In this document: positions 1 through 64,000 of the stretch, piece after piece
Layout: each line of letters starts with the position of its first letter
Position numbering within the stretch: position 1 is the stretch's first letter
Assembly (NCBI GenBank): GCA_037176885.1
Contig: JAWWNJ010000019.1
Coordinates: 2,170,001-2,234,000 of the forward strand
Reading direction: 5' to 3'
DNA: 64,000 bases
Source: Favolaschia claudopus
Taxonomy: Eukaryota; Basidiomycota; Agaricomycetes; Agaricales; Mycenaceae
The notes under the pieces: generated by a model
Told to the model about the DNA's origin: nothing
What the model saw: only the letters and a program-made list of their open reading frames with translations
Databases searched by the model: none
Program-made: the position numbers and the translations under genes

Positions 1-2600
1 GGTGGGTGAGCAGACGAAGGCAGCCTACGAGCCGGCTACGACAGTTTGCGGCAGGAATACGGAGGATTTTGAGAGCGAAGAAGGTAATATGAGAGGCGGA
101 GCTACTCGGAGGCTGGAGTTCGAGGTTTCTCCAGCTAAGTCTGTAGAAATGAAGTTTAGATGTCGCGCTGGATTCCTGAGCATAAACGCGCACCCTCCTA
201 AAAAATCATAGTTTTCCAAGGGCCGCAGTAGCAACCCTGCTACCATGTCACTGTTGGCATGTTCTGCATCTACCGCTATCCAGCGCAAAAATTCTTCAGT
301 CCTGGAAAACGACATCGAGGGTTAGGTTTTCTGACCTGATGATGCGGAAGATTCGGAACATGTTCAGATCGGCATCGATATTGAAGCTAGAACAAAGCTA
401 GAGAGCTCGAGTCGGGGGGCGACGAGTGCGTCGACTCGATCGGTGTCGTTGTGGTCAAAGACAGCAAACTGCTTGTTTGGCGATCAACTGTGGGCCAAAC
501 ATCCCCATCTTGTCTTCTCCCGTCAAGCATCCACTCAACTGCTCGCTCGCGCGCTCGAACCCTTTATCTCTCAGTTTTTTTTCTGCTATCTTTACCTCTG
601 CGTTTCTGCAAACCAAGTCCCGCTAACGCTGGCCACTGCATCAACAGCAACTTAGTTCTGCTGGAGCTCACCAAGGTATCACTGGCCATGGATGATGGAA
701 TCTTCGTGCGGCTGATCGTGCCTGAGTTCTCAGTTCAACGTCTCCTCAAAGCCTACCAATCTGGCGATGCTATCTCTGCCTAACACACAGCTGGGCTCAT
801 TATCGTAAAGGATGACTACACCATGCTCGGAAACTAAGTAATTCTCGAATCTCCGACAGCTAGACTGAGTTTCTAACCGCTGTAAAGGTCAAAGTCGAGG
901 CTGATTCCTCCACATACAACACCAAGTTTAATCGGACGCGCTCAGACTCTCAATCCCGATCATCGGAGGCAAAGTTTTCTCGAATTCACCAAAGCTCTTC
1001 GAAGCCGCCTATGTATCACGCTCATCCAAACATCCGTCTTTCATCTGCGCCTCTCCCAATGCATGGGCTCTCTGCGCCCCTAACTCTTCATGTCGTTCTC
1101 GGTTAGCTAAACAACTTGGACTCGCCCCAAACGCAGACTCTTTGTTCCTTACTTCGCCATATGAATCGAAATCTGCAGTCACTTCTGTTCAGCAGTCTTT
1201 GGCATGGCAATTTCAGTGTCCAAGTCCACGACGAATTACTTGTCATTCCACTGCGTGGCATCTACATCTACATACACAGTTCTGAGCTCTCAGCCATCGC
1301 TCCGAAACTTAATACCTACCATGTCAAAAAGGCTGTATTGCAAAAAGAAATGGAGTGAAACGGCCAGTTTTAGCCAAAACAGTAGAAAAAATGGTGCGAA
1401 AAAGGGAGTTGAAAAAGGCTATCGTGAACGCTCCGTCCAGAAGGTCCTTTGAATTTTTCACTCCCTTTTTCACCTCTATATTTCCCCTTTTCTATATTCC
1501 TTCAACTCCTTACCCAAACCAAGCTGATTTTTTTTATCGAGAGGTATAAAAAGGTTGACTTGTCAAAAAGAACCAAGTTCTACGGAGGTTTTTTGCCAAA
1601 ACTGCAAGATGGGCAAAAGGAAGAGAAAAAGGAGAACAAAAAGGAACTAAAAAGGGAGCCAAAAAGGCTGCCGTGAATGACCCTATTCAATATCTGCCCA
1701 TTGACAGGCCTTCAGAATCCTCGTTCGAAGAAACTCAACTTTGAGTACAGTTCGTCTTCTACGTGCTCCAACGCTCGCCGGCGGCACGCACGCCTCGTTG
1801 GTGTGGAAATTATACCGTTCCTCCAGAAGAACCAGGAAGTCCTCCACTTCCGCACGATAGCGAAGTGCGAGAATCTGTTAAGGATACGGCCTATCCGCGA
1901 GTTCGTTCGTGGAAATCCGCAAGCAAGAGATGAGTTTGCCAAGATAAGATAGCGGTCGCTTTATCTTATCTTTTCCAGCAGAGAAGTCGTTCAGTAGCGT
2001 CGAGCTTTACTGAAGACTTGAAGTAGATTGTTGAGTTGAAGTGTTTGCACACAAGTGGGTTGAAAGTAAGGTAAAAGATAATATTCAAGCGCTTCTAAGT
2101 AAGGCTTTTATACAAGTAACTATGTGAGACGAAGGCGGAATGAGGTAGGAAATGATGTCAGGTCTAGGGAACTTTGGATAGGGATGAGGGGAGAATGTAA
2201 AGTAGGAATGTAGAGATAGAATGTAATGTACAAATATATAGAGAAATAGGATCTAAGTGAGACTCACGAGCGTGGACTTCATAATATCCATAACAGAATC
2301 TCATATCCATTCAATTTCATTGAAGGAATAGAAATTCTTTGGAGAGTCGCTCCTTCCCCACGTTGGCATTGCCGGCATGTCATAAAATTCACCCATCGCA
2401 GTAATCGCTTCCTTCGAACGCGTGCGAAGATCGTCCAATTTTCTTGCAAGTCGATTATCGATTTTCAACCGTTCTCTCACGGCTTGTAAAATCAAAAACT
2501 GACCTCAATAACCGTTTCTAGAATCGCCTCGAAAACCTTACTCTGTCCGCCCCTATTAACTACATATGCAAAGAGCTGTAATCTGTCCCTTTGGTTGTTG
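1..2600. other. Intergenic region, no recognisable gene
   Basis: No open frame here resembles a family I recognise, and none is joined by convincing splice sites. The stretch from about 1320 to 1680 is purine-rich and repeats the word AAAAAGG many times, which suggests decayed low-complexity or repeat DNA. A minus-strand frame at 2301-2495 has a helical, charged composition, but it does not splice in phase to anything upstream, so I do not call it. Confidence 0.5.
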
Positions 2601-3017
2601 TAAGATTCTGTGTCGGAAACATTACAAGACGAGATGGAGTTGATGAAACATCGCATGAAGCTGGTGGAGTCATGTGTAAGGCAAATGCAACTAGCTTTCA
2701 GACGGCACGGGGTCCCAGAGGAGGAAATCATCGGGCAATACTAGCCTTCCTAAAAATGCAAACATTTGCCCAAATCAGGACAGTACCCGCATGTCCACCT
2801 CGAACTAAAGAGCGGAAAGTGTGTCAATAAATAGAAGAAATTCACTGATGCAGGCAAAGTAGGAAGTACGGATGGGAAGACGAGTAATGAGCCGTATGAA
2901 CCATCTTAGAAAGGCACATAACAAAAACAGTCCAATCGTATAGGTCCCGGAATATGTATGCCGCAGATCGCATCGACAGAGGCAGAGGTAGCCGGGGTAG
3001 GAGTCATAGGCTCAATG
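2601..3017 (+). pseudogene. Duplicated last exon and 3' flank of the membrane-protein gene at 3850-6653
   Basis: This 417 bp block is clearly homologous to 6511-6925. Both copies contain the same C-terminal exon, an amphipathic charged tail ending in IIGQY followed by TAG (stop at 2742-2744 here). They also share about 270 bp of 3' flank, ending at the words gtcataggctcaatg. No upstream exon of the family lies before this copy, so it is a 5'-truncated duplicate. The two copies differ by scattered substitutions, and this one lies 3.9 kb upstream in the same orientation. A segmental duplication or unequal exchange explains it best. I see no way for it to encode a protein on its own. Confidence 0.8.
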
Positions 3018-3849
3018 AAACCACTCACTCAAACCAGTGTTCAAACTGGTTTACTAAACTGCTATAGTTTAAATCAAAACACCTGCTCTATACAGGCTGC
3101 CCTCTGGCTGGTTTAAACTGACCTGTTTGAATCAATATCACAGTGGCAATTTAATGGTTTGTACTTCAACGCTGCTGTTCTATTTCTTCTGTTGATCCGG
3201 TTCAAGGTTCCTGGTTGAAACGTTGACTTGGAACCACCACGATGGAAAGTGAGTTTGGCCTTCTATTATTCCTGTTGACTCCTCGGCACCTCTTTGACGA
3301 TGCTCAATTCCGAATCCAAATTCCCTTGTCTTGATCGCTCTTTTTCCAACATTCACGCATGACGTGCAATACAACTTAAAGTAGCTGTAACGGTTGGGAC
3401 TTGCGGCACATTGGGATTTCCCAGCATCGCTCCCGGTGCTGGCGTTGACTCATTATTTCATGGTCCTTGTTCTCGGTATGTAGTTCCCTTTGTGACTTAT
3501 TTGACTCGGAGATTCCCTTGTTCCACATTAGTAGATACAGTAGAGTATAAATAGTTCTAGGTTTTGTGAGAGGGCTTTAGTTTTCAACACTCCATCCACT
3601 CACTCGTTGCAAAGTGTTCAGATCTCTTGAGAGCTCGTTGGGTCTGTTCATCCGTATTTCTACGCAGACCTCACAGTAGCAAAACAACTTTCACTGAACA
3701 GTTTCCCAGAGCTCTTTTATTTTTGCTATCCTTTCAAGCTGTACACTGGGTCAATTTTAGTACCTAGACATCATGCTTCGAGTCCGCTTCGCTTCACAGG
3801 CTTTTCGAATATAACTCGCTATGCACCCCGTTGCACAAGCAACGACAGC
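3018..3849. other. Intergenic region upstream of the membrane-protein gene
   Basis: I see no gene here. Around 3025-3140 there are several short copies of the word AAACTGG/CCAGTTT in both orientations, which may be a small decayed inverted-repeat element. The 3' half is presumably the promoter and 5' leader of the following gene. A TATA-like stretch (gagtataaatag) lies at about 3543. Confidence 0.35.
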
Positions 3850-6653
3850 ATGCTTTCTCCCCGTCATCTGCTTCACTCTATCCAATCCTTTCACTTAGGA
3901 TATAACCCCTGGCCGCAGCAGCGTACCATCTCCCACCTGTTGCTAACCACATATTTGCTTATGCTGTTTCAGCATATCCTGGCCGATGGACAACGCCGAC
4001 TATTATCTTGCTATTTGCACTTCTTACAGCCTTCATCACATGCATAAATGGTGAGTCAATTTCGTGATATAATTAGTGTTTCTCCGGCTTTGGCCTCAGG
4101 CCAAAAAGCCCTGGCTTTTTGGCTTTGGTACCAAGGCCAAAGCCAAGCCAAACTTTTGGCTTTTGACGGCTTTTGGCCCGGCTCGCCGATCTTGAAAGCC
4201 AAAGCCAAGCCAAAAAGCCGTGGCTTTGTGGACCCCCCCAAGAACCCCTCTGAGGAAGCCAGTGGGGACTAGTTTTCAAGCTGTATATATCCAATACGGA
4301 GGATGGGGACTCACAATCAAGTATGCAGGGCATACTGGAGGTCCGATAAGCTTCTACACTGTATTAATACCACGTTTAGAGCGACTTGCAATTTTTTTTT
4401 CAGCCCACGGAAAGCAGTCGGAAGCGGCAGCCGAAAGCCATGGCTTAAGCCAAAGCCAGGCCGGGCCAAGCCAAAGCCGTGAGGTTTGGCCCGGCCTGGG
4501 GTTTGAGGAAGCCAAAGCCACCCCAAAGCGGGCCAAAGCCCCGGCTTTCAGGCCAAGCCAAGGCCGGAAAAACACTAGATATAATATCGCGCCCTGGACA
4601 AATATTTCCGCCAGTTCCCCTCTCCGCTTATGAGTTCATACAGGAGGTGACTTTCCGACCAAACGACACACTTCCTGCTCTTCCCTTCAGTCGCTGGCTC
4701 CCTTCTCTGTTCCAGCCCCCGACTATTTCCTTTCAGCCTCAAGCACTCACCGTTGGTGATACTCTCCTGCTCAACAACTCGGCCGTTAATTTCACCTTAA
4801 CTGGTGTATACGATCGCATGAACGGTGGTACTCCCGTCTCAACCTTCTCGTATTTCAATAACCCATTCTCCGATGAATGCGACATTGTCTGTGGTAGTTT
4901 ATTTGCAAAATTATCCCAACCTGACCGTTCCACAGAGTAAAATGTTGTTCGATTACGAGCACGGAGACCTAGAGGTGCGTCTGCGAAGGTCAGCATCACA
5001 TCTGGCTCATAGTGCACGCAGATCTACGCCCAAATTAACTGCGACTTTCCCGTGACTCAGTTGACGATGATCTCGAACGTTATGAGTATAATGACTAACA
5101 ATGACGGGCCGAACTACAACATTCTCAATGAGCTCTTCGCTTCTATCATATTCGCTCTGGTCTGTGGGGACAGCACATGGCACATTACCGAGTTTGTGCG
5201 GAGCGACCCGGGTCGCTTGACAGGCATGTGGAGCCGGGTCGCTTCGCAGTGAGTGGCCGCTTGAAGAAACTACGTCATCTCAGCCAGGCCGCTTCGAAAA
5301 AGTGTTATTTTACAGGCTTACCCTCTCGTATCGCTCCCTCCTCTGGACCACACATTCTTGGTGATACAATCTAGCTCGCCAGCAAATTTGACGCACACAA
5401 ATTCACTGATTCTTGCCCAAAAACCAAGCGGCCTGGCAAAAGCGAAGCGACCCGGCTCCACATGCCTGTCAAGCGGCGTAGGCCGCGTCTGCCGCTCCGC
5501 ACAAACTCGGTATTCTCTACTAATTGTTATGCAGAACATAATGCTGTACGTCCGTCCTGGGTGCCATACACCTAACATCTCCTTTGAACCTACCCCGTAA
5601 CACAGGTACACATACGTGAGGGACGGCACTGCAGACAACAAATACATTGTCATGCCAGCGTGTTCCGACGTTTCGAATCCCAATATGAACTCAACTTGCT
5701 TGGAAATACAACCACCTAGGTTTCGGATGGCATTTGTCTTTGCCTCCTCAGGCAACAAGTCATATGATATCGATGATTTCTTGGACACAACTGGCCAACC
5801 TGCCGATAACCCATCTTTGTTCGTCCCCTTTTATCCCAATATGATTTGGGATCCAGCAGATGTATCAACAATTATCCAAAACATGTTTCAAATGATGTTT
5901 CACTATGTTCGCCTGCAAATGGGCGTGGTTCATCCGAACTTGATTTACGCCTCACCGGATATGTACAATCGCAGCATATTGCCTCTAGGCCCGCCTCCAG
6001 CAGAATTGGACTCGGACGACTCGGACGGCGAATATGACTACTTCTCTCCCTTCAACAGGTCTCGGGCTGCCATGGCAAATGAAACATATTTTTCGCAAAT
6101 GCTAGAAATTGTGCACTTGTTCAATACCTCTGGAGGAGTGCCTGTCATGGAATATTCAAGAACAGTACCAAAGCTCAAGCCGCTTGGTTCTGCGATTACA
6201 AGCGTCTTTGTCTCGACGTTTGCCATGCTCTCGACGATCTGGGCCATCTTCTCCCTCATAGCAGGAGCGCTTGCGAAGATGTACCCAGGTAGGCTTCTGT
6301 CTTTCTTTCAATTCATTGACTCAGATATGGTAGTTGATATCACTTATGTATCAGACCGTCGGGAAAACAAGAGAGGGAAAGACTCTTTGAGAGACGATGC
6401 CGACGTGTACTTCGGAGTCGAGGAACAAGCCTTGAGCGAGCATAGTCGATTTCTGAATGGTTCGTCATCATCGCGAGTCTTGAAAATTACAAAACTTACA
6501 AAAATGTTTTAAGATTCTGCGTCGGACACATTACAAGACGAGATGGAGTTGATGAAAAATCGCATGAAGCTGGTGGAGTCATATGTAAGGCAGATGCAAC
6601 TAGCTTTCAGACGGCGCGGGGTGTCTGAGGAGGAAATCATCGGGCAATACTAG
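3850..6653 (+). CDS. Agaric multi-exon membrane protein, unknown function
   Basis: This is a member of a large agaric family of membrane proteins with no known function. The nine exons I can support are 3850-3922, 3973-4050, 4615-4886, 4936-4974, 5022-5159, 5535-5545, 5606-6288, 6355-6459 and 6514-6653. They join in phase to give about 512 residues. A hydrophobic segment in exon 2 (TIILLFALLTAFITCI) is followed by the family landmark NVPLSAYE and a long N-glycosylation-rich, probably extracellular region. A second membrane segment near residue 405 (FAMLSTIWAIFSLIAGAL) leads into a charged, probably cytoplasmic tail ending IIGQY. The start is the least certain part: the ATG at 3850 is in frame, but the upstream frame is also open. 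Two introns contain transposable elements (4074-4577 and 5188-5510). Removing each leaves a normal intron of 52 or 50 bp, so the gene may still be spliced correctly. Confidence 0.75.
4066..4585. mobile_element. hAT-like MITE with 8-bp target duplication, in intron 2
   Basis: The non-autonomous element spans 4074-4577 (504 bp). It is flanked by the perfect 8-bp direct repeat GATATAAT at 4066-4073 and 4578-4585. The termini are inverted: the left end starts TAGTGTTTCTCCGGC and the right end, read on the other strand, starts TAGTGTTTTTCCGGC. The interior is packed with GCCAAAGCC/GGCTTTGGC words in both orientations, so it can fold into long hairpins, and it has no coding capacity. An 8-bp duplication with short terminal repeats is the signature of the hAT superfamily. 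Removing the element and one repeat leaves a standard 52 bp intron of the host gene. Confidence 0.85.
5186..5512. mobile_element. TA-inserting MITE in intron 5
   Basis: The element spans 5188-5510 (323 bp) with inverted ends of about 80 bp. The left end begins CCGAGTTTGTGCGGAGCG and the right end is its reverse complement. A TA dinucleotide lies directly outside each end (5186-5187 and 5511-5512), which fits a Tc1/mariner-type target duplication. No transposase is encoded. The right arm has a short extra segment inside the repeat, so the arms are not perfectly matched. Removal of the element and one TA restores a 50 bp intron with a CTAAT-type branch site and TGCAG acceptor. Confidence 0.85.
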
Positions 6654-8949
6654 CCTTCCTAAAAATGCAAACATATGCCCAAATCGGGACAGTCCCCGCA
6701 TGTCCACCTCGAACCAAAGCGCGGAAAATGTGTGAATAAATAGGGGAAATACACGGATGTAGGCAGAGTAGCAAGTACGAGTGGACAGACGAGTATTGAG
6801 CCGTATGAAGCATCTTAGAAAGGCACATAACAAAAACAGTCCCATTGTATCGGTCCCGGAATACGTATGCCGCAGATGGCGTCGACAAAGGCAGATGAAC
6901 CCGGGGAGGAGTCATAGGCTCAATGCTATTGAGATATCACATAGCTCGCATCACTCGTTGTCCGTAGTATGTAGGGATAATCGGTACTCCGAGTACGGGA
7001 AGGAAATGGCCGCGGGTCAAGGCGTCACGCCGTCAAGATGGGGAGCAGTGGTCTCAATCTCGACATGCATCGCGCATGGGTCTTTGCATGTGTCAAGGAG
7101 GAAAGAAGGCATGAAGGGCGGCAAGAAAGAGGACCCGTCCACGCGCACAACGACAAGGGAAAGATGACAGGATTGAAAAGTAGGTGGGAGCAAAAGGGGT
7201 AGGCGGTGCGGATGCTTTTGGTTATCCTGGTACTGCGACGACGGGGACAATCGGCCGTTCTAGTGCTAGTCGACGCACCCATCTCCGCCGCCAGGCTTCG
7301 TGTCGTATCCTCTTCGTCACTGGTACACTCTGCCACTGAACGCGGCGTAGCAAGCCCCGAAGGGAGAAAAAGGGCTGGATATCGACGGCGGCGAGAAAGG
7401 CGGTGCGTGAAGGCACGACGAGTTCGAGAAGGAGGGTGAAAGAAGGTCATCCACATCCGATGCGACCACCACATACGAATTATCACAAACGGCTGGATCC
7501 CATCCTCCAAACCTCCATTACGACTAGTCTTCCCCCGACGATCAAGCGCGCAATCGGTAGGTATATCTCCTCCGGGGATTCTCGGCCTAACTCAGCACCA
7601 CCGACAAGGTGGTGGACGTCCGGCCCAGCTGCAGGTGCACGTTCACGTCAGGCACCGACACCGTGGCTTCAGCGGGGGTTCACTGGAAGGATGTCACCTC
7701 CACCCACCCGCTCGAGCCATGAGATGCGTCGGGAGGTGATCCCACAAATCGTGTGAAATTCCTCCGCCTACAAGCGAATTTGTGGTGGCGCTCGACAGGG
7801 GGATAACGAGGTGAGGGTGTCTGGAGCGACGGGCAGCGTAGACAGCGTTACAGCGAGGCTATACGTGGGGCTATTGGCATCATGCTCGTATGCTGCTGGC
7901 TAATTTGAAGCCATCAACAGATAGATATAGGCTACCGCAGGCAGACGCGTTCGGCATTTAGATATCGATGATAACATGGGAGATACCGCTGGATTGAAGC
8001 GGCGTCGCATGCATATCTTTGCACGAATGACATGAGTGAGAGGTGGATTCGAACTAATAGGATACTGCGTCAGCAGTGAACGACAAAGGAAGGGGGATAC
8101 TTACTGATGAATAAGAGGTCTTGGGCTTCTGTGAGCAATGGAGTCGATGATCAAAGGTATCGAGCACAATATAGCTGAGAACGAGTCAGTACATATCGGC
8201 GAACGAAGGTCGACGTTAAAGCTGAGCTGACATACCAATGCTTTCCACTCGCCCTCGATCTTCAGTTAACCCGCCGCTTTGCTAGCGGCGGCAGTTCGTG
8301 GAGGCCAGCGCGCTTTGCCACGTCATCACGCGCCCGAGACTAAACAGTGCCGGTGCCCACGCACAGGAGCGAGAATTCTATGGGCCAAGGTAGGTATAAA
8401 AGGCGTCTAGGCATCGATATCCGTGAGGACAAGAATAAAAAACAAAAAGTAAAGTTCACCCAATGACGGAAACAAGTGCGGTAGACCAAGACCAATGGTT
8501 GGCGGGTTCAAGTACCCATTTCCCGGGAATACAGAGACCTGCAGTATAGTGCAATAACCGCCGTCCTAGACAATATCGGGCGACGTCGCGTCGACTTTCG
8601 ATTCGGAGAAAAATTGGCGGAATTATGTAGGTGCTATGCAGTCCACCACGACGAGCAAAGCAGAATTCAAACCGGAGCTCGGGCGATAGAGCGAGAATCA
8701 GAGTTACACCCGACTTCGAGTCTGCCGTAGGTGCTGGTGTGCTTGAAGACGCTCTCGGCATCGTGGTGGGTGATGAGGAAAAGGTCACACCGTGACATCG
8801 TGACACGCCGCCAACGCCGCTCTTCGGAATTGCTACCAAGAGTCCAGGACCAGCTAACTTGTTCGGATTGCTCTGTTCATTGCTCAAACGCTCAAGAGTC
8901 GTGCTATTTTAACTTTGGAATACCGACCTTTGGTATCGAATCGAAGATA
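6654..8949. other. Intergenic region, GC-rich, no recognised gene
   Basis: The first 270 bp are the 3' flank shared with the duplicate at 2601-3017. From about 7000 to 7800 the DNA is GC-rich with long overlapping open frames on both strands. Their predicted proteins are rich in Arg, Ser and Pro and show no family signature, so I treat them as composition artefacts. A perfect short hairpin (CCGCCGC, seven-base loop, GCGGCGG) lies at about 8271-8293. Confidence 0.45.
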
Positions 8950-9216
8950 CTGTACTAATCCGACCGGTTGTTCACGTTATGTGTGACGGCCCGTCGTGAA
9001 CTGAACTTTTTGAAGGTGGTGACGGGTGACACCGAGTTTTTTGGCCCAGAAAGGGCAAGAAAAGCGAAAAAAAACTCCGGCCGGCATGTGCCGAGCAATG
9101 CCGGCCTACCATATATGGTAATATTGATGTGATTGACGTGTTGTGAACAACTTGTCCAGTGAACAATTTGGGTGACGGGTGACACCCAGTGAACAACCGG
9201 TCGGATTAGTACAGTA
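8948..9216. mobile_element. MITE of the CTGTA family, copy 1
   Basis: This 265 bp element (8950-9214) has TA directly outside each end (8948-8949 and 9215-9216). Its inverted ends of about 27 bp begin CTGTACTAATCCGACCGGTT. Inside are two direct copies of GGTGACGGGTGACAC and a central GCCGGCCTACCATAT. The same internal words occur in the element at 25704-25949 in the opposite orientation, and that element also begins CTGTA and sits in TA. No protein is encoded. The sequence just inside the two elements' ends differs, so they are relatives rather than recent copies. Confidence 0.8.
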
Positions 9217-9907
9217 ATTCTGTCTTTGCCATTGCCCTTTTTTTAACTTGCAAAAAATCCGTGAGGCAAGGACGTCCGTCGTCGAGTCCGACGACGTTGG
9301 CCGACTCCTCGACTCAAATCTCTCGAGATGTCTTTGTCTTGCCAAGAATCAAGATGCATTAGCAAGTTCTGGGGAGAATATGAATCAGGGGCTACGGCAA
9401 GCTTCATCTGCAAGTCTGAAGTTGCGGCGAGAAGAATTCTTGGGGATATACCATGGCATGATATTCAGTCGGTTGGTTCAAAGCTGCCAATTTGGATTAC
9501 GACCCTCTTATTTTCTGATCCCCGCCCTATTGTTACAACCTTGACTCCCACAGCTCAGATTCTAGAAGAAAAAAAATCGAATTACAGTGCTGTTGAGTGA
9601 TCTGACTTATCCCGTCACCCTACGAACTGATGTCACAGTATCCTTGTCTCTCATTGCCGACACCGCTGGAAGGGCACCACTGAGTCCTCGCAAGATTTCA
9701 ACCTCAAATTACGTGCCTGAAGGTTTCTTGCATCGATTGATAATCTCTATTTTAACCAACGGCAGCTACGTACCGATACGAAGTCCCCGTGGGCAGCACA
9801 TGGTTCTGGCTGCCCACACCCATAAACCTCGAGGCAGAAAGCGCGCCCACAGAGTCTTTCTTCCTCTTGCCACTCGTACCACTCGGACTTCCGCTTCACA
9901 TCCAACC
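9217..9907. other. Region upstream of dynamin 1
   Basis: I see no separate gene. Short open frames at about 9248-9600 have no recognisable domain. The last 200 bp are probably the 5' leader of the dynamin gene. Confidence 0.35.
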
Positions 9908-12900
9908 ATGTCAACATCCGATTCAGGGGTCTCCGACATCGACACCCCTTCCGACAGCAGCGTCAACGACGAGTCCAGCGGCGTCGGACTCTCCAACCCC
10001 CAGCTTTCCTCTGACCGTCGCAAACTTCTGGATTCGATAAATCGGCTTCGCAATACCGGGTAAGCAAATAATACTTCCTTGCTTCGGACATACCGGATGT
10101 GCCGTTTACGCCCTACAAGCGTCCAAGCAGACATCGACCTCCCCGGCATCGTCGTCATCGGCGGCCAAAGCGCAGGCAAATCCTCTCTCATCGAATCCAT
10201 CTCTGGGATAACCCTCCCTCGTGCGGCGGGAACATGCACTCGGTGCGTTGCATTTTCCCGTCTTCGTTTCTATTTCTATCCCTCCTCTTCTAAATCTAAA
10301 CTTCGATACTCAGATGCCCAACTGAATGTCGACTGTCCTGCTCCGCTGGTCCCTGGACATGTACCGTCGAGTTGCACTACCTCAAAGACCAAACGGGCTC
10401 CGCTCTCGGACAGGCCCGCACCATCATCTTCGGCGACCCCATCTTCGACAAATCACAAGTCGAGGATAGAATCCGTCGAGCACAGCGGGCAATTCTATCT
10501 CCGAACAAACCTCCCCATAGTTTTCTCACTGACGACGGAAACTCGCCGACCGAGCTGTCATTTTCCACGAATTATATCTCTCTTCAAATTAGCGGGCCGA
10601 AAGTTGCGGACTTGTCTTTCGTTGATTTGCCAGGTAAATCTTAATTCTTTCCAATCTTTGTTGCTATACAGTGTTCGCTCACACCATTTGTACAGGTTTA
10701 ATCGCGAGCGTCAGTACCAAGAGCGGAAACGAGGCTGACATTGCGATGGTGGAAAACCTCGTTACGTCCTACATATCGAAGCCGAATTGTATCATTTTGC
10801 TCACTGTCGCTTGCGAAAGTAAGCCTCCTCGAGAAAAAATCGAAGGCTACTCACTCATAATCTCTATTACAAAAAAGCGGACTTCGAGAACCAAGGCTCT
10901 CACCACTTGACGAAGAGACACGATCCGCAGGGAAAGCGTACAATAGGTTCGTGTTGCTTCCTTACTATGCGTTGAATTCTTGGCTGAATCGCTCCGTTGC
11001 TTTCAAGGTGTCTTAACTAAGCCTGATAGGTAAATTATCTCTCTATCGATGAGAGATACCTGCTGATGAGTGCCATGAAGAATTCCAACAGGCGACGAAG
11101 ACAATTGGCTCGCTCTCATTCGCAATGAACGAGACGCGTTGGAAAACAACTGGTACTGCGTGAAACAGCCCAGCTCGCAAGACCTCAAAGAAGGCATCAC
11201 CTGGAGCTCAGCCCGAGCGCGCGAACAAGAGTTCTTTTCTTCAAAATCGCCTTGGGCTGAGCTTGATCCTGTATACCAGCCTTATTTGGGAACTCCAAAC
11301 TTAGTTCAACGGCTCAGTTCCATTCTATCGGATCTCATTTCAAAGCGGTGCGTTTGTTCTTTTTCTACTTAAATGTAATGTATATTCGAACAATTGAATA
11401 CCGCGAAAATAGGCTCCCACAGATTCAAGTCGAGCTCGAGCTGGCTATTCAACAAACCCGCGCAAGTCTCGAATTGCTCCCGCAACCGCCATCCGACGAC
11501 GCTGTCCTCGAAATTACCACCCTGGTTCATTCGTTCACTCGAGAACTGGACCAGATGATCGAAGGCGTCCCTCATGCCGACGGACTCATTCAGACTCTCC
11601 GTCCTGCGCAAGAAGAATTCCGCCGCAACATCCGGCGTACAGCGCCCGATTTCCGACCCTTCGAATCAGGCCAAAGCGCACAGGCCAATCGTTTGATGCC
11701 TCCGGATCCAGATTTCCTGCGTGAAGAGGAAGGACGCGAACATTGGCCTAGTCAATCACTCTCCCCGGCACGAGTGCCCATCTTCGTCAATGAGGTATTA
11801 ACTAGGGCTGAAAAGTAAGATTTACGCAATTCACCGTGTTGAAATTGTTAACTGATATCATGGGAAGTGCGCGCTCTCGGGAGCTTCCGGGACATTATCC
11901 ATTTGCCGTTCAGAAAGCTTACATTGCGGACTTCACTCGCCGCTGGGCAGATCCGGCTCGAGCGTTGTGCACATCCGTCCACAAAACACTTTCCGCGCAA
12001 GTGACAACGTTGATCACTAATCACTTCTCAGCATTTGGGCAAGGGACATTGGAAGACCGCGTACAGTGCGTTCCTATTTTTTTTAGCTCCATTCTAACTT
12101 GAACCACTCATCGTCATAACCCATCGTTCAGAGTCGTGGTTCAAGCATATATCCAAGAACTCGTCTCTGCTACTAAAGCTGCCGTCCTAAAAGAAATACA
12201 GCATGAGGAGAATGGTCCCCACACGCTGAACACTCACTATCTGAGCGATTACAAAGAGAAGTTCATGACTTATTACAAGCAACTTCGGCAGAAAGACAGA
12301 AATCCTACATTAGCTGCAGCGATTCCCTCGCTCAATCCAGTAATCGACGAAGTACCGCCTTCCCCCGACCCAAGTGAGGAGCATTATTATAGCGACAGTT
12401 CCGCCTTGTCTTATTATCCATTCCCGTCACCCTCCCCAGCACCTGCCACCTATCGCTCGAGCTCTGGATTGGTATATGAACGCCCACAAATCATAGGTCG
12501 ACTTCCTGAAATCGAAGTCAGTCGAAGCCCTTCAGTTCTCGTATCTGAAGTCCTGCGCAATTTATCGGCTCTCAATCTTTCGATTCGTGCGGAGGATTTG
12601 ATGAAACTATGCCCAAGAGACCCCATGGAACCCGCCTTCAACATCATGGCCGATGTACGAGCTTATTTCCAAGGTAAGAAAATCACACATCGACGATTTG
12701 AGCATCTCTAACGTACCCTCGAGTCGCGTACAAAAGGGTAGCCGATACTATCCCAGCAACTATTGACGACGAGCTCGTTCGTGGTGTTGGGAAAAACATC
12801 CTCCCCACACTGATGAAAGGGCTCGGCCTAAACGGTCCCGAGGCAATAAGAATTGCGAAAGATTTCGCAAGGGAGAACCCTGCAACGGCGAAGAAGAGGG

Positions 12901-12962
12901 TGGAGCTGGAGAAGAAACTGGAGCGTTTGAGGAGTGCTAGTCAGCAATTGTTTGCCTTGTAA
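9908..12962 (+). CDS. Dynamin-like large GTPase (Mx-like), paralogue 1
   Basis: This predicted membrane-remodelling GTPase belongs to the dynamin superfamily. Eleven exons join in phase to about 818 residues: 9908-10059, 10120-10242, 10314-10633, 10696-10818, 10878-10946, 11008-11029, 11081-11347, 11413-11814, 11868-12065, 12132-12673 and 12724-12962. The G1 P-loop GGQSAGKSS is at about residue 65, the G3 motif DLPG near 197, and the G4 motif TKPD near 268. A helical stalk follows, and the last exon is charged and coiled, as expected of a GTPase effector domain. The first 50 residues are Ser/Asp-rich and disordered. I see no pleckstrin-homology or proline-rich domain, so it resembles Mx-type and fungal dynamin-like proteins more than classical dynamin. 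All key motifs are present and the frame is intact. A paralogue lies 17 kb downstream. Confidence 0.9.
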
Positions 12963-13205
12963 TTCTGTTTTAGTATTACAATTTGTGAGTATTCTCGGTG
13001 CCAACATGATGATTTACAGTACGGTTGTCGTTTGGAATTCTTGACTCACACATAGAATGCATTGTCACAATTCACCAGGTGAAAAATTCATACGAACAGG
13101 CGTCAATTTTTCAAATTTCAGACGGAATTCAGCTGACCCTGATGCTTTTGGTTCCATTTCCATCCAACTCTTTCGCATCAGGAAAACCAAAAACGTCTCG
13201 TCCAT

Positions 13206-13703
13206 TTACATGCCCACGGCCCCACACACCAACGCCACGCCCAAAACAATCACCGCCGAGTTCAACTTCCACTTCGGGCGCAAATTGAGCGCAGCGCCCT
13301 TATCGGTATCGTTTTTGGGGGTATTGAGGCACAGACTGGTCTTATTATGCTCGGTGGCACAGTTGGCGAATTGCATGAACCGGTCGGCGGTGAAGACATT
13401 GTTGTACGGGCAGCCACAGGTGGTATTCGCGAATGTCGCGGTGCTGCCTACGGTGTCACAGCAGGTTCGGAGGACGGTATCTGGATCCTCGGCGACGCAG
13501 CCTGTGGTGTGAGCGTGAATTTGAATTTCTGTGAGTATATCGTCGAAATTCAGGGCTCGGGATCACTGACCATAGAAGTTGCCTGAGCCTGTCACGAAGC
13601 CAGGCCGACCTGCGCAACCTGAGGGAAACGGGGGGAAGGACGAGGATGTCGCGCTCGCGGACGAGGACGAGGGCGTGACTGAGGAAGACAGAGACGATGA
13701 CAT
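13206..13703 (-). CDS. Small cysteine-rich, tail-anchored-looking protein, copy 1
   Basis: There are two exons (13703-13571 and 13501-13206) with a 69 bp intron in phase 1, giving 142 residues. The N-terminus is Ser-rich and not a clear signal peptide. The second exon opens with GCV and contains a CC pair, the landmark VGSTATF, then TTCGCPYN and two more cysteines. It ends in a hydrophobic segment (SAVIVLGVALVCGAVGM) at the extreme C-terminus. That end suggests a tail anchor or a GPI signal. The function is unknown. Two further members of this family lie at 14217-14678 and 26859-27301, all on the minus strand with the intron in the same place. The gene is convergent with dynamin 1 and ends about 240 bp from it. 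Confidence 0.7.
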
Positions 13704-14216
13704 GAGGGAAGAGCGTCAAGAGCTGTGATGTTGCCCTGCGTCGACTGCTTAATTTAAAGGACCTCCGGATTCAATGACACACGCCGCGGCGCGTCCAAGT
13801 TCTCCACAGACTCCACCTGCCTAGACTCTGCCTAGCAACGGCTGTCACTGATGTCGCTGCAATTCGCGTTGATTCAGATGGGTTTTGAGAAGGCTGAAGC
13901 GCTGAAGGCTAGCCTTTTTCAAATCGGCTGTTTTCCTTGAAAATTATCGTTCCGTTTGCTCAGGTCGACTAAGCACAGTCTGAGCCTGCAGAGAGAGAAT
14001 ACAAGGAGAAGGAAGCAAGTCAGTGACCGCTGGCTATCTTGTGAATCAAAGGAGAAGTCAACATCTGAACCGCTAATCAACGCAAATCATCGTCGTTGAT
14101 CGCCATTGAATCCTCTCATCATCGGTTCGGAGCCGTAGCTCTGCAATTTAGAGTGATTTTCTGTTCGATAAATGACACGTACACACTTGAGAAAGTAAGT
14201 CCTGTAACGCTTTCTT

Positions 14217-14678
14217 TCACATCCCTATCATCAGCCTCAAAACCGACCAAATTCCCCAAAGCATTCCCGTCAACATCAACTCGAGGTCCCACCTCGGTCG
14301 CGGATGGAAAGATGGCTCCCGAGGAATGTGTTGGCATAAACTGCCTTTCTCGTTTTCGGTAGTACAGTCCATGAACAGTTTGTAGTTGCCGGGGACAAAT
14401 ACATCGTTGAAAGGGCAGCCACAAGTCATGTTTACGAACGTCGCGGTACTGCCCACCTCGTGGCAGCAAAATTGGAGGACGATGTCGGAATCACTGGCGA
14501 CGCAGCCTGTAAAGTCCCGAGGAATAAGATAACAATCAGCATCGTTTGCAGAGAGCTTACCTCGAAACATGGCACCAGCTTCCATCCGTCCTTCAAGACC
14601 GGCGCAGGCGCTCGGAAGAGGAGGCCATGGAAATGGTACGATGACATTATAATTCGAGGAGGTGGAAAGAGTGGGCAT
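14217..14678 (-). CDS. Small cysteine-rich protein, copy 2
   Basis: This is the same family as 13206-13703. Exon 1 is 14678-14561 and exon 2 is 14506-14217, separated by a 54 bp intron in phase 1. Because the intron length is a multiple of three, the unspliced frame is also open. The landmarks GCVAS, a CC pair, VGSTATF and TCGCPF are conserved. The C-terminus is hydrophobic but contains a Trp/Arg interruption, so this copy may have drifted. The protein is about 135 residues and its role is unknown. It lies 0.5 kb from copy 1 in the same orientation and looks like a tandem duplicate. Confidence 0.6.
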   Translation of the reverse strand: MPTLSTSSNYNVIVPFPWPPLPSACAGLEGRMEAGAMFRGKLSANDADCYLIPRDFTGCVASDSDIVLQFCCHEVGSTATFVNMTCGCPFNDVFVPGNYKLFMDCTTENEKGSLCQHIPREPSFHPRPRWDLELMLTGMLWGIWSVLRLMIGM

Positions 14679-17600
14679 TGCTTCGTGCGACGTCGACGAA
14701 TGTCACGGAGGGTGTTATATAGGTGAATACTGAATTGTGATGCAGTAGCCGCTTGAGATGATTGACTGCCTGTACTAGCGTTGCTACAGATCTGGAATCG
14801 TATAAGTAGCCACCATGGCACTGCCCATAAGTCGGGATAAGTGTAAGTATGTACGTAGGGTCCGAATCGTAACAGCCACCTGAAAGCAGATGCTGGATAA
14901 GTATATCAGAGGGCACGAAGCGTAGGTCAGGAAAAAGGTCGATGAGCAGCGCAGTGGAGAGTCATTGAGTGAGGCAGAAGCCGACTGAGAAAGCTGGTGA
15001 AGAGCGATAAGCGAAACCAAAGCGCAAGCACTTGGGATTCATCCCCCACGAGGCGACGGTGAGGACATGTCCGTCACAGCACATCCACCGGCCCTCTCAC
15101 ATCCCCTTCACTGCTCATCGACAGACGCATCCGCTCCGAAGTTCTCGCCTCGCCTCGCCGCCAAGTCCACCCCCCCTCCCGAGATAAAGAATTCGTGTAG
15201 TCGACTGGCAGCATACGCGTACGAGACCGCGCACGATCAACGCGGACGATGACGGAGAAGACGAGACTGGCTGGATCCTCCAGTACCGCCTCCTCCATGG
15301 ATCATGCCTTCGACGATGCAAAGTAGCGACGGCGCGACAGCGGCGCCTGGGGGACCGCAATAGCCTCATAGAGCACTCTCCATCGGGTGTTTCTCGTCCG
15401 ACGGTAACGCTGCAGCCATGCACTCGACACCAAGGCCGACCTGCACGACCGAGTAACCCGCCCCGCGGACCCCCCACATCCATTTTCCAAAACGCTGGTA
15501 TAGTATGGGAATCCGCTTCCGAGAGACGGTGACACTGTCCCTCCATAGCGCACACGAGACCAAGAGGGAGCATCGAATAGCTCCGCTGCCGGTTCCAGCC
15601 ACTCCGACCGGTGCGCAGCGACGGTCTAAACCCTGGGAGACATCTCCGCCTCGTCTCGATCCCACTCTGCACCCACCCACAGGAACGACTCCGGCCCCTG
15701 TCCCCTCCCCTAGAGTCCCCGAGCACCTCGACCCTTCGGCAGTACAAACCAGCCACGGTACCAGCGGCATCTGACTCCCTCAGGACCAGAGGAAACCCAT
15801 TATCCGTCAAAGGCATCTCGCCCCCAGGTACTCGAAGCAGGCGGGCGCAGCTGGCTACGACGTGCAAGGGGACTGGTAACCAAGCGCCCTGCTGCAGAGC
15901 CCGGCTCATGGCCCTTCTCAAACGCGTTCCTCGTTTGAATGAGATAGGAGCCGCTCTGCGAGACGGCGGCGACCCCTCCATAGCGCACACGAGAACCAGA
16001 CCAAGCCTCGAAGCTCTGCTGGCTGTTCTACCACTCCGACTGGTACGCAGGTCTACACTCGCGAGCCGTCTTCGTCCCGTCTTACTCACGCTCCAAATCC
16101 ATCCCCATGCACATCCCCAGTCCTCGCCACCGCCCCACACGCATTCCTCGTCCGCATCCTCCCCGGCATGCAGGAAACCCTCGAGCAGCTCGACCTAACG
16201 TGCCGCTGGTCAAAGCCTGCGAATCGTGTGGTCCGACCGTATACAGTCACAGTCAAGACAAGAATCATCATGATCAAGGCGGGGGAGACGCAGGACACGA
16301 GTGACGAGTGCAAGGCGTTGCGCGATGCGCGAATACTAGACGCTGCGCGAGAAAGAAGTCCTTTCGCCCGATCCACAACCCGCACCCGGCATCTCGCTCG
16401 CTCCATCATCATCGTCCCCGACACTCGTACGCTGCACCGCCAGGCCGCTGTGCCAGCAGCAGCACGAACCGCGAGTTCAGAGCGGGCTGCGGGCGGTCAT
16501 TCTGCAACGTCATCGCGACAATGGGGAGTACACCGGCCTGAGACCCCGGGTCTTCGTCTTGAAGTACCATGTCGGGAGCTTCGGAGTGATAATGCACACG
16601 AGACCACGCATCCTTGACGAACGGTGGCGACGTGCGAGTCAAGGACGGGCGGGCTGCATTGGATTGAGGTGAGACTGGGGTGAGTAGGAAACGATGCCGA
16701 CCGATAGACAGTGTTGCTGCCTCGGGTCTGCGTAGATCTGGAAATACGGTCAGCAAAGCGTCTAGGTGATGGGGGGTGCGAATGACAAGATAGGGAAAGA
16801 AAGAGGTCGAAGACTGTCGAGGCAAGGGATACGATATGATACAACGGCGGCAACATAACGCAGCTCAGCGACGGTCAACGTCGAAGACAGGACGGGGTAG
16901 GAAGAAGGAAGACGAAGAAGAACCAGGAAAGGGTCAGTCACTCACCAATAACACGCTCGTCATCTTCTTCTTCCTCCACCCCCTGCCCCTTCCGTCCTAT
17001 CCTCCCCCGCCACTTCCTCCGCTTTTCATCGCCTCGTCCCTCATTCGCCGCACATCATCCTATCCATCCCGCAACCTCTTTCTGACGTCGCACAATCACC
17101 GCGCGCGTCCGCCCTGCGACCCCATCCTCGTCGATGGTGGAATCGACGCAGAGAGACCATACCGTGAGGGCACGGAACGAGCCGGCCGGGAGAAAAGAGA
17201 AGGGTGTGACGAGGTTGGTGGGTTGGTGGGGAGATTTGAGGTAGGCCTGGATATAAGCGGGTCAGTCCCAAGTCAAGCGTCCAGCGTAAGTCGAGGGGTA
17301 AGGGGGGCAGAGAATGGAAGAGGCGCGAGGGAGGAAGGAAACAGGAGAGGAGAGGAACGTGGGGAAGACGGAGATGCGAGAGATGAGGTTGGGTGAGGGA
17401 AGGAGGTGAATGACGGACGTTTGCACGATGTATGATAACAAGAAGAAAAGGTGGGAGAAAAGGAGACAGGTAGATAAAGGAAAGAAGGGGACGAGGAGGG
17501 TAGAAGGGAAGGGAAGGTGTAACGTACCGAGCCAACGTCGACACGCTTTTAAGGCATCCTCTGCCTATGCTGCCCCATCGAATCATGCAGCCATGAGCGC

Positions 17601-17900
17601 CAGCCACGAGCGTGTGGTTCGGTGTGTATGTAGATTCGTTGCTGTTTTTTTTATTTATCATCGCGGGGAGCTGGATGAGGGAAAGCGTGAGCAAATACAT
17701 TAGTCTATTCGAAATCCGCGATTCAGCATGAGAGGCGAAGGTCGAAAGAAGGGGAGGAGACGTACCACTCGTGGTCTAAATCCACACACATGAGGATTCA
17801 ATGCAGCCACCAGCGTGGTGTGTATGGGTGAATGTCAGCCTTCAGTACATACGACGAAGTTAGTCATGGTGAGGCAGGCGTCAGGAAGAAGGCGAGGAGG
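14679..17900. other. GC-rich region with imperfect tandem duplication, no recognised gene
   Basis: Long overlapping frames on both strands (up to 341 codons) come from base composition: the predicted proteins are Arg/Pro/Ser-rich and carry no domain. Two segments of about 435 bp are diverged tandem copies. The word CTCCATAGCGCACACGAG recurs at 15541 and 15976 with matching context on both sides. From 17130 to 17520 the plus strand is strongly purine-rich. Confidence 0.45.
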
Positions 17901-20900
17901 CGTACCGTGCAGATTGCTTATGATTCGGTCTTCAAAGTGGAGCTATTGAAACGTCCTCCAATAAGAACTACACCACCGTTTGTTCCGGACCTCCGGAGGA
18001 CGTTTTGACAGATGCTGTTAGCTGACATCTCCGAAACATTCCCTGGAGACCGAAACATCGATTCCCAGACAATCCGTCGGCGATGATGTCCTGGGGACAT
18101 TCTGCGCTGAAGCTCTCCAGGACATTAGAGCCAGTTTGCTGACGGCGCTTGCCATAAATAATATTTGAATTGCTTCTTAAATTCGATCAAAATACAAATA
18201 AAAAAATGGTATTGCAAGCAACAAAAGTATACATTGAGTGGCTACACAAATGATTCTAGGAGGGAGAGGAGAAGAGGAGGGAGAGGAAGTAAATGATAAT
18301 TTTCCGGAAGATGGAGAGAAAGAGAGGTGGGGAGAGGGCCGAAGCGTGTTGATGAGAGAGGCTTGGGGAGGACGACGGCAAGGACTTTGATGAAGGTTTG
18401 CATGGGTTACACTCTTGAGAAGTTTTCAGCTTGCGGCCTTGGACTCTTGCGACCGTTGTCTTGCAGTCTCAGCCTTGCACAGTGAGGTTCTTGGATCTTG
18501 CGGACTTGCGACTCTTGCCTGAGGTGGAGAGATCTTCGTGCCACAACGGACTTGAAGAGGCTTGAAGATTGAAGCTTGAAGGGATGTTGAGGAGAGATGA
18601 CAGTGTCAGAGGCTTCGAGCTTCCTTCTGGGGTGTCGTGAAAGACGAGGAGTTTGGAGGGGGGATGAGGGAAGAAGACAAGAGAGTGACGTGGCAGCGGA
18701 GACCGTAATGACAAACATCACCATTGAACATCAGTGTTTTATCAAACTGGTTGTGGCGTTGTACAACCCCGAAAAACGCCGAAAAACGCAACAAAACGTC
18801 ACAACGCATTGTAACCACAACGCCAAGCCTTTTTTTGACAACGCCTGACCTCTTTTTCGTTTGCGCACAACAACGGCTGGGCAGAAAATTTTGGTTAAAG
18901 TGCACAATGTGAGCTATCAATTGAGTACATATTCTCCCTCAAACTCTAATGGGTATGACCGTCCTATCGAGCCCAGTTCTCAGAAAATTTTGGCAGAACA
19001 ACGGCAAAATGCCGGAAAACGCCGACAACGCGGCAACCATTTTGATGGATTGCTGATGAATGATGCCACGTCATGATGCGATGTGGGGACTTCATCGTTT
19101 TCTCGAGTTCGACGCCAAATCCAGCAGCAAAAGGTTGCGTCCGCTCGAGGAACTTCATGAACTTCCTTGGAATACATTGTGCATTCAATACTAAGTCACA
19201 AGGAGTTTATTGGGGGATATAGCTACTCCAAATACAGTACTTGTTGAATCAGACGAGCTTAAGATTCCAGTATATATCTTAAGATTTGAACAACCTTCTA
19301 GGATGTCCTTCAACCATCCACAGACTGTCCCAACCACGCTTCTGAGGACATTTCGAAATTGAGAGCTGTTGGAGCTCGCAAATCATGGTTCCGAGGACAT
19401 CACACCTCGGACATTATTTTGACATTTGAATAAAATGGTGGTGTAGACACCAATGGAAAAACGCCATGAAGCTCGGCTTCTGGCACAAATAGAGATAAAG
19501 AGACGAAAACGAATTTAATGAGAATAGCGTACCGTCCGAGATAGTTTCGTCACAGAGCCTAGCACTTGCCACTCGGCCAAGAAAACCTGTGGGTAGGCGA
19601 AGGATAAGACCCAGAGCATACAGGAAACACGCGTGTTTCTCCTTCAGAGTCCTTGCATATGCATGGGACGAGGCTGAGTTGGGCTGACGAGTCGGACGAA
19701 TGAGATGAATATTCCTTCTTGTCATCATATGAGAGCGTCGTACCATTCCCCTCATTATGCTGCTGCCTTCAGAGCGAGCTGAGATCATCTCGTCGTAGTC
19801 GTATGTAGCTAACAATCCGCTAATCGCCGGCAGTGCGTCTAACAGCCAGTATTTGGGAGCCATGAAGATTCAGACCGGTTGAGGAGCGTTGAAGGGTGGG
19901 CATCTCCGAGCCATAGGGGAATCCCGGGATTGCAGAAGACGTAGCGAACCACCTACGCCGTGCACATTGCTTGGGGTGACGGGTCGAGGTCGATGGCGAC
20001 GACAAACGAGAAGCAAAGAAGGTTAGGGTTAGCGTCACTTCTGATGGTAACTCCAGTCACACCTCCTCAACCACAACTCCCACCATCGATTCCCGAATCT
20101 CGAGCTGGGGATCTCGAGAGACCTCGAGGCTCGGAGCACGGGTAGGGGCGAAAGCTCTTACTCTGTCTGACCTATATTGATTCCTGTCTGCCTCCGTAAT
20201 CCAGTCGGAATCTAGTTTTTTCAAGGGTTTTCTTCGAATACTTGTCGCTACTCGTCGACAGTCGAATACAAAAAGCAAACCGAAAGCTTGAGCTCCTCGA
20301 TCCGGTCTCCTATTTGACGATGACAGTTGCTTCCTGCTGCTGGGACTCTCTCCCCAATATCCCTACTGTGATTCGGTTTTGGATACATATACTGATCAAC
20401 ATCCGAGCTACTCCTGCATCTACGCTTATCTGCCGGAACTTTTAACGTCACTCTACACAATCGCGCACCCCAGCATGGTCCCCTGTCCCTCGTCTCCCTC
20501 TCATCCTCTTCTAGCTCTCTCTTCAGAAACGAAATGCGCATCAACACCGACTCCATTTCTTCGACTAAAATTGAAAGAAACCTACTTACATGACACCACC
20601 CTCCGAGTCGCCGCCAATCCGCAATCAAGACAGTTCGTTCCGTCACTGGTCCTTGAAACCTGGGTTGAACGTTAACGACCGGCTCCTGTTGATCGATATA
20701 GTTACACCGAATAAGCACGTCGTCGGTCGGCGCGGATTTCTATTCAGGTGCGTAGTCTCGGCTGCTTCTCCCCTGCTTCTGTCTTACTATTATCATCACT
20801 GCTAACGATTCAACACACCCACCCTCCAGATCCACCACTAAACCTTCGCCAACCCCAGGCGGAGAGCCTCCGACCGCGACATAACATACAATACCTGCCG

Positions 20901-23270
20901 GATTCAAGCCTTGGAAGCCCTCAGATGCCGTGGACATCCATGCATTCAGCGATTATCATCCGCCAGAAATTTGTTGTTCTCGCGACAGGTATCTGTTATA
21001 GTACTACTACGAGACTACGGTACTTATGTTGATATGGATTCGATTCACAGACACCAAATCGTACTCAATCTCGCCATAGCTGGGAAAACCAAATCTTTCT
21101 CAAGCTTGAACTTGTAACTGGCTGATCCATCCGATTTTGCGCAGCTTGAAATCGGCGCGGGGTTGGGGCCGCGGAATGCGACTTCGATGCTCAGCACACA
21201 GCAAAACTGATAATTTTTCCGCCGACGAGGCGCCCAAGATCTTCGATACCTTACGGGAGCGGGAATTCCCTACGGTAGCGGGAATTCCTTACGATGGCCG
21301 GAATATTTTACTTACAAATGGCGGGAATTGCTTACAGTCGTGGTAGCCTGAGCGGGAAATACATCACGGTAACGTTCGGAATCTTTTCATTCTGTCTGCT
21401 CGTTGACATACCACTTCAGGCTGTTACTTATCATTTGGTAATTCTGGTCGAGGTTGGTGTTTGCCACCCAACGTTCTTTTGACATTCTCTTTTGTGCCAA
21501 TCAGCGAGTTTCTATGTGAGCAGCATCCGGGCAATTCATTTGAATCTAGGAGCAACGGTGTATACAGTAATAGTAGGACCCAGGATTATATACATGGTCC
21601 GCGGAATATGACGGGTTGTATTGAGGTACTTAATGTCGAGTATCAAACTACCAACACCCTGGTCCAACAGCGAAGTTCTATGATATCTATCTACATGTCT
21701 TGACATCAATCTGACTGGAAACCTTATCACAGATGCTACTTAAACTGTAAGATATGGAATCCAGTGGCACATTCGCGAATGTCCCATTCACTAACATGCA
21801 ACCCGAGCACTCTTCTACTGAGGCTTCCTGGTTCTCTTTACTTCGGACACCACAGCTACCATGTTCAGTGATGGCGGACTCTCATTCGCTGCGTGGATGC
21901 TTGTGCCTGAATTCTTGGGTACATGCTCTTTGCTAGAGCCGCTCCTTCCGTTTCTCCTCGACGATGTGATTACATCCAACCTTCAAATACCGCAGCGCTG
22001 CATTCTCTTTGACACCATGCTTCATCAACTCGTTGAACGGTATCCACGGCACACAGATTTATTCGGTGTCTATGTGATAACGAGGAGTTCTATTGAGCAT
22101 CACTGCTAAGCATTTTACATTCACCTCCGCTCTGCATCAAAGGTACGATCGGCAGTTAATGTAAAATCAATGAATGCGGTGTCGAAGATTACCCCACAAT
22201 ACGCTGCTCACAGGAGACATTCGTCAATGGATTTGTTCATCCAAAAGCAAGTACAATACAGCAAAGTGGATGCATACCGCGAATTATTTTGACCGGTCGA
22301 AAGACTTCGAAATCTCTCCCACATGAGATGTGAGAACTCTGGATCCACAAACTCATTATGCGGAATTTATACGATGTCAAATTTTCCGGCTCGATGACTT
22401 CTCGCGCATGCTCACAGGCTGTTTCACGGAGACTGAATCATTACTCAGGATCAGTCGATTTAGGCACTCAAACTGCTTGCAAATGCGCCTCAGTACTGAT
22501 TGGGACGTGACACCTGGGAGCTTCCCTCGTTCTGTTCCACCGAGATCTGAGAGCTTGCGGCAGACTACCATCCTCTCTTCCCACCATGATTTCAGCCGAG
22601 GTGACTCTCTAATGGCTTCTGGAAACTGCGGGAAATATGTGGTAGAATTGCAAAATCGACAATTCAGACAGACTTTGTTCAAGTTGCAACTACATTCAAG
22701 GAGTCTTGCTTCAAGGATGAATCCCGCTTGATGAATTATCTCGACTTCGACCTATTTCTCCACTTTCGGCTCGGTTATGCAGCGTTTCTGCATGCTCCCG
22801 GCCCGTTATGATTCAAGGTCTCGGTCGTCGCTGATCAAAGATAAGTGCGGTATATTGTTCATACTATCGACGTCCTCAAACCCAGCGCTTAATCCAAGTG
22901 CCCTGTAATTCTTTTTGTCGCCTTAGTATGCAACCCTTGACAAGTTACAAGTAAATTCATTGCAACGGTACATAGTCATCTCTGGAGATCTACTGAGCAT
23001 TGGTTTTAGGCTTCAAAATCTTTCCGCTCTTTTTCGTCAAGTGGGTTCTACCGCTGGGCACGGGGAGACTCGTGGGATCGGCGTCATGGGGCCTATGAGG
23101 CGGAGGAGGGTCCGGGGGCGAAGGCGTAACTTGAGTACTTGCTTTGTACGCTGGGACAACCCTCGGAAACCGGCGTTCGTTATTCGGACCGTGCCGTGTA
23201 ATACTACCTACCTACCCGCCAATGCCCATCAAAGGTGCGCTGTTCTTTTCACCCTTTATGAACAATCCTC
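17901..23270. other. Long intergenic stretch, no recognised gene
   Basis: Nothing here supports a gene model. A possible decayed inverted-repeat element spans about 18745-19043: its ends share a roughly 20-base imperfect match around GGTTGTGGCGTTGT, but no target duplication is clear. At 21245-21340 a short word (GCGGGAATTCCTTAC and variants) is repeated three to four times in tandem. Open frames at 20248-20718 (minus) and 22330-22731 (plus) show no known domain or paired splice sites. Confidence 0.4.
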
Positions 23271-23297
23271 ATGCTTTGTCTCCTAGATCACACTGAA

Positions 23298-25160
23298 ATG
23301 GCTTCTTTGGCTTCCAAGCTGATACCACTCCCTGGCCTCATAGTTTCCTCGACAATTGCAATCATGCTCTTGATATACTCAAACCACAACAGTCCAGCCT
23401 TGTATGCCTATATTTCGGGGCATCCCACTTCTACCCAAATTGGACTACAGCTCGTGATCCATGTTTTGGGGTTTACCCATGTTCTGGCACTCTCCACCAT
23501 TATGAATCTATCCACCCGCCTCCATTTCCAACAGAACTCTGTCTCGTTAGCCCGGTTGCAGCTCTGGAGCTCCCTTTCAGCTATCAAGGTCGCATGGAAT
23601 CTACCAATGATGCATGCAGGGGTTTTGTTCGGATACCTCTTCCTTCACCTTCTACCTGCATCGCTTTGGGCTGGTGCGCTTGCCCCCATCCCCACGCAGA
23701 GTACAATTTTAGGGCAAATCCATATTGCAGCCTACCCTGAAGACCCATCTGGCGACTTTTGGAATCAGACCAAAGGAGCACAGCTGACCTTCCTCATCGA
23801 ACCAGTTACAAGAAATGGAAATGGAGTGTTCTCTTTTACGCCTGCAGCTATTCTCCATGGTCCAATCTTGAATTCAGCATCAGGTGCAGCGGGCATGGGA
23901 TCTCCCCAGGTTCATGCAAAAATCGACAATAGTCAGCTATCCTACACAGGACGGTCATATGGAGTTGGTGCAAGTGCAGGTCTTGACACTTTTGTGCTTC
24001 CCAAGGGAGACTTTGCCCCTCTGAATTATGTTTATGAAGAAACAGGTTACTTGACACAGGTGAACTGCTTGAAGAATGAAACTACTGGGTGGGGTTTGCA
24101 TTTCTGGGCCAATCGCAGCAGCACAGTGTTTCCCGATGAATACCTTGCATGTGGAGTGCTACCAAACAGCCCATATTATGCAGGGAGATTGTTCCCTGAC
24201 TCTGGATGTGCAGGACACATGTATGGCTTTGAAGCAGATTGGTATGGATTGCTTTCTACTGAAAACCCGCCTGCAGCCCATCTTTTCGCACTCCAAGGGA
24301 GATCTGGTTTCTCACATCACTTTTTTGCTATCGCAACTGGCGACGGAGTGTATTCCACATTGAACAAGACACAATGCGAAGCAGTTTTCATACCTCAGAG
24401 ATTTCAGATTTCTGTCAACATGACCACCTCTCTCATCACTGTTGAACCAATTGGCAATTCTTCTGTTGAGGTGGATCCAAGCTCTGGCACATATGGCATG
24501 GGACTTGGACTTTTGCCACAGTGGATAATAATTCAGGCGACATATCTGTCCAGAGGAATCACTGGTCCCTTTACCTCTGCTTTGGCTGATGCATTCATCT
24601 CCAACACGGAAAATGTTGCTCTTGCTCAAGATGCTTCAGCAAATGACACAAGCATCATTCTCAAAGGAACCTCCACTGCTCTTGAATCCATAATTGATGA
24701 CCTCCTTGTACAAATTGCTAGTGCGCAACTTGAAATTGCATGGCGAGACTCTGGAGTTTTAGATGCAGCAACCAGTACTTCCACCCTTGTTACTGTGGCT
24801 GCTATGCGGCTTGGGACATTGCAATACATCATTTTAGCTGCCTCCCTGAACTTCCTAATTGTGCTTGTCTATGTTGAAGAACTCATAAGAACCAGGGCAT
24901 GGCATGGACTGCAAGCATTTGACTATACCGACATTGTCAATGTGATTGTTGCCGTATCTCGTGGCGGTGAAAACATTGCGCTAGCAGTTACAGCGGAGCA
25001 AAAAGAAAGAAATATCTCGTCCAGGAAGCTTGAGGGCTTGGAAGGCAGTGAAACAAAATTGTTGTTGCAATTCAAAGATGGAAGGCCTATCCTGGAGGCT
25101 GAAGATCCCTTGGGTCCATATAATGAGTTGACAGCTTTGGGATTCTATTCTGCAGAGTGA
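23298..25160 (+). CDS. Large membrane protein, unknown function, single exon
   Basis: An uninterrupted frame of 620 residues starts at the ATG at 23298, which has G at -3 and +4. An in-frame ATG at 23271 lies upstream in weaker context. Two to three hydrophobic helices occupy the first 140 residues (for example LIVSSTIAIMLLIY). A long region with several N-glycosylation motifs and scattered cysteines follows, and one more helix lies near residue 520 (LGTLQYIILAASLNFLIVLV). It ends in a charged tail. The arrangement suggests a surface protein with an extracellular middle and cytoplasmic tail. I recognise it only as an agaric hypothetical family. It is unusual here in having no intron. A fragment of a paralogue's tail lies antisense 0.8 kb downstream. 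Confidence 0.8.
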   Translation: MASLASKLIPLPGLIVSSTIAIMLLIYSNHNSPALYAYISGHPTSTQIGLQLVIHVLGFTHVLALSTIMNLSTRLHFQQNSVSLARLQLWSSLSAIKVAWNLPMMHAGVLFGYLFLHLLPASLWAGALAPIPTQSTILGQIHIAAYPEDPSGDFWNQTKGAQLTFLIEPVTRNGNGVFSFTPAAILHGPILNSASGAAGMGSPQVHAKIDNSQLSYTGRSYGVGASAGLDTFVLPKGDFAPLNYVYEETGYLTQVNCLKNETTGWGLHFWANRSSTVFPDEYLACGVLPNSPYYAGRLFPDSGCAGHMYGFEADWYGLLSTENPPAAHLFALQGRSGFSHHFFAIATGDGVYSTLNKTQCEAVFIPQRFQISVNMTTSLITVEPIGNSSVEVDPSSGTYGMGLGLLPQWIIIQATYLSRGITGPFTSALADAFISNTENVALAQDASANDTSIILKGTSTALESIIDDLLVQIASAQLEIAWRDSGVLDAATSTSTLVTVAAMRLGTLQYIILAASLNFLIVLVYVEELIRTRAWHGLQAFDYTDIVNVIVAVSRGGENIALAVTAEQKERNISSRKLEGLEGSETKLLLQFKDGRPILEAEDPLGPYNELTALGFYSAE

Positions 25161-25701
25161 GTGATACTTTCAATATTATATCTCACAATGGCGAAATTGA
25201 GAACACATCTGAACAGATTCTCTGTGTGACGACTCGGATTGGACACCGTTAGAAGATGGATGGAGATTTTGATGTGTTTCATAATAAGATTAGAGGCAGG
25301 AATTGTTCATATTGTTGAGGCTGAAAATGGTTCAGCTAAGGAAATCATGAAATTTCAACTTGTAGTTGTCAGGCTTCAAATGAGGTATATTGTAGAGCTG
25401 TTGCTGTAACCTTGATTAATTGTTGCTTATCATATATCTGGCAACCTCTCAAAACTCTGTTTTTTCTTGCTAATTTATGCCTCATTGCAGCACTATGTGT
25501 CTGGTACTGGGAGAGATACGGGACTAAATTATTAGCATGAGGTCATAAACCAGTCTGAGTTACTACAGAGCATCATATCTGTACACTGAAGCAATAAAAT
25601 CTCCATCCTCAACATCTATTACATAAATACAGCAAATTCCATTCCTTCTTACTAATACCAGGAGTCCAAGACTGCCAATCATGAACGGAAAAGCTTCAGA
25701 G
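25161..25701. other. 3' flank of the 620-residue membrane gene
   Basis: This is AT-rich sequence without an open frame of note, probably 3' untranslated and intergenic DNA. Confidence 0.4.
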
Positions 25702-25951
25702 TACTGTACACTTTCGACCAAAGGTTCACGGGGTGTCACCCGTCACCTTCATTGTTCACTGAACAAATAGTTCACAGCACAGCAAATTACCCGATATGGT
25801 AGGCCGGCGACAGCCGGCCCCGAAAATTTTGACGTTTTTTGCCCTTTTTTGGACGGAAAATGTGAGTGTCACCCGTCACCATGTTCAAAATTGTTCAGTT
25901 CACAGGTGCCCGTCACCCGTCACCTGAACCTTTGGTCGAAAGTCTACAGTA
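25702..25951. mobile_element. MITE of the CTGTA family, copy 2
   Basis: This 246 bp element (25704-25949) sits between TA dinucleotides at 25702-25703 and 25950-25951. Its inverted ends read CTGTACACTTTCGACCAAAG on the left and CTGTAGACTTTCGACCAAAG from the right. It contains two copies of GTGTCACCCGTCACC and a central ATATGGTAGGCCGGC, which are the reverse complements of the words inside the element at 8950-9214. It is therefore a relative inserted in the other orientation. Confidence 0.8.
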
Positions 25952-25987
25952 AATGAAATCAATTCCTGCTTCTGGCTCACCCATATA

Positions 25988-26173
25988 CTAGATGATAATC
26001 GAGCTGGAATGGGAATTCAATGCTGTCAATTCATTGAATGGATCCAATGCATCATCAGCCTCAATTACAGGCCCTCCATCCTCAAACCGCAGTACCAACT
26101 TTGTTTCGCCACCCACCAAGCTGTTGAGCTTTCTGTAAGAGATACTCTCCCTGCTCAAGCTTACCTTCGTCAT
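25988..26173 (-). pseudogene. C-terminal fragment of a paralogue of the 620-residue membrane protein
   Basis: The minus-strand frame matches the last 50 or so residues of the protein at 23298-25160. Shared landmarks include ETKLVLRFEDG against ETKLLLQFKDG, then an acidic EADD stretch and a common NELTAL near the end. The frame ends with TAG/TAA-type termination soon after. No further upstream homology is visible beyond 26173. I read it as the remnant of an inverted duplicate of the neighbouring gene. Confidence 0.65.
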
Positions 26174-26858
26174 CGACAGGTTACTTACCGTTGGTCAACA
26201 CTCCGCCCTGAGCTCTGGCAGAATTATAATATGGAACAAACCATCATTGTATCTTTCACTGCAAGAGCCTGGAATCTTCGCGTCCACTTTCCGTGTGGCT
26301 GCACCTCACTTGGAGGATAGCAGCCAAACGGGGCGTGCGGTTTCTCTGACTCTTTGAAAAACCGTTCCTCGACGCTGTTCAACCCTCTGAAGATCCAAAC
26401 ATCTGATTCGACAGGTGCGGCGGAGTACACTTCAACCAGCTGACAATACCGTCAAATTTTAGACGACTTATATCTCCACCTCTTCCTCGCTCCAAAATCT
26501 CACAATTCTTTTGAATATCCGCTCAAAATTAATCCGTTGTACTTTATACACCTTGAGAATTCTTCTCATACTTGTTGCCAACACAGTATGAAAATGACAT
26601 TTACTCGAGAGTCAAAGGATGTCACTGAACATTACCGAAACAAATTCGACTCGCAGCCACAACTTTTTGCAGATTCAGACCCAAAATCGCACTTCACACT
26701 TCAACTCAAGTGGAGAATACAATACCTTCAGCAAATGAATCTGGAATTTAATATTCACTGTGATATGCAAAAAACCGAGCAACATCGAATTCCGCCTTGA
26801 ACAGAAGCATACACAACAGAAATCAAGCTACCCAGCAAGTTCATATCCGTACCTTCCA

Positions 26859-27301
26859 TCACACCCCGACCACAGAAACGCCCAAAACAACCAACATGTA
26901 CACCGCCGCCAACTTCCACCCCGGCCGCACCCCCACCGACGAATTAAAGATACACGTGCTGCGTTGCCCAAACTGATTTTTAGCACAATCGCTAAATGCT
27001 TGGTTCTTTGCTGGAGGAAAGACGGCGTTGAACGGGCAGCCGCAAGTGTTGTGTTCGAACGTCGCGGTGCTGCCTACGGTGTTACAGCAGGTTTGAAGGA
27101 TGGAGGCGTCGGTGGAGTTCTCGACGATGCAACCTGAGAAATGCGAGGGGAGATGAGTATTCAAAGGTGTGGTGGAAGAGAAGATAGAGCCGAAGGACGA
27201 AGCGTACCTTGAAACAGCGCGTTGATGGGTTGAACTCCTAGGAGAGCGGCACACTGTGTTGGTAGCGGGGGAAAAGATGAGGATGTCGCGGACGAAGACA
27301 T
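26859..27301 (-). CDS. Small cysteine-rich, tail-anchored-looking protein, copy 3
   Basis: Exon 1 (27301-27208) and exon 2 (27133-26859) join in phase 1 across a 74 bp intron to give about 122 residues. It shares GCIVEN, a CC pair, VGSTATF, TCGCPFN and two later cysteines with the two copies at 13-14.7 kb, and its C-terminus is hydrophobic (LAAVYMLVVLGVSVVGV). The Ser-rich N-terminus again lacks a convincing signal peptide. The gene lies about 2.8 kb upstream of dynamin 2 on the opposite strand. The role of the family is unknown. Confidence 0.7.
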
Positions 27302-30147
27302 GTTTTTTTTTCTCTGCTCTGGTGAACGAACGACGCAGTCGCTCTGGAATTAAACTGAAGACAGATGCTATGAAACCCACTCCAGAGAGCGCTTTTTTGA
27401 AGGATTCGAACGCGGCATCTGCGTAGCGGCAAGTACGTGCTGCGGCTGCGGCACTGCGAACTCGAGATCACCACTGCACCCGCTACGGCGAGATCGCGGG
27501 AGGTACAATTGTGCAAGCTTCCTTATGTCGCCAACAAGAATCACTTTGATTGATGCCCGTCTGAGACTTGAAGGGGAGGCAGATTATATCGATTCCCCCG
27601 AAATGCGACGACAGACTTGTCAGCGAATATCAGCATTTATTCTGGCTTCGCATGTGGACGGTGGGGCCGGTTTAAATGAGCGACTTTGTGTTTATACCCG
27701 TCTCCGCACCCTATTCTTCTTGCCTTCGTTTAATTGCCTTTTCATGTCATTCGCGCGATGAAACAAGAGTCAAGCATATTCAGATCAAAGAGAAGAATGA
27801 GAGATTATTTGCGCAGACCCAAAGCACTACATGTAAACTTGAGGTTGCGTACTAGTAGCCCATGCGAAGCGATCGACCACGTCCCACCATTGCGCATGTC
27901 GCCGGAGCCTGGGGGCGGGTGCAGTCGAGTGGCTAAACCGGCAAAAGGAGGCTTATGAATTATGTCTGTGGAGAGCCGAGAGAATTCAAGTTTTCAAGTT
28001 GCAAAAGAGAGAGAGAAAAGGAGAGAAAAGAGAGAGACTCACTAAGTATCTGAGACTCTGTTACCCAAAAATTAGCTCTCCAGAGCTTCTGTAGCTCGCA
28101 CAAAAGCGCCGGAAAATCTTGATTTCTATGTCTCGATTGGGCAAATCAAAGGTATTCAAGATATGGTAAGAGGTATGTCCTTTCGGAGCAACTGCCTCCC
28201 TGGGACATAATCCAGCCAATCGAATTCAAGATTTCCTCGGAACATCCCTCGGCCGTTCCCACACTGAGTCCGAAAAAGCCGATGAATCATTTTTGCCGTT
28301 CAACTTCGGTTCGAGAGACTTCAGTTGCTTCAAAACTCGTACTATTCAGACAAATCTGGGTTGAAAACAATACAGTAGTTATTCATAGGTATTTATTCTG
28401 ACTACATTATGTAAAGAATCAAACATACACGAGCCCGACTCGAAGGTTCAATCATTTCTCTGCCGTACTTGGGCCGTACATCGGCGAGCAGGCGTGAGCC
28501 GCTGTGCTTGAGTTCAAGCTTCAACTTATAATTCAAAGGCAATCACTAATGTAAGCAGAATTTGAGAAGTAGTGCGAAGATAAGTAGAGGAAGACAATTT
28601 GGATTCCAATCAAACAACTCCATGCCCGTGCACCATCCTCGCAAATTTTGTTGACAATGAAAGATTCACAAGTATCAAAATGGAGGCTTAGCAAAGATCA
28701 CGTCTCGATTCAACGGAACCGGCTTTCGCTAGCTTGAATCAGGCTTTGTAAAATTGAAGGTGGTCTGCCAACAAAAGTACGAGTTCAGATAGTTTCGAAG
28801 TAGTTTGAACCTTGATATTTGTGCAACCAACACTGAATTGAAGTGCATTCTCAACTGGACGTCCAGTGTTCAGAACCAGCATTGATGCTGTCCCAAAGAG
28901 ACAAGAGCTAGTAATTCTATCCCATTGATCTTTGAACACGAAGCTACTCTTGTGCATTGTTGTTGTAAGGTCGAAGCAGGTAAAAGTCTTTAAGTAGTTG
29001 GGGTGGAGCAGATTACGGGTTCAAAGGAAGGCTCAAAATAAGCTTGGTTTGGAGCCGACGCACTCTTTCTTGGTCCGCCATGCATTCTCAGACTCAGAGG
29101 ATGGCCTCGTCGACTTGAATGAGGTGCAAGGATGAAAGAGAAAGAGGTTTGATTCGCATCATTGACCGGAACATGTTGGATCAAATCGGATCACTACAGT
29201 ATGCCTTATCCGGACATAATCCTCCACAGACTTGATTAATGAGCCCAAAAGGAGCACATTTTGGACAGGGTGGCGCGTCGCTAAAGTGGAGAAAAGCCCA
29301 TCAATCAATTGAGTTGAGTTCAGGGGAAGCTGAACATTGACACGCGTTGGAGTTCGACCTCGACAATGGTGGTAGAAAGAAAGGCACGATTGATTGTACT
29401 GGCTTGGCTGCGGTCTCATCAGCCCGATCAGGCTCGGCAACAGCCAAACCTTTTCTCATCAAACCGTTACCACATTGCGCGTCTCGCGACGTTTGGCCTT
29501 GACCATGAAGTGGCTTGCCGGCTAGTTCTTCCTTTGTGTTGTGTGTTCGAAATCGGAATATCTCACTGAGTATTGTCACTCCCAGGCCTCGACATCTTGA
29601 AGATTTGAATCCTGCCTTTACAATATGAAAATTCGAGGTTGCGAGTCGTTGCGACTGCGAGGGCTTGGGGCTTGCCACAATAACCGCCAGTATGTCTCAC
29701 AGATCCTCCACCGTGTGACACCGCTCAGTGCTCCCGATTTAGCGCCAATTATTACCTTCCGAGTCTGCCATATAAATATGATTGTCGGCGCGGCTCTCTT
29801 TAGGAAGTACTACATTGATTTCCGAGACGGAGGGAGATTTAGTCTCGACACTTCAGGGAGAGAAATAACCATGCCGATGCTGCAAAGCTTATTCTGATCA
29901 CAGGATGCTCTTCATGAGGGATTGCAGTGGCTCTCATGCGTCTATATCTCCCGCCCTTGCCGAATCAGGGGTATTTTATCCCATGTTATCCTTCATATCG
30001 ACGCTGAGCGCCTCGTTCTGCTTCGGCGCTTGCTCGATCTGGGCCTATGACATCTGAGGTACTAGTGGTCCGTATTTCGAGCGTGGGTCACACTGCCGTT
30101 TTCATAAAAGTCGATGGAGCCTCAGTCAGCCCCTTCGAGACGCCCGC
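27302..30147. other. Intergenic region upstream of dynamin 2
   Basis: No recognised gene. A GA-rich tract lies at about 27995-28040. Short frames at 28739-28957 and 29301-29678 on the minus strand have no recognisable domain. Confidence 0.4.
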
Positions 30148-32970
30148 ATGTCTCTCCTTTCCAAGTCGCCGTCGATTGCCTCAGACGATGCTACCGTATC
30201 CGTCGATTCTGCTAGCAATGACCACAAGGGCGTCGGGCTATCCAACCCCCAGCTCTCTGCCGACCGCCGCAAAATGCTGGATTTGATCAACCGTCTTCAC
30301 AGTACCGGGTGATTTTGAGCAAGGCTTCTTACTCGATTGAATCCTGACCCAATACAGGGTGCAAACGGACATCGACCTCCCTCGCATCGTCGTCATCGGG
30401 TCTCAAAGCGCTGGAAAATCATCCCTCATCGAGTCGATTTCCGGGATCACACTCCCTCGGGCAGGGGGGACTTGTACACGGTACGCTTTCTCGTCCTGAT
30501 CGAATTTCTAATCAATATGCATCCAGATGCCCTACTGAATGCCGCCTCTCGCGCTCCGACAGTCCATGGAAGTGCACCGTCTCGCTGCGCTACATGAGCG
30601 ATCAAGGGGGGCGAATCTTAGGTCAACCTCGGAGCATTGTTTTTGGAGATCCAATGTTCGATAAATCACAAGTCGAAGACAGAATCCGTCGGGCACAGCG
30701 CGCGATTCTTTCGCCGAGCAAGCCGATCGCTGCCTTCCTCGCCGCTGAGGAAGATGTTGGAGATACCGAGATTTCGTTCTCGACCAACTACATTTCTCTG
30801 CAGATCAGCGGGCCGGAAATTGCTGACCTTTCGTTTGTGGACTTGCCTGGTATATAATGCCTTTCAATCTCTTGACGGTGGAGAATAACCACGGATGTAC
30901 ATTTATAGGCCTGATCGCGAGCGTGAGCACCCGGGGCGGAAACGAGGCAGACATCAAAATGGTTGAAAATCTCGTCATCTCGTATATCTCCAGAGCTAAC
31001 TCGATCATCCTGTTGACCGTCGCATGCGAAAGTGAGTTTGCTGTCTGATTTCATCCCTATATACCATTACCCATTCTTACATATCAACAGCCGACTTCGA
31101 GAATCAGGGTGCTCACCATCTCACCAAAAAATATGATCCTGAGGGCAAACGAACGATAGGCGTGTTAACAAAGCCAGATAGGTGTGTACTTCTCCTCTTG
31201 CCTGACGAGTTCAACTGATGAGATGAAGGATTCCAAACGGAGAGGAAGACAGTTGGGTTGCGCTTGTCCGGAATGAGCGCGATGCGTTGGAGAATAATTG
31301 GTATTGCGTCAAGCAGCCTAGCTCCCTCGATTTGAAAGATGGGGTTACTTGGAACTCGGCTCGTGCGCGCGAAACCGAATTCTTTTCTGCCCAAGAACCG
31401 TGGTGCAATGTCGACTCTGTCTACCAACCGTTCCTTGGAACGCCAAACTTGATCCAACGCCTGAGCTCTTTGTTGTCCAATCTCATATCGAATCGGTACC
31501 TCTCCTCTCTCTCTCGCAGCCGTCGATTGCAACTAACATACTCATCTCAGGCTTCCCCAAATCCAAGCCGACGTGGAAGCTGCACTCCAACAAACTCGGG
31601 CGAGCATTCGGCAGCTCCCAAAGCCCCCATCTGACGATGCTATTCTCGAGATAACGAGCCTCGTGCACTTGTTCGTTCGTTCGCTCGACCAGTTGATTGA
31701 CGGTGTATCACAATCGGATGGACTGATCCAGACGATCCGTCCCGCACATGACACATTCAGGCTCAACATTTGGGAGACTGCCCCTGAATTTCGACCTTTC
31801 GACTCAGAAGCCAAGACAAACCATCGTTGGAAATCCATCCCTAGTTTTTTGCGGCAGGAGCAGCCTGACTCTCAAATATCGTCCTCATATAGCTCCAGAA
31901 GTTTGCTGGTACATCAGGAACAGGCGAATCATCGGGCTATCTATGCCAATCAAGTACTTGCAAGGGCTGAAAGGTAGCTTCGTCGCTGTGTTGGTTATTA
32001 CTGACTCGACATCAGCGCTCGCTCACGCGAGCTTCCCGGTCACTTTCCGTTCACTGTCCAGCAAGCATATATCAAGGAATTCACTTGTAAATGGGCAGAC
32101 CCTGCCCAGGAACTCTGCGCCGCTGTTCAGGAAATATTTTCGATTCAAGTGAAAGCTCTTATTACTACCGCATTCTCGTCCTTTGGGCAGGGGAGTCTGG
32201 CGGATCGAGTCCAGTTTGTGTCTCTCAATGGGAAGAGGTTCTGTTCTGACATATGACCTCTAGAGTTCTTGCGCAAGGTCTCATACAAGACCAGGCGAAT
32301 GTGGCACAAGACGCCATAAATAAGCAAATCAGTTACGAAGAAGACGGCCCGCATACGCTCAATGCTCATTATTTGTCCAACTACAAGGCGAAGTTTCTGC
32401 GTCATTACACAACATTCAGGCAACTGGAGAGCAAGTTGACCTTCACTCGAGGCGTTCTAGCGCATGAAAAGAACAACAAGCCAGTATCGGATGATTCGGA
32501 GATGTCCGACAATGATTCATCGCCACGCAGCCCATCTGCTCATGTTTCGGCCATTCTGAAACACTTTTCAGCGCTTGATGTAAACATAAACAGCAACGAT
32601 TTACTGTTACTAATGTCTCAAGACTCCATGCACCCGGCACTGAACATTATGGCCGACGTTCGGGCATACTTCCAGGGTGAGTAAACACCCTCAGCCGACG
32701 CGAAGCCGTTCTCAGATGATGTATGGTCTAGTTGCGTACAAGAGGGTAGTCGACAATGTTCCAGCTGCTATTGACCACGAACTCGTACGAGCAGTTGGGA
32801 AAGGAATGCTATCGACGCTGATGAAGGGGCTCGGACTCAACGGTCCAAACGCCACGCAAATTGCGCTGGATTTTGCAAGAGAGAGCCCGGTTGTTGAACG
32901 GAAGCGGACTGAGCTGGAGAAAAAATTGGAGCGGCTCAGGAGTGCGAGTCAACAGTTGCGTGTGTTGTAG
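30148..32970 (+). CDS. Dynamin-like large GTPase (Mx-like), paralogue 2
   Basis: Ten exons join in phase to about 786 residues: 30148-30308, 30358-30480, 30527-30849, 30909-31031, 31091-31181, 31229-31495, 31551-31973, 32016-32213, 32264-32676 and 32732-32970. The P-loop GSQSAGKSS, the DLPG and TKPD motifs and the C-terminal effector-like helix are all present. The protein aligns along its whole length with the GTPase at 9908-12962, and nine intron positions are shared. It lacks one intron of that gene, the one just upstream of the VLTKPD segment (10947-11007 there). The middle linker after the stalk is shorter and differs in sequence. The gene looks functional, and the pair arose by duplication. 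Confidence 0.9.
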
Positions 32971-35893
32971 AGAGCGTTGTTTTATTTTCCTTTGGGCTCA
33001 AATAAATGTACGGAGCCTCCATTCGCTCCAAACCGCAATTGGACTTCCCTCTTCTTGAGTTTTCGTTAGTTTAGCTGCATGCCTATACTAGGTACTACTC
33101 ATGAGGCCTCGGAATTTTCCAAGGAATAAGGATTTTAATTTTGAATTTTTTTTTTTAATTTTAAAATTAAAAAAAAATACAGGTGAGAAACCTATACCCG
33201 TAGCGTACCCGTAACTGGACCCGAGGTTTTTAACAATGAAGGATAATTTCGAATGTATGATAATTTCCCCGCATACTTATTTGATGCCGATCTACATGGA
33301 CAGTATCCTCAATACTGCGTAAATCGCCACAGTGGCGATTCACACAGCATCTTCAGTACATCTTCAGTAAGGTCTACCGGTACCCCGGATACGAGGGCCT
33401 TCGTTCTTTAATTCATATCACACAAAAATCTGGTAGAATGATTTACCATTGATCGAAATATTCGGGTCTAAATTTCGCACTTGGCTGCATATTGTTCCTT
33501 GCCAAGCAATGGATGAGATACTATGCATTGCTTAGCAGTTCAAGGCCACAGGTCGCACGCTACTAGACGGCCTTGCTTCAAGTCTTGAGTAGGGACCCCA
33601 AAAAGGCAGTATAATTGCCTAATCCGGATCTTCTCCTCGTCAAACTTCGAGCAAATCGCGATAACACGCATCCAACACGATCAAGATGACCAGTGATAGT
33701 TTTAGCCGCCCGGACAGCATATAAGTAGATGTACAGCATCCTGCAACTAGTAGGAGTACATGCTGCAGTATATCTGACAATCGACCGTGGACACGGCAAA
33801 GCGAGAGAAATAGGAGGATATGAAGAGCGAGGTCGTGCCGCACGGGGGTCAAGAGCTTGAGAGCTTGTACCACAGCGGTGGCCGCATCCTCGGCAGTCCA
33901 CCGCAAGCATTCGAAAGACAAGCCAATGTCCCGCTCTCGAACCCTGGCTCCCGCCGAGGCGGGCCACAGGCGACAGCCCCATTCTTCATTCTCAAGACGT
34001 AAGCTGAGGCGTCGATAGTGGATCAACACCAACCCTCTAACGCGTCCGTCTAGGATTCATCGTCGACCGCCTGCGTACGGGCTACCTCAAGAGATGACAA
34101 TCAAGCCGTCCAGCTCGTGGGCACACGCAGGGAGTTCGTCCCCGACGACGACCAAATTCGCCCCCGCACCGAAAGAAGAAGTATAACACTCTCGACAACT
34201 CTTCCGTGCCGCCGGTGACCGATACGCATACATTGACCTGCGGATCCACCGCAGAGGCAATGGCTTCTCTACACGCCCCCACATCGACGGTGCGTACGGG
34301 AGGAGTCGAAACCCATCTTCCCGTACCTCGACGAAAGCCAAGAAGGACGCGGGAAGCCGAGATACACCGGCATGAAGACCTAGGAGGATTACTTGCATGT
34401 ACAGAAGAGATCCCGCGGGATGTACGTGGTGAAGGACAGGTGAGCGAGAAGGAAGTGGGAGGATCGGGGCGCGGATGAAGGCGCGAGGGCGGGCGATTGA
34501 TCGATGGGATGCAATCGAGGAGCAGCATGGTGAAGGTACGTGCGTACCAAAGAACGAGAGAGGGAACACAGGAGGAGAGAAAGATAAAAAGACGGGAAGA
34601 CGGCGAATCGTGGAGTGTGTCGAAAGCACGACACACCGGCGTCCCTCTCCCTATCCACTCGACGTCGTTATGGGAAGTGAAGGCGAGGTCTTCACGAGCG
34701 GCCGGACTGTCCCACCGCCAGGTCACAGACCGACGGCGGCGGCGGCATATCGACAAACGACGAGGTCGGGAAGGTGCGGTGTCGTCCCCCACGCAGCGCC
34801 GCCAATTCACCCTTGCAGTCGAGGATGACAAAGCTTCCACCGCCCGAGCGTGGCGGCACTGGCGGCAGATGTACATCATGGCAAAAACGCAAATACAGCC
34901 TGCGCATCTCGAATGAGCAATGCGTCTATGCGGAATAAAAGACGGGTGACACATACTTTGGGCAGGGATTCAGGGAGAGTGGTGGGACGCGTGAGTGCTG
35001 GAAGGCGTTGATTTGATGACCTATGGACGTGGTGAGTATCTATGGACGTAGCGGGGAGAACGGAAAGGTATAGGGAAAAGGAATTCGGTGGATGCAGTGC
35101 ATATGGACTGACATCGTGTACTTGAAGGCCGGTACCGTGAGGAGAAAGATTCGACGACAAGCAACGAGACTTACATACCGTAAAGTCCATCGTAGACCGG
35201 ACCATCCAAGTCTGCATTATCCACTGGTGAAGTCGGTGCGCCGTGAAGTGGTGGAGGTGCACGAGGGGCGGCTATAGTCGGGGGTAAGGTCGCGCATTGC
35301 AGGCAGAGCGATGATCTGCTGAACGCTCTGGAGGAGTGTGTCTCTCGCACGATGATGCTGCCGGGCTGAGCCCTCCGTAACGCGGACCTAGACGAATAAC
35401 AGCTCGGCATAAGTGTCCGCGGATGAGGCCCCCAGACTCACATACGATACCAGTACTGTGGACATAGTGATACATCTAGTATTCGGATGCAAGTCGAGGG
35501 GGTGATTTAGAAACCCTACAAGATGAGCGTCAGTAAGGCACGGAGGGAAATTAGAGGTGTGAAGGAGAGAGGAGGGGTCGTAAAAAACAGAAAGGTAAGC
35601 ATGGGTCGACGTAGACGACGAAGACGGAGTAGGAATGGGAGGTAGAAGGCGTGCACAGTGCAGAAGCGTATGCATACGGATAAGGATGGAAACAGCGAGT
35701 CGCGCGAAACCAAGGAAGAAGGAAACGTACCCACGAAGAATCCCATGAAACAGCCATTGAAACTCCTTCCTATGTCTTCGATACCGCAGAGGCAGAATGC
35801 AAGGGCGTTCCATGAGAGAGGAGGAGACGGGGAAGCTAATCTGCTGTGAGGGCAAGTGTTAATGGTCTTGGATGGAGTAGAATGGAGTATATG
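32971..35893. other. Intergenic region, AT-rich then GC-rich, no recognised gene
   Basis: An A/T-only palindromic stretch lies at about 33140-33177. From 34080 to 35880 the DNA is GC-rich with overlapping long frames on both strands (up to 290 codons). These have no domain signature and resemble the tracts at 7.0-7.8 and 15-17.7 kb in composition. I do not support any gene here. Confidence 0.4.
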
Positions 35894-36476
35894 CCAGAAG
35901 TGTGGGAGTGGGACTCGGCTATTTAAGCGAGTCCCACTATTGATCGGTTCTGCATCAACTGCAATCAACTGGCGATCAGCAAATCAAATGTTCATCAATC
36001 CGCGGCATTAAGAGCCGAGGAGTGTATTTTATCTATTTAATGTCTTTGTACAGTAGTTTCTGTACTAATATATTTCCTGGGGGGAACGTGGTTCCCCCCA
36101 GACCCCCCTCCTTTGGCCTGACGGCATATTTGATTAATTCTACTCACTAACTCGAGTTTTTTTTGCTGTTTACTCCGTAAATTTAATTCATGTAGCGCGG
36201 GGGAGACCCCCGCGGACCCCCCTTGACGCTCGCCGCTAGGCCCACTGCGTGGTGCTGCCGCTCGCCGCGGGGGCCCACTGCGTGGAGCCAGGAATATTTT
36301 AAAGCTTCGGGGTGTGTTTTTTATGCTAATTACGTGCAAATGATTCAGATCATATTTACTGATGTGCCGGCAAGCCGAGTCCCACTATCAGAGCTCGAAT
36401 CTCAACATCCGAGCATCCGAGTCCCACTATCGGCCTTTATCCGGGGTTTACCCGAGTCCCACTCCCACACTTCTGG
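35894..36476. mobile_element. Foldback element with GAGTCCCACTAT repeats
   Basis: The left end CCAGAAGTGTGGGAGTGGGA and the right end are perfect inverted repeats of about 27 bp. The word GAGTCCCACT recurs four times inside, at about 35926, 36379, 36419 and 36453, next to the ends. The middle (about 36080-36290) is a different, very G/C-rich segment with words such as CCCCGCGGACCCCCC, perhaps a second nested insertion. I found no clear target duplication. Confidence 0.55.
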
Positions 36477-36734
36477 CCATTCCTCAGTAGAATGAGAGGC
36501 TCAATCACTCACAAGCATCCGCCCGCATTGCTATAGACTTGCGTCTTGAGTTTCGTCGTGCCAGAGGCAGCGAGGAGCGCCGCTTCCACGGAGATGGATA
36601 TGCTATTGGCTGAGCGCTGCTGACGCTGCGTCCGAGAATTGTGTCAGCAGAGGTATTGTTTCGCTGAAATTGTACATACTCAGACATTTCGAGCAACGTG
36701 GCACCCATGAATTTGCGCTGCTGACTTCTCCAAC
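36477..36734. other. Spacer between two inverted-repeat elements
   Basis: Nothing recognisable is seen in this short stretch. Confidence 0.3.
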
Positions 36735-37330
36735 CCCAATATCGTTCTGCAGACGGAGTGCTTGAAAATATATAATACATCGGCCCTCTGATATCCTAGT
36801 CTTGTGTTTACCGCGGGGGTCCGATCGTGTAGCCAAAGTATTATCTAATATCATGTAAGCAGAATTCGAGTCGCGTAAATATCCTCTCAACAGCGCGATT
36901 TTTGTAATGTTTTGGTGGGATACTGGATCTATATGACTTAAACTACGATCCTGCTGCCTCAGAATTATGAAAAGGGTGTCGCGATATCTTGTTCACAATA
37001 CCCGTATTTTCGGTCTTGGGCTTTCGGCCGAAGCGGGTCCGACTTCGCAGGAACATCCTCAGAACCTGCTTTTCTTCAAATCGGGCTGTAGATATCTCAA
37101 AAAGTGTTCCAGAACACTGCTTAGATGTTGACAAGAGTATAATATCTTGTAATCAAGCTTGTATTGGGAGCAGAGGACCGCTAGAACAAAGTTCGGAAGT
37201 TGCCGGCTTACATGATATTAGATAATAACATCAGTACACGATCAGACCCCCGCGGTAAACAACAGACTCTATGTAGCGAGGGCACCGAGCTCAAGTACAT
37301 AGAGCGTCTGTCTAGGAGAGACTACTGATA
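36735..37330. repeat. Long imperfect inverted repeat
   Basis: The arms lie at about 36735-36862 and 37208-37330. The best-matched part reads TGTTTACCGCGGGGGTC then, after a short variable stretch, TATTATCTAATATCATGTAAGC on the left, with the reverse complement on the right. Weaker matching continues outward through CAGACG. The loop of about 345 bp has no coding signal. No target duplication is visible at either possible boundary, so it may be an old MITE or a foldback duplication. Confidence 0.6.
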
Positions 37331-37369
37331 TCCAGGAAATATGGCGGTCCAGATGCACTTTTATTAAAT

Positions 37370-37561
37370 GCCGCAACATATGTTGATTTTCGAGTGATCC
37401 GCAATATAAATAGCGCTTTTGCCGAAATCGCCGCAAGATATGACAGTGATAATCACTTCGTTTATCTTGCGGCAAAATCCACGGATCCCGCAAGATAAAG
37501 TTGAACACGCGCATTTTTCCCGCAACATAAACTTGCGCAAGGTTGAGTGCCGCAACATATG
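37370..37561. repeat. Cluster of CCGCAA(C/G)ATA iterons
   Basis: Seven copies of a 10-11 base word (G/C)CCGCAA(C/G)ATA(T/A) fall within 190 bp, at about 37370, 37399, 37430, 37462 (reverse strand), 37488, 37519 and 37549. Spacing is 26-33 bases, roughly three helical turns. The cluster lies about 600 bp before the retrotransposon. Once the retrotransposon is removed in thought, it lies upstream of the transposase-like gene that starts at 58130. Confidence 0.6.
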
Positions 37562-38137
37562 TACGTCAAAATTTCAACTTCGCCCCAAACTCCCGCAATT
37601 GCATTCAGGTGTGATTTTGACGCTCCTACACTAAACCGTAGGACCCGATTCGCACTGAATCAGGCTTTGATGAACTTTCGATGCACAGATTCTGAATGCA
37701 GGTCAGACCAGGCATCGAAGCTGACCTGGTGGGATTCGGGTCAGCCTTCTTTTGACCTCAAGGAGCTCACAATTCATCTCGGGGTCATGACTCATGTAAA
37801 GTTTCCTCAGCGTCTCCAAGGGGTGTTCAAAAGCTGAATGATGGATATCGACTGGGTGGTGGTGATACCCAATCAAGTGTCCGGGGTCCTGGGAAATCGG
37901 TTTTTACGGCCATTTCAGCGAGGTTTCTCGTTTCTCATCCATTTGAGCTGGTGTTGGCTATTTTTGCGGTACATAAACGTGTAAACTCCCCATAGTATCT
38001 TCATTATCAAAAAATTATCCAGAGAGAGGTTGTGGATCCTGAATTATTGCTTGCGCAACACGGGATCAATTTTGATCTCAAATACAACAAGTGTCAACAA
38101 CACGTCTCTCCTTCCCAAAGCGACGACTTCTCGACGC
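37562..38137. other. Pre-insertion upstream region of the gene at 58130
   Basis: I see no gene here. The host sequence breaks at the retrotransposon: 38134-38137 (ACGC) is repeated at 58110-58113, after which the transposase-like gene begins within 20 bp. This stretch was therefore its proximal promoter and 5' leader before the insertion. Confidence 0.5.
38134..38137. repeat. Target-site duplication, left (ACGC)
   Basis: The tetranucleotide directly before the 5' LTR recurs directly after the 3' LTR at 58110-58113. Four bases is shorter than the five common in Ty3/gypsy elements. Confidence 0.7.
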
Positions 38138-39974
38138 TGATAGGGCCGCTCAGCGGCTACGCATGAAACCACAGAAATTTGTCGATTTCTGTACCTATCA
38201 GCGGGAGGAAGTGAGGCTAGGATTACAGAAGATATACTCTACCTCGGGGGCAGTATCTTATTGCTTAGGATGGCCGATAAGCCAGCGGGACATCATCATC
38301 TGGTAGCGGGAGCTTAGCGACGTCTCCCTAAACATGGGAGCGGGACTCTGACTTCAACTACTACTACTGTTGGGCCGAGAGCGTAGCGGGAAACCGTTGC
38401 CTTAAGGTGCCGGAGGCCACCAAGAGGAATTACCAAAACCCCGATGTTAGGCGCTAACCCGCCGAACCACCATCGACGAATCAGACAGACGGACAGACGG
38501 ACTCATTAGTACCGGCGGGGACATGCCGCCGGGAACATCACCTTAGGCGGGTCAAACAAGACCTCACGGGAGGGCCAGATCAAGGAAGACTTGATCTTAC
38601 ACGAGCAGCGGGCTTATCACCGAGGACCCGACTAGGGCCGGCGAGCGGACTGGACCAGACGGGGAGCATCGGCTGCCTCGGGTTCACTAGCGGGAAGATC
38701 AACCGACGATGCCGGTGTCAAATACCGTTGATATCGGGGAGTCTCCCGGCGAGTGGCGAACCCTTGGATTATATCGGCTTGCCCTGCTTCAAGCGGGAGC
38801 CTCTTTCCTGATAACAGAAGAACTCAGAAGAACTTGACCGCACTCAAGCCGCCACCAGCACGGATGGCGGGAGGCGACCTTGGCCTTCACTCGACCAGCG
38901 GCAAGCAGCCATTATGAAGAAGATATTTCGTGTCTCTCCTTGAAGACATGGCAACCAGCACGCCATTGCACTGCAATAAGGCGCAATACCCACCCGCCCG
39001 CATGGACTTTCTCCGGGAGGCAGTCTTTTCACTCACGACTCGCAATCCTGAATATACCATTGGTTCCCAGCGGGCGCGGCATCAAACTTGGACACTCTCT
39101 CATCATGATTTTATTTGGTTGTTTCTGTTCCCGCTGCATGTATTTAATCTCCCGCTGTACTTTTGGTTACTCAGTCAATTACCTACCCGTAGACAAGGGC
39201 AGTTTGTAGCGGACTCTAGAATTTGAATTGAAGCTTTGAAAGAGACTAGACTTGATATCTGAGAGAGACTCGAGTGATACGGAAAGACTTGTGGCATACC
39301 GAGCCGCCAGAACTTTGAGAGCCCCGCCAGCCTTTGAGCCCGCGCCCTCCTGAAATACGAGGCCCCGTCTCTTGCAGTTCCGCGGTATAACCAAGACCCC
39401 CGTTCGTGCTTGATTCCGCGCCGTCGACGCCCCGTGTGCCCTGCCGTTCCGCGGTATTCAAAGACCCCCGTTCGAGCTCGCCGCCGCGCAGTGGTGTAAG
39501 TGCCCCGGCCACTGCTAGTGTCCGCGCCATCGACGTAAGAGCCCCGCTCCTTGCCAGAGCCGCGCCAGTTGAATAAGAACCCCGTCCCGCTGAGCCGCGC
39601 CTTCTGCCCGCCGGTTGTCATCCAGAAAGCTTCTTCCCGGTTGACGATCCACTACCGGGCGACGCTTTTCTATTGGCACGGAGACCCTCCCCGCTAGACT
39701 CAGAATTTCTCATTTCGAAGTCTCAGAAAGAGTGACTCTTCGCTTCTCCCGCTGCGAATCGTTTTGCCCGCTACGTTCTCGCTAGACAATCTAGTAGTTC
39801 GTCCCGCTCAAACGTAGCGACCTTGATTGATTGAAGCTTGCACAAGTATTCTGAGGGACGATACGTGCTCCCGCCACCCCGAACACACACACACACACAC
39901 ACGTCGTATTGGATTAGATTTAGTGATTTTATATTTCGGTATATTTCACGCCTACACCTACACGCACCGTTTCA
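38138..39974 (+). repeat. 5' long terminal repeat
   Basis: This 1,837 bp LTR starts TGATAGGG and ends TTTCA. It differs from the 3' copy by one base near 38320 (GCGACG here, GCAACG there) and by ten versus nine AC units in a microsatellite at about 39882. The left end is GC-rich, with AGCGGGA-type words throughout. Short open frames inside are present in both LTRs and carry no domain, so they are not called as genes. Confidence 0.95.
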
Positions 39975-39976
39975 TC

Positions 39977-39995
39977 TGGAGCCCACCGCGAGGGG
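39977..39995 (+). promoter_or_regulatory. Primer-binding site for minus-strand DNA synthesis
   Basis: Two bases after the LTR the sequence reads TGGAGCCCACCGCGAGG, which begins with the TGG that pairs with a tRNA CCA end. The implied primer tRNA would end CCTCGCGGTGGGCTCCA. I cannot name the tRNA without a tRNA set from this species. Confidence 0.7.
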
Positions 39996-40515
39996 TGACA
40001 GATTATTTGTGTCAAGTCGAAAGAAATCACTTGTGGACGCTGCTATAAAACTAGCACGAACCATCCGCCGGTTGACTCGAGAATAGAATATACACCCGCC
40101 CGTTGAGCCGTTAGCTCCAGGCCCGCGATAGAAGATTTTGCCATTTAGTTTCAGAGGAGACGTGGCTTCAGAAGGACGATCCGCTAGAGTGCCACCACCA
40201 AAATCTCGGTCTACAAATACTAGCCTACGCGCCGCTGCTGCCGCTCTTGAATTCGAGCTTCCAGATCCCTCTCTCTCGTCTGTTGCTCTCGCCCGGGAAA
40301 TCTATTCTCTGCGCGGACGAACCCAAGCACACGCTTATCGTTCCCGCCAAACCCAGTCGTTGAGCCCCTCTGCTCCGCTGGAACAACAAACCTCAACTCA
40401 ACCGCCCGGCACTAGACCTGTTACGCCCGACGGTGCAGCTACCCAGTCGTCAACGACTCTCTCGTCTGTCTCTTCACCACTACTCCAAACTTCACCAACC
40501 CCTTCAAACAATCCG
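39996..40515 (+). other. Leader and open upstream extension of gag
   Basis: The gag frame is open from about 40138 but has no ATG before 40516. The reading MPFSFRG... would need a TTG start. The upstream codons are Ser/Pro/Thr-rich and could be coding through an intron or a non-ATG start. A pyrimidine-poor TTTAGTTTCAG near 40144 could be a splice acceptor. Confidence 0.4.
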
Positions 40516-42060
40516 ATGGCTGAAGACGGCAATAATACTGTCGCCCGAGGAAAGAAGCGCGCGCCGGAACCATGGGACAGGAACGCCCCGCTCTTCAAAG
40601 AAGATGAGCCGGAGGAACTCGTTCGTTTCCTGGACCATGTGGAGCGTATGATGGAATTAGATGAGACGCCGGCCGACAAGAAGAACGAGTTCGTCTGCCG
40701 CTACACCGCTCAAGCCACGGCTGAGGAGTGGCGGCAATTCGACTCGTTCTCCAAGACGTTCGACGACTTTAAGAAAGAAATCCTGGAAAATTACCCGTCA
40801 GTCGTCGACCAGAAGAAGGGCTCTGTGCAGAAATTGCACAAGCAGCTTCGTAAGTTCGCCGAAGAGGGGATTGACCGGGATGATGAGGACGAGCTCATGC
40901 GCCTCACGCGAACCATGAACGTCGAGGCGAACAAACTCCTCGATTCAAACTTGATTTCGCACCGGGAAGCCCTCCCGATGTTCTTCTCCAAATTGACTCG
41001 CGAGTTTAAGGAGCGAATCCTGGAGAATCTCGAGAGGAAACCTCCCGCTGAGGACGACGACGAGCCGGACGCCCGCTCATGGACGCTGGCCGAAGTCATG
41101 AGTGAGGCCAAAAAGATCGCGAAACGTTCGACCGCCAACTCGGAGTTCTTTGGCACTTCTGATCGAGGTTACTCGAGCAAGTCAAAGAGCGCCAGCGGCT
41201 CTGGACGAGCGTCGAGCGGGCGGTCGATTCTCCCGAATCCGAACGTTGCGATTAAGAAAGAAGAAGAGGACCCTAACAAGGCCCTTCTTGAGACGATTAA
41301 GGTGTCGGTCGTCACTATGATGGAGCGGCTGGATAATCAGACCTCCCAATTAAAAGAGATCGACGCCGCGACCAAGAAGAAGATGGCTGAGTTAGAGTCC
41401 TTCTATAAGTCCCTACCGGGCAGAGTCCCAGGCGCCGCTGACTCCCAGTCTTACCCGCGAATGCCTACCGTGCAATTCAAAGGGAACCTGGCGGATCAGG
41501 GGTGTCTTTATTGCGACAAGTTTGGGCATTTTAGAGATAAGTGTCTCATCCGGCAAGCCCACATAGGGAGTGGAAAGATGAAGGTCGTAGGGTTCAGAGA
41601 CTGTTTCCCCGATGGGATACCTATCCCGAAAGACGGGCACAAGTCCAAGAAGCAGCAGGTAGAGGAGTACCGCCCGGCCGCCCAACCAACGGCCGCTGCG
41701 CAAAACTACCAGTCTGTCTTCGCTCAGCTCTCCGTTCTTGACATGGACGAGCAGGAGCTGGAGGCCGCGCAAGCCGCGTTCAGTCAGAACGAGGAATTCT
41801 ACTATGACCCGAGAGAAGAAGAATTGGTTTCCTTGCGAGCTGAGCAAGTAAACCTCCAGCGGCAAGTGACGCAACTCCAGTCGCATGGTTCAGGGGGTGT
41901 TCAACCACCCCTTGTGGCTCATCAAAGCCAAGCTCCCCCGCCGCAATTCGACGCCAACGCTGTTGCGATTCTACTGGCGGCTGTCTCAGCGAACTCTCGC
42001 TCTCCCAACGGGGCTGGTCCCTCCCGAACGGGGAACAGCGCCGAAGGAGAGCATTTTTAG
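40516..42060 (+). CDS. gag: Gag structural polyprotein of the retrotransposon
   Basis: The frame from the first ATG encodes 514 residues that would form the particle and bind the RNA. A basic-acidic N-terminal region precedes a helical capsid-like segment with the landmark PEELVRFLDHVERMM. A zinc knuckle (C-x2-C-x4-H-x4-C, CLYCDKFGHFRDKC) lies near 41502-41543, about residue 330. The C-terminal third is Gln/Ala-rich. The stop codon at 42058-42060 follows CAT TTT. The -1 frame is open without interruption from that point into the protease frame, so Gag-Pro is likely made by slippage at this T-run. The frame is also open upstream without an ATG back to 40138. Confidence 0.85.
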   Translation: MAEDGNNTVARGKKRAPEPWDRNAPLFKEDEPEELVRFLDHVERMMELDETPADKKNEFVCRYTAQATAEEWRQFDSFSKTFDDFKKEILENYPSVVDQKKGSVQKLHKQLRKFAEEGIDRDDEDELMRLTRTMNVEANKLLDSNLISHREALPMFFSKLTREFKERILENLERKPPAEDDDEPDARSWTLAEVMSEAKKIAKRSTANSEFFGTSDRGYSSKSKSASGSGRASSGRSILPNPNVAIKKEEEDPNKALLETIKVSVVTMMERLDNQTSQLKEIDAATKKKMAELESFYKSLPGRVPGAADSQSYPRMPTVQFKGNLADQGCLYCDKFGHFRDKCLIRQAHIGSGKMKVVGFRDCFPDGIPIPKDGHKSKKQQVEEYRPAAQPTAAAQNYQSVFAQLSVLDMDEQELEAAQAAFSQNEEFYYDPREEELVSLRAEQVNLQRQVTQLQSHGSGGVQPPLVAHQSQAPPPQFDANAVAILLAAVSANSRSPNGAGPSRTGNSAEGEHF

Positions 42061-42146
42061 AGAGTTCGAGGAAGGGGGCAAAGGGGAAACCCAGTGCGGA
42101 TAAGCCCCCGGAGAACAGACAAGTACGCCCGCCTGTAGGAAAGAAA

Positions 42147-43313
42147 ATGGAAGTTGTGATGCCGAAGTTGCCCTACAAGCCGAGGACGCTGCGAAAGCCC
42201 GCTGTCGAAGCACAGCCGGCGGTCGTTGAAACCAAGGAGAAAGGGCGGGAGGAGACAGAAGAACAAAATGGCGCTCAGCCGCCGGAGCTTCCGTATAGGA
42301 ACGTTCCTCCGGTCAAGCCAGCCAAAAGGCCCAACGAACCTAGAGTTCGGCCGGCGGGAGATCCGCCGTTAGTGGCCAACGAAAAGAACTACGAGTTGAA
42401 GGCGCCCGTAGAGGACCAGGACGATGAGGAGGTCGAATCCTTGATAAAGGAGATCTTCGGAAACCTGGAAATAGCTCTCCCGCTGGGGAGACTGTTCGCC
42501 CTCAGCCCGAAGTTGCTGCGCCAGGCTAAGGCGTTGCTCTCGAAAAAGAGGGTCTCGCCCGCTGTTCGAGTAACCCTAGAACAGCTGATTAGCCACGCAG
42601 AGAAAGAAGCCGATGAAGACGACGAGTCCTCCAGCGTAACCGTTGAGGACCTACCTTACGAGGTAATAGTCCAGGTCGCGACAGCGGCCGACGGACTTAT
42701 GCCAGCGGGAGCCCTGATCACCGTCGATCCAGTAGTCCAATATTGGCAGTCGATAGTGGAGGGAGAGCCGGTAAGGGATGTCTTCGTCGCCATCTCCGAC
42801 AATGCTTCTGCCGGAGAATCAGCGGCCCTGAGAGTAGTCTTCCCGCTCATTCACGGCGCCGCTGAAGTTGAATGTATTCTGGACGGTGGATCGCAGATCG
42901 TGTCCATGGCCCTGTCGGTAGCCACCGAACTAGGAGTCAGCTGGGACCCAGATAACTGCATCCACATGATGAGCGCCAACGGGCAAACCGAGAAGTCAGT
43001 CGGTCTGGCAAGGAACGTCCCCTTCAGGTTCGGTGACATGACGGTGTACCTTCAAGTACATGTCATACGAAACCCGGCCTACAAGGTGCTGTTGGGGCGA
43101 CCTTTTGAAATCCTGACCGCCAGCGGTATCAAAAATACCTCTGACGGGAACCAGTTCCTGACTTTGACCGACCCCTCCACGCAGAAGCGGGTGGTCGTCC
43201 CTACCTTCCCCAGAGGCCAGCGGCGACAGGTGCGGCGCGTCCAGAACGACGCATCACCGGCTGAACAGCCGAGCAGCCAGGAGGAGCAAAATTTTCAGAA
43301 TTCGAGGAGTTGA
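42147..43313 (+). CDS. Aspartic protease ORF (Pro) of the retrotransposon
   Basis: The frame has an ATG at 42147 but is open back to the gag stop in the -1 frame. The N-terminal half is charged and low in complexity. The C-terminal part has a retropepsin signature: CILDGGSQIVSMA (active-site Asp in DGG rather than DSG or DTG) near residue 245. A typical second half follows, with the flap region and VLLGRPF near 310. Protease matures the Gag and Pol polyproteins. The ORF ends at 43313, and the pol frame is again at -1. A perfect slippery heptamer A AAT TTT lies at 43289-43295, just before the stop. Confidence 0.85.
   Translation: MEVVMPKLPYKPRTLRKPAVEAQPAVVETKEKGREETEEQNGAQPPELPYRNVPPVKPAKRPNEPRVRPAGDPPLVANEKNYELKAPVEDQDDEEVESLIKEIFGNLEIALPLGRLFALSPKLLRQAKALLSKKRVSPAVRVTLEQLISHAEKEADEDDESSSVTVEDLPYEVIVQVATAADGLMPAGALITVDPVVQYWQSIVEGEPVRDVFVAISDNASAGESAALRVVFPLIHGAAEVECILDGGSQIVSMALSVATELGVSWDPDNCIHMMSANGQTEKSVGLARNVPFRFGDMTVYLQVHVIRNPAYKVLLGRPFEILTASGIKNTSDGNQFLTLTDPSTQKRVVVPTFPRGQRRQVRRVQNDASPAEQPSSQEEQNFQNSRS
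43289..43295 (+). promoter_or_regulatory. Candidate -1 ribosomal frameshift site, pro to pol
   Basis: The codons CAA AAT TTT in the protease frame contain A AAT TTT, which fits the X XXY YYZ rule for tandem slippage. Shifting -1 here reads TCA GAA TTC GAG GAG TTG and enters the pol frame with no stop. The protease stop is 16 bases downstream. I have not tested for a downstream pseudoknot. Confidence 0.6.
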
Positions 43314-46300
43314 TTAACCATCAAGGAGAATTAGCGGTTCAGATAGAACTGGACGAGAATAATGTTCCTAGAATTTGCGCTTTGATGAAGTCTGGAGAAG
43401 GGGGATTTTCGATGGCCGAGACAAAAATGGCCTACCTGGCGGCTGCCATGCCAGAAATTGATGATGGTCCCGCTGCTCAGTTATTCCAAGAATACAACGA
43501 GCAGCTGACAGAAGGAAAAGAAGTCGGCGAATCCTATGTGGCTATCGTAGCCAACATAACGGACAAAGTCAGAGAGAAACTGAAGGATCCGGCCGCTGTG
43601 TTCATGACTGCTGGCATCGACATTGAGTCGGTTAGGCAAGAGCAATCTCGTCATTCAGCGGGGGAGCGCTGTCAGTGCTGTGACTACGCCGATTGGGTAG
43701 TACCCGGGTTTGAACACAATGAGACGAAAGTCGCTTTGATGGAGGAAATCATTCCCGAGGATCACCCGCCTGAAGTCGAGGTGAAGGAGGTGTTCTCGAA
43801 GAAGTATAAACCGGTAGCGCTAAAAGTAAAGCCGGTTCTCGAGCCGCTCCCTCCCGAGTTCAGGATAGAAAGGAATATCATCGGGGATCCATTGCAGAAC
43901 CTCGTCCCGCTAGACCCTCACCCGCCAGAATTCGTTCCCGTTGGGAGATACACTGCGGAGAGGAAGGCGGTTGTAGACGAACTGCATAACGATGGATTCT
44001 TGAATGATGAAGAGATGAAGCTGGTTCATCATATGTTATCTATACACGAAAATACGGTAGCATGGGATGACAGCGAAAGAGGAACTTTCAGAACGGATTT
44101 CTTCCCGCCAGTAAAGTTCCCGGTGAAGCCAGACCATAAGGTTTGGGTGGAGAGAAATATTCCCATCCCGCCGGGACAGCTGGAAGAAGTCTGCAAGGTG
44201 CTTAGGGCGAGTATCGATGCCAATATATATGAACCATCCAATGGCTCGTATCGCACCAAGTACTTTGGGGTTCTGAAGAGTGATAAGAAGTCAATTCGGT
44301 TAGTGCATTCGCTGGAGCCGCTGAACGCGGTAACCATTGCACACTCTGGGGTGCCTCCCGGCGCCGCGGATCTGGCCGAACATTTCGCAGGAAGGGCTTG
44401 TGGGTCCACGTTTGATCTTTACTCTGGGTACAACCACCGGCTGATTGACCCGGAATCTCGAGATTACACAACCTTCCAAACTCCGTTTGGTGCGCTTCGA
44501 TTGGTAAGATTGCCGCAGGGTTGGACCAACTCGGTGCCGATCTTCCACGAAGACGTAACTTACATCCTGCGAGACGAAATCCCTGCGGTTACCCGGCCGT
44601 ATATAGACGACGTGCCTGTCGCCGGAGGCTTCACTCGATACGAAAAGCCTGACGGGACGTACGAGACCATCCCTGAGAACCCGCTGATAAGGGTCTTTGT
44701 GTGGTTACACTTGGTAGACTGCAACCGGGTACTTACCCGGCTAGCCTATTCTGGGGCGACTGTAAGCGGGAAGAAGTTGCAGATTTGCCGGGGAACTTTT
44801 AAGGTGGTCGGCCATGTCTGCTCATACGAGGGCATGCGCCCGGATGAAGATAGAATCGGCGTCATTGAGCGTTGGGGTCCGCTGAAGGATTTCCACGATG
44901 TGAAAGCTTTCCTGGGAACTGTGGGCGTTATGAGAATGTTCATCCAAGACTATACAGTCAAGGCTGAGCCGATTCAGAAGCTCACCCGGAAGGAAGTCAT
45001 ATTCGAGTGGGGCCCGGCCCAAGACGCATGCATGAAAGTTTTGAAGAAGGCTTTGCGAGAATGTCCCGCGCTTAGACCTATAAGATATGAATGGGACACC
45101 GAAGTGGTACTGGCGGTCGATACGTCGTACCTTGGAGTTGGGGTGCATGTGTACCAGCGGGATCCTTTGGACCTAAATAAGCGGTACTATGCCCGCTTCA
45201 GCTCCATACCTTTGAATGACCGGGAGTCGAGGTATTCTCAGCCCAAGCGGGAATTGTTTGGCTTGAAGAGGGCGCTAGACCACATGCAATATTGGCTGTT
45301 GGGCTGCCGCCAGCTGGTCGTCGAAACCGACGCTCAGTACCTCAAGGGCATGTTGGATCACCCGGGAATGGGACCCAACGCTACGATCAACCGCTGGATT
45401 GAGGAGATCCTGATGTTTCATTTCACTCTGAAGCATGTGCCGGGCAAGACTTTCGGGCCAGATGGACTCTCCCGCCGGCGTATTCAGCCGGGGGATCCAG
45501 AGTATGATCATCCAGAAGACGAGTTCGATAATAACGAGCCGCCGGGTCTTCATCCTGAAAGTAGTGCTTGGCCGCCTCTCAAGAACTTCGAGGATTTCAA
45601 GCACGATATTGACACCCGAGGTGGATATATGGTAGCGGAATTGGCGGGAGACGAGGCTCGGTCAGCCGCTGACTTCGGAAACGACGCCAAACAGGCTTGG
45701 GCTTACACCCGCCTTAGTAGAGAATATGTTTTCGAAGTCTTCTCTCAGTCAAAGGGTGACGACAAGCCAGAAGGCGAGCCGTTGATCCCTGACCTCGAAT
45801 TGAAGTACGACCCGAAGAAGCGGGAACCGTATTCGGAAGACCAGCGTTCTGTAGCGGCGAAGCTAGCAGACGAGCGGCTGCTCCTCATGAAGGACTGGCG
45901 GCGGAATACCCTAGCTCGCCCGGCTGGCATGAACGACAAGGAATACAAAGCCTTCTTGCGATTTGCTACCGGCTTCTTCGAGGACGCAGATGGAAAACTC
46001 TATCATAAATCCTCAACAGGGAGTGCACATCAGTTGGTGGTAGACAAAGATCACCGAATGTATATGATGCGGGCGGCTCATGATAGCCTGGCCCACCGCG
46101 GTGTCTTTGCTACCAAATCCTTGATAGAAATGCGTTTCTGGTGGCCTGAGATGGAGCGCGACGTCACCTGGTATATTAAAACTTGCGAACTGTGTCAGTT
46201 GAGGCAAAGGACTTTATTAAAGATCCCGCCAGTTGTCACCCATACCCCTTCGCTCTTCCAGGTGGTGCACGTCGACGTAATGGTCGTAGGAACTCCTTCC

Positions 46301-47398
46301 AACGGCTTCAACAAAATTGTTGACGCCCGCTGCTCCCTCAGCAGCTATATAGAAGCGCGGCCGATAAAGAATGAGAATGCCAGAACATTGGCCTTGTTCT
46401 TACTTGAAGATGTGATTTGTAGGTGGGGCTGCCCGGAGGAACTGGTGACAGATAATGCACCGGCCTTCCTAGCGGCTGTGGCCTACCTTGAATCTAAGTA
46501 CGGTATAAGAAATATCAGAGTTTCGCCGTATAATTCTCAAGCCAACGGGAAAATCGAAAATGGGCACTTCTCGATGAGGCAATCCTTATGGAAAGCTACT
46601 GGCGGGAATCCCAGCAAGTGGTACTGGTTCTTCCCGCAGATGTTGTGGGCTGACCGGGTCACTATTCGACGAGGAACAGGTTGTTCACCCTACTTTATGG
46701 TAACGGGCGCACATCCGATCCTCCCGCTGGATATAGAAGAGGCGACTTGGCTAGTGCATCTGCCCGGCAGGACTCTGACGACCGCTGAATTAATCGGTTA
46801 TCGAGCCCAGGCCTTGGCTAAGCACGCCACTCACGTCGAACAGATGAGGGAGCGGGTCACCGACGAGAAACGAGCGAATTTACGCCGGTATGAGATAGCG
46901 CATAAACACACTATCGAAGATTACCATTTCGAGCCGGGAGACTTGGTGCTCATCAGGAATACGACCGTCGAGAAGTCGCTGAATACGAAGATGGCCGCCA
47001 GATACCTGGGACCAGTAATTATCATCCGTCGTACGAAAGGTGGAAGTTATATCGTAGCGGAGATGGACGGCTCTGTCTTTCAATCGAAGATTGCTCAGTT
47101 CAGGGTCGTCCCCTTCGAGCAGCGGCGCTCTATTAAGCTGCCCGCTGACATTCACGACTTAATCGACCTCTCGGCCGAGACGCTAGAAAAGATGGTCCAG
47201 GAGGAAGACGGTTATTCTGGAGATGACTTCCAATTCGGGAATGTGAGGTTGACCCCCAGCGGGGCGGCTGACGAAGAGCCAGCTCTGCAGGAGGCCTTGC
47301 CCGAGGAAGAAGAAGAGGAAGAGGAACCTAACACGGATGAGCCGCTGCCTTTCAAACGAAAGACTCGTTCTGCCACAAAAGCCGCCGCGCGGAAATGA
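43310..47398 (+). CDS. pol: Pol polyprotein: reverse transcriptase, RNase H, integrase
   Basis: The open frame of 1,362 codons has no ATG at its start (TTG at 43310, first ATG near 43385), consistent with entry by frameshifting. Reverse transcriptase spans about residues 260-520, with LPQGW and the catalytic YIDD near 430. RNase H starts near 600 (AVDTSYLGVGV). The integrase HHCC finger is near 925-965 (HDSLAHRG...CELCQLRQ). The catalytic D, D, E lie in HVDVMVV, VTDNAPAF and GKIENGH (about 988, 1047, 1083). A GPF/Y-like module (ARYLGPVIIIRRTKGGSY) lies near 1230. The domain order places the element in Ty3/gypsy. There is no chromodomain: the C-terminus is an acidic Glu run followed by a basic KRKTRSATKAAARK stretch. 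The frame is intact. Confidence 0.95.
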   Translation: MINHQGELAVQIELDENNVPRICALMKSGEGGFSMAETKMAYLAAAMPEIDDGPAAQLFQEYNEQLTEGKEVGESYVAIVANITDKVREKLKDPAAVFMTAGIDIESVRQEQSRHSAGERCQCCDYADWVVPGFEHNETKVALMEEIIPEDHPPEVEVKEVFSKKYKPVALKVKPVLEPLPPEFRIERNIIGDPLQNLVPLDPHPPEFVPVGRYTAERKAVVDELHNDGFLNDEEMKLVHHMLSIHENTVAWDDSERGTFRTDFFPPVKFPVKPDHKVWVERNIPIPPGQLEEVCKVLRASIDANIYEPSNGSYRTKYFGVLKSDKKSIRLVHSLEPLNAVTIAHSGVPPGAADLAEHFAGRACGSTFDLYSGYNHRLIDPESRDYTTFQTPFGALRLVRLPQGWTNSVPIFHEDVTYILRDEIPAVTRPYIDDVPVAGGFTRYEKPDGTYETIPENPLIRVFVWLHLVDCNRVLTRLAYSGATVSGKKLQICRGTFKVVGHVCSYEGMRPDEDRIGVIERWGPLKDFHDVKAFLGTVGVMRMFIQDYTVKAEPIQKLTRKEVIFEWGPAQDACMKVLKKALRECPALRPIRYEWDTEVVLAVDTSYLGVGVHVYQRDPLDLNKRYYARFSSIPLNDRESRYSQPKRELFGLKRALDHMQYWLLGCRQLVVETDAQYLKGMLDHPGMGPNATINRWIEEILMFHFTLKHVPGKTFGPDGLSRRRIQPGDPEYDHPEDEFDNNEPPGLHPESSAWPPLKNFEDFKHDIDTRGGYMVAELAGDEARSAADFGNDAKQAWAYTRLSREYVFEVFSQSKGDDKPEGEPLIPDLELKYDPKKREPYSEDQRSVAAKLADERLLLMKDWRRNTLARPAGMNDKEYKAFLRFATGFFEDADGKLYHKSSTGSAHQLVVDKDHRMYMMRAAHDSLAHRGVFATKSLIEMRFWWPEMERDVTWYIKTCELCQLRQRTLLKIPPVVTHTPSLFQVVHVDVMVVGTPSNGFNKIVDARCSLSSYIEARPIKNENARTLALFLLEDVICRWGCPEELVTDNAPAFLAAVAYLESKYGIRNIRVSPYNSQANGKIENGHFSMRQSLWKATGGNPSKWYWFFPQMLWADRVTIRRGTGCSPYFMVTGAHPILPLDIEEATWLVHLPGRTLTTAELIGYRAQALAKHATHVEQMRERVTDEKRANLRRYEIAHKHTIEDYHFEPGDLVLIRNTTVEKSLNTKMAARYLGPVIIIRRTKGGSYIVAEMDGSVFQSKIAQFRVVPFEQRRSIKLPADIHDLIDLSAETLEKMVQEEDGYSGDDFQFGNVRLTPSGAADEEPALQEALPEEEEEEEEPNTDEPLPFKRKTRSATKAAARK

Positions 47399-47620
47399 AT
47401 TACTGCTACGATATCTACGTTACAATTTGAAACGGGATTCGAAGTCTTTAAGTAATTGGATTGTCTGCATCTCCCGCCAGTGAGCAGCGACTAAGTTGCG
47501 CACCCGGGGAGTGTGTGGCGGCCAGCAGAAGGATGAGCCGTGAGGTGTCCGAAACGATTGAGCCAGTACCGAGGATTCTGAAGAAAGGGGGACCCGCTGG
47601 GGGAGCTCTTTAGGAACGAG

Positions 47621-48860
47621 TCAGGGAACATGAGCATCGACGCCGGCAGAGGAGGACTCGGGGAAGTCGCGAAGGCTAGCCGAGATCTTCTCCCCTTCGT
47701 CGAGGAGCTGCTCGCGCCGGGCCAGAGAGCTACGAAGGTTCTCGTGGATGACCGCCAGCTCGACCATGATGAAATACATCCGCTTGCGCAAGGCAAGGTG
47801 GTTGCTCATGAACTCAGTACCCATCTCAACGACGCTAGCGGCCTCGTCGACAACGGCACCTGAAGCGGGTGCCGAAGCGTAAAACTCAGCCGTCGCTACG
47901 AAAACACTCAGCGGGAGGAATCACTGACAGTGAACGGGAAACTCACCGTGGGTGAGGAAAGAGTCCTCGTGGAACGGGACGCTGTCGATGCGGGCGCGCT
48001 TGTTACCCTTGCCCTTCTTAGCGGGGGCCGGGCTATGCTGAAAGAATAAAATGAATGAATGAAATTGAAAAGCAGAAATAACGGGCGACTTACAGCGCGC
48101 ACACCCTTCTTGCCCGCCAGGGCTGACTTAGCCTTGGGACCGGTAGGGGGAGCCTTGGGAGCAGGGACATGCTCATCGTCAACGAGCATCTGGGTGAACA
48201 AACACCCAACGACGATGATAGAAGTGTCAATCGTCAGCTCAACACAGGCCAGCTGTTGAATGAAAGAACGAACCTCGTCAGCACCAATGGTGGTGAGAGC
48301 GGGCGATGGAGCACGAACGGTGCCTTCGTCCTCGTCCTCAGACTCGGGTTCACCCTGAGACCGCCCGCGAGTACTCTTCTAGCGGGGGATGATGATGAGT
48401 CAATGGTGAGCACGGCAATGAAAGTTAGTGAAACCGACCCGGGTCCCCTTGGAAGAAGAAACGGTGGAGACGGGCGGGATCGCCTTCTTGGAACGGTCTT
48501 CGTGAATGGCCTTGGTGATCCGCCGCAGGGCATCGTACCCAGCGGGGAAGGACACGTTTACCATCCGGGTCGTACAAGGTGTGGTAATATTCACGCGAAG
48601 TGAAGATTGCCTCACGAAGAACCGCGCTCTTGTCTTCCAAGATGAAAGGCATGAGCGGGGGAAGGCGTGCCTACGAACGAAAGAATAATGTTAACGAAAC
48701 AAGGCTGGTCAAAGTAGCCGGCGGCTCTTACGAGAATCTCGGCAACGTCCTTGAGCTGGTTTTTACGAGACTCAGGCGGCGAATACTTGACGAGGTTGGC
48801 GGCAACGTCCATAGCCTTGAGGAAATCGGCTTTGACGGTGTTGTAATCGTTTTGAGACAT
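47621..48860 (-). CDS. Antisense cargo gene E, unknown function, frameshifted in this copy
   Basis: Six exons on the minus strand are 48860-48732, 48670-48439, 48378-48274, 48189-48094, 48037-47947 and 47859-47621. All have GT..AG borders and 52-90 bp introns, and they would encode about 296 residues. The N-terminus is helical, the middle is acidic and Lys/Pro-rich (low complexity, with a KKGKGNKRARI nuclear-localisation-like stretch), and the C-terminus is a coiled helix. There is no six-cysteine module here. Exon 2 is 232 bases, one more than its flanking phases allow. The frame switches near 48560, where GGTAAACG has one A more than a continuous frame needs. A TATA-like GAGTATAAGAAG lies about 80 bases upstream. 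I recognise no family. Confidence 0.6.
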
Positions 48861-49282
48861 TTTTGAAGGAAGCAGAGTAAAGACAGTAGACGAGGCTGGG
48901 GAGTATACCCGTTCGCCCGCTGCTTCTTATACTCGAGCGGCCGTAATGTAACGCCGTAAGGATAATTGGGACGAAATTTGGACAACGGCCGAACTTGGAT
49001 TACCATTTATGGTAGATGCACCCGCCGGTGGCGCAGAAAATTATTTCAAACGCGCCCGATCGTTCCGTGGCACGAAAATTTGCTGCCGGGGGACCTGAAT
49101 TTCCTCTGATCGATCAACTGAGGACAGTTGAGATTTCTGAAAGGGGGAGAGGTGGGTCACCTAGCACGTCATTTGAGGGCAGCGGGCACATCTTTACCAA
49201 GAAATAAATGTTTCCAAGGCCTCACATGGGGCGGGAGCGTGTGTTATCGGAACGAACTATCCGAAAGTACATGTGCCTGTAT

Positions 49283-49911
49283 CTACACTGCCCGCATCCT
49301 AGCCGGAAGTTCCAGGAAAAGATTATTTGCGAGAACGTCTAACCGCTCGCGGATAACAGCAACATACGCAGCCGGGAGATTAGCCGTTTTGGCCTCTTGC
49401 AGAAGATGGAAAACCTGGCGGGCCTCGAAGTAAAAAGACAGCCGTTGGGTTGCCTCTGCGACGTTTCGACCAACGATTACAGCATGGTATTGTTGCCAGA
49501 ATGGGAACTGCGCCAGGGTCCCCTCGTGAACGACGTCCCAAGCAGCAAGCTGTTCCTTCGTAGCCGCTAGAAGCGAGCGGGGGATCAGTTGTGGCGCAAC
49601 AGATAAGAAAGAAGTCGTCACTTACGATCGGGACCCTCTTTGAAACGGTGCCGGCGGGCAGCTATTTCATCGGCCAGCTCAGCGGTCTGAGTGTACGAGC
49701 AGTTGTGCTTCAGCAAGAAACAGCGGGTACACGGTGCTCCCCACTCAGTAAACTCGCAATGAGAACGGGCGTTGAGGCACGCAGAGCATACCCGGCCAGG
49801 CTGCCGAATGATGAGGAATTACCCGAGGCAAAATGTTCAGGAACGTACATAGTACTCCCTGAGCGGGCCGACGGGGTCATTTGGAAAGAGTGGATTTTCC
49901 AGCAAAGACAT
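49283..49911 (-). CDS. Antisense cargo gene D, Zn2Cys6-spaced protein
   Basis: Three exons (49911-49849, 49800-49626, 49566-49283) join at phases 0 and 1 into 173 residues. Exon 2 begins PGRVC and carries six cysteines spaced C-x2-C-x6-C-x8-C-x2-C-x6-C, within the rule for the fungal Zn2Cys6 binuclear cluster. Unlike most such clusters it lacks the run of basic residues between cysteines, so DNA binding is not assured. Exon 3 is helical and ends ARMRAV. A TATA-like TATTTAAG lies about 40 bases upstream of the ATG. Genes B and C have the same three-exon layout and phases, so the three are diverged tandem paralogues. Confidence 0.7.
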
Positions 49912-50195
49912 GAGTAGACGACTGAAGCAAATGGGACCTTCCCGCCAGCTTAAATACCCCTCTGAGACCTGGCGGGAGACCCAAAAACATAGAGATCGAC
50001 AGTGGGACTCATTGCACCCGACGCTCCCGGAAGATCCGCAATACATGTGGAATATCCAACGAGGTGCTGAGCTCCCGCTGAGCGAAAAACACGAGGAAGC
50101 TTTGGTTTCTAAGAAGCCTTCCTAATCGGGCAGCTTGAAACAGAGTTTTAAAGATGCAAGTTCGTTTGACAGTGGGAATATATTTCCTACTACGC

Positions 50196-50866
50196 TTACG
50201 GCCCGATGAACATAACGGGCGGGAGCCTTGCGCCGGACTGGAGAGCTACAGCGTCTAACCTATCCCGGAGGAGATCTACAATTTCCTTTCGCATGCCCGC
50301 CCCCTTCGCGTCAAACCACAGCCGATACAAGAAGCGTAGCTGGCCAAACCCAAGGGTGCCGAGCATGGACCTGGCGGCGAGGATGGTGCAAGTACGCACA
50401 TCAATGTACAACTTCTCGTCGAATCGGGCAGCGGCAGCCCTGGCGTACCAGTCAAACTGAGCGATCCGCCCGGCGGAGGGAGCTAAAATCCACTAAGGCC
50501 CCGCCGAGAGGTAGAAAGAGAGAAAGCAGACTTGCCTGGCTGAGAGGCTAGAAGAGTGTCGCGACGACGGCTGTTCTCGGCCTGCCAGACGGACTTCTTA
50601 GTGTAGCAGCACAAGGCGGCGCGACCTATGAACATGCAGCTGAGGCAGGCTTCACCCCACTGAATCCAGATGCAATGGCGGTAGTTCTTGAGGCAGCACT
50701 GGCATTCGTACTCCGGCTAAGAGGAGGCACCCGTCAGCGGGAGAGCACTGAGAAAGAATGAAAGACCCACAAACTGAGCTTGAAGTACAAGCTGGTACTC
50801 TGAGGGACCGGTGAAGCTCCTAAAGCGTTCTGAGTAGAAAGTCGCTGCCAAAGAAAAGGCGGGCAT
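50196..50866 (-). CDS. Antisense cargo gene C, Zn2Cys6-spaced protein
   Basis: Three exons (50866-50789, 50716-50536, 50482-50196) give 181 residues with intron phases 0 and 1. Exon 2 starts PEYEC and holds cysteines spaced C-x2-C-x6-C-x8-C-x2-C-x8-C, plus extra cysteines beside two of them. Intron 2 has a GC donor (CAG|gcaagt) and a TTTTAG acceptor, which is the only choice that keeps the frame open. Exon 3 is helical and ends PVMFIGP. It shares its layout with genes B and D. I recognise no family beyond the zinc-cluster spacing. Confidence 0.65.
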
Positions 50867-51038
50867 CGCTCGAAGAACTCACTGGGCACCGGCCGCTATA
50901 AGTAAAATCTATAGCCGACGGGTGAGTACCCCCGGCTGCCGGACCAAAAGCTCAGGTGGAATCAGACATCACGATAACGGCTTGCAGCCGGGCAAAGAGA
51001 TTTATTTGACCCTAACGGGGAAAAGTTACTAGCCCGAA

Positions 51039-51780
51039 TTATCGCTCGAAGGTCTGGCGGCGCGTGCCTTGGGTCAAGGGCACAAGGGTCGGAACTTGAG
51101 CGTCCCGTCGCCTGATATCATGAAGAGAGATAGCTGCGTCAACGTCGCATTGGGCATGGATCGAACGGTCCTGAGCGCGCCACTCGCGTAAAACTCGAGA
51201 CAGGATGTTGTAGAAATACAGCCGCCGGCTGGAGTGAGCGGCGTGAGACAGGTCGTGAGCAACGTCCCAGTCACGAAGGTCGCCGGCAAATTCCTCCCGC
51301 CGACGTAAAAAGTCAGCAGGCTCACCGTCCACCGAGCCTATGAACATATCGGGGCTTAAGCCGCCGAGGCGTAGGTGGTACCAGAGTTCGAGGAATGCAA
51401 GGTCGTATAAAGTGCCGCCTGAATAGAATAAGAAAGACGAGAATTTGAAGAGCGGCTGGACTTACCGCTGCGATAGATAAAAAGTGTCGGAAAGGTCGAA
51501 GATGGATAGGTAAACTTGAACCAATCCACCCCGGTGAACAGACACTTGGGGACCTTCGCCTCCCGGCACCGGGTGCACTTCGAACCCCAGTGGAGAAATT
51601 CACAATCTTCGCCGGCGTCACTACAAGGCGTGCAGACGAGATTCGGCTGGCGGTTGGTTGGACTTGGCGCAGAAATGCGTTGAGGAAGCCTACCACAGTA
51701 TAGATCTTGCGCACGAAGTCTCGACTGACCGCCGGGAAGAAATGATAGTCGATTAAGACTTCCCCTACAGTCTGGGGCAT
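51039..51780 (-). CDS. Antisense cargo gene B, Zn2Cys6-spaced protein
   Basis: Three exons (51780-51694, 51646-51466, 51418-51039) join at phases 0 and 1 into 215 residues. Exon 2 opens PNLVC, and its six cysteines are spaced C-x2-C-x6-C-x8-C-x2-C-x7-C. The segment between cysteines 2 and 3 is acidic (SDAGED) rather than basic. Exon 3 is a long helical region with many Arg and Asp residues. Exon 2 is exactly as long as in gene C (181 bases). Introns are 47 bases each, typical for this genome. The function is unknown. A role in regulating the element, or in competing with host zinc-cluster factors, is only a hypothesis. Confidence 0.7.
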
Positions 51781-52591
51781 GGCAGTGTAAAAGAAAGAAG
51801 AATTTGATTGGCTGTCTACCCCTATCAACTACAAGTACGGTAGCGGGCAGCTCGGGCCGCCGGGCCGGTCCTACTCTACGTTATCACTCTTACAAGACCA
51901 GCGGGAGAAATGAGGAACTAGACACCCGGTGGAGTCCGAGGACAGCCGCTGGCAGCTAGAAGAGAAGCCGCGGGCGATCCCCGCTAACTGATGAAGCACG
52001 GTGATAAGCGTCGATGCCGCTCGGCATGTTGAAAAACTTGACGTTCAAGGTTCAACCCGCTCTCTAAGTCGTATTCAGCCGACGGGTGTGGTACTTGGTC
52101 GAGATTCCCCAACTTGAACTCTTAACTCAATACTTAAGGGAGCTCGTGGCGGGAACTTGACTTAGGAACTTAAAGGAACTTAGAGATTTCACACAAAGGG
52201 GAGCAGCGGTAATCAAAGCTTTTATTCATCGGCTCTTTGGCGGGCACAAGCTGCTGTACTACTATGGAAGGAATAATTTTATTTTTGAAAGGTGCAGCGG
52301 GCAGAACCGAATGTTCTGCCAGGCTGCACCGCGCGCACAAGACATTTTGCAATCGGGTTGAAGGGACCCGGACCCTGCGATACGTTTAGCGAATAAAAAT
52401 TTTAGGGGGCCGCTCGGCCCCCGCGATGAAACAATCTCCTGGCAGGAACGGGACTTCTTGTCAGAAATTGAAGAGAAAGAATTTAAGAAAGGGGGAGACT
52501 TACCTCCCCCGCCCGGCCGAAGACAGTGGCCGCCGACAAGCTGTGAAGTAGTCAGAGAGATGGGAGAGAGAGATCAGGTGGGGACATACCT
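51781..52591. other. Spacer between cargo genes B and A
   Basis: Probably the 3' untranslated region of gene A and the promoter of gene B. A possible 3' UTR intron of gene A (donor at about 52588, acceptor about 52543) is consistent with GT..AG borders. No open frame of note. Confidence 0.35.
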
Positions 52592-55571
52592 TCAAGACGC
52601 CGCGCCATCGAACGGGGGCGGCGGCATTCCCCAGGTGCTGGGGGCCATGTCGTCGTCGACCTCACCGGCCGCGTCCGCGTCTGCCTCCTCCTCCCCCGCG
52701 CTGTCGACTGGAGTCGCGGCACGCTGCTTGCCCGCCCGCTTGGCAGACATTGCAGGGGCAGGCGGGAAGCGGTCTTCGGCTAGAGAAAGAAATAAGTGAT
52801 TAAAAGAAAGATAAATGTTAAAACCACTTACGGTCGGTCGACTCTTCGGAGTCTTCGTCCTCCTCCTCGGCCTCGGAAGCGGCAGTGGGAGTCTTGGGAG
52901 CGGGAGCCTCGACTGGCGGCTCGTACTCCCCGTCAGACTCGACGGTGGGCTTACTGGTCGGCGCCTTCTTGCTCTTGCGAGACTTCTTCTTGGCGGGAGC
53001 GGGCTTTGGCTCGGCGACGTCGGGAATATCGGTCACCTTGCCGAGCTTCTTGAGTTTGCCCAAGAACCCGGGTGTGTCGCGAAGGACTTTGAAGGGGTGG
53101 GGCCGCCCGTCGGCTGTCTTCTCGGGAACTGCGAGGCCTTCGAACTGCTGAAGTTCGCTGGCGAGGCGGTTGCGCAATTTCACGTCAGACACGCCCGCTG
53201 GCAACTTCTTGTCGTCCAAAAGGACTTCGAGGCAGTCGTCGGCCTGGCGGGTATCAACGAATTAGAAATAGAAAGAATTGGAAACGGTGGAACCCACCTT
53301 AACTTCGACCCACTGCGCCTTGCCCTCTTTGTCGGCAAGGGCGGGGATGAGGAAAAAGCCGTAGTGGTCGTTGAGCTCGCGGTTGTCGACGGCTTTATAG
53401 AAATCCCAGGCGGACTGGAAGGGAGCCGGCAGCGGGGAGCGAAGGTCATCGTAAGAGACCGCGTGCCAAACCCAACCACGGTGAAGGTCAGAGTCGGCGG
53501 TCAGCGACTGAGCCATCGCCAACTTGAGGGTGACTTCCAAGAGGAAGTCGCACTCAGCCTCATCCTCCCCTTCGAACCGATCCAAGAATTCCTCGTAAGT
53601 CAGCGAGCGGCGGGTCTTGAGGATCACCAGCAAGAGCTGGAGGAGACCGTACTGGTACTCCGAGTTGGCACGAATGGCGGCGGTATTGGCGTCGGCGGCA
53701 ACGCGCCCGAGGGCCATCGCGTTCTCCATTTTCTCCTTCCAGCCTAAAATTTGAAAGAAAAGTTAGACGAGACCCGGCGGGAATTAAGAAAGTTTAAAAA
53801 CGAGCTTACCCGCGTTGGACATGTCAGCGTAGCGAAGGACCTCCGGGCCCAACGCACCCAGAACCTCACCGCTCATGAGCAGCGAGCAGCTGTTGGTTGT
53901 CTTCTTCTGTCGGCAGCCGCGGCACATGGCGGGAGTGCCCTCGATAACGCAGGAGCTGCCGAAGCTGAGGCAGTTGGTGCACCGGGGGCCGACCTGGGGA
54001 AACCCGTAAATCAAGTAAAGCCGAAAGGCGGCCAGAAGGGACTTACCTGAGGGCGCGACAACTTCAGCATCTGGCGGATCCAGTCGTCCGAGATGATGTA
54101 GCGGTTGGTCTCCTCGTCGAAGGGGAGGTCTTCGCGAACCGTCGCCGGGAGCATGCTGAGGAATTGGTGCAGCACGCCCTTGTTGGGTTGAAGGAAGCCG
54201 ACCTCTTCGGGCAAACGGTTGCGGCGGGGGTGAGAACGAGCGTTCAAGGTCTGGCTATGCGCAATCCCGCTGTAAGCAAGGAGGTCAGGGTGGCCGCTAC
54301 GAGAGGAGTTCAAAAGAGAGGACTTATCTTGGTCTTGACGGGGACGATATCCTCCGAGCGGAGGATGCTCTGGATGAGCATGGCCTCCGACACGTCCTTG
54401 ACCGCGACTGAAGCAGAGACAGGGAGTGGCGCCTTCGCGCCGGCCTTGATGATTTTGGGAGCGGGAACGGCTGTTGTCAAAGAAATAAGAAAATCTAAAA
54501 GAAAGAGTGCGAAAGAAAAGGGAATACCTTTGCGGCTAGGACCCGCTACCGGGGCCTTAGGAGCATCCTTGGTCTCGATCACCTCGATGTCGGAGTCGTG
54601 GCCTGAGCGGGCGCGTTCGTTATGTTCGCAGAGGAACTGATAGATATTAAAGATACCTTCCGATGCCGGTGCCTTGGCGGGCTATAAAAAGGGCCTAAGT
54701 CGAGAAACGAAGGAGTTCACTGGCGTACCTTCGTCTTTTTGCCTTTAGGCTCCTCGTCCTCAGCGGGGGTGTCGGGCTCCTTGCGCTTTGAGCCACTCGC
54801 GGGCGCCGGCTTGATGATAACGACCTGGGGCACTTCCTTGGGGACGGGACCGTAACGAGGCCCGCCGCCACTCTGAAAGAAACAGAACAAGTCAGCCCAG
54901 GCGCGGTAGTGGATCGGCATACTCGGCGTACCTTGGTGGACTTCGTGGACGCAGAGGAGCCGGGTTGGGCTGGTTTCTGGGCCTTGGAGCCCGCTGGGTG
55001 GTCAGACACTGGCTTAACCTTGGGAGTTTTAGGGGGCGCTGCTGGCGGGGCGGCCGGTGGAAGAGGAGGCAGCGGCTTCGACGCAGTGATTTCTGTGAAG
55101 TCGCGCAAATAGTGGGGCTACGGCGGCGAGCAGATGGGTTCGCCATGAACTAGAAAGGAAAGAAACGGTGTACTCACCGGGCAACCGAAGTGAACGATCT
55201 CCGACTTGGTCAACAACATCTCCCTCAGGTTTGGGTAGTCTTGACCCGGGTCGGCGAGGTTCACGGCGATTCGAAGGGAGTAGTGGAGGGCGATCAGCCA
55301 TGGCGGGCAGCCACGAAGGTCGCCCAGCTTGGCCCGTGAGGCTGTCTAAAATAAAGGGACGGTCAGGGGAAGCCGCCGCCGACTAGCAGCAGCGGGAACC
55401 TACCACAATAACACGGACGTTCTGAAGGAATCGGAGAAGATTGTCGGCGTCTTGCTGCTTGGCCACGGCGGGGATGGCGATCTGCTTGAGGTCGCGGAAC
55501 TCGTCGCTCGAGAGGCGACGGAGGGACGCATACCAATCCTTGGCGGGAGCTGGGGCGGCAGCGGAGGTCAT
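52592..55571 (-). CDS. Antisense cargo gene A, large Zn2Cys6-spaced protein
   Basis: Twelve exons give about 790 residues: 55571-55404, 55345-55178, 55117-54932, 54872-54729, 54681-54657, 54602-54528, 54470 to about 54329, about 54270-54047, 53993-53810, 53743-53298, 53243-52832 and 52779-52592. A helical N-terminal domain is followed by a long Pro/Lys/Ser/acidic linker. Then comes an exon starting VGPRC with cysteines spaced C-x2-C-x6-C-x8-C-x2-C-x8-C (phase 0 in, 1 out, as in genes B-D). A helical domain and an acidic, Lys-rich tail complete it. The exon 7/8 junction lacks a GT donor: the site reads ACCAAGATAAGTCC, and one extra A there would explain both the lost donor and the phase mismatch. 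A TATA-like TATAAAAGAG lies at 55747-55755. Confidence 0.65.
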
Positions 55572-56261
55572 GCTGGGTGTGAAACATCCAACATGATCCC
55601 GGAAAACTCAGAAAAAACTCCAAGACGACAGGCGGGAAGGACTCACGTCAATGTGTTGGCGGGCTTGGGGTAAAAGAAGCTAAAGATAGAAGAAAACAGG
55701 ATGAAAAAGAGGAAAGTTTGATGGGAACCTCGCCAAAACCTCCAGCTCTTTTATACGTCGAGCGGCGGAGCTCGAAATTCTTGATGGGATTCTCTGAAAA
55801 ACTCAGAGAAAAACATTTGAATGGAGAAGCGCCGCCGTGAGAGCGAAAAATCTGAGTCAGGCTGCGGCTGCGGGCCTAGAAAGGTGGAAGCAGGGACCTA
55901 CAACGATAAAGTTTGGATATAATGAAAAGAAGCTGATGTACTTCCCAATCGGGAAGTCAATACATTCCCGATGACGATTGACTGAGTCCGAGCGCCGCGG
56001 CTAAGGATAAGGTTCGAATTGAATGGCCTTGCAGGGTCGGACTAAAAATAGGTCGAAAGAGAGTTTCGGGAAGGCCTGAGGGCTGATTCTGGAATGGAAT
56101 ACAGAAGGGAACTGGCGGGATCGTCGGGCCTCGCTGGCGGGCCGCCAGCGTTTATCAAAATCGTTCCAAGACTAGATTGTCTTGAAGTCCCCTTCCTCTG
56201 AAAGGTGACAAGTCGCTCAGCGGGCGGTACACCAACCGTCAACTCGGGAGAGTTGAAATCT
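55572..56261. other. Promoter and leader of cargo gene A
   Basis: The 690 bp between gene A and the polypurine tract hold the TATA-like box at 55747-55755 on the minus strand. No other coding signal is seen. Confidence 0.4.
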
Positions 56262-56274
56262 AGAAAGGGGGAGA
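56262..56274 (+). promoter_or_regulatory. Polypurine tract for plus-strand DNA synthesis
   Basis: AGAAAGGGGGAGA directly abuts the 3' LTR, as expected for the plus-strand primer of an LTR retrotransposon. Confidence 0.85.
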
Positions 56275-58109
56275 TGATAGGGCCGCTCAGCGGCTACGCA
56301 TGAAACCACAGAAATTTGTCGATTTCTGTACCTATCAGCGGGAGGAAGTGAGGCTAGGATTACAGAAGATATACTCTACCTCGGGGGCAGTATCTTATTG
56401 CTTAGGATGGCCGATAAGCCAGCGGGACATCATCATCTGGTAGCGGGAGCTTAGCAACGTCTCCCTAAACATGGGAGCGGGACTCTGACTTCAACTACTA
56501 CTACTGTTGGGCCGAGAGCGTAGCGGGAAACCGTTGCCTTAAGGTGCCGGAGGCCACCAAGAGGAATTACCAAAACCCCGATGTTAGGCGCTAACCCGCC
56601 GAACCACCATCGACGAATCAGACAGACGGACAGACGGACTCATTAGTACCGGCGGGGACATGCCGCCGGGAACATCACCTTAGGCGGGTCAAACAAGACC
56701 TCACGGGAGGGCCAGATCAAGGAAGACTTGATCTTACACGAGCAGCGGGCTTATCACCGAGGACCCGACTAGGGCCGGCGAGCGGACTGGACCAGACGGG
56801 GAGCATCGGCTGCCTCGGGTTCACTAGCGGGAAGATCAACCGACGATGCCGGTGTCAAATACCGTTGATATCGGGGAGTCTCCCGGCGAGTGGCGAACCC
56901 TTGGATTATATCGGCTTGCCCTGCTTCAAGCGGGAGCCTCTTTCCTGATAACAGAAGAACTCAGAAGAACTTGACCGCACTCAAGCCGCCACCAGCACGG
57001 ATGGCGGGAGGCGACCTTGGCCTTCACTCGACCAGCGGCAAGCAGCCATTATGAAGAAGATATTTCGTGTCTCTCCTTGAAGACATGGCAACCAGCACGC
57101 CATTGCACTGCAATAAGGCGCAATACCCACCCGCCCGCATGGACTTTCTCCGGGAGGCAGTCTTTTCACTCACGACTCGCAATCCTGAATATACCATTGG
57201 TTCCCAGCGGGCGCGGCATCAAACTTGGACACTCTCTCATCATGATTTTATTTGGTTGTTTCTGTTCCCGCTGCATGTATTTAATCTCCCGCTGTACTTT
57301 TGGTTACTCAGTCAATTACCTACCCGTAGACAAGGGCAGTTTGTAGCGGACTCTAGAATTTGAATTGAAGCTTTGAAAGAGACTAGACTTGATATCTGAG
57401 AGAGACTCGAGTGATACGGAAAGACTTGTGGCATACCGAGCCGCCAGAACTTTGAGAGCCCCGCCAGCCTTTGAGCCCGCGCCCTCCTGAAATACGAGGC
57501 CCCGTCTCTTGCAGTTCCGCGGTATAACCAAGACCCCCGTTCGTGCTTGATTCCGCGCCGTCGACGCCCCGTGTGCCCTGCCGTTCCGCGGTATTCAAAG
57601 ACCCCCGTTCGAGCTCGCCGCCGCGCAGTGGTGTAAGTGCCCCGGCCACTGCTAGTGTCCGCGCCATCGACGTAAGAGCCCCGCTCCTTGCCAGAGCCGC
57701 GCCAGTTGAATAAGAACCCCGTCCCGCTGAGCCGCGCCTTCTGCCCGCCGGTTGTCATCCAGAAAGCTTCTTCCCGGTTGACGATCCACTACCGGGCGAC
57801 GCTTTTCTATTGGCACGGAGACCCTCCCCGCTAGACTCAGAATTTCTCATTTCGAAGTCTCAGAAAGAGTGACTCTTCGCTTCTCCCGCTGCGAATCGTT
57901 TTGCCCGCTACGTTCTCGCTAGACAATCTAGTAGTTCGTCCCGCTCAAACGTAGCGACCTTGATTGATTGAAGCTTGCACAAGTATTCTGAGGGACGATA
58001 CGTGCTCCCGCCACCCCGAACACACACACACACACACGTCGTATTGGATTAGATTTAGTGATTTTATATTTCGGTATATTTCACGCCTACACCTACACGC
58101 ACCGTTTCA
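56275..58109 (+). repeat. 3' long terminal repeat
   Basis: This 1,835 bp copy is identical to the 5' LTR apart from one substitution and one missing AC unit. It ends TTTCA, then the target duplication ACGC and the host gene. The LTR's own 3' end now lies 20 bases upstream of a host start codon, so it could act as that gene's promoter. Confidence 0.95.
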
Positions 58110-58113
58110 ACGC
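58110..58113. repeat. Target-site duplication, right (ACGC)
   Basis: Matches 38134-38137 on the other side of the retrotransposon. Confidence 0.7.
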
Positions 58114-58129
58114 GCCCATCCCACGCGGC

Positions 58130-61100
58130 ATGGAAGAAGCGGACGGCTTGCCGCCCTCGAGCCCCCCGCTTGCACCCTCCTCTCCGCCTCCCACCCCGTA
58201 CCAACCGTATCCGGGCTTTGACTACGCGTCGGCCTCTCTGCCTCACTATGCCAGTGGGCTTGACTTCATGTCGGTCCCTGGCAGCCTTGACTTCGCGTCG
58301 GCCACGCCTCTTTCGGCATCATTGTTATTAACACCCACGTACACATCGTTCTCTGCCAGCCTGGACTCCCCATCATTCGGCCACGGACCTGCTTGGACGG
58401 CACTCGGCACTACCTCGTTGACCCAGCAAGCCGCACCTCCCGAATTGCCATCGATATCTACCCCGATTGTCCCTTTGGATCTTAATGAGCCTCGGCCGTA
58501 TCGGGAAATAGCCTGCGACCTGTGCGGCAGGGTGATTAACTGCCCGAAAAAATCCATCGGTCCGCTTCAGACCCACCGGAATTCCAATGACTGCAAGAGA
58601 CGCGTCAAAAGAAATCTACAGCAGCGCGAACGGGATGCAGCTGCGGCTGTCTCGAGTTCTCTGCTTCCAACGGCGGAAATCACCTCCTTACAAGCAAATA
58701 TCCAACGCTCTTCTTCGGAGATTTGTATTCTACGGGGCCGGGAGTTGGCGCGCTCTCAGCGGCGTGCTCATTCCAATTCTCGATCGCGCTCTCCGGCTCA
58801 TGGGCCTCGATCCTCATCTGTTCCTGCCGACACTTCATTCAGCCGCTTTACCCACGAGACTCCGACTGGAGACGAGGAAATCATTCCATCCTCTGTGCCT
58901 GATCCTTGCCCCGGGTTTCTTCTCGAATGGGCTGCTCCCGAGAGCTATCCGTGGGGAATCCACGCCTCAAACAGTCGCATGAATCTTCCATATCATCTGG
59001 AACGATTCTTGGATGATGGAAAACAGCTCTGGGCCCGATCCGTCAACTGCACTGGCTCGCGCGGAATATTGCAGCCTGAATGCGCATCATGTCTCTCAGT
59101 GAAACTCGGGCAAACTCTCATCAATCTCGAATTTCGAGCGCAGAGTGCTCCCGCACACACGCCATATCAATATCTCACGCATAATCAGTTGACTGACGCT
59201 TTGCGCGAAGTAACTGCTCAAAAGAATACCCAACGGCTTACGGTTTGTCGCCTTTTCTCCCGAAAATATTCAACTAAGTTGTTTTCGAAGATTTTGAACA
59301 TGGCCAGAAAGGTTTCCCGAACCACCGCTCGCATGAGCGATCATAAACGCCTGCTAATGGCAATGTCAACATGCGATATCCCGCGTCTAAACATGCTCAT
59401 TACAGCGTGCCGGTCCGAACGAACTCATCAAACGCATTGCCGGTGCTGTTAGCACCTTGAACCCGAATGGATACTCCACACGCAGCTACACAGACACCGA
59501 CAAGAAATTTATGCGCTGCATGAAGCATATTGCCGGCCGAAAAGGTGTTTACGCCTTGTCAAAAGCGCTTGGCTTGCCATCTATGTCTACAATTCGGGCG
59601 TCAAAACCTCTTCGGCTTCTTCCTAGCTTCGCTGCCCCCAAACCTGCTGAAATCGGCGCCAACATCTGCACATTCTTTGGTCCCGATTCCCCGAATTCGA
59701 AGTTTCCGACTTCTGGCCATGTATTAATGATCGACGGGCTCCATCTTTCTCAACGTGCATGTTGGCACCGCCCTAGCAATCAAATTCTTGGGTTGTGTCG
59801 CGAGCATTCGGAGACTCTTGACCTTTCCATGAATAACATGGATTCGGTACTCAAAGTGGTTGATGCAGTTCATGGCGATGCACCCACATGTCATTACGGC
59901 CGTGAAGCCACTGTTCTTGCAGTTGGCGCTTTTCGCGACAGCAATTACCACGGAGTTCCCATCGGGCAAACTCAAACTTGTAAAAGCGAGAAGGGTCCAG
60001 CTTTCGCTGCCCTACTCCGTACCGCAATCGAACAGTGGGAAGTTCATGGGGAGCCGCATAACGGACCGCTGTTCCTTGTCAGCACAGACGGTGACTCCGT
60101 CTTTCGCGAGGGTCTTTTCCACGTGTTGATGTCTCATACTGTCGACGAATCAAGCTCGCTTTATCTCAAACTTGCGGGATGCAAGGGTCTCAATCTTCAA
60201 TGCGGCAAGAAAAATGTGGTGGCTGGTCCCGATACCAAGCATGTGGCTAAACGTGAGTAGATAATTCGTATTAATGCAGAGTTCAATTGAAGCTTCGTCC
60301 CGATCTAGGAATTGCGACGTCTGAACGTAGCCCTGAGGGAACCGTTATCGACCAGGTCGTTCTTAACCGCCCTATCATCACTCAATGGCTGGAAAAGCTC
60401 CCCGGCGAAACCAAAGAAACCGTCGCCATTCTCGTTGATCCCGCTGATCACCAGAATGTTCCAAAAGCATACAAACTCTTGCGCGCCATTATTTCGCTGG
60501 GGAAGGACGGTATTCCTGATTCTCCCAATCTGTCTCCTACAGATAGAATTACTCGCCGAGCCTTTGAACTTGCCGGCGAGATGTGGCGTGCATTTCTTGA
60601 CACCTTCACGGTTCGGGAGCTCTCTTTATCAGAACGCCTCACCAACCTGTCCCAATTTGCTCATATGGCATTTGTGTTCTATCGAATGCACGGCTCTTCA
60701 TTCTTGTCTAATCAGCTCTATGGTGACCTGCAAGCCCTTGTCAAGGCCGCATTTTTCTCAGTTGCTCGGCAGCAGGAATTGGACCCGGAACAAGCATTTT
60801 ACTTGTATCAAATCGGCAGTGATCGCCTAGAGGAGCTCTTCTCCGAAATTCGTACTGAGTCGCATGATTCCAATTGCGACTCTTTACAGCTGTCCGAGAG
60901 ACTCTCAACCGCAGCTGATACAGTGGCGATTTTTGCCGAGCATCCGGAATGGCACCAAGGCCACGTTCGCCGTTCTTGGTCGGGGAAAGAAGCCGATCAT
61001 GTCAATCCCACCTATTTTACTGGAGATCAGACGGTAAAGAATGTGGTCCTCACAACTGTCTGGCAATCAGGGAGGAGCGCGGCCGACAAGTTTCTTCTCG

Positions 61101-62984
61101 ACCACGGCATCGATTTTGATTTTGTCGAGGTTCTCTCAAATCCAGAGGTCGATTTTTTGCGACCGAACGGCGGGGGCGTTTACCCGGGTATTTCAAAGGA
61201 GAAAGACCGCTCTTTACCTCCGGACGATGAACCCAGCTCCTCTGCTACGCCGGGCGCTGTTGCTTCAAACATTCCAACCGACGCTGATGAGCCAATGGAC
61301 GACTCGGAGGGTGCGGATGATCACACCCCAGAAGATTTACCGAATATTACTCTCGAGGATCTTCTTCCTGAACCAGAGGACGACTCACCGGCCCTTTCAC
61401 CCCATTCCCAGACCGCATCCCTGTCGATTCCCGCCAACTCCAACCAAGATTGGTTGGAATATCAACTCGACAACGGCGGGACAAAGCATCTTCACAAGGC
61501 TTCGATTTTGAGCACTCTATTCAACTCCGATTATCGCCATCTTGCCGTTGGTCGACTGCTTCGTGTTCGATGTTATACCAAAGACGGCGGGCGGAAGCCG
61601 AATTTGAACAGCTTGGATTTTTCCGGCGAGCACTGTTTCAACGTCGGGGACATAGCCGTTGGTTTAATTCGGACTGGGGATCTCGTTGCGGCTGCCGTTA
61701 TCAAAGTTACAGTCATTTTGAAAGAGAAACAGCGGGTCAGTCAAATCGACACACAGGAGCTCGGCTCTCCAGAGTCCAAGGTGTCGATTACTGGCCAGTT
61801 GCTGGTTCTCCGTGATGTTCTTGTTGTAGGCGATGGAGAAGCGAATCCTTCAACTCACAAATGGCTGTGGAACGGAAACTATGCAAAATTCGATCCTGTT
61901 AAAGGCGCGCAGTCGGCGGTCGAAGCCGGCACACGTAAAGCTCTCACGGTTCAAATTCCTGGAGCTTTTGTCCACCCATTGGACGCCGAGATCGAAGAAT
62001 CAAAACATCTAAAGTACGACGAATATCAATCCCTTCGCGCCAAACACGTACTGCATGTCTGGGCTGTCCAGCAAGAAGATCTACTTGCAGTTGTCTCTAC
62101 GATGTACGACAATCTTGACGGTCCGAGCGTTGTGAAGACTCTCCCGAAGCACGGGAAATCTACGCAGTTTCCTTACTTGAGTTCCAATCGTAAGCTTTTT
62201 GACACTCAATATATTTATTCTCTCATCCTTTTGCAGAAACAGCTGCTTTCATTATCGCGTCTCCCACCCAAACTCTTTGCAAAAAGACTGCGAACAGCGA
62301 CAAGATTCAGTGTTATCAGTGCCATCTCTTTATCAAACCCGACGATTCGTGGGCACATGTTGGAAGTCACATCTTCAAATCAATCAAGGGCATTCCTGAG
62401 CCCGATCTTCATGAACAGGTACGTCGTTGATTAAATTTTATTTACAGCAACTTAAGTCGAATTTCGGATACCAGGTTGCCTCTGTGAACCCCTGCGGTTT
62501 CTGCGGTCGAGCTGGGTGCGACATCGACCTATCGGGCACGCCAGCCGCACGATCGACACCGAAACTCACCTCTAGCTGCTCGCGCGCACATTCCTTCAGC
62601 TATGGACACCGCAAAAAATATTCGGCCGCCACTCCGTGCACTAATGTCCCCATCTTTTGCTTGTTATGTCCAACTACACCCCCAAGAAAATCGCCTCCAG
62701 TGTTCTGGAAGTACTCAATCTATTCTCACATACGGCTGGCTCACCCGCAACATTGGGATGAGTTGTGGAGCCGTCCCACAAATCTTGCCGCAGATATGGC
62801 TCTCAATATTTCGATTTCTCGGGAGGAAATGAAGGCTCTTGGAGCCGTTCATGGTCTTTCCGATGCACCACTGGCTCAAACACTCCAACCTTCATCGCGT
62901 CGTGGTCAGAAACGCCCGCTAGATGACATTACAAACACCGACCCTTCGCTGGAGGCAGGTCCATCCTCGCGGTTGAGAACTTGA
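58130..62984 (+). pseudogene. Transposase-like gene of an abundant agaric family, frameshifted
   Basis: Four exons (58130-60252, 60309-62189, 62237-62418, 62475-62984) would encode about 1,564 residues. A low-complexity N-terminus leads to a CDLC...C zinc motif near residue 130. The centre has MIDGLH, STDGDS and, in exon 2, DRLEELFSEIR, spaced like the acidic residues of RNase H-fold transposases. The last of these resembles the E-containing motif of P-element/THAP9 and hAT transposases; this assignment is my inference. The C-terminus has three cysteine-rich segments (CYQC...H, CGFCGRAGC, CLLC...HIRLAH). The family recurs in agaric genomes as hypothetical proteins. The frame shifts +1 at about 59401 (CTCATTACAG), with a stop at 59450-59452, so this copy is broken unless the base is an assembly error. 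A retrotransposon sits 20 bases upstream. Confidence 0.7.
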
Positions 62985-64000
62985 TTGTTTGCCTTCATAT
63001 TACTTACTAATGCTCACAATACACAGATATACTTACCATATCCTCCATATACCTTGTACAGATCTTTCCTACTCTCACTCTGTCGAATGTCTCTTCCTCT
63101 TCGATAAACTCGTACATATTACCGCCGCCATATACTCACCTTATTTCCAATATAAATACTCACTCTTGCCTGAATACTCCAATCTGGATTCAATCTATTC
63201 TTCCACCCAATTATCCATCCGGCCGCACGTATCCTTCAGAACTTGCGACTCAAACTGCAGCGAATGGTGATTGACTTCCGTTTTGGGAAGGCGGACCACC
63301 GGACCGAGTGATTGCCGAGTGGTGGTGGTCTCTAGGGTTCCGGGGTCTTGACAGCTAGGTTTTGGGTAGTCGCGGTCGGCAGGTTTTGATTCCGAGTCCC
63401 CTTGAGCGTCTCCGAAACCTTGAATTTGGACCGTTACGTGAGTTGGACATTGAAAATGAGCTCTGTACGGGCAATTTCGGGTATTACGCAGCCAATTAGA
63501 CCCCATATCGTCTTCGAAAGGTTTACTACCCGAAATCTGACCATCTTGGAAGTACTTATTAGCCATAACCTCGCAACTCAGGCTTATCATGGGCAGGTTT
63601 GGAAAGATGTGGTCTTAAAACCTCTGAGCCGACTCGACCACTGGGAGCCCGGCTTCGGAGCCTTGCCAAATAAATCCACTCAGTTGGATCCTCCGAGAAA
63701 CCTCTACCTCTATTCATGTTCAGCTGAGCTTCTCTCCAACCTGAGCTTTTGAAATCGGCTTCGCTCATTTGCTTGATGATCAGAACTCACAACTACGATT
63801 TTTGAGTCTACGGCCTTCCTGCACCGAGTATTCGGACTGTGAAAAACAAAAACCAGCCTCTCATAGCCAACCAGGTTCATTCAAGCATCGGAGCTTAAAA
63901 TCCGACCCCCGAACCTAGCTGGAATTAATTGAGCCCAGCCAATTTTCCCGCTCTTACGACTTCGAGCGACTCACGTCTCACCTTGGGCCCTGGGCTTGAA
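62985..64000. other. Intergenic right end, no recognised gene
   Basis: The first 250 bp are AT-rich and likely 3' untranslated sequence of the preceding gene. Short frames at 63195-63752 on both strands have no domain signature. Confidence 0.4.

Follow-up and report, generated by a model that had tools for sequence, protein, structure and literature searches.

A Ty3/gypsy-type element with five genes on the opposite strand

The window analyzed here, a 64,000-nucleotide stretch of contig JAWWNJ010000019.1 of Favolaschia claudopus, carries at positions 38138-58109 a young Ty3/gypsy-type element of about 20 kb. Its 5' long terminal repeat (LTR) with TG...CA ends (38138..39974, plus strand, 1837 bp) and its 3' LTR (56275..58109, plus strand, 1835 bp) differ by one mismatch and a 2-bp CA-repeat difference, and the unstranded target-site duplication (TSD) ACGC flanks the pair at 38134..38137 and 58110..58113. 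The presumed primer binding site (PBS), TGGAGCCC..., lies 2 bases past the 5' LTR (39977..39999, plus strand) and was assigned by its position and TGG start only; 18 of its bases are present at 129 places in the genome, and a search for a primer tRNA matching it found none. The polypurine tract AGAAAGGGGGAGA (56262..56274, plus strand) adjoins the 3' LTR and, with the TG..CA LTR pair, the PBS and the short TSD, makes up the hallmarks of an LTR element.

The gag open frame (40132..42060, plus strand) had no Pfam match and contains a CCHC zinc knuckle, CLYCDKFGHFRDKC, read by eye. It is followed by a frame for a retroviral-type aspartic protease (PR; 41844..43313, plus strand; Pfam PF13650, 25.8 bits against a cutoff of 24.3) and by an RT-RNase H-integrase frame (43265..47398, plus strand), in which PF17921, PF17917 and PF17919 scored above cutoff and the reverse transcriptase profile PF00078 (RVT_1) slightly under it (28.0 versus 29.6 bits). 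These two plus-strand frames thus have the PR-RT-RNase H-integrase domain order of Ty3/gypsy (Metaviridae-like) elements. In the Pfam search of the pol frame the zinc-binding integrase domain was present, the integrase core rve was not reported at 1e-3, and the integrase chromodomain of chromoviruses was absent. The 8,876 bp from pol to the 3' LTR hold five minus-strand multi-exon genes, A to E, with about 20 short introns together, whereas the plus-strand (sense) genes are intronless. The LTR pair, the TSD and the gene models agree with the element borders and the five minus-strand genes proposed by the first-pass annotation.

Structure of genes A to E

Gene A (47621..48860, minus strand) has 5 exons; counting a putative 66-nt intron (48318-48253) would make them 6. 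Its frame (316 aa) was open in five of seven copies when this intron was removed and in two of seven when it was not. Some copies of the genes are broken, among them gene A of the window, which bears a short frameshifting deletion. Genes B, C and D, all on the minus strand and zinc-cluster-like, have three exons each: B (49283..49911; 173 aa) at 49911-49849, 49800-49626 and 49566-49283, with the motif CX2CX6CX8CX2CX6C; C (50196..50866; 187 aa) at 50866-50771, 50716-50536 and 50482-50196, with a GC-AG intron 2; and D (51039..51780; 215 aa) at 51780-51694, 51646-51466 and 51418-51039. Gene models in which C and D were fused, or in which the zinc exon of B contained a false intron, were ruled out by frame and by comparison of copies.

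Gene E (52592..55571, minus strand) has 11 exons encoding 805 aa, including a zinc-cluster-like exon at 53993-53810. Its intron 6 (54327-54272) was read as AT-AC because the peptide SGIAHSQ, common to four of five database E proteins, requires it; an AT-AG reading is incompatible with that peptide and was dropped. The database protein P0001, which belongs to another copy (C16), matched nine of the ten E introns exactly and equals the model apart from 18 residues, the AT-AC intron being read through. In P0002, the database protein of the window itself, the start lies further in and the join around intron 6 differs from that of the model. The first-pass annotation had described all borders as GT..AG or GC..AG, which holds for nearly all of them: in the window they are GT..AG save for one GC..AG (C intron 2) and the AT..AC of E intron 6. 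The TATA-like boxes that it had assigned to the genes were recovered upstream of A, B and E, and a simple pattern search over 250 bp found none for C and D.

In B, C, D and E the zinc exon measures 175-184 bp, preceded by a phase 0 intron and followed by a phase 1 intron. Because a zinc-cluster-like exon with flanking introns of equal phase is common to the four genes, these are paralogues whose introns are old, and the arrangement has existed long enough for genes to duplicate within the element. Fungal Zn(2)-Cys(6) clusters have the spacing CX2CX6CX5-12CX2CX6-8C, and the spacing read by eye from the four translations, CX2CX6CX8CX2CX6-8C, fits this pattern. The profile PF00172 was not reached in B (13.9 bits against a cutoff of 21) and had no match in C, D or the E proteins P0001 and P0003; nor did a bZIP domain match any of these five proteins. 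The only Pfam matches to them lay below threshold, Zn_clus in B and Peptidase_A2_2 in C. A PDB profile search returned a single match (E 0.74), and structure prediction for gene E was uninformative (mean pLDDT 32; 4 rows). Protein searches found relatives of E in F. claudopus only. For B, C and D they found none and missed even the window's own proteins, so absence elsewhere is weak evidence in this case.

All five frames are under purifying selection

In comparisons between copies, dN/dS was 0.024-0.092 for A, 0.124-0.157 for B, 0-0.23 for C, 0.087-0.175 for D and 0.062-0.107 for E. These values come from copy pairs with at least 4 differences and unbroken frames, which left out E of L039 (an insertion), E of L041 (the locus ends inside exon 1) and A of the window and of L043. 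Purifying selection therefore acts on all five frames. Furthermore, a six-frame control, which covered B to E because the window copy of A is frameshifted, found low pN/pS without internal stops only in the annotated minus-strand frame and not in the other five; summed over three copy pairs, pN/pS in that frame was 0.20, 0.17, 0.13 and 0.13 for B, C, D and E, respectively. Against this pattern, the introns of gene B (107 nt) were less diverged than its exons in L040 and L041.

The splice dinucleotides of B, C and D were kept at all 30 distinct loci, a count that leaves out L009, the window itself, and their exon lengths were unchanged across seven copies. Intact frames numbered 24 for B, 26 for C and 26 for D. 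The frameshift in the window's gene A and the four to six broken copies of B, C or D among the 30 might suggest pseudogenes in decay, or open frames that arose by chance. Either reading can practically be dismissed in view of the low dN/dS of all five genes, the six-frame control and the constancy of exon lengths and splice sites.

Introns persist through RNA-based copying

A retroelement, replicating through RNA, would be expected to shed its introns. We found a fragment of the antisense region at all 40 places scored, out of 143 candidates, so the genes belong to the element family, as the first-pass annotation had it; copies without the region, which it had named as a refutation, did not turn up among the places scored. 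Moreover, a search with gene E gave 141 matches, which, minus 8 second-fragment rows, represent 133 places, and at least 59 of these have a correctly oriented PBS at a distance of 12.4-13.9 kb (100 of the 129 PBS places were compared). The notion that the region is peculiar to the window copy, either nested in it as an insertion or made of host genes captured once, is thereby refuted through shared structure and retains next to no probability, even if such a length is unusual in gypsy elements and the searches made gave no homologue outside F. claudopus; independent TSD-flanked insertions carry the region as well.

Three of these insertions, the window, C211 and C154, occupy separate sites and have 4-bp TSDs of their own (ACGC, ACGT and GCGC), with LTR pairs that show zero or one mismatch in about 1835 bp. 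Matching TSDs were found in six of nine elements tested, and three had none. C16 has LTRs of differing identity and non-matching flanks, and it shares its 5' flank with C154, which marks some copies as allelic or segmental duplicates. In addition, 86.8% of BUSCO genes are duplicated in the F. claudopus assembly (PMC10905254); the assembly holds two haplotypes and copy counts are therefore inflated. The flank common to C16 and C154 is what might be expected if copies multiplied mainly by DNA-level duplication, the introns never passing through RNA. We consider this very improbable, since the separate sites, private TSDs and near-identical LTRs of the window, C211 and C154 are what retrotransposition gives. 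Because such independent insertions carry the introns, the earlier proposal that introns survive RNA-based copying is borne out. Its label of "cargo" for the five genes is not entirely apt: no host origin was found for A to E, and with four of them paralogous they look like the element's own accessory genes.

Antisense placement as the cause of intron survival is the natural reading of this layout and fits the intronless sense genes. We infer that the minus strand is transcribed and its RNA spliced to give A to E, located between pol and the polypurine tract. In the sense genomic RNA their introns would offer no usable splice sites, and the full 20-kb RNA would therefore enter packaging and reverse transcription still containing every intron. 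About 20 introns in five genes, some with GC-AG or AT-AC ends, persist over repeated rounds, apparently through their antisense position, which would show how an element copied through RNA can carry ordinary spliced genes. We trace genes B, C and D, together with the zinc exon of E, to a single zinc-cluster-like exon duplicated inside the element.

Gene E is hyperdivergent on a shared backbone

One copy was 94-100% identical to the window across gag, pol, A, B and C, whereas its E exon 9 was only 37% alike. For C10, binned at 500 bp, identity to the window was 94-100% between 39138 and about 51.1 kb (about 440 bp of gene A were not covered) and then fell to 93, 86 and 67% in 300-bp bins over 51.4-52.3 kb, decaying towards E. 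Similarity between E groups was as low as 32%, yet their splice sites lie at matching positions. About 35% of aligned residues in the E proteins of C71 and C10 are identical to window E; C10 E has introns at the same residue and phase for six of the window's ten, and C71 E matches four window introns exactly and two more within three residues.

The divergent versions are widespread: the three E tiers occupy 24, 14 and 95 of the 133 places, and 134 of the 141 matches have no stop in the matched exon. It is improbable that the mosaic arose through misassembly of a genome rich in repeats and holding two haplotypes. The BUSCO duplication and the mismatched LTRs and flanks of C16 would be in line with such an origin, but every tier occurs at many places, the matched exon is largely stop-free, at least 59 places show the expected PBS spacing, and divergence is gradual with no single joint.

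Exon 9 dN/dS within groups was 0.07-0.13 in four of six pairs, the other two giving 0.56 (3 changes) and 0.23; between groups it was 0.06-0.63, most of these pairs having nearly saturated silent sites. As E differs at silent sites too, old ancestry, and not positive selection, explains the divergence. We also considered a swap of E and the first LTR part as one matched unit. This was rejected, since among ten class III copies the first LTR parts are 93-100% alike across E groups whose exon 9 is 44-52% alike, the C162 piece lacking the LTR start and the C9 LTR, which follows a polypurine tract, thus being a 3' LTR as well; class II E genes (C55, C66 and C100), moreover, sit with LTRs 96-97% like those of the window.

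Possible roles of the antisense module

Together, these data lead us to an account that we hold to be probable as a whole: a recently active, high-copy Ty3/gypsy-type element with its own antisense accessory module, antisense splicing and exchange of E. The A to E proteins would most likely be nuclear, nucleic-acid-binding regulators of the element, and E would be exchanged by recombination between coexisting elements, for which template switching is the likely route. Versions of E that are very different yet constrained suggest a role in specificity, for example in self-regulation or in escape from host silencing. By analogy, a hyperdivergent E on a near-identical backbone is the pattern seen at recognition loci, and E could be a specificity determinant among accessory regulators, a function we infer from the genes' sequences.

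In its strongest form, this analogy would make E a balanced multi-allelic recognition gene, akin to the exchangeable immunity regions in temperate phages. Copies with a common backbone would regulate or exclude others of the same E type, rare types would spread, versions would be swapped as modules by template switching, and the antisense, intron-rich layout would allow so complex a gene to be carried by an RNA genome. We regard this as speculative and rather unlikely. A real possibility, although still short of an even chance, is that A to E, and above all E, serve anti-silencing or anti-defence, the diversity of E reflecting an arms race with the host's silencing of transposons and not self-regulation. 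The deep divergence of E on a common backbone would fit such a role, as would zinc-cluster-like exons, which suggest nucleic-acid or chromatin binding, and the prediction, in PMC11963269, that antisense ORFs of plant Retand elements bind DNA. Against it, positive selection left no clear sign, dN/dS being below 1 in every pair measured. The hyperdivergence of E makes both the self-regulation and the arms-race idea directly testable for fungal retrotransposons.

Relation to known antisense genes of LTR elements

Spliced antisense genes have a precedent in LTR retroelements, HTLV HBZ (PMC10186651), so the principle is not new. The HBZ/APH genes of HTLV-1 to -4 resemble A to E as antisense spliced LTR-retroelement genes, and according to the same source the HTLV product is mostly nuclear and feeds back on LTR transcription; the likeness here is one of gene structure. 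The source describes one antisense gene per virus, compared with five genes and about 20 introns here, and transcription of HBZ and APH-2 from the 3' LTR (PMC10186651). No sequence relation between HBZ/APH and A to E was found.

The plant Retand, Grande and RIRE2 elements likewise have antisense ORFs in a long region between pol and the 3' LTR in most copies, and Grande gene23 is reported to be nuclear with its own promoter (PMC11963269 and PMC7264820). They differ in that the word intron is absent from PMC11963269 and PMC7264820, that the available parts of these papers describe no hyperdivergent version, and that the TRP28 domain (PF04195) of the Retand lineage had no match in B, C, D or the E proteins P0001 and P0003. 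Among fungal LTR elements, Boty/BcGypsy1 of Botrytis cinerea has an additional antisense gene, brtn, the one such gene named in the sections available of PMC7264820 and PMC8365987; this comparison is by description only. The giant LTR elements Ogre and Burro are similar in size (about 20 kb or above; PMC6431247), whereas the terms "antisense" and "opposite orientation" are absent from PMC6431247, and no antisense multi-gene module is described in its available part. Neither this element nor any LTR element with a multi-intron antisense module was described in the titles and abstract openings that the literature searches listed. With antisense accessory genes already known from Grande, Retand, Boty and HBZ, what is new here is the hyperdivergence of gene E. 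Genes of such elements enter gene catalogues as "hypothetical proteins."

A complete gypsy element with intron-bearing genes on its antisense strand

A complete LTR retrotransposon spans 38138-58109 on contig C19. Its LTRs (1837 and 1835 bp) have TG...CA ends and differ by 1 mismatch and one 2-bp repeat difference, and the 4-bp target duplication ACGC lies on both sides. The presumed primer site starts 2 bases past the 5′ LTR, and the 3′ LTR is preceded by a polypurine tract. On the plus strand, gag, protease and RT-RNase H-integrase occupy three overlapping frames, reached by successive -1 steps and open without introns. Two sequences resemble -1 frameshift sites: a T-run at the gag stop (42052-42062) and, near the protease end (43287-43298), the heptamer A AAT TTT.

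The five multi-exon minus-strand genes proposed in the first-pass annotation (A to E, in order toward the 3′ LTR) were found within the 8,876 bp from pol to the 3′ LTR. Models were built with a dynamic program on codon use and by comparison with four copies, and then hand-corrected; they contain three exons each in B, C, and D, eleven in E, and five or six in A. The GT..AG or GC..AG borders claimed for these genes held for all window introns except E intron 6, which is AT-AC. C intron 2 was GC-AG in the window and at 30/30 loci, and GT-AG in copy L041.

E intron 6 (54327-54272, minus strand) begins with ATAAGT, ends with AC and looks U2-type; it was AT-AC also in copies L039, L041, and L042, with ATAAGC as its start in the last. 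The nearest predicted introns in two distant E genes, on contigs C71 and C10, start with GTGAGT and GCGAGT, respectively. Because the intron is 56 nt long in the window, the E frame is kept only when it is removed. The database protein from the copy on contig C16 (P0001) equals our E model except for an 18-residue insert, which is intron 6 read through, while the window's own database E protein (P0002) starts further in and is joined differently around this intron. These agreements and disagreements are between predictions and are no proof of splicing. E genes of the element are catalogued as hypothetical proteins of F. claudopus (P0001-P0007), and the high number of genes reported for this fungus may in part reflect genes of the element.

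Gene A is frameshifted in the window copy. Its putative fifth intron (48318-48253) contained a stop in 3 of 7 copies, one of which had also lost the AG; with this intron removed the gene was open in 5 of 7 copies, and without removal in 2 of 7.

Genes A to E are under purifying selection

Copy comparison gave dN/dS values of 0.024-0.092 (A), 0.124-0.157 (B), 0-0.23 (C), 0.087-0.175 (D), and 0.062-0.107 (E). In a six-frame test of B to E, low pN/pS together with no internal stops occurred only in the annotated frame; the complementary frame sharing third positions also had low pN/pS, yet it held many stops. Over seven copies, no exon of B, C, or D changed in length, and C and D each had one intron that varied by 1 base. 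At 30 distinct loci, intact frames numbered 24 for B and 26 each for C and D; none of the three genes had lost a splice dinucleotide at any locus (30/30). Divergence of E introns exceeded that of E exons two- to threefold in L040, L041, and L042 and 1.7-fold in L039; B introns (107 nt) were less diverged than B exons in L040 and L041. Judged by these comparisons, A to E are real genes.

B, C, D, and E each contain an exon of 175-184 bp coding for CX2CX6CX8CX2CX6-8C, preceded by a phase-0 and followed by a phase-1 intron. This pattern is most simply read as paralogy, the four genes having arisen by duplications that carried the introns along, and the introns are accordingly old. The cysteine spacing is that of fungal zinc clusters; since the Pfam zinc cluster matched only B, below threshold (13.9 bits versus a cutoff of 21), B to E were not assigned to this family.

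The introns persisted through RNA-based copying

Copies of the element lacking the antisense region, which would have made the genes a private insertion, were not encountered: a cargo fragment matched at 40/40 scored places (143 candidates). The window element and those on contigs C211 and C154 occupy separate sites, each with an LTR pair differing by 0-1 mismatch, and all three carry A to E by comparison of the region. Among nine elements with both ends read, the 4-bp duplications matched in six and not in three. Independent insertions with duplications, near-identical LTRs and antisense genes aboard thus indicate that the introns passed through the RNA cycle, as the first-pass annotation had supposed.

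The E exon-9 protein gave 141 genomic matches, 134 of them stop-free; 133 matches were retained after second fragments were dropped. The primer-site sequence occurs 129 times in the genome, and at least 59 of the 133 E places had one 12.4-13.9 kb away in the right orientation, among 100 of the 129 sites. Such place counts overstate insertions, because the assembly holds two haplotypes. It spans 264.6 Mb; the published draft, annotated with the use of RNA-seq, is described as 265 Mb long and as having 86.8% of its BUSCO genes in duplicate (PMC10905254).

The elements on C16 (466800-485200) and C154 (6213-24360), represented by L042, L055, L056, and L005, have their 5′ flank in common. The C16 element has LTRs unlike each other and unlike flanks, its 3′ flank differing from that of C154; it may therefore reflect an allelic rearrangement or a misjoined assembly.

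Gene E is hyperdivergent in copies that otherwise largely agree

By exon-9 identity to the window, 24 of the 133 matches were at ≥85%, 14 at 60-84%, and 95 below 60% (all 31-39%; class III). In the regions compared, copies with a distant E are otherwise the same element. For the C10 copy, 500-bp bins that start at 39138, inside the LTR, and run across gag, pol, A, B, and C showed 94-100% identity to the window (about 440 bp of A left out); identity then fell to 93, 86, and 67% in 300-bp bins over 51.4-52.3 kb, and E was not alignable as DNA. Over the initial 1 kb of the LTR, taken as mostly U3, identity was 78-88% where alignable. A similar decay toward E was observed between two distant copies, C10 and C71. 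Although this mosaic was first seen in the C16 copy, the class III copies, C10 and C71 among them, are independent of it.

Ten class III exons 9, each 32-37% identical to the window's, fell into groups. Those of C71, C48, C24, and C17 were 95-100% alike, with C81 76-78% like them, and those of C8, C9, C5, C36, and C10 were 92-100% alike; between the C71 group with C81 and the C10 group, likeness was 44-52%. The first 900 bp of the LTR in these ten copies were 93-100% identical mutually and 66-68% identical to the window's. E thus varies on its own, since LTR starts 93-100% alike accompany exon-9 groups 44-52% alike. Two LTR types can be distinguished, with about 67% identity across their first 900 bp (38138-39138 versus L061-L071), and the C10 LTR joins a divergent first part to a second half 98% identical to the window's.

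Predicted introns of the C10 E gene fell at window residues 56, 174, 396, 457, 606, and 743 in the same phases; those of C71 matched exactly at 56, 396, 457, and 606, with two more within three residues. The remaining window E introns were unmatched in both, and extra introns placed by the aligner within low-complexity sequence should not be relied on. Six within-group pairs gave exon-9 dN/dS values of 0.07, 0.09, 0.13, 0.11, 0.56 (3 changes), and 0.23; between groups the range was 0.06-0.63, silent sites being near saturation in most pairs. dS reached 0.32-0.49 in E, compared with 0.06-0.16 in A, 0.03-0.14 in B and C, and up to 0.34 in D, which adjoins E. Deep ancestry with recombination, rather than fast protein change alone, explains this pattern, and the divergence peak on E with its recombination-eroded shoulder has the look of a long-maintained polymorphism.

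Proposed mechanism and relation to known elements

Antisense placement would keep the splice signals of A to E out of the genomic RNA, so that the 20-kb RNA could be copied in full. A to E probably encode nuclear accessory regulators; read by eye, low-complexity stretches, basic and acidic, surround the zinc-cluster-like exon in the E protein. We suggest that E sets specificity, either in self-regulation by type or in escape from host silencing.

Antisense ORFs in the same pol-3′ LTR interval are described for plant Retand, Grande, and RIRE2 (PMC11963269, PMC7264820), and fungal Boty also has an antisense ORF (PMC7264820, PMC8365987). HTLV has spliced antisense genes (PMC10186651); in the F. 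claudopus element, splicing is predicted. Antisense ORFs at this position and spliced antisense genes are thus already known; within the limited literature covered, we found no account of an LTR element with several multi-intron antisense genes or with a hyperdivergent one, and these features seem new.

Insertion at CpG-centered sites

The 4-mer ending the 5′ flank had CG in its middle in 18/18 cases (38134-38137 and 17 other copies among L001-L008 and L045-L071, with C16 omitted as a repeat of C154 and C9 as a 3′ LTR). The expectation is 6.1%, the share of window positions outside the element with such a 4-mer. Of nine 3′ flanks, eight had a CG-centered 4-mer, the exception being C15. The integrase seems to have a preference or requirement for CpG targets.

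A long plus-strand open frame with a cysteine-rich stretch runs from the 3′ LTR into the flank (57992-59452); a Pfam search of 58100-59452 returned no match. The insertion may lie at a gene, either of the host or of an element. A 63-nt inverted repeat (36798-36860/37206-37268, 86% complementary) shortly before the 5′ LTR is maybe another mobile element.
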